Below are positions 1 to 35,371 of a DNA stretch of 35,371 nt, one piece after another; the first letter of the stretch is position 1; each line of letters begins with the position of its first letter. The stretch covers positions 1-35,371 of the forward strand of contig CALBTC010000465.1 in NCBI GenBank assembly GCA_937967805.1. Reading direction: 5' to 3'. Origin of the DNA: an uncultured Anaerolineaceae bacterium. GTDB lineage: Bacteria; Chloroflexota; Anaerolineae; Promineifilales; Promineifilaceae. The position numbers and the translations under genes are program-made. The notes beneath the pieces are model-generated. The model searched no databases, had not been told where the DNA came from, and worked only from the letters and a program-made list of their open reading frames with translations.

Positions 1-425
1 CCGGGATTAGCGATAAACTCACCGTTTTGGTTGGCGCTGCCTTCTACCAGCGCCTGCGCTTCGTGCTGAAGCAGGTCCGGTTTGGGTTCATTGAAGGCCA
101 CCACGTGCAGCCGCTGCTCCGGGTTGTTGAGGTCATCAACAATATCAAACTCCAGACGAGAATTGGTGGCATCAATTTGCACATACTCAATGGAATCACC
201 GATGACAAAGCCGGCCACGCGCAAATCGCGCCCCACCAGCCGATCTTGATCGGCGTAAAACTCGCTCACTGTTTTGTACAGTTGAGTGTTGCCGCTCATC
301 GCGTTCACAACCAGGAAAGCAATGGCGGCAACAAGCAAGACGCCCCCAACGATAAATTTAAGCCGGTTGTTTTTGGCCGGGAAAAGCGCTTCTTCGCCTG
401 TGTTTGTCCAGGTTGTATCTGCCAT
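1..425 (-). CDS. ccmE: Cytochrome c maturation heme chaperone CcmE (partial, C-terminus off window)
   Basis: CcmE takes heme from CcmC, holds it covalently on the outer face of the membrane and passes it to apocytochrome c in system I maturation. The 141 visible residues show a short cytoplasmic N-terminus, one membrane anchor at about residues 25-44, and then the CcmE beta-barrel. Matching stretches are RDLRVAGFVIGDSIEYVQ and the later PDLLQHEAQALVEG followed by GEFIAN. The C-terminal heme-binding motif (His or Cys type, before a conserved Tyr) lies beyond base 1, so the type cannot be told. The start at 425 is preceded by AAGGAG at good spacing. The gene lies 56 nt downstream of the DUF2007 gene on the same strand and is probably cotranscribed. 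System I maturation implies c-type cytochromes. Confidence 0.82.
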   Translation of the reverse strand, partial: MADTTWTNTGEEALFPAKNNRLKFIVGGVLLVAAIAFLVVNAMSGNTQLYKTVSEFYADQDRLVGRDLRVAGFVIGDSIEYVQIDATNSRLEFDIVDDLNNPEQRLHVVAFNEPKPDLLQHEAQALVEGSANQNGEFIANP

Positions 426-481
426 AACTCGACGCTCCTTCGTTATAAATAAACCTTTCTTAATCTTCTCAGCAAAGCTGC

Positions 482-838
482 CTAAAGTTCATCTTCAAAA
501 TCAGCTTCGTTGAAATCATCAAATTGTTCATCCCAATCCGCCGGTTCTTCTTCATACTCTAGAATTTCCAGCGCCTTATCCAGGTACTCTTCAGGCACGG
601 CAACGTAGCCTGTACCCAACAAACCAACGGTTAAGCCCAGCGCCTGCCCGGCGCCTTCTTGCCATACACGCGCCGGTACACCTTCTGCTTTTAATCGTCC
701 GGCCACAATGGTGGCCGGTGTAATGCCCGGCAGTTGGGCAACCACTTCCCACTTAACTTCCCGGTAGCCACCCGATTTACCGCTATTTTCGTTAGCGGGC
801 AAAGGCAAGGCTGCTGAGTTGCTGTTACTATCGGTCAT
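482..838 (-). CDS. DUF2007-family small protein (putative signal-transducing domain)
   Basis: This is a 118-residue soluble protein. The first 25 residues are Ser/Asn/Ala-rich and probably disordered. The core (about residues 28-95) has the DUF2007 pattern: a WEVVAQLPGITPATIVAGRL beta-alpha unit, then GVPARVWQEGAGQALGLTVG and a closing GYVAVPEEYLDKALEIL helix. The tail is very acidic (many Asp and Glu). DUF2007 is a small ferredoxin-like fold sometimes called a putative signal-transducing domain, and its biochemical role is not established. The gene precedes ccmE by 56 nt on the same strand, so the two may share a promoter with the -10 at 900-895. The family call is good; the function is unknown. 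Confidence 0.75.
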   Translation of the reverse strand: MTDSNSNSAALPLPANENSGKSGGYREVKWEVVAQLPGITPATIVAGRLKAEGVPARVWQEGAGQALGLTVGLLGTGYVAVPEEYLDKALEILEYEEEPADWDEQFDDFNEADFEDEL

Positions 839-894
839 GGGTGATGTTGTCCACTTTTTTGTTTACCTGTTTAATCGTTGCTGAATTAAGTCAC

Positions 895-900
895 ATTATA
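895..900 (-). promoter_or_regulatory. Candidate -10 box for the DUF2007-ccmE unit
   Basis: Read on the minus strand this is TATAAT, 57 nt upstream of the 838 start. No convincing -35 hexamer lies 16-18 nt upstream, so the promoter is tentative. Confidence 0.35.
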
Positions 901-948
901 CTGATATCCGGTGTGATAGGACAGGCAATCTTATATTTTTGTAAACCA

Positions 949-975
949 CCCTTAATTGTTTCACAGAATTAAGGG
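949..975. promoter_or_regulatory. 27-nt inverted repeat (CCCTTAATT-N9-AATTAAGGG)
   Basis: Perfect 9-nt arms (949-957 and 967-975) flank a 9-nt centre in the spacer between the divergent DUF2007 and DinB-like genes. The spacer 839-1267 holds no gene that I can support. It contains this repeat, a second inverted repeat at 1106-1126 and two ACGGCCGT sites (near 1084 and 1148). The symmetry suits a dimeric repressor, but no U-run follows, so a terminator is less likely. Function is inferred only. Confidence 0.4.
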
Positions 976-1105
976 GTTGATCCAGGCAGGTTTATGGCGC
1001 TAAGAACAATTTTTAACAAATAAGTTGCTTTAAATCGCTTTTTTAGCGCAGTTGTCAATTCGACCTCTAGTTTACCGGATATAACGGCCGTTTATGATGG
1101 TGGTA

Positions 1106-1126
1106 TATCACTTTTATACAGTGATA
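1106..1126. promoter_or_regulatory. 21-nt inverted repeat (TATCACT-N7-AGTGATA)
   Basis: Perfect 7-nt arms around a 7-nt AT-rich centre lie 142 nt upstream of the DinB-like gene start. The shape is that of an operator for a small dimeric regulator. The regulator is not identifiable from this window. Confidence 0.35.
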
Positions 1127-1267
1127 GATGTCACGCACGGCCCAGGGACGGCCGTTTTTACAGGATTGATCGCCCAGCTTGCCGCTGCATGAGAATAGGT
1201 GCCCAAACGCCTGCCCTCATGTTAAAATGCAGGCAAACAGATGTCAACCGAGAAGAGTAAGTGACAA

Positions 1268-1897
1268 ATGAGTTCAATAGTTGAACAGCTTTTAGATGCC
1301 TTAGACAGCTCGCGCGAACGGCTGCTGGTGGCGCTAGACCAACTGCCCGACGAAGCATTGCTGGCACCTGACACGGTGAAACCGGTAATCGGTGATCGGT
1401 TATCGGTAGGTGGTGAGAAGGAGAATGCTGGCTGGTCGGTGGCGGATTTGCTGGTGCAGCAGACGGCCTGGGAATCGGAGCTGGTGACCGGGCTGTTGCG
1501 CATTTCACAGGGTAAAAAGCCGGCCCGCTTGTTGGCCGCGCTGGCGAATGCTGCGGAATACGGCCGTCTGCGCTACGAAGAAAACAAAGGGCGTGATCTG
1601 GATCGCATCTTTGATGATCTGCCCCAGGTGCGGATGCAGGTAGAGGAGTGGTTGGAAGAGTTCACTGAAAAACAGCTTAGCAAAAAAGGGCATTTTGCCT
1701 GGCTCAAAAACCGCTCCCTGGCCGATCTGATTGCCCAGCTCACCTATGAACACGAGCTGCGCTACTTGCCCCAGGTGGAAGCGCTGGCTCAAAAGTGGCA
1801 GCCACCCACCGACGATATGATGCTTTCCCTAACTTCCAAGCAAAATGGGCAAAAAGACGATGAATCAGCAGATTACGCAAATTCAACAGATTTTTAA
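1268..1897 (+). CDS. DinB-like / ClbS-DfsB-type four-helix protein, carrying repeat-derived segments
   Basis: This 209-residue protein has the layout of DinB/DUF1706-type four-helix bundles. It has an N-terminal helix (ERLLVALDQLPDEALL), then GWSVADLLVQQTAWESELVT, where the helix after GWS normally carries a metal or structural His, here Gln. A later helix contains YEHELRYLPQVEAL. Family members include thiol-dependent transferases and self-resistance hydrolases; the role here is unknown. The segment VIGDRLSVGG at about residues 40-49 is encoded by a heptamer array (1384-1416) lying between the usual start of the fold and GWSVADLL, so it looks like an in-frame insertion. The last 12 or so codons (about 1861-1896) also look repeat-derived, with period 9. 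The start at 1268 has only a weak upstream purine tract. Confidence 0.65.
   Translation: MSSIVEQLLDALDSSRERLLVALDQLPDEALLAPDTVKPVIGDRLSVGGEKENAGWSVADLLVQQTAWESELVTGLLRISQGKKPARLLAALANAAEYGRLRYEENKGRDLDRIFDDLPQVRMQVEEWLEEFTEKQLSKKGHFAWLKNRSLADLIAQLTYEHELRYLPQVEALAQKWQPPTDDMMLSLTSKQNGQKDDESADYANSTDF
1384..1416 (+). repeat. Heptamer array inside the DinB-like gene (GGTAATC type)
   Basis: Consecutive 7-nt units read GGTAATC, GGTGATC, GGTTATC, GGTAGGT and a partial GGTGA. The unit is the complement of the GATTACC unit in the arrays at 17075-17106 and 20320-20400. Here only one arm is present, and the reading frame is kept open. Confidence 0.7.
1862..1897 (+). repeat. Possible 9-nt-period array at the 3' end of the DinB-like gene
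   Basis: The last codons and the stop fall in units of nine: AATCAGCAG, ATTACGCAA, ATTCAACAG, ATTTTTAAT. The A+T-rich units resemble the 9-nt class seen at 7832-7897. The array supplies the C-terminal residues and the stop codon. The units are degenerate. Confidence 0.4.
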
Positions 1898-1987
1898 TTC
1901 GTTAAATGGTTCGGCTCCGCTCACCGCAAGCCTGCAAAATCTTTGATCTTTATCCCCATTCTTTTGTATAGACGAAGGATAATCCAG

Positions 1988-2941
1988 ATGCCAAATTCTC
2001 AAATTGATTCAAACGTTTATCAGGCGGCCAGAGAAACGGCCGTGCTCACCGACCGCAGCGACCTGGGCACAATTCTCATCAGTGGCGAAACCCGTTTTGA
2101 TTTGCTCAATCGCATGTCGACGCAGAAGGTGCAGTCCATGAACAAAGGGGAAGGCACCGCCACGATTTTAACCACCGATATCGGACGGATCGTTGACCGG
2201 CTGCTGCTTTACGCCACCGGCAGCACCATCTATGCCCTCACTGGCGAAAACAACTGCGACGCCATCATTCGCTACTTGATGCGCTTTGTCTTTTTCCAGG
2301 ATGATTTTCACATGCAGGACATCAGCCAAGAGACGGCGGTGTTTGGTGTGTATGGGCCGCAGGCACGGCAAAAATTAGCGGAGGCTGGCTTTCCAGACGA
2401 GGACCTGCCGCTGCACCATTGGCGGCAAGTGCAGTTTGGCGACGTAACCGCGTATCTGCATCGCACCGATCCCATTCTCGGCGACGGCTACTTTGTGATG
2501 GGCGAAGAAAAGGATCGGGCGGCGCTGTGGCAGCGACTGCTGGACGCCGGGCTTGTGGTGGCTGAGGCCGATGCCTTTGACTATTTACGCATTGAGGCCG
2601 GCCTGCCCCGCTTTGGCCGCGAACTCACCGGCGATTACATTCCGCTGGAGGCCAATTTGTGGGCCGATGTGTCGTTTAACAAGGGATGTTACATTGGTCA
2701 GGAGATCATTGCCCGCATGGAAAGCCGGGGCAAACTGGCCAAAAAGCTGGTACAGTTCACGGCTGCTGCGCCAGTGGAACCGGGCAGCGATATTCAGGCA
2801 AACGGCAAAAATGCGGGGACGGTGACGTCTACGGCCGTTGGCCCCAACGGCACCATTGGGCTGGGGTATGTGAAAACGGCCGTTTTAGAGTCTGAAAAAG
2901 AGCTGGCTGTGGGGGATACGGCCGTCAAAATCAAAAAATAA
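1988..2941 (+). CDS. YgfZ/GcvT-like folate-binding protein
   Basis: This 317-residue protein has the aminomethyltransferase (GcvT) fold. The diagnostic KGCYIGQEIIARMESRGK stretch near residues 234-251 is the K-G-C-Y-x-G-Q-E signature of YgfZ/IBA57, which binds tetrahydrofolate and helps assemble or repair certain Fe-S enzymes. GcvT proper does not carry this Cys motif, so I prefer YgfZ to glycine cleavage T-protein. The upstream frame is open to 1943, but the start at 1988 has AAGGA at about 9 nt spacing, and the 15 extra residues look non-native. Four ACGGCCGT sites lie in the gene, several encoding Thr-Ala-Val. The AT-rich restriction-modification cassette begins just after its stop. Confidence 0.8.
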   Translation: MPNSQIDSNVYQAARETAVLTDRSDLGTILISGETRFDLLNRMSTQKVQSMNKGEGTATILTTDIGRIVDRLLLYATGSTIYALTGENNCDAIIRYLMRFVFFQDDFHMQDISQETAVFGVYGPQARQKLAEAGFPDEDLPLHHWRQVQFGDVTAYLHRTDPILGDGYFVMGEEKDRAALWQRLLDAGLVVAEADAFDYLRIEAGLPRFGRELTGDYIPLEANLWADVSFNKGCYIGQEIIARMESRGKLAKKLVQFTAAAPVEPGSDIQANGKNAGTVTSTAVGPNGTIGLGYVKTAVLESEKELAVGDTAVKIKK

Positions 2942-2963
2942 AAACAAACTTTTTCAAGCAGTT

Positions 2964-3538
2964 TTATCCCGCGGCAAGTCCTAAAATCAAAACAGGAATA
3001 TCAATGTCTGATACGCCCCGATGCTCCAAATCCCAGACAAACTGTTCAAAATAAGAAACGCCAGAAGACATTTCAGCCGCTAATTCTTTCAACGGCACAA
3101 TTTCTACACCAGCGTCAATAAAGCCTTCGTTATGAAAGATGGTCATCTTCGCACACACGTTATAAACCATAAAGGCATATTTACCGAACTGCACCTCAAC
3201 GCCTAATCGATTTTTGACAAAATCTATTTCTCTGAATGCATTCTGAGGAACTGAAGGGGGAGAATAATCCAAAGTATAGAAATCGGTGGGATAGTCACAT
3301 TGCACACGTATGTTTGCGTCCCACCTTTTGCCAACAAACATCTTTTTGAAGGATCGATTTAGTCCGCTGGGCCGAAATAATAGCCGGCCTGGTATCGTTT
3401 TTTCCTCGCTAACCTTCGTTTTGTAGTGCCAGCATCTACTGATTTAATGACGTCCATAATATCAGCTAATTCACGAACATAATTTGCCTCAATCACCTCC
3501 CTACCATTGTTGAAAGAATAGATGCCGCCAACTATCAC
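2964..3538 (-). pseudogene. BglII-family type II restriction endonuclease, broken by a one-base frameshift
   Basis: Two adjacent frames together make one BglII-like endonuclease of about 191 residues. The first frame (3538-3359) starts at GTG 3538 after GGGAGGAG and begins with a VGGIYSFNNG motif. It runs to GPAD and then hits TAA at 3361-3359. The second frame contains IDFVKNRLGVEVQFGKY. Its Asp, Glu and Gln are spaced D, +9 and +11, exactly as in the BglII active site (D84, E93, Q95). Adding one base next to 3361-3362 restores a continuous GPAD-L-NRSFKK join into the second frame. The GTG start overlaps the methyltransferase stop (GTGA), so the pair was translationally coupled. The break is either a real inactivating deletion or a sequencing/assembly error. 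The recognition site cannot be predicted here. Confidence 0.75.
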
Positions 3539-4521
3539 TCGTACTCCTCCCGTTTTTCCAGCAGCTTTGGCTGGACAGCATTGCCCCATTCCGGTGGCAC
3601 TCGGGACACTTTCTCTTTACCTGTAGGTTTGTAAACCGGCTTGCCTAACGGCCTGACTTTTAGCGTGCCGTTGAAGAAAGATTGCAATCTTTGTTGAGCT
3701 ATTTCCACATAGTCTGCCTCTTGCTCACTTCCTAATGCCTTTCTGTTACGCTTGACAGCCGCTATAAGCGCCGAGCCAACACCTGCATACGGATCAAATA
3801 CAGTATCTCCTTCATTCGTTAGAGCCAGTACACATCTTTCGACTAACTCAACCGGAAACTGGCAGGGATGAACTGTTTTTTCGGGATGATTAGATTTAAC
3901 ATTAGGTATTTCCCAAAAACCTTCTTCCCATTCCTCGCAAATTTTCTGCCACACGTCAGAAGGATTTTTCCCCTTTGGATTTCCAGAGGGCTTCCCTTTG
4001 TTTGGGCCTTTGTAATGCCGTTTGCCAGGGTATTTAGAGGGAACGCGAACGGGATCAAGATTAAACGTATAATTATCAGATTTTGTAAACCATAACAACG
4101 TTTCATATCTTCCCGAAAATCGTTTTTTTGTATGCAGTCCATGTCCAAAATGCCAAATCAATCTATTACGCAGACGATACCCTTGCTTTTTGAAGATGGG
4201 ATAATAATTAATGTCCAGTGGGAAAACCTTGCCTTTGTTTACATAATTCCCCACCTGCCAACACAGACTGCCCTTCGGATGTAAAACACGATGAAGCTTA
4301 TGGATTATTTCCTCCTGCAAGGTCAGATACTTTTCGATGGAAACTTCATCTTCATATTCCTTGCCAAGATTGTACGGGGGAGAAGTGATAATCAATTTAA
4401 CCGACTCATCCGGTAAAGTTTCGACAAAATCATTGACATCACCATTAAAAATAACAATATCAGCGCCTTGCTGATATTCTGATGCAATCGTTTTTGGTTT
4501 TGCAAACAAGCCTTTTTCCAT
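3535..4521 (-). CDS. Type II DNA methyltransferase, beta-type motif order, likely N4-cytosine
   Basis: This 328-residue methyltransferase protects the site cut by the adjacent endonuclease. Catalytic motif IV is TSPPYN at residues 46-51. The S-adenosylmethionine motif I is DPYAGVGS at 243-250. Motif IV before motif I is the beta-class order, and SPPY rather than DPPY favours N4-cytosine methylation, as in M.BglII. HPCQFPVELVERC at about 218-230 is typical of this group just before motif I. An AAGGA lies about 10 nt before the start at 4521. The stop overlaps the endonuclease start by 4 nt. The gene is AT-richer than its neighbours, uses AGA, ATA and TTA freely, and lacks ACGGCCGT, which fits lateral transfer. 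With the nuclease broken it may persist as an orphan methylase. Confidence 0.88.
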   Translation of the reverse strand: MEKGLFAKPKTIASEYQQGADIVIFNGDVNDFVETLPDESVKLIITSPPYNLGKEYEDEVSIEKYLTLQEEIIHKLHRVLHPKGSLCWQVGNYVNKGKVFPLDINYYPIFKKQGYRLRNRLIWHFGHGLHTKKRFSGRYETLLWFTKSDNYTFNLDPVRVPSKYPGKRHYKGPNKGKPSGNPKGKNPSDVWQKICEEWEEGFWEIPNVKSNHPEKTVHPCQFPVELVERCVLALTNEGDTVFDPYAGVGSALIAAVKRNRKALGSEQEADYVEIAQQRLQSFFNGTLKVRPLGKPVYKPTGKEKVSRVPPEWGNAVQPKLLEKREEYE

Positions 4522-4612
4522 ACTGATACCATTCCTTTAGCAACTTCAACGTATCTGCCTTATTTTAGCACAAGTGTTTTTATTTCAGCCGGATTCAGAA
4601 TTTGCTGGTGGT

Positions 4613-5875
4613 TTAAACAACAAACGCCAGCGCCGTGCCCGTGGCCAAAATGAGCAAAAAGCCGGGGAGCACTGCCCGCCGCAAAGCGGCCGATCCGCCG
4701 CTGAGCACAATGCCTCCCTTCACCACCGTGTTGGACATGGTGGCCAGCACAATGGCCCGCGCCGCCGTAGCCGGCTCCAGGTTGCCGCTGCTGCTGAGTT
4801 CGGCCAGCGACAGGGTAATGGCATCCACATCGGCCAGGCCAGACAAGATGCTAGAAAGATAGACTCCTGCATCACCAAAATAGAATTGCGCTGCCCGAGC
4901 GACCAGCAAAATGAGCCCGTACAGCAGGCCAAAGGTAATTGCCGGACCCAGTTCAAACGGATTGGAGACAGCCACGCCGCCCGCTTCAGGACTGCGTGGG
5001 GCAAAGTAGAGGTAAACGCCGTAAGCCAATCCGGCCAGACCCGCCATCGTGATGGGCAGCCAGACCACGCCCAGCAAGGGCAAATTGGTCACCGCCACCT
5101 CTACCAAGACCCGGCCGAACATGATCGTCCAGGCAATGAGAATCGCCAGAGCAAACGGCTTAGCCAACTGCTCCTCTTTTTGGCTGCGTTGGGAGAAGCT
5201 GAGGGTCACGGCCGTACTGGACACCAATCCCCCCAGCAAGCCCGTCAACCCAATCCCCTGCCGCGACCCCACCAGCTTGATGAGCACATACCCTAAAAAG
5301 CTGATGCCGGAAATGAGCACCACCATCAGCCAGATGTTGTACGGATTGAGCACGTCAAACGGCGGCGGGCCAAACGACTCATTCGGCAAAACAGGCAAAA
5401 TGATGGCGGTGATGATGGCGAACTTGAGCGTGGCTACGATATCTTCGTGGGTGAGGCGTTCGGCAAAGCCGTGAAGCTCCAGCTTGAATGAGAGCAGCGC
5501 AGTTGTCACCACGCCCAGCGCCACGGCCAAAGCTATTTGGTCCCAAAAGCAGAGCGCTCCGGCCAGCAGCACAATCACCGCCGCCACCTCGGTGGTCATC
5601 CCCACGCTGCCCCGCAAAGCAGTGATGGTATAGGCGGCAGTGATTAAAGCGCCAAGCGGCAGAATAATGCCGATGAACGCCCAGGGAAGCCCCAACTGGT
5701 CAGCGACAAAGGCGGCCGTGCAGCCCGCCAGGCCAAGTAAGGCAAAGGTGCGCACGCCGGCAAACATCTTGCGCGACCGATCAGTCCCTTTGTCGGCGTC
5801 GGCCTCTCGCTGAAGTCCAACCAATACGCCGATAAAAAGGGCAATGCCGAAGCGGTAAAAAAGTGTGTGAACCAT
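4613..5875 (-). CDS. MgtC/SapB-like membrane protein with DUF4010
   Basis: This is a 420-residue polytopic membrane protein. The N-terminal 140 residues match the MgtC/SapB domain: a first helix with LFIGVLVGLQREADADKG, then RTFALLGLAG. The remainder is a DUF4010 helical domain with about eight further membrane segments, including LIKLVGSRQGIGLTGLLGGL and SSTAVTLSFSQRS. MgtC proteins are tied to growth in low magnesium and to control of ATP synthase in pathogens. The role of the MgtC-DUF4010 fusion is not established, and transport is only an inference. The gene follows mutL on the same strand, 91 nt away, with a foldback repeat in the gap. Confidence 0.8.
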   Translation of the reverse strand: MVHTLFYRFGIALFIGVLVGLQREADADKGTDRSRKMFAGVRTFALLGLAGCTAAFVADQLGLPWAFIGIILPLGALITAAYTITALRGSVGMTTEVAAVIVLLAGALCFWDQIALAVALGVVTTALLSFKLELHGFAERLTHEDIVATLKFAIITAIILPVLPNESFGPPPFDVLNPYNIWLMVVLISGISFLGYVLIKLVGSRQGIGLTGLLGGLVSSTAVTLSFSQRSQKEEQLAKPFALAILIAWTIMFGRVLVEVAVTNLPLLGVVWLPITMAGLAGLAYGVYLYFAPRSPEAGGVAVSNPFELGPAITFGLLYGLILLVARAAQFYFGDAGVYLSSILSGLADVDAITLSLAELSSSGNLEPATAARAIVLATMSNTVVKGGIVLSGGSAALRRAVLPGFLLILATGTALAFVV

Positions 5876-5903
5876 GATCCTCCCTGGTGATCAAAATGGG
5901 GCT

Positions 5904-5966
5904 CGTGAAGCGTGAAACGTGATGCGTGACCAGAACGGCACCACGTTTCACGCTCCACGCATCATC
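5904..5966. repeat. Foldback heptamer array (CGTGAAN type) between mutL and the MgtC-like gene
   Basis: The first arm reads CGTGAAG, CGTGAAA, CGTGATG, CGTGACC. After a short centre the inverse arm reads CACGTTT, CACGCTC, CACGCAT. The arms can pair into a long hairpin. It starts two bases before the last codons of mutL end and fills most of the 91-nt spacer. A related element lies at 27728-27791. Confidence 0.75.
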
Positions 5967-7781
5967 TTAAATACGGCCGAATTCCCTGGCCAACTGCGCC
6001 ACCGAAAGGTAAATAAAGGTTGGTTTCCCTTGCGGATCGGTAAACGGATCGGCGCATTTTTCCAAATTGTGGATGAGCTGCTGCATTTGTGTCTGCGTCA
6101 ATGACTGGCCGGGACGCAGCGAGATGGTCTGGCAAACGGCCGTTACCAACCCCGCCTCTTCCACCACCCCTTTGCTTTGCTCCAGTTCCGTCACCACGGC
6201 CACCAGCAGGCGGGCCGGATCAGCATTGGCGGCAATTTTGGGCACGGCGCGAACCATGAAGGTGTTGGGACCAAACGCCTCTACCTGCAAGCCCACTCGC
6301 TCGACCGGCTCGCTAAACTGTTCCAGTAGTTTTGCCTGACTGGGAGAGAGCGTTACGGCCGTTCCCGTCGAGAGCGTCTGGATAGTTACCCTGTCTTCAG
6401 CCCACTCGGCCTGAAGCTGTTCGTGCAGCACCCGCAGGTGCGCCGCCTGCTGGTCGATCAAAAATAGCCCTTCCGGCCCCTCGGTGATGATATAAGAGGC
6501 GCCCACCTGCCCTACCACGCGCATGATCGGCAGTTGAGAATCGCTCTCTGCCTCTCGCGGCATTGTCGTCGCTTCACCGTTACCGTCTGGAGCATCCAGG
6601 TCATCCAGCCAGCTCAACGCCAGGTCTGCCTGTTCGCCGCTGCCTGCAATAAACGCATCCGGGTCGAGCGACCCCATCCAGCCGGGCGAGCTGCCGGGCT
6701 CGCTGCTGCCCAATGCCCAGGCCGACATTTGCCGCGTGGGCGCGTCGGCCACCAGCGTCTGGCGCACCGCCCGCTGCACGGTGCCAAACGGCGCTTTGCC
6801 TTGACGGAAGCGCACCTCAGTTTTGGTGGGATGCACGTTCACATCTACGTCTTGCGGCGGCAGCTGCATAAAAATAAGCCCCAGCGGATACCGCCCCGAC
6901 GGCAGCAGCGTGTGGTACGCCTGGATGACGGCGTAGGTGAGCTGTGTATCTTTGACCCAACGGCCGTTGACAAACAGCGTAATCTGCCCCCGGTTGGCAA
7001 AATGCACGCCGGGCGGGCCAACAAACCCGGTCACTTCAATATGGGAACGGGAAGTGGGGATTGGAGATTGGAGATTGGGTTCTTCACCTTCAATCTCCAA
7101 TCTCCAATCCCCAATCTCTAATAGCTGTCTCGCTATTTCCGGCCCATAAATGGCCACCAGCACGTCGCGCACCTGGCCGCTGCCGCTGCTTTGGAAAGTG
7201 ATACGGCCGTTGTGCGTCAGGCGGAAGCGGATGTGCGGATAAGCCAGGGCGTACCGCGTGACAAATTCGTCAATGAGGCGCTTTTCGGTGGCGGCCGTTT
7301 TGAGGAATTTCAGGCGGGCCGGCACGTTGTAAAAAAGATTCTCCACGGCAATGACCGTACCCTGCGGTGCGCCCACCGTCTCTCGATTCTCAACCACGCC
7401 GCCGGCCAGCACCAACCGGGTTCCGGCCGACTCCCCTTCAGCGCGGGAGACAATGGTCACCTGGCTGACGGCCGAAATGGCTGCCAGCGCCTCACCGCGA
7501 AAGCCCAGCGTGCGGATGGCGTTTAAATCGTCGATCGATTGCAGCTTGGAGGTGGCGTGGCGCTTGAAGGCGGTTTCCATATCCTCGGCGGCGATCCCCT
7601 GTCCGTTGTCGGCAATCTGGATGCTCTCCCGCCCGCCCTGGCGCACGTCAATATTGATGGCGGTGGCCCCGGCGTCGATACCGTTTTCTACCAATTCTTT
7701 GACGACGGAAGACGGCCGTTCCACCACTTCCCCGGCGGCAATTTGGGAGGCTAGCTGGTCAGACAAAAGATGAATCTTCAT
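5967..7781 (-). CDS. mutL: DNA mismatch repair protein MutL, with degenerate endonuclease motifs
   Basis: This 604-residue MutL couples mismatch recognition by MutS to strand removal. The GHKL ATPase is intact: KELVENGIDAGA at about 28-39, DNGQGI at 58-63 and GFRGEAL at 93-99. The C-terminal dimerisation domain is present, but the nuclease motifs of non-E. coli MutL are lost. DQHA-x2-E is DQQA-x2-L at about 443-449, ACH is VCQ at 549-551, and CPHGRP is DPQGKP at 582-587. I therefore infer no intrinsic nicking. A perfect hairpin repeat is inserted in frame and encodes about residues 222-245. The start at 7781 begins the classic IxxLxxxxxxxIAAGEV region; the 9 codons upstream are not native. 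It follows the Nudix gene on the same strand. Confidence 0.93.
   Translation of the reverse strand: MKIHLLSDQLASQIAAGEVVERPSSVVKELVENGIDAGATAINIDVRQGGRESIQIADNGQGIAAEDMETAFKRHATSKLQSIDDLNAIRTLGFRGEALAAISAVSQVTIVSRAEGESAGTRLVLAGGVVENRETVGAPQGTVIAVENLFYNVPARLKFLKTAATEKRLIDEFVTRYALAYPHIRFRLTHNGRITFQSSGSGQVRDVLVAIYGPEIARQLLEIGDWRLEIEGEEPNLQSPIPTSRSHIEVTGFVGPPGVHFANRGQITLFVNGRWVKDTQLTYAVIQAYHTLLPSGRYPLGLIFMQLPPQDVDVNVHPTKTEVRFRQGKAPFGTVQRAVRQTLVADAPTRQMSAWALGSSEPGSSPGWMGSLDPDAFIAGSGEQADLALSWLDDLDAPDGNGEATTMPREAESDSQLPIMRVVGQVGASYIITEGPEGLFLIDQQAAHLRVLHEQLQAEWAEDRVTIQTLSTGTAVTLSPSQAKLLEQFSEPVERVGLQVEAFGPNTFMVRAVPKIAANADPARLLVAVVTELEQSKGVVEEAGLVTAVCQTISLRPGQSLTQTQMQQLIHNLEKCADPFTDPQGKPTFIYLSVAQLAREFGRI
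7056..7112. repeat. Perfect foldback heptamer array inside mutL (GATTGGA type)
   Basis: The 22-nt arms at 7056-7077 and 7091-7112 are exact reverse complements around a 13-nt loop. Within the arms the unit is GATTGGA on one side and CAATCTC or CAATCCC on the other, period 7. In the mutL frame the element gives residues such as GDWRLEI and NLQSPIP. These are not part of the MutL family and fall in the N-terminal domain before HIEVTGFV. Confidence 0.88.
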
Positions 7782-7831
7782 GAGGCCAATTGTACCACAG
7801 CGGCCCACATCGTTTTAGAAAAAGAGAATGG

Positions 7832-7897
7832 TACGCAGATTTACCTGATCACCCTGATTTGATCTTTTCTATCAGGCGGATCAGGATAATCAGCGTC
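7832..7897. repeat. Foldback 9-nt-unit array (GATCACCCT type) between the Nudix gene and mutL
   Basis: One arm reads GATTTACCT, GATCACCCT, GATTTGATC. The inverse arm reads ATCAGGCGG, ATCAGGATA, ATCAGCGTC. The arms pair imperfectly over about 27 nt. The element occupies half of the 131-nt spacer 7782-7912. Confidence 0.7.
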
Positions 7898-7912
7898 CTA
7901 TTAATTGAACTT

Positions 7913-8434
7913 TTAGCGGGTAGATAGTTTGGTTTTGAGCTGGTCGATGGCGGCGCGGGTGGAGGCGAAGGCGATTTCGGGCAGGTCATCTGGAGCAAAG
8001 AAGGCAGCCGCATCGGCATCATCGCCGGCCTGGATGGTACCACCCAGCAGCCGCGCCTTGTACAGGATGAAGATCGATGCCCCTCCCTGCCCCGGCGGGT
8101 TTTGGTAGACGCCAATCAGATCTTCGATGGCGACGTGCAGGTTGGTTTCCTCGAGGGCTTCACGCACGGCCGTTTTCTCCGGGTCCTCACCGTGATCCAA
8201 AAACCCGGCGGGGATGCTCCATTTGCCAATTTCCGGGTGCATCGTGCGCCGCACCAGCAAAATTTTGCCCTCATGCACCACAAAAACGCCCACGCCTACC
8301 TTGGGATCGGTAAAATAAATAAAGCCACAGCTGGGGCAAACTCGGCGCGGCTTGTCATCTACAGGGCGCGTTTCCATTGGCGTGGCGCAGCGGCTGCAAA
8401 ATTTTACGTTTTCCGGGGCAGAGGGGAGCGTCAT
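7913..8434 (-). CDS. Nudix hydrolase with N-terminal zinc ribbon
   Basis: This 173-residue protein begins with a Cys4 zinc ribbon (C13, C16, C33, C36; the second pair is in CPSCGF). A Nudix domain follows with the box GFLDHGE at 77-83 and REALEET at 91-97. The catalytic R-E-x2-E-E glutamates are present, while the usual Gly near the end of the box is Asn. This layout is common in NudC-like and ADP-ribose or NADH pyrophosphatase-like enzymes that cleave nucleoside diphosphates linked to another moiety. The substrate cannot be assigned from sequence. It lies between the anti-sigma gene and mutL on the same strand, suggesting housekeeping or stress clean-up. Confidence 0.85.
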   Translation of the reverse strand: MTLPSAPENVKFCSRCATPMETRPVDDKPRRVCPSCGFIYFTDPKVGVGVFVVHEGKILLVRRTMHPEIGKWSIPAGFLDHGEDPEKTAVREALEETNLHVAIEDLIGVYQNPPGQGGASIFILYKARLLGGTIQAGDDADAAAFFAPDDLPEIAFASTRAAIDQLKTKLSTR

Positions 8435-8448
8435 TGTTGGCGGTCTCG

Positions 8449-8474
8449 TAGGGTCAAGGCGCGCCTCGACCCTA
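8449..8474. terminator. Hairpin in the anti-sigma/Nudix spacer
   Basis: TAGGGTC and AGGCGCGCCT followed by GACCCTA form a near-perfect 26-nt palindrome with one mismatch pair. It fills the short gap between the two genes. There is no clear U-run on the minus strand, so it may be an mRNA-processing or stabilising hairpin rather than a true terminator. Confidence 0.4.
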
Positions 8475-8482
8475 TCAAATGA

Positions 8483-9448
8483 TTATCGTTGGCTGCGAGC
8501 GTAAAGGGTGAGGCCGGCCAGCAGGAGCAGCAGCGCACCCAGGCCTATTTGCAGCATTAGCAAGGGGTCAAATAGCGGACCATCACCTGCTCCTTGAACG
8601 TCTTCATCGGGGAGAACGGCCGTTGTCTCCGCACTGGTCGTGTCGTCTTCTGTTTCTGAAATATCGGCAACGGCATCATCGGCAGCTTCGCCCGCTGCTG
8701 CTTCATCCATATCGCGCTCAGGCAGCGGTGTGGGCGGCGTGACGCGGGGCAGTGTGGACACTGTTGGCGTTGGTGAAATGGTGGCCGTGGGCTGGACGAT
8801 TGGCTCGGAAGCTGTTACGCTATCTTCGGCCGTATCCTCTTGAAGAGATTCCGCCGGGCTGGGAACGGCCGTAGCTTCCGGCGCAGCTTCCTCTTCCGCA
8901 ACAACCTCCTCCTCGACCATTTCCCCGGCTTCTTCTGCGGCAAATTCGTCCATCGCCTCTTCTTCGGCAGCGGGTTCTTCTGCTTCAGCCTCAAAGGCCA
9001 GCGTTTCTGTTTCTTCTGTTACCGCTCGGGTAACTTCTACTGATTCCATTTGGGCCACATCGGCAGCGGGCGCAGAGGTAGCTGGTTCAGCGCTGCCCAG
9101 ATTCGTAAAGATGCCCGCGGCAAAGGCAAAAATCAGGAAAAATGCGGTCATTGCCGTGGCGGCGCGCAGGACGGGATAAGCCTGTACCCAGGGCTGCCGG
9201 GCAGGACGGCCGTATTTAGCCGGGTCCAGAACAAAATTACGCGGCACTTCCCGCTGCGGCAGTTGGCGCAAGCTCTGTTTGATCAGAAGGAGTTGTTCCA
9301 CTTCCTGGCGCAGCGCCTCATCTTGAGCCATCTCCTGCTCAAACTGCTGCCGGTCACGGCCGGTCAGCGCCTCATCCAGGTAGGCTGCTATCCTTTCTTG
9401 CCGCATTTCCTCGGCTGATTTCGTTAGGTTCCGCAAAAAATCGAACAT
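8483..9448 (-). CDS. Membrane-bound anti-sigma factor (putative)
   Basis: This 321-residue protein follows the ECF sigma gene. Residues 1-75 form a helical cytosolic domain (YLDEALTGRDRQQFEQEM and EVEQLLLIKQSLRQLPQREV) like anti-sigma domains that hold sigma regions 2 and 4. A membrane segment follows at about 95-117. The outer part is long, Glu/Ala-rich, then Ser/Thr/Pro-rich, with no recognised sensor domain. A second membrane segment lies at about 292-315, just before the short basic end. The frame is open to 9481, but the upstream codons come from a repeat array. MFDFLRNL at 9448 is the natural start, although no good ribosome-binding site precedes it. Expected role: sequester the sigma factor until an envelope signal causes release. 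Confidence 0.72.
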   Translation of the reverse strand: MFDFLRNLTKSAEEMRQERIAAYLDEALTGRDRQQFEQEMAQDEALRQEVEQLLLIKQSLRQLPQREVPRNFVLDPAKYGRPARQPWVQAYPVLRAATAMTAFFLIFAFAAGIFTNLGSAEPATSAPAADVAQMESVEVTRAVTEETETLAFEAEAEEPAAEEEAMDEFAAEEAGEMVEEEVVAEEEAAPEATAVPSPAESLQEDTAEDSVTASEPIVQPTATISPTPTVSTLPRVTPPTPLPERDMDEAAAGEAADDAVADISETEDDTTSAETTAVLPDEDVQGAGDGPLFDPLLMLQIGLGALLLLLAGLTLYARSQR

Positions 9449-9460
9449 GTTATTTAGAGT

Positions 9461-9533
9461 TGCAAGTGAGCAAGTAAGCAAGTGGCAAGTGATTCTTATT
9501 CACCTGCCTACTTGCCACCTGCAACTTGCATAC
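9461..9533. repeat. Foldback array (GCAAGTGA type, period 7-8) between sigma and anti-sigma genes
   Basis: One arm reads GCAAGTGA, GCAAGTAA, GCAAGTG, GCAAGTGA. The other reads GCCTACTT, GCCACCT, GCAACTT, GCATACTT. The arms are inverted relative to each other and can fold into an imperfect hairpin in the leader of the anti-sigma gene. It starts 12 nt upstream of that gene's start codon. Confidence 0.72.
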
Positions 9534-9568
9534 TTACCAATCAATTAAATTAAGCATAATCTCAATCG

Positions 9569-10162
9569 TCACTCACCCTGTAAACGATAATTAGCCGGTA
9601 AAAGTTCCTTGAACCCTTGCAGGCAGTCGCGCAGCTTAGACCTGGCCCGGCTGACGCGGGATTTTACCGTGCCCAGCGATACGTCGGTGATGTCGGCAAT
9701 GGCGTTGTAATCGTACCCTTCGACATCGCAGAGAACGGCCGTAATCCGCTGGTCGTCGGGCAAAGTTTGCAAACATTCCTCAATGGCTTCGATTAGCTCC
9801 ATTTGCTGCTGCCGCTTCTCCGGCCCAATGGCCGGATCGCGCAAAAAGGCAAATGATTCCTGGTTGTCGTCGGTGATTCTTTCTAAAGAGGATTGGGGAC
9901 GGCGCTTGCGCCGGCGCAGCTCGTCGTAGCAGCCGTTGGTGGTAATACGCAGCAGCCACGCCTTAAAGTTGCCGCCGCGAAACTTGTTCAGCGCCTGGTA
10001 GGCAGAAATGAACGCCTCTTGCGCGGCATCTTCCGCTGACTGGGGATCACCCATAATGCGGTAAGCAACGTTGTACACTACCTGCTGGTAGTGCAGCACA
10101 AGCGCGTTATACGCCTGAACGTCACCTTTTTGGGCCTGCTCTATGAGGGCAACTTCATCCAT
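9569..10162 (-). CDS. ECF-type RNA polymerase sigma factor
   Basis: This 197-residue sigma-70 family protein has region 2 (VVYNVAYRIMGDPQSAEDAA, QEAFISAYQAL, KAWLLRITTNGCYDELRRRK) and region 4 (LPDDQRITAVLCDVEGYDYN, IADITDVSLGTVKSRVSRAR), with no region 1 or 3, as in ECF factors. It directs RNA polymerase to a stress regulon. The start at 10162 gives the normal ECF length. The frame stays open to 10330, but that extension is antisense to tRNA-Leu and is not real. No strong Shine-Dalgarno is visible. The next gene on the strand encodes the probable anti-sigma factor. Confidence 0.9.
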   Translation of the reverse strand: MDEVALIEQAQKGDVQAYNALVLHYQQVVYNVAYRIMGDPQSAEDAAQEAFISAYQALNKFRGGNFKAWLLRITTNGCYDELRRRKRRPQSSLERITDDNQESFAFLRDPAIGPEKRQQQMELIEAIEECLQTLPDDQRITAVLCDVEGYDYNAIADITDVSLGTVKSRVSRARSKLRDCLQGFKELLPANYRLQGE

Positions 10163-10212
10163 ATTGACAGATAAAAAACCATGAACTATACTCCCGCACG
10201 TCCTGAAATCTG

Positions 10213-10294
10213 GCCGAAGTGGCGGAACTGGCAGACGCGCACGACTCAAACTCGTGTTCCTTCGGGAGTGTGGGTTCGATTCCCACCTTCGGCA
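10213..10294 (+). tRNA. tRNA-Leu (anticodon CAA)
   Basis: The acceptor arms GCCGAAG (10213-10219) and CTTCGGC (10287-10293) pair fully, with A as discriminator. The anticodon stem is CACGA/TCGTG with loop CTCAAAC, giving anticodon CAA for UUG codons. A long variable arm (class II) and a T arm GTGGG-TTCGATT-CCCAC are present. CCA is not encoded. Two small hairpins follow at 10322-10341 and 10346-10362. Confidence 0.95.
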
Positions 10295-10321
10295 TTGATC
10301 ACCAAGTGAAACTTGATGATT

Positions 10322-10362
10322 ATCCAACAAAGCTGTTGGATTATAAGCCCCGCTAAGGGGCT
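10322..10362 (+). terminator. Two consecutive hairpins downstream of tRNA-Leu
   Basis: ATCCAACA/TGTTGGAT with loop AAGC is followed by AGCCCC/GGGGCT with loop GCTAA. They lie 28 nt past the tRNA and could mark its 3' processing or termination. There is no U-run, so the assignment is weak. Confidence 0.35.
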
Positions 10363-10483
10363 GGGCAAATGGATACTGGCTACGGCCAACTTTGGTAAAT
10401 AATGTAGCTTGTGGCCTGTGCCAGTATGAAAGGGTTGCTCGGTAGCGGGTAGCTCTTTTTTTATGTCAATTGGAAACGGCCGT

Positions 10484-10867
10484 ATGAAACGCATCCCCAC
10501 CCCCATCTTCATCTTGCTGGGCCTGGCCATTGGCGTTGGCCTGGGGCTGGCCATTGGCTGGGTGTTTTGGCCGACAGAGTTTACTGACGCCAATCCCACC
10601 GTGCTGGAAGACAGATACCGTCGTGACTATGTACTGCTCATTGCCGACAGCTACGCTTTGGACAACAATCTGGCAGCAGCCCGGCAGCGCATTGAACAGT
10701 TAGGGGAAGACGGGCCACAATACGTTCTCCAGGTGCTGATTGAGATGATTTTGCGCCAGGATGATGAGGGGACTATTCGGCGGCTGACACGGCTGGCCAG
10801 CGACATCGGCCAGTACACGCCGGCAATGGATCCGTATCTGCCCACCACGCCGGAGGCCGCGCCATGA
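10484..10867 (+). CDS. Single-pass membrane protein, paralogue of the next gene
   Basis: This is a 127-residue protein of unknown function. A membrane anchor at about residues 5-29 (PTPIFILLGLAIGVGLGLAI) is followed by an outer or helical domain: FTDANPTVLEDRYRRDYVLL, IADSYALDNNLAAARQRIEQ. The next gene repeats the same plan (FTDASPARFSEQYREEYIIL, VSQSYAVNDNWPLAQQRLAA), so the two arose by duplication. I chose the start at 10484 because GGAA lies 8 nt upstream; an in-frame ATG at 10463 is the alternative. The interval between GGAA and the start is an ACGGCCGT palindrome. The stop overlaps the next start (ATGA), indicating translational coupling. Confidence 0.7.
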   Translation: MKRIPTPIFILLGLAIGVGLGLAIGWVFWPTEFTDANPTVLEDRYRRDYVLLIADSYALDNNLAAARQRIEQLGEDGPQYVLQVLIEMILRQDDEGTIRRLTRLASDIGQYTPAMDPYLPTTPEAAP

Positions 10868-11775
10868 CCCCACCACCGCGCCGTCGACAACGGCCGCTCC
10901 CGTTTTGGCGTCGTCTCAGCAGCACCGGCTGGCTGCTGCTCAGCCTGGTGGTTGGGCTCATTGGCGGTTTGTACTATGCCTGGGTCGTCGATCCGGTGGT
11001 CTTCACCGATGCCAGTCCGGCCCGGTTTAGCGAGCAATATCGGGAAGAGTACATCATTCTGGTAAGCCAGAGCTATGCGGTAAATGACAATTGGCCCCTG
11101 GCCCAGCAGCGGCTGGCTGCCCTGGACGATCCGGAGATTGCCCAAACGGTCAATGATTTGCTGGAAACGGCCGTTCGCCAAAATCGTCCCGCTCCCCTGC
11201 TGGAACAACTGGCCGTGGTCGCCCGCCAGCTGGGTGCCGAAGGGCAGGCAGTTGCCCTGTTTGCCCCTACCCTGCCCGCAACTGAGCTCCAGCCCACGCC
11301 CACGCCGGCCATCGTGACCACACCCACCAGTACGCCACCGCCGGCCGCCACGCCAACGAATACGGCCGTTCCTACACCAACAGGAACAGCAACCCGACCG
11401 GCCACGGCCACCCCTCAACCCAACTACCGCCTCACGGAGCAAACCAGGCTGTGTGATGAGGAAGAAGTCATTTCCCGGATTGAGGTCATCGTGCTGGATG
11501 CCTTTTTGAACGACCTGCCGGGAATTGAAATTGAGGTGAGCTGGCAAAATGGCAGCGACCGCTTTTTTACGGGGTTTAAGCCGGAAAACGGCCGTGGCTA
11601 TGCCGATTTTGAGATGTCGCCCGACACTTCCTACACCGTCCGCCTGCCCGACGGCAGCCCCGAGGTGAGCGGTTTGCGCATTGAAGAATGCGCCAGCGGC
11701 TTCAACGGCGGCTGGCAGCTCACCTTCCAAAACCTCCGTGAAGGCAGCCCCGCTGATTCTGAAGAAAACGAATAA
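10864..11775 (+). CDS. Membrane-anchored protein with Thr/Pro-rich linker and C-terminal beta domain
   Basis: This is a 303-residue protein. Residues 1-15 are basic and an anchor lies at about 18-40. The helical domain shared with the preceding gene spans about 45-135. A Thr/Pro/Ala-rich linker (about 140-185) leads to a small beta-sandwich-like C-terminal domain (about 190-290) with two cysteines. Its LPGIEIEVSWQNGSDRFFTG and YTVRLPDGSPEVSGL resemble prealbumin-like or carboxypeptidase-regulatory folds seen in Chloroflexota surface proteins. The start has GGAGG at 6 nt spacing. Function is unknown; the pair looks like a membrane assembly with its C-terminus outside. Confidence 0.7.
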   Translation: MTPPPRRRQRPLPFWRRLSSTGWLLLSLVVGLIGGLYYAWVVDPVVFTDASPARFSEQYREEYIILVSQSYAVNDNWPLAQQRLAALDDPEIAQTVNDLLETAVRQNRPAPLLEQLAVVARQLGAEGQAVALFAPTLPATELQPTPTPAIVTTPTSTPPPAATPTNTAVPTPTGTATRPATATPQPNYRLTEQTRLCDEEEVISRIEVIVLDAFLNDLPGIEIEVSWQNGSDRFFTGFKPENGRGYADFEMSPDTSYTVRLPDGSPEVSGLRIEECASGFNGGWQLTFQNLREGSPADSEENE

Positions 11776-11785
11776 CTACAGCCTT

Positions 11786-11902
11786 TTGTCATGCTGAGTG
11801 AAACGAAGCATCTCTACGAACTTCATCTACTGTGACGATAGCTCTTGTAGAACTATCTCCGGTGGGATTCTTCACTTCGCTGCGCTCCGTTTAGAATGAC
11901 AA
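11786..11902. repeat. Inverted-repeat interspersed element with TTGTCAT ends
   Basis: The 117-nt element fills the gap between convergent genes. Its ends are TTGTCATGCTGAGTGAAACG and the complement of a matching TTGTCATTCTAAACGGAGCG end. The body has GAAGCATCTC near the left end and GATTCTTCACTTCGCTGCGC near the right. I recognise this type from many bacterial draft genomes as a small palindromic, MITE-like repeat without coding capacity. No transposase is present in the window. Confidence 0.7.
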
Positions 11903-11906
11903 TTGG

Positions 11907-13157
11907 CTACTCGATAATCGGATCATCGTAGTAGAAGGGGACGACCTGGAACCAGGTGTTGCCCACTTGCAGCGGCACCGGATTCCCGGCGTCATCGACG
12001 AAGGTGAACATGTCGCTGCGGTTTTGGCGCAGCCAGGTCACGTCGTACTTTTGGCCATCGCGGATGAGCATGGCGTAGCCCCGGCCCCAAATCTGGATTT
12101 CGGTGGTGTGCAGGTCGCAGCCGCCGTCTTCACGGGGATAGACGCAAATGGAGCGGTCAAACTGGTGCGGCGCGTAAAGGATGATGACATTGGCGGCGCT
12201 TACCTGCTTGCCGTCGTTGTCATCGATGAAGATTTCATCATCAACAGTGCGGTAGTAACGGCCGTCCCCCTCATCATATTCCCACACGATCTTGGACCAG
12301 GTTGAATAATGCAGTTCCACGTAGCTAGCCGGTTCGCCATCGGGCGGTGGCGTGGTGTCGAAGGCCATCGTGCTGGTGAAGCGGGGGGCGCGGTTGTCGT
12401 TGCCCCACTCGACAGCCTCCCACAATCCGGCCGTGTCGGCGTACAGCGTGTGTTCAAAGGGGATGGTGGGATCATCCTCTTTGCGATAAAAGCCGACGGC
12501 CGTTTCCCGGTAAATGCGGTCACCAATGTCACTCTGGGCAATGGCATCCAGGATCAGCGGATGGGAACCGGACATGAAGATGGCGGCATCGTACATGGCC
12601 GGCAGCTCCTTGTCGATGAGGCGGGCGCTGCGAATCGGACCGACATCATTGGGGGTTTGGCCGTAAAAAATAGCTGTAAAGCGGGTGATGTTCGTCTCGG
12701 TGACGTGCTCAAAGACGATGTCCGCCTGGCCAATACCGTGCTGCGGCCGGGTAAAGCTGGCCGGGTTGTTAGAGATTTTGATGGCAATCGGCCGTCTTTG
12801 CAGCACAGAAGGATCCGCCATCAATTCGCCGGTCAGTGGATTGCGGTCCGTGCCAAAATCTGCGGCGCTGTAGATGGCTACCGGTTCTGGCGTGGCCGTC
12901 GCCGTGGGCATGGTGGTGGGCGTGGGTTCGTTGTTAACAACGGCCGGCGGCGGCAGGGTGACGGTTGGTGCGGCGGTTGGGGGTAATGTGGCAGTGGCGG
13001 CGGGCACGGCCGTTCCCACCGCAGCAATCTCGGTTGGGGATGCCGTGTTTGTTGTATTTACAGGGTCTGGAGCTTCGTCTCCCCCACAGGCCACCAAAAC
13101 GATGGCCAGAATGAACAAAAGGATGAGCTGAAATGTATATTGGAATGTCTTAACCAT
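11907..13157 (-). CDS. DUF3048-domain lipoprotein (YerB-like)
   Basis: This 416-residue exported protein has a lipoprotein signal peptide ending in LVAC, which makes Cys24 the lipid-modified residue. A Thr/Pro/Ala-rich tether spans about 30-92. The DUF3048 region follows (NPLTGELMADPSVLQRRPIA, RPQHGIGQADIVFEHVTETN, PNDVGPIRSARLIDKE), with the C-terminal half containing HTTEIQIWGRGYAMLIRDGQ. The family includes YerB of Bacillus; its biochemical role is not firmly established. The protein is expected to sit on the outer face of the membrane. It lies divergently from the radical SAM gene downstream. Confidence 0.85.
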   Translation of the reverse strand: MVKTFQYTFQLILLFILAIVLVACGGDEAPDPVNTTNTASPTEIAAVGTAVPAATATLPPTAAPTVTLPPPAVVNNEPTPTTMPTATATPEPVAIYSAADFGTDRNPLTGELMADPSVLQRRPIAIKISNNPASFTRPQHGIGQADIVFEHVTETNITRFTAIFYGQTPNDVGPIRSARLIDKELPAMYDAAIFMSGSHPLILDAIAQSDIGDRIYRETAVGFYRKEDDPTIPFEHTLYADTAGLWEAVEWGNDNRAPRFTSTMAFDTTPPPDGEPASYVELHYSTWSKIVWEYDEGDGRYYRTVDDEIFIDDNDGKQVSAANVIILYAPHQFDRSICVYPREDGGCDLHTTEIQIWGRGYAMLIRDGQKYDVTWLRQNRSDMFTFVDDAGNPVPLQVGNTWFQVVPFYYDDPIIE

Positions 13158-13229
13158 GCGGTTATTTTATTCATTGTTGGGGATTCAAGCCAGATGAGAA
13201 ACAAGGGGAAAGCGATCACACACCTGCGT

Positions 13230-13235
13230 TATAAT
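13230..13235 (+). promoter_or_regulatory. Candidate -10 box for the COG1313-type radical SAM gene
   Basis: TATAAT lies 50 nt before the start at 13285. No good -35 hexamer is visible at 16-18 nt spacing. Confidence 0.3.
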
Positions 13236-13284
13236 AAGGGTAGAGTAAACCGATCCTTTGTCATTCATGCGAGGGAGGAATCTT

Positions 13285-14544
13285 ATGATGCGCCAACTAG
13301 ATCGCCTGTGGATATGGGAAGAAGCGGATTTGCAGGGGCAATTGTCCTGGTACCGGCAGGTGGCCGACAACCAGATGCCGGCCAAGTTCCGTATGGCCCG
13401 CTGCGTGCCGGTGGACGTCTCGCTGGCGGCCGATGAGCCGGAGTTGTGGCGGGCGCTTGAGGAGAAAACGGCCGTTTTCCTCAACCTGTGGCAGCAAATC
13501 CGCAGCGGCACGGCCGACCTTCCGCCGGAGCCTGTGCCCCAACCCAACCTGGTGGACCTGTGCCGCGAGTTGAGCTGGCGAATGCTGCGCCATTGCAACT
13601 TCTGCCGCTGGGATTGCAGCGTGGATCGCAGCCAGGGAACCAAATTCGGCACCTGCAAGCTGGCCGAGGAGTCGCGCGTCTCCAGCTATTTTCACCATCC
13701 CGGCGAAGAATTGATTTACCGCGGCCGTATGGGATCGGGCACCATTTTCTTTACCTCCTGCAACATGCGCTGCGCCTTTTGCCAAAATGGGGACATCAGC
13801 ACGGACAAGGATAATGGCACGGCCGTTTCTCCCCGCACCCTGGCCGTTATGGCCTGGCTGCTGCGCCAGGAAGGCTGCCACAATGTCAACTGGGTCGGCG
13901 GCGAGGTCACCATCCACCTGCACACCATCGTTGAGGCCATTTCACTGCTGGCAAACTTGCAGCCCACACGACAGGATGTGCGTGCCGCCAGGCCCGTCAA
14001 AAACGATTACTATGATACGTTCCCCACAAATCCCGACGACGCCACCTACCGGGGCGCGTTTAACGCCCCGATGTTGTGGAACAGCAACTTCTTCATGTCG
14101 GAACCGGCGATGAAAATATTACGGCCGTTGATGGACATTTGGCTGCCAGACCTGAAGTTTGGTCCGGGCCGCTGCGCCGTGCAGCTATCGCGCACCCCCT
14201 GGTACTGGGAAACGGTGTCCGGAAACATGCAAACGATCTACGATTGGGGCGAGGATTTCACCATTCGTCACCTGATCATGCCCAACCACGTGGAGTGCTG
14301 CACCCGGCCTATTCTGGAATGGGTGGCCGAGAAAATGCCGGAGATCAACGTCAACGTGATGGACCAGTACCATCCGGACAACTTCTGCCGGCCGCACAGC
14401 GCCAAATATGATGAGAAGTACGCCGAGATTGCCCGCAGACCAACGGCCGACGAAATCAAGCGCGCCTTCGGCCACGCCAAATCGCTGGGCGTCCGCTTTG
14501 AAGCCATCAGTTATGAGAAAAACATGACGGGTCTTCGCCTTTAG
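13285..14544 (+). CDS. Radical SAM protein, COG1313 / PflX-type (activating-enzyme-like)
   Basis: This 419-residue enzyme has an N-terminal Cys cluster (C104, C107, C111, C124 in HCNFCRWDC and GTC). The radical SAM cluster CNMRCAFC (C159, C163, C166) lies in the context TSCNMRCAFCQNGDIS. The arrangement matches COG1313 proteins annotated as putative pyruvate formate-lyase activating enzymes. No glycyl radical enzyme is nearby, so the substrate is unknown. The central WVGGEVTIHLHTIVEAI is the SAM-binding Gly-rich strand. GGGAGG precedes the start at 13285 by about 6 nt, which decides against the longer frame. Confidence 0.85.
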   Translation: MMRQLDRLWIWEEADLQGQLSWYRQVADNQMPAKFRMARCVPVDVSLAADEPELWRALEEKTAVFLNLWQQIRSGTADLPPEPVPQPNLVDLCRELSWRMLRHCNFCRWDCSVDRSQGTKFGTCKLAEESRVSSYFHHPGEELIYRGRMGSGTIFFTSCNMRCAFCQNGDISTDKDNGTAVSPRTLAVMAWLLRQEGCHNVNWVGGEVTIHLHTIVEAISLLANLQPTRQDVRAARPVKNDYYDTFPTNPDDATYRGAFNAPMLWNSNFFMSEPAMKILRPLMDIWLPDLKFGPGRCAVQLSRTPWYWETVSGNMQTIYDWGEDFTIRHLIMPNHVECCTRPILEWVAEKMPEINVNVMDQYHPDNFCRPHSAKYDEKYAEIARRPTADEIKRAFGHAKSLGVRFEAISYEKNMTGLRL

Positions 14545-14601
14545 TGAGCAAGGGGAAACCAGGAAGCAATGCACTCTTTGACGTCTTAATAACGCCGCAC
14601 G

Positions 14602-14937
14602 TTATGCGGAATTTTCGCTCTCTTGCATTTCGACAAATGTCTGTACTTTGTCTAGCGACTCATTCACCGCGTTTTGGATTTGCTTGACCGTCGAATTCAT
14701 CTGATTCATGTCAAACAGTGTTGGGTTCAGGAAGAGCTGTTTAAACGTAGCGTCAATTTGATTAATCTGGCGCATGTAGCCTAAAAAGGCGATGTTTACC
14801 TTTACCAGATTAAGCGTCGATTGGTGAATATTTCGCAATGGTTTATCGTAAAATGAAGCCAGAATCGAGGCCAATGTGCCAAGGAAGCTGCCGGTTAACC
14901 ACCACAAATCTTCTGACAGGATCGCTGTCTTTCAACA
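14602..14937 (-). pseudogene. C-terminal part of the HEAT-repeat gene, in a shifted frame
   Basis: This frame encodes LWWLTGSFLGTLASILASFY followed by helical sequence (TLNLVKVNIAFLGYMRQINQ) and a Gln/Asn-rich end. It overlaps the end of the upstream frame and has no ATG or ribosome-binding site of its own; its only possible start is a TTG inside EDLWWL. Its open frame extends upstream to a stop just before 14930. The simplest reading is that it is the native C-terminus of the HEAT protein, separated by a one-base insertion near 14925-14932. Confidence 0.5.
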
Positions 14938-15781
14938 CCTCTATCATGAAATGTTGAATATCCCGCCGCTGCTGTTCATGCTGCGCCTTTTTAAGCTCCT
15001 GTTTCACGCCAATTTTTGCCAGAGATTCGAGGCAGTGGCGCTTGATATATTCGGATGTGGTCTGGCGATAGGTAGTAATCAGGACGGAGACGGCTTCGGC
15101 GTAATTGTGCTGCACGGTGCCTAATGTGCGCGCCGCCTGCACACGCACATCCCGCCATTCACCTTCGTTCATAAGACTCGGACCCAGCAGATCGACAATG
15201 CTGCGCCTTTCTAATTCTTGCGGCAGCGTCTCATCAAGAAAGCCATTGTTGATGAGCGCGCTCATGACAGACCAACGATTATCCGCATTTCCATCGCCGG
15301 TCATCAAGAGCAGATCTTCAAAATATTGGGCTTGTTTGTCAGCATCGAGGGCATGATTCTGAATCTGGATGCGCCGGGCCAGAGCCGTCACGCGGCTGTT
15401 TATCTCTGGATTCTCAATGATTTTGTTTAATGTCGCTTCAAGATTTTCCGGTTGCAGCGCGGCAAGGGCGCTTAAGGCCCAATACTGCACCCGATCTGAC
15501 GCTTCGTGGACCGGGTCTGTAAATGGCACTATCTTTTCGCACAATTCGGGCATCTGAAAATGTGGCAGCAGGGAGATGATCCGGCTACGTCTGCGCGCAG
15601 ATGTTTCCTCTTTATCGAGCAATGCACAAAGCTGTTGGGCTACTTTCTTTTTTGCTTTGGTGGTTGTGGGCAAGGTTTTTGAGAATTTAGCAGCAGCTTC
15701 TTCCCACTCCTGGCTGCCATTGGCTTTGATTACATTCTCCAGGGCAATTTCCCAATCGGCCGTTTTTCCATTTGTTGTCAT
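14843..15781 (-). CDS. HEAT-repeat-like protein (C-terminus frameshifted)
   Basis: This 312-residue helical protein is built of HEAT-like pairs. Recognisable helices include DRVQYWALSALAALQPENLE, DNRWSVMSALINNGFLDETL, DVRVQAARTLGTVQHNYAEA and SEYIKRHCLESLAKIGVKQE. Such scaffolds bind partner proteins; no enzyme motif is visible. GGAG lies 6 nt before the ATG at 15781. The last residues, after EVLKDS, look unnatural. The other frame continues smoothly (EVLK-TAILSEDLWW), so a single extra base near 14930 probably shifted the frame. No neighbour suggests its role. Confidence 0.6.
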   Translation of the reverse strand: MTTNGKTADWEIALENVIKANGSQEWEEAAAKFSKTLPTTTKAKKKVAQQLCALLDKEETSARRRSRIISLLPHFQMPELCEKIVPFTDPVHEASDRVQYWALSALAALQPENLEATLNKIIENPEINSRVTALARRIQIQNHALDADKQAQYFEDLLLMTGDGNADNRWSVMSALINNGFLDETLPQELERRSIVDLLGPSLMNEGEWRDVRVQAARTLGTVQHNYAEAVSVLITTYRQTTSEYIKRHCLESLAKIGVKQELKKAQHEQQRRDIQHFMIEVLKDSDPVRRFVVVNRQLPWHIGLDSGFILR

Positions 15782-16070
15782 CATATACTCCACAGTGGCA
15801 CGAGCTTCTCTGGTAACAGCTTAAAAGAGAGCCAGACGGCTGGTCAAGTTTGTTTGTTATTTCACAAGGGGTTGGGGGAGAAAAAACGGCCGTGACAATT
15901 GTTTCACAAAGACAAATCTTACCGTTTCCCGGATAGCACCTTTGTACCAAATCGGTACCTTGTAACGTTTTGCGAAAGCCTGTCTCAGTAGATTGGCATT
16001 AAGTGCAGCGGATAACACGTTGTACTTACATCACAGCTTACATAATTGTATCGGTAGCAAGGAGAGCAAG

Positions 16071-17021
16071 ATGAACGCTTTTCGCAAAATTACTTTTTTG
16101 ATAATCACATTTATTATTTTGAGTTTTACGTTACCCGTTTGGAGTGCATCGAGCCTGGTCGTTACCGAGGGTGAAGAAACATATGAAGAAGCACTTATCG
16201 GCACGCGCCTGCGCTCCTTTAACAACACAGGCGGTTCTGAACTGTTTTTAGGCGTTCCGGAACTGGCGGCTGCCCCTCATCGGAATGAAGTGAATATCCA
16301 GTGGGCAGAAACAAACGACGTTTCTTTTTCCTTTAACCGGCTGGCGGACAGCATAAATATCACCGTCAGCAACAGTAACGGCACCTATTCGCTGGATTAC
16401 GCCAATGTTTCTACTCAGTTGGCCACACGGGGCAAGACGCACACGGTCGATGACCTGAACATCATGCAAATAACGCTGGTAGACCGGGATGCCGGCACGG
16501 TGCTCCTGCAAGACGCCATGCTCGATGGCCAGGCGCTGGGGGATTTCTCGGGCGATAACTGGAATCATTGGATGGTCACCGGGTACGACTTCAGCCAGGG
16601 GTTTGAGTTAACGGGCACGCTGCTGCTCACCGGCAGCTTCAGCAACAGCCAGGAAAAGAGCAAAATTGAGTTTAAGATTGGCCATCAGTTCGTGCCAGAC
16701 ACCACGCCGCCGACGACAAAAATCGACAGTGCTGATTCAACCGTAGAACTGTTGGGATCGGAACTGGGCACGGCCGTTTTTGAATTCTCCGGCGCTGATG
16801 AAACGACTACACAGGAGAACCTCAGTTATGAGTGCCGCTTGAACGACGGCGATTGGACCCCCTGCACCTCGCCGGTCACCTACACCGATCTGGCTCCGGG
16901 CAGCTACACCTTCACCGCCCGGGCTATCGACGAAGCGGGCAACGCCGACGAAAATCCGCCATCACAGCAGTGGACCATTGAAGTTAGCTACGTCGTTTAT
17001 ATCCCCGTTGTCATCAAATAA
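16071..17021 (+). CDS. Secreted protein with Ig-like C-terminal region and VYIPVVIK tail
   Basis: This 316-residue protein starts at 16071 after AAGGAGAG. It has a signal peptide (MNAFRKITFLIITFIILSFT then LPVWSAS). The middle (about 30-205) is a beta-rich domain of unknown type. Residues about 215-305 carry the surface-protein motif YECRLNDGDWTPCTSPVTYT and PGSYTFTARAIDEAGNADEN, an Ig-like repeat widespread in secreted bacterial proteins. The extreme C-terminus YVVYIPVVIK matches a hydrophobic tail I have often seen on exported Chloroflexota proteins, suggestive of a sorting signal. The gap 15794-16070 upstream holds one ACGGCCGT site and no gene. Confidence 0.7.
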   Translation: MNAFRKITFLIITFIILSFTLPVWSASSLVVTEGEETYEEALIGTRLRSFNNTGGSELFLGVPELAAAPHRNEVNIQWAETNDVSFSFNRLADSINITVSNSNGTYSLDYANVSTQLATRGKTHTVDDLNIMQITLVDRDAGTVLLQDAMLDGQALGDFSGDNWNHWMVTGYDFSQGFELTGTLLLTGSFSNSQEKSKIEFKIGHQFVPDTTPPTTKIDSADSTVELLGSELGTAVFEFSGADETTTQENLSYECRLNDGDWTPCTSPVTYTDLAPGSYTFTARAIDEAGNADENPPSQQWTIEVSYVVYIPVVIK

Positions 17022-17044
17022 GCTGAGCTCGACTTCCCCAAAAA

Positions 17045-17074
17045 AAACGGCCGTTTCGAGAGGAAACGGCCGTT
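17045..17074. terminator. Bidirectional hairpin made of two ACGGCCGT palindromes
   Basis: AAAACGGCCGTTT, then CGAGAGG, then AAACGGCCGTT can pair as a stem of about 12 bp around a short loop. A run of A lies before it, which is a U-run for the minus-strand transcript. It sits between the convergent stops at 17021 and 17102, where a shared terminator is expected. Confidence 0.6.
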
Positions 17075-17106
17075 CACCGATTACTGCTCACCGATTACCG
17101 CTCACT
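17073..17106. repeat. Heptamer array (GATTACC/GTTCACC type) at the stop of the radical SAM gene
   Basis: Units read GTTCACC, GATTACT, GCTCACC, GATTACC, GCTCACT and then a degenerate unit that runs into the stop codon and last codons of the minus-strand gene. It is the same unit family as 1384-1416 and 20320-20400. Confidence 0.7.
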
Positions 17107-19048
17107 GAATCACCGGCAGCGCAATCCCCTCTACCTCCGGCACCGGCTCCCGGCGCGGCGTGTGGTGATTGCGCGTGGGCACCGGCGGGCATTCCCAGGC
17201 AGAATCGGCCGTTTCACGGCGCAAATCCTTCAGCTTAGGCAAAATACCGCAGGCAAAACATTGGTGGCGGCAGTCGATCCGAGTCTCCTGCTGCTGGCTC
17301 ATCAGGTAATCTTGCGTCAGGAACTTCTTGGTTACGGCAATGTCGATATGCTCCCAGGGGAAAATCTCGTCGATGGTACGTTTGCGGTGGGTGTAAAAGC
17401 GGGGATCTAATCCCACCTCATCCAGCGCCTCGTTCCACGCTTCTTCCATATAATGCTCGTGCCAGGCATCGAACTTGGCCCCTTTGCGCCAGGCCCGCTC
17501 CACTACTTCGGCCATGCGCCGGTCACCCCGGCTCAATGAGCCTTCAAACAGCGACTCTTCCGGATTGTTCCAGCGCAGCCGCAGCCCGGCCCCACGCACT
17601 TGCTCTTGCAGTAGCTCAATTTTGGCATGGACCTGGTCTACCTGGTCCATCGGCTCCCACTGGAACGGCGTGTGCGGCTTGGGAATGAAGGTACTCACGC
17701 CCACGTTGACGCTGGCCTTGTTGCCATGAAACTTGCGCCCTTCGGCCAGTACTTGGTGCGCCAGATCGGCAATCGCCTGCACATCTTCCATTGTTTCCAT
17801 GGGATGGCCAATCATGAAGTACAGCTTGATGCTGCGCCAGTCGCGCCGGTAGATTTCGCGGGCGGTTTCCAGCAGCTCTTCGTGCGTCACGTATTTGTTG
17901 ATGATGTTGCGCATCTTTTCCGTGGCCGCTTCGGGCGCTAAGGTGAATCCACCGCGACGGCCGTCGCCCAAATTGTCCATCAGCTGCGTCGAAACTGTCT
18001 CCGTGCGCAAAGACGGCAGCGAAATATTCAGCCCCAGATCGCCAAAGCGCTGCCCGATCTTTTCCGTCAGTTCCAAAACGTGCGTGTAATCACTGGACGA
18101 CAGCGACAGCAGGGCAATCTCTTCGTAGCCGGTGCTTTCCAATATTTGCTCCATCGCCGTCAGCACTTCTTCTACCGGACGTTCCCGCACCGGGCGGGTG
18201 ACCATGCCCGCGTGGCAGAAGCGGCAGCCGCGCGTGCAGCCGCGCATAATTTCGATGGGCGCCCGGTTGTGTACCAGTTCCACAAAAGGAATGATGAAGT
18301 CAGTCACCGGCGGCGGCATCACCGGCACGATCGTTTTCATCACTTTGGCAGGCGCCTCCGGCATGTTAGGCGTAATCGCTTTGACAGTGCCATTCTCATG
18401 GTAGGTCACGTCATAAAAACGGGGCACGTAGCAGCCTTCGATCTGGGCGATGTAGCGCAGCTGCGTCTCGCGGTCAAGGTGCGCCGCAGCCCGTATCACG
18501 CCAATGATCTTCAAAATCGCCTCTTCCCCTTCGCCAATAACAAACACATCAATGAAGGGCGACATCGGCTCCGGATTGTAGCAGGCATGTCCCCCGGCAA
18601 TCACCAGCGGAAAGCTGGCATCCCGATCCTCGGATCGTACAGGCATTCCCGCCAGGTCGATCAGGTTCAGCGCGTTGGTGAAAAGCTGCTCGTACGGCAG
18701 GCTGATCGCCAACATGTCAAATTCACGGATGGGATGCTTGGTTTCTAAGGAGAAAAGCGGCAGTTCGCGCTGGCGCATCACCGCTTCCATATCTTCCCAG
18801 GGGCAGTAGACGCGCTCGGCCAGCAGGTTGCGGTGCTTGTTGATGATGTCATACAGGATCATCAAGCCCAGGTTGGACATGCCCAAATCGTAAATATCGG
18901 GGAAAGCCAGGGCCACTTTGTAATCAATCTCGGCCCACTCCTTCACCACCTGGTTGTATTCGCCGCCAGTGTAGCGCCCCGGCTTGGTTACGCGCGGCAG
19001 GATGCGCTCCAGCATCGCCTCGATCTGTTCTGGTGTTCTGTTTTTCAT
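17102..19048 (-). CDS. B12-binding-like / radical SAM protein of the TIGR03960 type
   Basis: This 648-residue protein has an N-terminal B12-binding-like Rossmann region (ALAFPDIYDLGMSNLGLMIL through PLVIAGGHACYNPEPMSPFI, DVFVIGEGEEAI). A radical SAM domain follows, with the cluster CTRGCRFC (C271, C275, C278). The C-terminal tail contains CRHQCFACG and is Cys-rich, perhaps for a second cluster. The family is widespread and often encoded next to a DUF2344 partner; no such gene is seen here. The substrate is unknown, though tRNA or rRNA modification is often suspected. The start at 19048 is the natural family start. Confidence 0.87.
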   Translation of the reverse strand: MKNRTPEQIEAMLERILPRVTKPGRYTGGEYNQVVKEWAEIDYKVALAFPDIYDLGMSNLGLMILYDIINKHRNLLAERVYCPWEDMEAVMRQRELPLFSLETKHPIREFDMLAISLPYEQLFTNALNLIDLAGMPVRSEDRDASFPLVIAGGHACYNPEPMSPFIDVFVIGEGEEAILKIIGVIRAAAHLDRETQLRYIAQIEGCYVPRFYDVTYHENGTVKAITPNMPEAPAKVMKTIVPVMPPPVTDFIIPFVELVHNRAPIEIMRGCTRGCRFCHAGMVTRPVRERPVEEVLTAMEQILESTGYEEIALLSLSSSDYTHVLELTEKIGQRFGDLGLNISLPSLRTETVSTQLMDNLGDGRRGGFTLAPEAATEKMRNIINKYVTHEELLETAREIYRRDWRSIKLYFMIGHPMETMEDVQAIADLAHQVLAEGRKFHGNKASVNVGVSTFIPKPHTPFQWEPMDQVDQVHAKIELLQEQVRGAGLRLRWNNPEESLFEGSLSRGDRRMAEVVERAWRKGAKFDAWHEHYMEEAWNEALDEVGLDPRFYTHRKRTIDEIFPWEHIDIAVTKKFLTQDYLMSQQQETRIDCRHQCFACGILPKLKDLRRETADSAWECPPVPTRNHHTPRREPVPEVEGIALPVIQ

Positions 19049-19195
19049 AGGTGTTAACCTGATTTTTCAGTCTCTCTCACAGCAAGTGATGTTTATTCCA
19101 AATTAATCAACCGCCATTATAACAAACTTCACAAAATTGTTGGTTTCCCCGACAATAAATGGGGGCAGAAATTTGTTATTGGTGTCACACTTTGA

Positions 19196-19267
19196 GTGTC
19201 ATTCCCGCGAAAGCGGGAATCTATTTGCTGTCCAATCTGTGGATGCCCGCCTGCGCGGGCATGACAC
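19196..19267. repeat. REP-like doublet with GTGTCAT ends
   Basis: Two hairpins, ATTCCCGC-GAAA-GCGGGAAT and ATGCCCGC-CTGC-GCGGGCAT, stand 31 nt apart. They are enclosed by GTGTCAT at 19196 and ATGACAC at 19261-19267. This is the common GCGGGAATC interspersed repeat. It lies in the 487-nt spacer 19049-19535, where I see no gene; the rest of that spacer is AT-rich sequence without a clear signal. Confidence 0.75.
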
Positions 19268-19535
19268 GGTAAGGATTAGTGGCCCGTTTTTTGCCCAATT
19301 GCGTATACCAATCGTTGATTTTGAGCAATTTTTGGCCTTGCAGCGTCAAGTTAGCCAACAAAATAACGTGTAAAATACGCAGCGACGTTTGGTGGAATAA
19401 GGCCAAACTCGTACCCCCTTAAACCTAAATGGAATGTCATAAAAAATTTAATGGGTCACAACTGTGTGTTTGTGGTTTTCGGCGATCCCGGAGCCTGTTT
19501 TTAGCAACAGACACACGCTCAGAGGAATGTTTTGT

Positions 19536-20315
19536 ATGAGCGATTTATCAATTTCAACCTATGAACCAGGTGGACGCTGGCGCTTTAACTGGGTACTCCC
19601 GGTATTGTTCCAGCCGCGCCGTGCTTTTGCCCGCGTTGTGGAGATGGATACGGCCGTCTGGCACACCCCCATTCTCATCCTCATCCTCACCGGACTGGTG
19701 CGCACTTTGGTGGAAGGCGGCCTCAAAGCCGCCGCGACCGCCAGCGGACAAATTGAGCTGCCGCAAGGCTGGGAGTATTACACGCCGGAGCAGCAGGCCC
19801 AGTTCCAGCAGGCCATGACCGCCACCAGCGGTCCCGTTTTTACCTATCTGCTTCCCGCCGTCATTGCTGTTTTAGGCGTTTACCTGGGCTGGCTGCTGCT
19901 GGGCTGGCTGCTGCACCTGGGGCTTACGCTGCTGGGGGGACGGCTTAGCAGCCAGCAGGTGCTCAACGTCACGGCGTGGTCGCTGCTGCCCTTTGCCCTG
20001 CGTGACGGGGTGCGCACCGTGGCCATGTGGAACAACGGTCAGGAGCTTACCAGCCTGGGTCTGTCTGGCTTTGCCCCAACTGGCGAAGGCACCACCTTCC
20101 TCTACCTTGCCGCCCTGCTCGCCTTTGTGGACATTTACCTGCTGTGGCACTGGCTGCTGCTGGGCATCGGCCTGAATGCCGGGGCCAACCTGCGCAAGCT
20201 GAAAACGTGGACGGCCGTTCTGCTCACCGTCCTCATTCTCTTCCTGCTGCGCGGCGTCCCGGCCCTCATCTCGGCCCAGTTTAGCGATCTGACGGTGATA
20301 AGGCCGTTTTTCTAG
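19536..20315 (+). CDS. Yip1-like integral membrane protein
   Basis: This 259-residue protein has a short soluble N-terminus and a WVLPVLFQPRRAFARVVEM segment typical of bacterial Yip1-domain proteins. About five membrane helices follow (near residues 48-66, 110-140, 155-175, 200-222 and 232-255). The start at 19536 has AGAGGA upstream at about 9 nt. Longer frames lack this signal. It precedes the ABC transporter genes on the same strand but is separated from them by a repeat array, so co-operation is possible, not proven. The bacterial Yip1 role is unknown. Confidence 0.75.
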   Translation: MSDLSISTYEPGGRWRFNWVLPVLFQPRRAFARVVEMDTAVWHTPILILILTGLVRTLVEGGLKAAATASGQIELPQGWEYYTPEQQAQFQQAMTATSGPVFTYLLPAVIAVLGVYLGWLLLGWLLHLGLTLLGGRLSSQQVLNVTAWSLLPFALRDGVRTVAMWNNGQELTSLGLSGFAPTGEGTTFLYLAALLAFVDIYLLWHWLLLGIGLNAGANLRKLKTWTAVLLTVLILFLLRGVPALISAQFSDLTVIRPFF

Positions 20316-20319
20316 GACC

Positions 20320-20400
20320 CGTAATCGGTTATCCGTCATCCGTAATCGGTTATCTGTTCACCGATTACCGTTCACCGATTACCGACCACCGATTACCGAA
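20320..20400. repeat. Foldback heptamer array (CGTAATC / GATTACC) abutting the ABC ATPase start codon
   Basis: The left arm reads CGTAATC, GGTTATC, CGTCATC, CGTAATC, GGTTATC. The right arm reads GTTCACC and GACCACC alternating with GATTACC three times. The arms are complementary in register. The array ends one base before the ATG at 20402, so the leader of that gene is repeat sequence with no Shine-Dalgarno. Confidence 0.85.
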
Positions 20401-20401
20401 A

Positions 20402-21103
<702 letters not shown>

Positions 21104-21146
21104 TCGAGGGAGGCACTAAACAACACCCTGGTCACGAGGCAATCTC

Positions 21147-23012
21147 ATGAAACAGTCTTTTTTTCAAAAAGCTATTCTGATCTTCTTTCTACTTTTGTTC
21201 ATCGGCGGCTCGCTGGCCGGCAGCTTTTCACCTGCACCCGCCGTCGCCCAGGTTGATACACCAACGGCAACCGGTACAGCGACAGCGACGACAACCGCTA
21301 CCACCGCGCCGGCGCTGGCGGTAACGGCCGTTCAGCCCAACAGCGTCAGCAACCTGGTAGACACCGAACTGGTGGTCACCGGCAGCGGTTTTGTTAATGG
21401 AGCGGTGGTGGTCTTGTCCGGCATGGGTGGGTTGAACACCACCTATGTCAGCGCCAGCCTGCTGCGGGCCAACCTGTCCGCGGGCACAGCCCCCGGCGGC
21501 TACAGCGTCACGGTTATTAATCCCGATGCCGCTGCGGCCACACTGCCCAATGCCCTGACGGTGACGGCGCCGGCCGGCCCGACCAACACACCGGCGCCCA
21601 CCAACACACCGGCACCGACCGCTTTTGTACGGCCGTTGCTCATCGTCAGCAGCTACGGCGCCAGCGCGGCCGAGATCACGCCCGGCAGCAATTTTGATTT
21701 TGAAATGACCCTGGCCAATGCCGGGCAAAGCCGGGCCACCAACGTGGTGGCCACCTTTGTTGCCGGCAGCTTCACCGCCCGAGATACGGGTGGCGTGCGC
21801 GCTTTGGGCACGCTTGATCCCACCGGCACGGTTCGTTTTTGGCAGCCATTGGCCGCCAGCCGCGACCTGGCCGGACAAAGCATCGGCACGCTGGAGGTGA
21901 AAGTGGATTACACCGACGTCAACGGCACAACCTACAGCGAAACGTTTGCCCTCACCTTCCCCATCGTGCGCGTGGCCAGTGGCGGCGCGGCCCCCACGGC
22001 CACGCCAACAGCCACGGCCACCGCCACGCCTACCAGCGGCCCTATCCTGCGGCCGCAGCTGCTGGTCACCGGCTATGAGATTGACCAGAAGCAGCTGGAG
22101 CCGGGCATGGGCTTTACGCTCAACCTGACGGTGCAAAACAAGGGCAACGCCGATGCGGAGCGGGTGACGCTAATTTTGGGCGGCGGCTCCACCACGGGCG
22201 GCACGGTTGACGGCACCCCCGTTCCCGGCGGCGGACTGGATGGCGCCGGCGGCGAATTTGGCGAATTTGCCCCGGTGGGCGCCTCCAACGTGCAAACGCT
22301 GGGCGACCTGGATCAGGACGCTTCGCTGCAAACCAGCATGGCGCTGATTGTCAATGCCGCAACCGAACCGGGCGCGTATCCGGTGAAGGTAACGTTTGTC
22401 TACACCGATCAGCGGAACAACAGCTACGAAGATGATCAGGTGATCACGCTGCTGGTTTATAAACGGCCGTCTGTCGAAATGAACTTCTACACCCCGGTGT
22501 TTGACTTTTTTGTGGGGCAGCCGGGCAGCCTGCCGCTGCAGTTGGTCAACAGCGGGAGAAGTTCGTCGGTCTTTGGCAACTTCAGCGTCACGGCCGAAGG
22601 GGCCACGTTTGAAAACAACAGCTTTTTTGTGGGCACGCTGGACCCCGGCGGTTTCTTCCCGCTGGATGCCGTCATCTATCCTGAAATTGCCGGTCCGCTG
22701 GATTTACTGCTGAGCGTCAACTATACCGATGACTTCAACCAGCCCCAGGTGCTCACCCAAACGCTCACCATCAATGTCATCGACGCGCCCATCTTTGAGG
22801 AGCCCATCGAAGGCTTCCCGGAAGAACCGCTGCCGGAGGCCGAGCCGGAACCGGAAACGTTTGGCAGGAAGCTCTGGCGCTTCATCCTGGGCCTGCTGGG
22901 TCTGAGCAGCGGCGTGCCGCAGCCCGTCCAGCCCGACTTCGGCGTCCCCGGTGAGTTCCCGGTGGATGGCCCCATCGACGCGCCAATCGACGGGCCGATG
23001 TTTGGACCGTAA
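21147..23012 (+). CDS. Exported TIG/CARDB-like multi-domain protein, likely partner of the ABC system
   Basis: This 621-residue protein has a signal peptide (to about AVAQ at 35) and a Thr/Ala-rich linker. An IPT/TIG domain follows at about 55-130 (VQPNSVSNLVDTELVVTGSG, FVNGAVVVLSG). Three CARDB-like beta domains come next, separated by Thr/Pro linkers, at about 155-280, 295-430 and 440-550; each has a PGxxFxxxxxLxNxGxxxA pattern. A hydrophobic segment RKLWRFILGLLGLSS at about 573-587 could be a weak anchor, and a Pro/Gly/Asp-rich tail follows. GAGG lies upstream of the start. Its place between the ATPase and permease genes suggests an outer subunit replacing a HlyD-type adaptor. Confidence 0.7.
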   Translation: MKQSFFQKAILIFFLLLFIGGSLAGSFSPAPAVAQVDTPTATGTATATTTATTAPALAVTAVQPNSVSNLVDTELVVTGSGFVNGAVVVLSGMGGLNTTYVSASLLRANLSAGTAPGGYSVTVINPDAAAATLPNALTVTAPAGPTNTPAPTNTPAPTAFVRPLLIVSSYGASAAEITPGSNFDFEMTLANAGQSRATNVVATFVAGSFTARDTGGVRALGTLDPTGTVRFWQPLAASRDLAGQSIGTLEVKVDYTDVNGTTYSETFALTFPIVRVASGGAAPTATPTATATATPTSGPILRPQLLVTGYEIDQKQLEPGMGFTLNLTVQNKGNADAERVTLILGGGSTTGGTVDGTPVPGGGLDGAGGEFGEFAPVGASNVQTLGDLDQDASLQTSMALIVNAATEPGAYPVKVTFVYTDQRNNSYEDDQVITLLVYKRPSVEMNFYTPVFDFFVGQPGSLPLQLVNSGRSSSVFGNFSVTAEGATFENNSFFVGTLDPGGFFPLDAVIYPEIAGPLDLLLSVNYTDDFNQPQVLTQTLTINVIDAPIFEEPIEGFPEEPLPEAEPEPETFGRKLWRFILGLLGLSSGVPQPVQPDFGVPGEFPVDGPIDAPIDGPMFGP

Positions 23013-23020
23013 ATAAATTA

Positions 23021-23088
23021 ACCGCAAAGTGCGCAAAGTGCGCAAAGATAAAAGAAAAAATCTTTGCGTTCTCTGCGTTCTTTGCGGT
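23021..23088. repeat. Foldback 9-nt-unit array (GCGCAAAGT type) upstream of the permease gene
   Basis: One arm (23021-23048) reads ACCGCAAAGT, GCGCAAAGT, GCGCAAAGA. The inverse arm (23061-23088) reads TCTTTGCGT, TCTCTGCGT, TCTTTGCGGT. The loop is 12 nt and A-rich. The arms are 28 nt each with a few mismatches. The array is followed at once by AAAAGG, the likely ribosome-binding site of the gene at 23104. Confidence 0.88.
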
Positions 23089-23103
23089 GAAAAGGTTTTT
23101 CAC

Positions 23104-24408
23104 ATGGGCATCTTTGATTTGCTTTCACTTGTTTGGGAGAACCTGGCGCGGCGCAAGGGGCGCGTGATGCTGACGGCCGTCGGCGTCATCATCGGCACGG
23201 CAGCGGTGGTGCTACTGGTCTCTTTGGGCAACGGCTTGCAGCAAAATGCGGCCAGCCAGCTGGGCGGCATTGGCGACCTGACCAAAATTCAGGTGTGGCC
23301 CAACTGGGGCGAGCCCGACCCCGAGACGGGTGAGCCGGGCATCGCCACGGTCATCACCGACCAGACCATTGCCGACATTCAAGCGCTGCCCGGGGTAACG
23401 GCCGTCATCCCCCAGGAATATTTCCAGGGCTGGGGCTACATCACCGTAGACCGGCTGGAGGGTGGCGGCCAGTTAACAGGCATCGGCACCGACGATCTGA
23501 GCAACCTGGGCGTGAGGGCCCAGGCCGGCACGCTCAAGCTGGAGCGGGGCACGATGATCATTGGATCGGCCGTGCCGCAAAATCTGTACAATCCCCGCCC
23601 GCGCCCCGGCGAATCCATCGAACCGCCCGCTGCCGAGGAGCTGCTGGACAAACAGGTCTCATTGGTGCTGGTGAAATGGAACAGCGACGGCACCGAAACG
23701 CGCAAAACGGTACGAATGCGCATCGCCGGCGTCATTGCCGAGTCACGCGACGAGCCGGACTGGACCATGTATATCTCCCTGCCGGAAATGGCCGGCTACA
23801 ACACCTGGGTCCAGGGCAAACCGATCAACCGGGACGAAGTTGGCTATCCGGGGCTGGTGGTGCGGGCCGCCTCCATCGACAACGTCATCGACATCACCGA
23901 CCAGATCGTGGCGCTGGGCTACCAGGCGTATACGCCGCAGTCGTTTGTGCAGGGGATCAGCGGCTTTTACACTATTTTGCAGGTCATTTTTGGCGGCGTA
24001 GGGGCGATTGCCCTGCTGGTGGCGGCCATTGGCATTGCCAACACGATGGCCATGGCCATTTTGGAACGCACCCGTGAAATCGGCTTGATGAAGGCGGTGG
24101 GAGCCACCAATCGCCACGTGTTGGCCGTCTTTCTGGGCGAGTCGGCCGGGATTGGCTTTTTGGGCGGTCTGGGCGGGGTGCTGCTGGGTTGGGGCCTGGG
24201 CCAGGTGGTCAATGTATTGGCGCTGGCCTACCTGGCCGGGCAGTCGGTGGAAACCGGCGGACCGCCGCCCACAGTGGCCGTGGCCACCCCCACCTGGCTG
24301 CCGCTGTTTGCCCTCATCTTTGCCACTGTCGTCGGTCTCGTTTCCGGCTTGTATCCGGCGCTGGGTGCGGCGACGCTTTCTCCCATTCGCGCTTTAAAAT
24401 ATGAGTAA
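23104..24408 (+). CDS. MacB/FtsX-type ABC transporter permease
   Basis: This 434-residue permease has an N-terminal membrane helix (MLTAVGVIIGTAAVVLLVSL) and a large outer MacB-like domain (about 45-285) containing LPGVTAVIPQEYFQGWGY. Three C-terminal helices form the FtsX core (LLVAAIGIANTMAMAILERT, then REIGLMKAVGAT, and LPLFALIFATVVGLVSGLYP). This is the four-helix topology of MacB. The frame is open to 23029, but those codons come from the repeat array; AAGG lies about 8 nt before the start at 23104. It works with the ATPase at 20402. A terminator hairpin follows. Confidence 0.88.
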   Translation: MGIFDLLSLVWENLARRKGRVMLTAVGVIIGTAAVVLLVSLGNGLQQNAASQLGGIGDLTKIQVWPNWGEPDPETGEPGIATVITDQTIADIQALPGVTAVIPQEYFQGWGYITVDRLEGGGQLTGIGTDDLSNLGVRAQAGTLKLERGTMIIGSAVPQNLYNPRPRPGESIEPPAAEELLDKQVSLVLVKWNSDGTETRKTVRMRIAGVIAESRDEPDWTMYISLPEMAGYNTWVQGKPINRDEVGYPGLVVRAASIDNVIDITDQIVALGYQAYTPQSFVQGISGFYTILQVIFGGVGAIALLVAAIGIANTMAMAILERTREIGLMKAVGATNRHVLAVFLGESAGIGFLGGLGGVLLGWGLGQVVNVLALAYLAGQSVETGGPPPTVAVATPTWLPLFALIFATVVGLVSGLYPALGAATLSPIRALKYE

Positions 24409-24445
24409 CCTGTCCATTACCTGACTGAGATGAATTACTCATTGT

Positions 24446-24492
24446 AAAAACGGCCGATTTCGCCCAAACTTTTGGTGAAATCGGCTGTTTTT
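24446..24492 (+). terminator. Rho-independent terminator of the ABC operon
   Basis: A stem of AAAAACGGCCGATTTC with GAAATCGGCTGTTTTT (one mismatch) closes over a 15-nt loop and ends in a T-run. It begins 38 nt after the permease stop. Confidence 0.8.
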
Positions 24493-24522
24493 GTTTGATT
24501 GTTTACCCTATTACAACCAGTC

Positions 24523-27500
24523 ATGCACACGAACAGCCTCAATCAAACAAAAAACGCAATAGCAATGAGACGAGCGAAAGATAAAGAGAGTGGCCAAGAC
24601 GATCTCCTGATCGAGCAATTGATTACCGAAGGATGGTCGTTGCGGGCCCAGGACTTACAAAAAAGCCGATCGCTTACCGAACGGGCTTTGGCCCTTGCCG
24701 AAGCCACATCTGACCGTGAAGGCATTTTGCTGGCGCTGCGCAACCTGAGCTATTTGCAAAATGTAAAGCACCAATATGCAGACGCGCTGCAAAGTGCCGA
24801 AAGGGGAATTGCTATTCTCAACGGCCGTTTCCCCCAACATCCCGAGGCATTTTACCTGTATCTGGCCGCCGGTACGGCTCATATCTTCCTGGGCAACTTG
24901 CCGGAAGCATTGGAATATTGCTACGAGGCCGAGAACCTGGCCATCGCCAATGATGATCCGGGGCAGAAAGCGGCCGTGTATAAAATATTAGGCAATACGC
25001 ATCTCCTTTCCGGCTCCCACGAGAAGGAAATAGAATATTACAAGAAAGCCCGCCAGATTTACCAGTCGCTGCAAGATGTTGATGGGGAAATTGTCATCCT
25101 CAGCAATATGTGCCACTGTCACCATCAGGCAGGGCAATATGAAAAAGCGTGGCAGGTGGGTCGACAGGCGCTGGCGCTGTACCAAAGCCGCCAAGACAGA
25201 ATCAAATTACCCCAGCAAGTTAATGCTTATACGCTGAACAATACGGGCAATGCCTGCTTTAAATTAGGCCGTTTTGCCGAAGCATCCCAATATTTTGAGA
25301 AAGCGTTGCAGCTTTTTGCCGCCGAAAGTGATGTCTGGGGAGAGGCTTACTCCAGACGCGGCCTGGGCGAAATTCATCTGATCAACAAGGAATACGGCCA
25401 AGCGTTGCATCAGCTGGAACGCTCGCTAGAACTGGCGCAAAAAAGCAGCATTGTTCCCGAAATGGCCAGGGCGCACCGGGTTTTGGCTCGTGCTTACAAA
25501 GAGATTGGTGATCCCGCGCAAGCGTTGTCTCACTTTGAGGCTTTTTATGAGTACGAGAAGCGGGTAACCAGCGAAGAGATCGAAAAGAAAACCCGTAACC
25601 TTGAAGCGACGCATCGTATGCAGCAGGCCAAAAAAGAAGCAGAAATTTACCAGCTTAAAACGGTTGCCCTGCAAACCGAAATCGAGGAGAGAGAAAAGGC
25701 GCAGCAAGAGGCGGAGAAACAGCACAAGTTCTTTCGATCCTTAATGGAGCACAGCCCGTTTGCCATTTTAACCGTCAACCTTGATGCCGTTGTTGAAAAT
25801 TGCAACCCTGCTTTTGAACAACTGTTTGGCTACAAGGCAGCAGAAATCGTTGGCCAGAGCATCTCCGTTATTTATCCGGGCGAAGCCCTACAAAAAGAAG
25901 TAGAGCAAGATGCACAGCTGGTACTGGGTGGAGAGACGATTCATCAGGTTACCAAACGGCCGCATCGCGACGGAACTTTAATTGACGTTGAACTGTACAC
26001 CATTTCCATTAAGTCAAACAATGAGGTTGTAGGGTTATTGGTCCATTATTATGACCTGCGCGAGCATTTACAAAGAGAAGCCACGCTCCAGGAAGCCAAA
26101 CGGTTGGCTGAAGCCGCTACCAAAGCCAAATCGGAATTTCTGGCCAATATGAGCCATGAAATTCGTACGCCGCTCAATGGCATCATTGGTGTTACTGATT
26201 TGTTGTTGGGCACATCGCTAGACAGCCAGCAGCGGGAGCTGATTCAAGTGGTGCAAACCAGCGGCGATTCTTTGCTGCACATCATCAACGACATTCTAGA
26301 CTTTTCTAAAATTGAGGCCGGCAAGCTGGCGCTGGAAGCGTACCCTTTCTCACTACGAGACGGAGTAGAAAAAGCGGTTGAATTGCTGGCAGCCAAGGCG
26401 GATAAAAAGGGATTAGAAATTGGTTGTGTGATTGCACCCGACACACCAACCATGATTGTGGGTGACGAGATGCGGTTCCGCCAGATCGTCATCAACCTGC
26501 TCAACAATGGCATTAAGTTCACGGACCAGGGTCATGTTTTTGTCATGGTCGAAGGGCGGCTGATGGCCGGGGAAACGGCCGAAATTCATGTGGAAGTACG
26601 GGATACAGGACCGGGCATTTCAAAAAAAGACCAGCAGCGCCTGTTTAAATCATTTAGCCAGGTCGATGCCTCGATCACGCGCAAGCATGGCGGAACCGGG
26701 CTGGGATTGGTCATTAGCAAACAGCTGGTGGAATTGATGAACGGCCGTATCTGGGTAGAAAGCAAGCCGGGTCACGGCTCCTCTTTTCATTTCACCATTC
26801 AGGCCCCAGGTCATCCCGTGCCCGCTGAGCCAAATCCGCCTCTGGCCGGCAAAACGGTGCTCATCATTGATGACAACCCGCTGTGGGGCGTCAGTCTATC
26901 GGCACACATCGCCTATTGGGGCGGCACGGTACAGGTGGCCACCACGCTGCAACAAGCCGAAGCGTGCCTGGCAAAGACCGATTTTGATTTGATCCTGCTG
27001 GATTTGCAGATGCCCTCTAGTGACAGCCAACACTGGGCAGCCCAACTCGCGGAATCGCTGGGCTCACGCTGTCCGCCTCTGGTGGCTCTAAGCCAAACCG
27101 GACTCCCAGTTGAAGAAGATAAACCCTTCGCCGGGGTCATCTGTAAGCCAATACGGCAAGGCACTATACAAGCTACATTATGCCCTGTCATGTTTCCTAA
27201 AGGCAGACGGCAAAATTTAACGCCGGCAAAAGAGTTTCAATGGGAAGACCTGGGGATACAAATGCCGCTGCGCATTTTGTTGGCGGAAGACAATGTGGTA
27301 AACCAGAAAGTGGCCGAAAAAATGCTGGCTCGCCTGGGCTACAACAGCGCTATCGTGAGCAATGGGAAGGAGGCGGTCGCGGCCGTATCCCAACAAAGTT
27401 ATGATCTCATTCTTATGGATGTGCAAATGCCGGAAATGGACGGTATAACGGCCACCAAACTCATCAAGACAACGCTGCCAAAAGCAGACCAACCCACCAT

Positions 27501-27684
27501 CGTTGCCCTGACGGCCAATGCTTTAAAAGGAGACCGGGAAAGGTTGCTGGGCGAAGGGTTTGACAACTATTTGGGCAAACCCGTGCGGCTGCAGGAGTTG
27601 GCCCGTATTCTGCAAAAAGTATTCGCTTCCAGGAACGGCAACCTGGCCCCACGCCCCCTCACCTCCAACGTTAAAGGCACTTGA
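24523..27684 (+). CDS. Soluble TPR-PAS hybrid sensor histidine kinase with two receiver domains
   Basis: This protein has about 1053 residues and no membrane segment. TPR-like repeats (about 30-360; for example [40 protein letters not shown]) lead to a coiled coil (about 365-400) and a PAS domain (about 403-525). HisKA follows, with the phosphorylatable His near 545 in [12 protein letters not shown]. The ATPase domain has [17 protein letters not shown] and [11 protein letters not shown]. Receiver 1 has its Asp near 827 (LILLDLQMP) but otherwise degenerate loops. Receiver 2 is canonical, with its Asp near 966 ([13 protein letters not shown]) and Lys in YLGKPV. No Hpt domain or output domain is fused. 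The start is uncertain: ATG 24523 or 24565, with no clear ribosome-binding site. It resembles stand-alone cytosolic sensors. Confidence 0.88.
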
Positions 27685-27727
27685 CGCGACGTCCATAACC
27701 ATATCGGCCGCCTTGTCCCCCTGGCCA

Positions 27728-27791
27728 GCGTGACGCATGAAACGTAATTGGCAATCGCAGACTGTTTCATGCATCACGTTTTACGCATCAT
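27728..27791. repeat. Foldback heptamer array (GCGTGAC / GCATCAC type) between convergent genes
   Basis: One arm reads GCGTGAC, GCATGAA, ACGTAAT. The other reads GTTTCAT, GCATCAC, GTTTTAC, GCATCAT. It fills most of the 115-nt gap between the kinase stop and the SDR stop. It belongs with the array at 5904-5966. Confidence 0.7.
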
Positions 27792-27799
27792 TCAAGATT

Positions 27800-28474
27800 T
27801 TACGCGTCAGTGGCGGTGAGGTGAATAAGTTCATCGCCGGGCTGGTAGCAGAGCGCGCGCACGGTTTCGGCGATGATGTGTAGGGGAGACGGCCGTCCCT
27901 CATCTGGCAGCAAAGTATGAACACGGATGCCGTACTGGGCATATTCGCGGGCACATTCGCGGGCAAAGCCCACCACCCCCGCCTTGCTGGCGCAGTACGC
28001 CGCCCGGTTTTCCAGCGGCAAATTCACGCCTGCTGTGGAAGCGATGTTGATGATAACCCCACCCCGTTCCTGATTTTCATCGGCCATCACCCGGCCGCAG
28101 AGCTGGCTCATAAAAAAGGTGCCTTTCAGATTCACCTCCAGGCAGCGGTTCCACTCCCATTCATCTAACTTGAGAATAGTGGACCGGGGCATGATGGCCG
28201 CATTGTTGACCAAAATATCGAGCTGCCCCCATTCGGCGCGGGTGGTCTCGATGAGATGGGCGCATTGGAACTTGTTGGCCACGTCGGCGGCAACGGCGAT
28301 GGCTGTGCCACCCTGCTCGCGAATGGCAACGGCCGTTCGCTCCGCCCGGTCTGGATTGATGTCATTGATGGCAACATAAACACCGGCAGCGGCCAAAGTT
28401 TGAGCAATGACGGCTCCCAAACCTTGTCCCGCGCCGGTTACAATTCCTACTTTTAGACCTGTTCCGTTTTCCAT
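27800..28474 (-). CDS. Short-chain dehydrogenase/reductase (short C-terminus)
   Basis: This 224-residue SDR has the NAD(P) motif TGAGQGLG near residues 13-20, NNAA, and the catalytic STAG with YCASK (Tyr and Lys). After GIRVHTLLP it goes almost directly to IIAETVRALCYQPGD. Classical SDRs have a substrate loop of some 25-30 residues there (PGxVxT and following), so the loop appears shortened and activity or substrate is uncertain. The ending HLTATDA is unusual. The start at 28474 is the natural SDR start; 11 upstream codons are dismissed. It lies 81 nt after the MFS transporter on the same strand. Confidence 0.78.
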   Translation of the reverse strand: MENGTGLKVGIVTGAGQGLGAVIAQTLAAAGVYVAINDINPDRAERTAVAIREQGGTAIAVAADVANKFQCAHLIETTRAEWGQLDILVNNAAIMPRSTILKLDEWEWNRCLEVNLKGTFFMSQLCGRVMADENQERGGVIINIASTAGVNLPLENRAAYCASKAGVVGFARECAREYAQYGIRVHTLLPDEGRPSPLHIIAETVRALCYQPGDELIHLTATDA

Positions 28475-28555
28475 TTTCCGAGTATACGCCAATATGTAAA
28501 AGCCCAAAAGATGAATGTGCCGCTTAAAAAAGAATCTATACGGAGAAGTATTATA

Positions 28556-29815
28556 TTAACTGCCGGAAACGGCCGTTAACAGTGGATTGGGCTCCCGTTC
28601 ATCATCCTGGCGCATCATCGCCAGCAGCGGAAACAGCAGCAGATTGATGACGGCCAGCCCCACAAATATCCAGCGGAAATCGATGGTGTCGATCAAACTG
28701 GTTGAGGCAGACTGCCCCAGCCCCACACCAATGTTGGAAATGGCCATGAAGATGGCAAACTGGCCCGCCCCCATTCGCCGGTCAGCTTTGGCCATAGCCA
28801 GCGTTATGTAAATCAATTCTGACGCCGACAAACAAACGCCCCAGAGCACAAACATGAGCATGATGTTGTTTTCATTGGCTACCAGAGCCATTAGCAACAA
28901 AATAGCAAAAACGGCCGCTGCCGTCCACACCCCCTGCTGCCAGATAGAAATCGTGGGACGACGGATGAGGTAAGTGGCTGCCGCGCCGCCCATCACCATG
29001 CCAATGCCTCCCAAAGCCGCCACATCCCCAACTGCCACCAATGACTGTCCCAATCCCTCATTGGCAAACAGGGCCACAATGGCGTTGGCGCCATAAATAG
29101 CTACGGAATAAACAATGGCGTACAAACTGAAGCGAAAAATATCGGGCCGCCACAGGCTGCGCAGCGCCTCCCAGCTAAATTCTTGGGCGTGGGCGCGTTC
29201 GGCCGGTTCATGGGTAAAGCGCATCAAGATTTGCGGCGTAAGCGTGAGTAAAGCCACGGCTACAAAAATGACCGTCCAGCCAAACATAGCGATGATACGG
29301 CCGTAAATCGAAGCCAGAATCACCACCCCCAGCGCCCGGCCCACCACCATCACCCCCTGAATCTGCCCCTGCTCTTCGGCCGGCGTCACGTCAATGGCGT
29401 ACCCATCGGCCACCGTGTCGTACAAAGCCAGCCCCAGGGCAATAAACAGGGCCATCAGCACAAAAAGCGGATACATCTCCACCGGCGGCACAAACGCTGC
29501 GGCAATGCCGCCAATGGAAATGAGCAGCAAACCCAGGCTGATGTACGGCCGTCGATGCCCCGCGCCAAACAAAGGCAGCCGCAGCCTGACCTTATCGCTC
29601 AGTACACCAATACCAATTTTTAAAATGAAGGGAACAACCAGCAAACCGTTGAGCAGGGAAAGCTGCCAGGCGGCGGCGCCAAACGCGCGCAAATATAAAT
29701 TGTTGAAGATGAGAACGTAGGCGGCGATGGCCCCCTGGGTAAAGTAAAGGAAGCCAAACAGCAGGAAACGGCCGTTGCGCGAGTCAGTTAGAGAAGGAAG
29801 TGATGATGGAATCAT
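28556..29815 (-). CDS. Major facilitator superfamily transporter
   Basis: This 419-residue protein has 12 predicted membrane helices. The cytosolic loop 2-3 motif reads GIGVLSDKVRLRLPLFGAGH followed by RRP, as in AmpG/PucC/folate-biopterin-type MFS carriers. DTVADGYAIDVTPAEEQGQI is also typical of that group. The substrate cannot be named. AAAGGAG lies upstream of the start at good spacing. It sits between the DnaQ-WYL gene (upstream) and the SDR gene (downstream), all on the minus strand with gaps of about 70-80 nt, so one transcript is possible. Confidence 0.83.
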   Translation of the reverse strand: MIPSSLPSLTDSRNGRFLLFGFLYFTQGAIAAYVLIFNNLYLRAFGAAAWQLSLLNGLLVVPFILKIGIGVLSDKVRLRLPLFGAGHRRPYISLGLLLISIGGIAAAFVPPVEMYPLFVLMALFIALGLALYDTVADGYAIDVTPAEEQGQIQGVMVVGRALGVVILASIYGRIIAMFGWTVIFVAVALLTLTPQILMRFTHEPAERAHAQEFSWEALRSLWRPDIFRFSLYAIVYSVAIYGANAIVALFANEGLGQSLVAVGDVAALGGIGMVMGGAAATYLIRRPTISIWQQGVWTAAAVFAILLLMALVANENNIMLMFVLWGVCLSASELIYITLAMAKADRRMGAGQFAIFMAISNIGVGLGQSASTSLIDTIDFRWIFVGLAVINLLLFPLLAMMRQDDEREPNPLLTAVSGS

Positions 29816-29885
29816 GACTGCGGCTCCTTTAATGCTAGAAAAACTTCAAATAGGTGTTTGAGGTCCTCATTACGCAAGGTGTGCA

Positions 29886-30728
29886 TTAAAGTAGCTCGGC
29901 ACTAAAAATGCGCTCCAGCCGGAAGGTGCGCTGGTCCTGGGCCTGATGACAGTAAGCCACCAGGTAGGTGATGCCGCGATGCTGGCTGGGATACAGCGGC
30001 GTAATTTCCCGGCTGGATTCGCCACTTTGGCCTAGATAGAGAATGCGCACGTTACGGCCGTTAGCCAAAGCATTACCCACAACCGGCGGCAAGTTCAGGC
30101 TGGCCGGTGGCGGCGCGTAAATCGGCATCCCCTGAGCGTGCAGTAAGTCACTCACCGTTTCCAGCCGGCGCTGCTGCAAGGTGCGCACCATGCGCTTGAG
30201 GATTTCGGCCGTCATGTACACATCGCTCAGGGCGCGGTGCGCCTGCCCCATGCGTACACCCAAATGGCGCGCAATGTGGCTCAAATGGTTGCGCCCAAAA
30301 TGGAAGTGACGCCGCGCCAACTGCAAGGTACACAGCCACGGATTGGCCAGCGTAGCCGGCACGCCCGCCGTTTTTAAGCCATGAATGAGCAGCTCCTGCC
30401 CCAGAAAACCGGCATCGAACTCGGCATTGTGAGCCACCAGCACCGCCCCGTCCAGCAGCGCCAGCAAATCGTCGGCCACCTCGCTGAAGGTTGGCTGCCC
30501 CACCAGATCGGCATCGCAGATGCCGTTGACGCTGCTGGCTTTGGGGTCCATTTTGCGCCCCGGCTGCAAGAGGGTGCTAATCTGCCCCACTTCGCGCCAG
30601 TTCTCCAGGCGCACCGCCCCAATTTCCACCACACGATGCCCCAGCCCTGGGTACAATCCCGTCGTTTCTGTATCCAAAATAACCAGCGGCACGTCAGACG
30701 GCCGTTGCTCCAACCAATGTGATTCCAT
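29886..30728 (-). CDS. DnaQ-family 3'-5' exonuclease fused to a WYL-like domain
   Basis: This is a 280-residue protein. The exonuclease domain (about 12-185) has ExoI DTETTG, ExoII HNAEFDAGFL and ExoIII HRALSDVYMT, the complete DEDDh set, so nuclease activity is expected. The C-terminal 65 residues (ALANGRNVRILYLGQSGESS, REITPLYPSQHRGITYLVAY, then RTFRLERIFSAELL) fit a WYL domain. WYL domains usually bind ligands or nucleic acid in regulators and in CRISPR- or phage-linked proteins. The pairing suggests a nuclease whose activity or target is set by WYL binding. I chose the start at 30728 because it begins just before the family core; a longer frame reaches 30815. Confidence 0.8.
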   Translation of the reverse strand: MESHWLEQRPSDVPLVILDTETTGLYPGLGHRVVEIGAVRLENWREVGQISTLLQPGRKMDPKASSVNGICDADLVGQPTFSEVADDLLALLDGAVLVAHNAEFDAGFLGQELLIHGLKTAGVPATLANPWLCTLQLARRHFHFGRNHLSHIARHLGVRMGQAHRALSDVYMTAEILKRMVRTLQQRRLETVSDLLHAQGMPIYAPPPASLNLPPVVGNALANGRNVRILYLGQSGESSREITPLYPSQHRGITYLVAYCHQAQDQRTFRLERIFSAELL

Positions 30729-30822
30729 CCCCCAATTGTATGCAACACGGCCCCTCGTGGCGAAGTTGGGCCAAACTGGCCCCCTACTCCTGAAAATTTG
30801 CTCATTTTTCCCCAAAAAGTTT

Positions 30823-30851
30823 TTGCCAATCGGCGAAACTCATGCTATACT
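30823..30851 (+). promoter_or_regulatory. Sigma-70 type promoter upstream of nusA
   Basis: TTGCCA (30823-30828) and TATACT (30846-30851) stand 17 nt apart, close to consensus. Transcription would begin near 30858 and give a leader of about 270 nt before nusA. A second TATAAT at 31067-31072 lies nearer the gene but has a poor -35. Confidence 0.65.
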
Positions 30852-30873
30852 TTCGGCACATTTGACGAGCACG

Positions 30874-30905
30874 ATGCGGAAAGTGGGCACTCCCCACTTT
30901 TTTTG
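30874..30905 (+). terminator. Early intrinsic terminator (attenuator-like) in the nusA leader
   Basis: AAAGTGGG and CCCACTTT pair over a 5-nt loop (CACTC) and are followed by a T-run. It lies only about 20-45 nt after the predicted transcription start and far ahead of the gene. It would either end transcripts early or be bypassed under control. Confidence 0.65.
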
Positions 30906-30957
30906 TTTCTTGGCTCAATTGGTCAATCAAAGCGAGACTGTTTTCCTTACGATATGT

Positions 30958-31011
30958 GGAGAACAAAAAGTCCTTACAAGTCGTTTCAACTTAAAGAAAC
31001 TTTTGTTCTCC
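30958..31011 (+). promoter_or_regulatory. Structured element in the nusA leader
   Basis: GGAGAACAAAAAG pairs with CTTTTGTTCTCC (12 bp with one bulged A). An inner GTTTC/GAAAC helix lies inside. A further pair, AAACTGC (31019-31025) with GCAGTTT (31057-31063), follows. Together with the early terminator this makes a folded leader that could regulate nusA-ylxR-infB. Confidence 0.45.
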
Positions 31012-31125
31012 TGAATGCAAACTGCGAATAGCTTTTGGGTTTTCTGAAAACTTTTTGCAGTTTACGTATAATAATAGTAGGGAATTTTTTGAGGAACAGG
31101 TTACTGAACATAAGGTTTTTGCGTT

Positions 31126-33096
31126 ATGAAAAGCGAATTTATCTTAGCCTTTAACGAAATTTGCGAACAGCGTGGTTTGCCCAAAGACGAAGTTTTTGAG
31201 GCGCTTAAAACGGCGCTTGTTTCTGCCTACCGGCGCGACACCAACATCAGCGCCCAGCAAAAAGTGACGGTCGATATCGACCCGCGCACCGGCGAGCCCA
31301 CCATCTACACCGAAAAAGAAGTGGTGGATTCCATTTTTGACAACCGCACCGAAGTGCTGTTGGAACAGGCCAAGCGGGAAGGACACACTGAAGCCCAATA
31401 CGGCGATTTGGTGATGGTAGACAGCACGACCGCCGGTTTCGGCCGTATTGCCGCCCAAACCGCCAAGCAGGTGCTGCTGCAGCGCGTCCGTGAAGCGGAG
31501 CGCGAGCAGCTTTACGAAGATTTTTCCGGCCGCGAGGGCGAGCTGGTCAACGGCACGGTGCAAAGCGTCAGCGGACAGCACCTCACCATTGGGCTGGGGC
31601 GCACAGAAGCCATTTTGCCCAAGAGTCAGCAGGTGCCGGGTGAACGGTACCGCGCCCATGACAAGATTCGGGTGTACGTTTTGGAAGTACGCCGCACCAA
31701 TCGCGGGCCGCAAATTTTTGTCAGCCGGAACCATCGCAATTTGCTGCGCCGCCTGCTGGAGCTAGAAGTGCCGGAGATTTATAACGGCCAGGTGGAAATT
31801 AAAAGCATCGCCCGTGAGGCTGGGCAGCGTTCTAAAGTAGCTGTGCTGGCTTTGCAGCCCGGCGTAGATCCGGTTGGGGCCTGCGTGGGTATGCGCGGCG
31901 TGCGCATCCAAAGCATTGTGCGCGAGCTGAACGACGAAAAAATCGACGTCATTGAGTGGGACCCCAACCAGCAAACGTTTATTGCCAAGGCGCTGAGCCC
32001 GGCGCGCGTTTCCCACGTCTTTTTGGAAGAAAGCTTTGCCGATGGGAAAACGGCCGTTGTCATTGTGCCTGACGATCAATTATCGCTGGCCATTGGCCGC
32101 GAAGGGCAAAACGCCCGCCTGGGGGCCAAGCTCACCGGCTGGCGCATCGACATCAAGAGCCTGACCGAAGCCGCGGCCGAATCGCTGAACAATCTGGACC
32201 ACCCAGCCGCCGATCAGGCCATCGTTAAAAACGAAAAGCTCATCGAAACCGCCAGGCAGGTACTGGCCAAAAAAGAAGCAGGCCGCCCCATTACGTCCGA
32301 AGATTATTACAATCTGGACCGGCTGGTGGGCGGCGTGGAAGGCAAGATTATCGCTGCCCGAGCCGCTGTCTTCGAAGAAGAACGCAAAGCACGCGCCGAA
32401 GCGCGCAAGTCCATTCCGGAACAAGCGTGGGAGCTGGACCTGGAAGAATTGGACCTGCCGGGCCGTATCCACAACCTGCTGCTGGATGCTGAAATTGAAA
32501 CCGTTGGTGCGTTGATGATGCTCCTTTCGTCTGGGGACGAAGCGTTCCTGGAAATCAAGGGACTGGGTGATGTGGCCCTGGAGACGGTGCAGGAACATCT
32601 GGCCAACTTTGACGGTTGGCTAGAAGTAGAAGAGCCAGAAGCAGAAGAAGCGGAAGCAGTTGAAGAAGAAGTGACAACAGAAGCGGAAGAGGCTGTGGCC
32701 GAAGCTGAGGTTGAGGAAGCTGAAGTCGCGGAAGCTGAGGTTGAGGAAGCTGAAGCCGAGCTGGAAGAAGAAGCGGTGGCGGAGGTTGAAGAAGCGGAAG
32801 CAGTTGAAGAAGAGGACGTGGAAGAAGCCATCCCCGTTATCGACGATTTGTCTCAGCCGCTTGTTGAGCCGGCACCGGCCAAAGAAGAAAAGAAGAAAGA
32901 AAAGGAAAAGCCGGCCGTTGTTATTGCCCGACCAGCTTCTACACCGGCGTTGGAAGCAGAAGAAGAGCGCCGGCGTGGGCGCAAGGGCAAGCAGTTGGTG
33001 CTCGACGAGGAATCTGGCGAGGTTGTTGTGAAGCGGAAGCGCAAAGGCAGCCGTCGCCGTCCCGAATGGGAAGATTACGATATTGATGATCTTTAA
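31126..33096 (+). CDS. nusA: Transcription termination/antitermination factor NusA, with long acidic extension
   Basis: This 656-residue NusA has the N-terminal RNA polymerase-binding domain (1-130), the S1 domain (about 135-200, [20 protein letters not shown]) and two KH domains (about 205-345; [20 protein letters not shown] and [20 protein letters not shown]). A helix-hairpin-helix region follows at about 430-505 ([20 protein letters not shown]). A Glu/Ala-rich tract (about 505-585) and a charged end with [10 protein letters not shown] complete the protein. The extension makes it longer than the usual NusA (about 350-500). ATAAGG lies about 11 nt before the start. It begins the nusA-ylxR-infB group. 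rimP, its usual upstream partner, is absent here. Confidence 0.96.
32701..32760 (+). repeat. Tandem 30-nt repeat in the acidic region of nusA
   Basis: Two adjacent 30-nt copies share their first 25 bases exactly (they begin GAAGCTGAGGTTGAGGAAGC) and encode a repeated EAEVEEAE segment. Such in-frame repeats allow the length of the acidic tract to vary. Confidence 0.8.
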
Positions 33097-33262
33097 TACC
33101 AGCAGTCACCCGATAAACAGATGACGAGAATGCTGAAAGTTGATTGCAATCTTGATTGCCGATTGCTGGAGACAGTGATGTAAAAATTTAAGCAGCGAGG
33201 CATGGTTACTTTTCGGCCATGATCTCCATAAACAACACTGTACCTGAACAATTTTGGAATGG

Positions 33263-33300
33263 AGCCACGCAGGGAACGGCCGTATCTGCCCTGCGTGGCT
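33263..33300 (+). promoter_or_regulatory. Strong hairpin in the nusA-ylxR spacer
   Basis: AGCCACGCAGGG (33263-33274) pairs perfectly with CCCTGCGTGGCT (33289-33300). The 14-nt loop shows an ACGGCCGT palindrome. No T-run follows, so it is not a simple terminator. The 230-nt spacer 33097-33326 otherwise holds short GATTGC repeats (33143-33174) and no gene. Confidence 0.55.
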
Positions 33301-33326
33301 TCGTGATTTTGGCAAGAATAATATTG

Positions 33327-33638
33327 ATGAGCAAAAAAAAGAAACCCGCCCGGCCCAAACATGTGCCCCAGCGCACCTGCTTTGTCTGCCGGGAAAAACG
33401 AGATAAACGACAGCTCACCCGGCTGGTGCGTACACCAGAAGGCGCTGTGCTGGTCGATCCAACCGGCAAGAAAAACGGCCGTGGCGCTTACCTGTGTGAT
33501 CAAATTGCCTGTTGGGACAAGGTGCTGGAAAACGGCCGTTTGCTAAACCAGGCCTTAAAAACCACCGTTAGCGCCGATGACCTTGCCGCTATCGCTGCCC
33601 ATCGGCCAGTGGCTCAGCCCGAAGCGGAGTCCCACTAA
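33327..33638 (+). CDS. ylxR: YlxR/RnpM family RNA-binding protein
   Basis: This small basic protein of 103 residues follows nusA. The family core is clear: RTCFVCREKRDKRQLTRLVR, then EGAVLVDPTGKKNGRGAYLC. The YlxR family binds RNA and in Bacillus modulates RNase P (RnpM). The C-terminal ADDLAAIAAH region is typical too. The start at 33327 is chosen because MSKKKKPARPKHVPQRT is the usual beginning; the frame is open upstream to 33219, through the hairpin. The ribosome-binding site is weak (GGCAAGAA). It precedes infB, the conserved order. Confidence 0.93.
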   Translation: MSKKKKPARPKHVPQRTCFVCREKRDKRQLTRLVRTPEGAVLVDPTGKKNGRGAYLCDQIACWDKVLENGRLLNQALKTTVSADDLAAIAAHRPVAQPEAESH

Positions 33639-33680
33639 CAAACTGCTGTTACAACTTACAGACTACAAAAGTCTCGTAAC

Positions 33681-33764
33681 TTGCCAATAAGCGTAAGATT
33701 TTTAATAAAGACTTTGTAGTCTTTCTAGAATTAAAAACTGGCGGCCAGGTTCCCAGTTTTTGCA
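33681..33764 (+). terminator. Two hairpins between ylxR and infB, the second with a T-run
   Basis: An AGACTACAAAAGTCT and AGACTTTGTAGTCT pair makes a long inverted repeat across about 70 nt. After it, AAAAACTGG and CCAGTTTTT form a 9-bp stem ending in T. The second lies about 20 nt upstream of the infB start, so it would act on infB expression (terminator or attenuator). Confidence 0.5.
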
Positions 33765-33780
33765 CGAGGACGAGAGAATT

Positions 33781-35371
33781 ATGACAACGACTAAAACTCC
33801 AATTCAATTACCAAGCTTCATATCAGTTCGCGAACTATCTGACCTGATGGGTGTCAGCCCGATCAACGTGATTAAAGAGTTGATGAACAATGGCATCATG
33901 GCCAATATCAACCAGGAGATCGATTACGACACCGCCGCCATTGTGGCCGAAGAGATGGGATATGAAGTCGTTTCCGACACGGTAGAAGAGGCTGAAGAAG
34001 AAGTTGATGTAGCCGAGCAACCCAAATGGCGACAGGTTTTGGCCGGCGAAAAAGAAGCCGACCTGCAACCCCGCGCCCCCGTCATTACCATGTTGGGTCA
34101 CGTTGATCACGGCAAAACTTCGCTGCTGGATGTGATCCGCGAAGCCAAAGTGCAAGAAGGTGAGGCCGGCGGCATTACCCAGCACATTGGCGCTTACCAG
34201 GCAGAAAAAAACGGCCAGCTGATCACCTTTTTAGACACGCCGGGCCATGAGGCGTTTACCGCCATGCGCGCCCGCGGGGCCCAGGCTACCGACATTGCCA
34301 TTTTGGTCGTCGCGGCTGATGATGGCGTGATGCCCCAAACCCGCGAAGCTGCTGACCACGCCCGTGCTGCCCGCGTGCCGATTATCGTGGCCATGAACAA
34401 AATCGACCTGCCCACAGCCAATCCCAACAAGGTATTCCAGCAGCTTAGCGAAATTGGGCTGGTGCCTGATGAATGGGATGGCGACACGATGGTCGTGCCT
34501 GTTTCAGCCAAAGAGAAGTTAGGCATTGATGATTTGCTGGAAGGCATTTTGTTGGTGGCAGAAGATATCAAACCGCGCGCCAACCCCAACGCATCGGCCA
34601 CCGGCACGGTTCTGGAAGCCCGCGTGGAGCGGGGTCGCGGCATTATGGCCACGGTGCTGGTGCAAAATGGCACCCTGAACCACGGAGACACGCTGCTGAT
34701 TGGTGAGCATTACGGCCGTATCAAGGCAATGTTCGATTTTCTGGGTAAAACTACCAAATCAGCCGGACCCTCTACGCCGGTTTCTGTCGCCGGACTCAAT
34801 GGCATACCCCAGGCAGGTGACCAGTTCACCGTGGTCAGTTCAGAAAAAGAAGCCCGCAAAATTGTGGCCGAGCTGGAAGAACAAAACCGCACCGGCCCCG
34901 AAGCCGGGCGCAAAGTGAGCCTGGAAGATTTCTTTAACCGGCTGCAAGAAGGCGAAAGCAAAACGCTTAACCTCATCGTGAAGGCCGATGTGCAAGGCTC
35001 TCTGGAACCTATCGTCAACAGCCTGAAAAAGATCGGGGCCAATAACGAAGAAGTTACCATCGATATCCTGTTGGCCAGCACCGGCAATATTACCGAGTTC
35101 GACGTGATGTTGGCTTCGGCTTCAGATGCCGTCATTCTTGGCTTTAACGTAGACACCGATCCCATTGCCCGCAACGCCGCCAACAGCGAACAGGTGCAGA
35201 TCAATACTTACAGTATCATCTATAAGCTGTTTGAAGACGTGGAAAAGGCGATGAAGGGGATGCTGGCACCCGTTTACACCGACCGGGTCATTGGTCGTGC
35301 CGAAGTACGTGAGGTATTCCGCATTCGCAGCGTTGGGGCCATTGCCGGCTCTTACATGCGCACCGGTGAAG
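33781..35371 (+). CDS. infB: Translation initiation factor IF-2 (partial, 3' end off window)
   Basis: IF-2 is the GTPase that brings initiator tRNA to the 30S subunit. The first 530 residues are visible. An N-terminal IF2-N module (about 10-62, FISVRELSDLMGVSPINVIK) and an acidic linker are followed by the GTPase at about 98-265: G1 GHVDHGKT, G2 in GGITQHIGAY, G3 DTPGH, G4 MNKID and G5 SAKE. Domains II and III follow (LEARVERGRGIMATVLVQNG, LNLIVKADVQGSLEPIVNSL). The N-terminal part is short compared with E. coli IF-2, as in many bacteria. The ATG at 33781 has only a GAGG-like tract upstream. The frame is open at the window edge. Confidence 0.96.
   Translation, partial: MTTTKTPIQLPSFISVRELSDLMGVSPINVIKELMNNGIMANINQEIDYDTAAIVAEEMGYEVVSDTVEEAEEEVDVAEQPKWRQVLAGEKEADLQPRAPVITMLGHVDHGKTSLLDVIREAKVQEGEAGGITQHIGAYQAEKNGQLITFLDTPGHEAFTAMRARGAQATDIAILVVAADDGVMPQTREAADHARAARVPIIVAMNKIDLPTANPNKVFQQLSEIGLVPDEWDGDTMVVPVSAKEKLGIDDLLEGILLVAEDIKPRANPNASATGTVLEARVERGRGIMATVLVQNGTLNHGDTLLIGEHYGRIKAMFDFLGKTTKSAGPSTPVSVAGLNGIPQAGDQFTVVSSEKEARKIVAELEEQNRTGPEAGRKVSLEDFFNRLQEGESKTLNLIVKADVQGSLEPIVNSLKKIGANNEEVTIDILLASTGNITEFDVMLASASDAVILGFNVDTDPIARNAANSEQVQINTYSIIYKLFEDVEKAMKGMLAPVYTDRVIGRAEVREVFRIRSVGAIAGSYMRTGE

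Follow-up and report, generated by a model that had tools for sequence, protein, structure and literature searches.

The nearest published parallel is the set of GGGAATC heptamers of Xanthomonas (Rehm et al. 2015, PMC4692102), which form 186 and 183 arrays in two species, include 70 and 75 convergent close site pairs, i.e. inverted pairs, are biased towards positions very close to stop codons, mostly have the same flanking genes in the two species, and vary in length and sequence. The cyanobacterial STRR repeats are also composed of tandem 7-nt units, with three different heptanucleotides in Calothrix, and are described in the accessible part of the same source without foldback architecture or interspecies exchange of units (PMC4692102). 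In Beggiatoaceae, the TAACTGA repeats form many intergenic heptamer arrays, and related heptamers have been noted (MacGregor 2015, PMC4679880). Polymerase slippage is an idea cited for heptamer repeats in both PMC4692102 and PMC4679880. With respect to hairpins, template switching homogenises the arms of inverted repeats, coding DNA included (PMC8604942), and makes and mends hairpin stems (PMC8794818).

The DNA analyzed here is a stretch of 35,371 nt with 55% GC, hereafter the window (W in comparisons). As in the STRR and GGGAATC systems, tandem 7-nt units are present at many dispersed loci (50 repeats of period 7 in 824,558 nt of the window and its relatives), and as in Xanthomonas convergent inverted pairs are found near stop codons. 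The earlier note had taken the STRR heptamers as the nearest parallel; the comparison is fair, but the Xanthomonas arrays are closer. Heptamer systems of the STRR and GGGAATC kind would be expected to use one unit type per system, of exactly 7 nt, whereas several families with periods of 7–10 nt coexist here in one genome. The single Xanthomonas unit contains G-runs and, in the accessible text, is discussed as a G-quadruplex; the main units here are GGAGATT, CGTGAAA, GTGAAAA, GGTAATC, and GTAATTGA, and several families replace one another at orthologous sites. New here are the replacement of one unit family by another at a single site and the genome-wide difference in unit; the literature searched, in which subscription journals were thinly covered, yielded no recognized account of orthologous foldback arrays exchanging their units.

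Materials and methods

The ORFs of the window include those for a DinB-like protein, MutL, a NUDIX protein, and parts of ABC transporters (Pfam), and the sole Rfam match at the gathering threshold was a tRNA at 10213–10294. A MutL scan yielded 33 loci. Three of them, L001, L002, and L003, are from Anaerolineae MAGs (G001, G002, and G003, abbreviated G1, G2, and G3) with MutL identities of 95, 91, and 86% to that of the window, and are syntenic with the window at 71–89% DNA identity across most of its first 17–20 kb. The sister DNA used was 400,000 nt of G2 and 389,187 nt of G3, with an additional 372,349 nt from G3 and G1. The main set for inverted repeats was the 824,558 nt made up of the window and the stretches of the two close Chloroflexota relatives, G2 and G3. 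The finder requires an arm matching of at least 77%.

Results

A total of six periodic inverted repeats were identified in the window at one finder setting (5904, 7055, 9470, 20321, 22050, and 23018), against a mean of 0.67 and a maximum of 3 in 100 dinucleotide shuffles; the repeat at 22050 is probably a chance match, and those at 7833 and 27728 were missed at this setting. In 34 records of 518,898 nt, a nearby inverted partner accompanied 28 of the 41 tandem clusters of lag 7, and 3/25, 17/29, and 6/26 of those at lags 9, 14, and 18, respectively. Every remaining lag within 4–20 gave 0–2 partnered clusters, and a single shuffle per record gave none at any lag. W contained 5 inverted repeats, G2 85, and the first G3 set 81; one shuffle of each contained 2, 3, and 9, respectively.

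By looser settings, 255 inverted repeats were detected in the 824,558 nt, of which 99 had periodic arms and 156 were without period. The period was 7 nt in 50, 8 nt in 24, 9 nt in 8, and 10 nt in 7 of the periodic repeats, and the other 10 include four of period 14. The pattern of one unit family, with one mismatch allowed and overlapping windows counted, was matched 240 times in G002 and 340 times in G003, against 0 and 6 times for the reversed pattern, and heptamer pattern matches were present in all eight genomes examined. The arrays are thus not restricted to the few loci that the earlier note had named.

Non-periodic dispersed hairpins also recur in the G002 and G003 stretches (L042–L081), for instance GTAGCCGCG..CGCGGCTAC and CATCCTCAGATGCG..CGCATCTGAGGATG. 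Viral contigs of IMG/VR include 16 stretches (L102–L117) with three exact tandem copies of GGAGATT; these stretches may represent phage or host flank. The palindrome ACGGCCGT, which we take to be a highly iterated palindrome resembling cyanobacterial HIP1, occurs in 57 copies in the window, against 0–3 copies in 20 dinucleotide shuffles.

Table 1. Array-related features of the window
Feature	Position	Strand	Location and remarks
Single-arm GGTNATC array (CGGTNAT, 3.7 copies)	1379..1426	+	About 48 nt, inside DinB-like ORF 1268–1897
CGTGANN foldback, 7 nt	5904..5963		Between ORFs 4613–5875 (−) and 5967–7808 (−)
mutL	5967..7808	−	Pfam; reading frame open across array
GATTGGA/GGAGATT foldback	7055..7122		Within mutL; also in L001–L003
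9-nt CTGATNNNN foldback	7833..7894		Between mutL and NUDIX ORF
GCAAGTN foldback, 7–8 nt	9462..9530		Additional to those listed in the earlier note
Single-arm GATTACC array	17073..17112		Beside AACGGCCGTT hairpin, convergent junction
GGTAATC foldback	20320..20396		4–5 nt past stop of ORF 19464–20315 (+)
9-nt CGCAAAGTG foldback	23018..23091		Directly past stop of ORF 21147–23012 (+)
Plain non-periodic hairpin	24446..24492		Junction carrying unit arrays in G2 and G3
Weak CGTGANN foldback	27728..27790		Convergent junction

Among eight loci previously proposed to be foldbacks of tandem units, those at 5904, 7055, 7833, 20320, 23018, and 27728 were confirmed, and those at 1384 and 17073 were rejected because each has one arm only (Table 1). 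The fold z score of single-stranded DNA ranged from −9.1 (7055) to −1.8 (20320) for the seven window foldbacks. The 1384 array, with a fold z of −2.2, forms a small internal hairpin only; it is an in-frame insertion of 48 nt into a DinB-like ORF (Pfam DUF1706/DinB_2), the span being 67 nt in the window and 19 nt in L001. The single arm at 17073 adjoins a ACGGCCGT hairpin and gave a fold z of +0.69; G2 is likewise single-armed there.

The 7-nt families are GGAGATT, GGTAATC, CGTGAAA, GTGAAAA, AATTGTG, and GCAAGTG, and the longer ones are GTAATTGA (8 nt), CTGATNNNN and CGCAAAGTG (9 nt), and CACAGAGTTT and ACGCAGATAA (10 nt). The period is thus not constant, and the units are not specific to each locus, as had been thought from the window, since families recur at many loci. 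The number of units varies between arrays. In four of five families the first units appear nearer to the consensus, but no conclusion is drawn from the divergence between inner and outer units because the ends of inverted repeats are match-biased.

Private variants of units were mirrored in both arms above the permutation level, with arms from different arrays paired in the best register as the control, in four of five families: 16 vs 6.2±1.8 for GGAGATT (24 arrays), 17 vs 6.6±1.8 for CGTGAAA (21 arrays), 21 vs 10.8±2.1 for GTGAAAA (17 arrays), and 53 vs 19.4±2.6 for GTAATTGA (25 arrays), where the arrays are not all independent because orthologous arrays of sister genomes are included. No mirrored excess was detected for GGTAATC (11 arrays; 8 vs 7.6±2.0). 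At G3 C77:166236 the right arm consists of GTGAAAA and the left arm starts with GGTAATC units; by eye, GTGAAAA-like units occupy the inner part of the left arm, several of them in G3, one or two in G1, and none in G2, as would result from copying of the right arm from the tip onwards. At this site and at G2 C2:160582 and G3 C77:110577, one arm only has an outer unit from one family and, inward of it, a second family.

At the sites shared between genomes, the unit family was often replaced. The spacer at 7833 carries the CTGAT 9-mer in W, G1, and G2 (kept in L001 and L002) and a ACGCAGATAA array in G3; the 9462 site carries GCAAGTN in W and G3 and TAATTGN in L002/G2; the 20320 site carries GGTAATC in W and G2 and GTAATTGA in G3; the 23018 site carries CGCAAAG in W and G2 and GGAGATT in G3; and the junction with the plain hairpin of W at 24446 carries GTAATTG in G2 and GCAGATTAC units in G3. 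Elsewhere the family was kept, as in the mutL array and for GTGAAAA at G2 C2:211244 in G1, G2, and G3.

Gains were also observed. The array at 5904 is present in W only; L001 and L002 lack it in the orthologous spacer, and the aligned L003 stretch, where the upstream gene differs, has no array. The 1384 array is likewise present in W only, missing from L001, L002, and L003, and an array at G3 C11:50031 corresponds to 3 nt in G2. At 27728, no array of the CGTGANN family was seen by eye in the corresponding stretches of G2 and G3.

A total of 85 orthologous spacers of G2 and G3 (20–500 nt in G2) were compared. Arrays were absent from both genomes in 63 spacers, present in G2 only in 2, in G3 only in 4, and in both in 16, against 4.2 expected for double occupancy. 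The 16 doubly occupied spacers carry the same family in 8 and different families in 8, two of which (G2 26211 and 35365) may hold the arrays at separate places in a long spacer. The excess persisted after removal of the eight same-family spacers (Fisher p = 9.5e-7). Site and unit identity are decoupled between the sister genomes. A rough automatic labelling gave 31 same, 21 switch, and 26 none in 78 rows (14, 12, and 11 in the 37 G2–G3 rows), but it dropped gaps longer than 260 nt, family-less periods of 5, 6, 11–13, and 15, and repeat rows per site, and some of its switch labels are label failures, so the conclusions rest on the 85-spacer count and the alignments by eye.

The array within mutL is located in a loop of MutL (about residues 227–255). 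Arrays occupy this loop in W and L001–L003, and other or mixed units do so in L004–L008; the remaining 22 MutL proteins are mostly without an array by eye. No internal stop was found in 32 mutL sequences. In L013 (1329–3188), a perfect palindrome of about 22 nt per arm, in frame, makes up the mutL loop, and in L005 (1576–3381) a GGACCCGTCCTGAGCCTGCCGAAGGA piece, which resembles a widespread dispersed repeat, is located between GGAGATT units and GATTACC units. In another array within an ORF, G3 C77:123793, the right arm measures 28 nt in G3 but is three units (21 nt) shorter in G2, at 7 nt.

The choice of unit also differs at the level of the whole genome. Counts of the GGGGATT-type and GGAGATT-type patterns (GATTGGGGATTGGGGATT vs GATTGGAGATTGGAGATT) in 12 genomes, overlapping matches included, were 308 vs 1 in G105, 0 vs 71 in G002, 1 vs 103 in G003, 0 vs 105 in G006, 18 vs 118 in G111, 11 vs 14 in G125, and 0 vs 3–37 in six other genomes. 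A strict GGAGATT-type foldback was present in 18 of 150 genomes of the class, drawn from a larger group, and the reversed pattern in none.

Discussion

With moderate confidence, we propose that the short tandem-unit foldbacks are formed and rewritten by template copying at the DNA level and are retained mainly just past stop codons. First, switching of the replication template within a hairpin would create the arms and re-match them. Second, units would move among loci by gene conversion or by switching at microhomologies from one dispersed array to another, and the inner part of an array would be replaceable while the outer unit stays. Third, the hairpins would be tolerated, or be useful, as 3′-end structures, and a site might therefore persist though its sequence is replaced. 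A dedicated enzyme is not required for the data. The earlier note had argued for a generating mechanism instead of one mobile element; the changing units agree with this, but a process confined to each locus is insufficient because families common to many loci imply that unit information must move between loci or share a source.

For template switching within the hairpin, the sequences give good indirect support. The homogenised arms known from quasipalindromes (PMC8604942, PMC8794818) are seen here in four of five families, GGTAATC being the exception, and in the graded example at 166236; in the accessible text, quasipalindrome correction is described for single local inverted repeats, whereas tandem units and genome-wide families are involved here. 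Copying between arrays, which is not seen directly, is what we infer from the spread of families. Arm mirroring together with the exchange of units in place agrees with switching within hairpins combined with copying between arrays; the double occupancy of spacers, the arrays of mixed family, and the genome-wide preference for a unit also count in favour of this reading. Several points stand against template copying. The mirrored variants could alternatively stem from selection for pairing, and the mirror test is weakened by the lack of excess for GGTAATC, by the arm matching demanded by the finder, and by the orthologous arrays. Gains at places that are empty in relatives are not explained by template switching between arrays alone, and the CGTGAAA centres with a common CCAGAGG look like copying of whole elements.

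This last point belongs to a different reading, in which a transposase moves the arrays as MITE-like or REP/REPIN-like non-autonomous mobile hairpins, so that each unit family would be an element family and the shared sites would be insertion-tolerant spots that are hit more than once. We regard it as doubtful, although several features point to it. The polarity is fixed in five 7-nt families, all 55 of their assigned arrays having the written strand first, a count that excludes 21 periodic repeats lacking family assignment; for GTAATTGA, 17 arrays have one orientation and 6 the opposite. The phase at the boundary between arm and centre is preferred: 30 of 42 arms meet the centre after CGTGA, and 26 of 48 GGAGATT arms do so after ATT. 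The CGTGAAA centres have CCAGAGG in common (17 sharing pairs; shuffled mean 1.7, maximum 7), and gains such as that at G3 C11:50031 occur where the sister is empty.

Other features of the same arrays argue against mobile hairpins. Pairs of centres with a common 7-mer exceeded shuffles in four of five families, but outside CGTGAAA the commonest shared words of the centres are unit-like (such as AGAGATT, AAAAAGT, and TAATTGG), so that the centres mostly share unit-like 7-mers alone and sequence common from end to end is absent, CGTGAAA being a partial exception. The copies of a MITE or other transposable element are alike end to end, whereas the centres here mostly differ and one site carries different families across species; the view of the earlier note that copying of a single mobile element did not produce the arrays thus holds. 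The variable number of units and the mixed-family arrays also disagree with this reading, and clear target duplication was not seen by eye at the empty sites inspected, where the sequences are 75–85% identical. REP and REPIN elements are not known to be composed of 7–10 nt tandem units, and with TnpA-REP they are linked to a Y1 transposase. They resemble the arrays in forming many dispersed extragenic hairpins (cf. PMC3733652, PMC3116915). Y1_Tnp, the one transposase family examined, was present in 110 of the 150 class genomes, i.e. in 14 of 18 with the strict GGAGATT-type foldback and in 96 of 132 without it, and since it does not discriminate the array bearers it was rejected as an array marker.

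It is unlikely that the arrays are simply selected 3′-end RNA structures, hairpins past the stop that end or protect transcripts, with the stem selected, the sequence free, and every event that creates a hairpin retained. Their location is in agreement with this. By a simple ORF caller, 152 periodic arrays were placed, 31 inside ORFs, 74 between same-strand genes, and 27 and 20 at convergent and divergent junctions, respectively; an uncounted number of arrays that lacked a flanking ORF on one side were excluded. The same-strand intergenic arrays start at a median of 10.5 nt past the stop and end 18 nt ahead of the next start. Among the 121 intergenic arrays, convergent junctions are over-represented and divergent ones under-represented, given that random intergenic positions are 55% same-strand, 15% convergent, and 29% divergent. 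At 24446, where G2 and G3 carry arrays, the junction is occupied by a plain hairpin. The 31 arrays within ORFs, that of mutL included, do not fit, however; no T-run was visible downstream of the 20320 and 23018 arrays, and selection alone leaves the shared families and the genome-wide change of unit unexplained.

A telomerase-like enzyme with its own template that extends broken ends, subsequently joined head to head, is very improbable: the fixed polarity and preferred inner phase do resemble a head-to-head junction of two extended 3′ ends, and a genome-wide unit preference could mirror one template, but mirrored private variants are unexpected if the arms were extended independently, and, as far as gaps in MAG assemblies allow, the distribution of RVT_1 (7 of 8 genomes examined, with no match in the array-rich G105) and of Ku (1 of 8) disfavours such addition with joining by Ku. 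Among Y1_Tnp, RVT_1, and Ku, the driving enzyme was not found.

To return to template copying, we tentatively suggest that rewriting between loci may keep the dispersed hairpins on a small vocabulary of 7–10 nt words, swap words in place at gene ends and in mutL, and be able to change a word genome-wide, which would amount to concerted evolution at the scale of heptamers over hundreds of sites. Heptamer repeats are over-represented in bacteria. Since sister genomes allow the site, the pairing of the arms, and the identity of the unit to be separated, slippage, transposition, and template switching lead to different, testable predictions here. The arrays also show a route by which gene-end hairpins and protein loops, such as that of MutL, are changed many bases at once.
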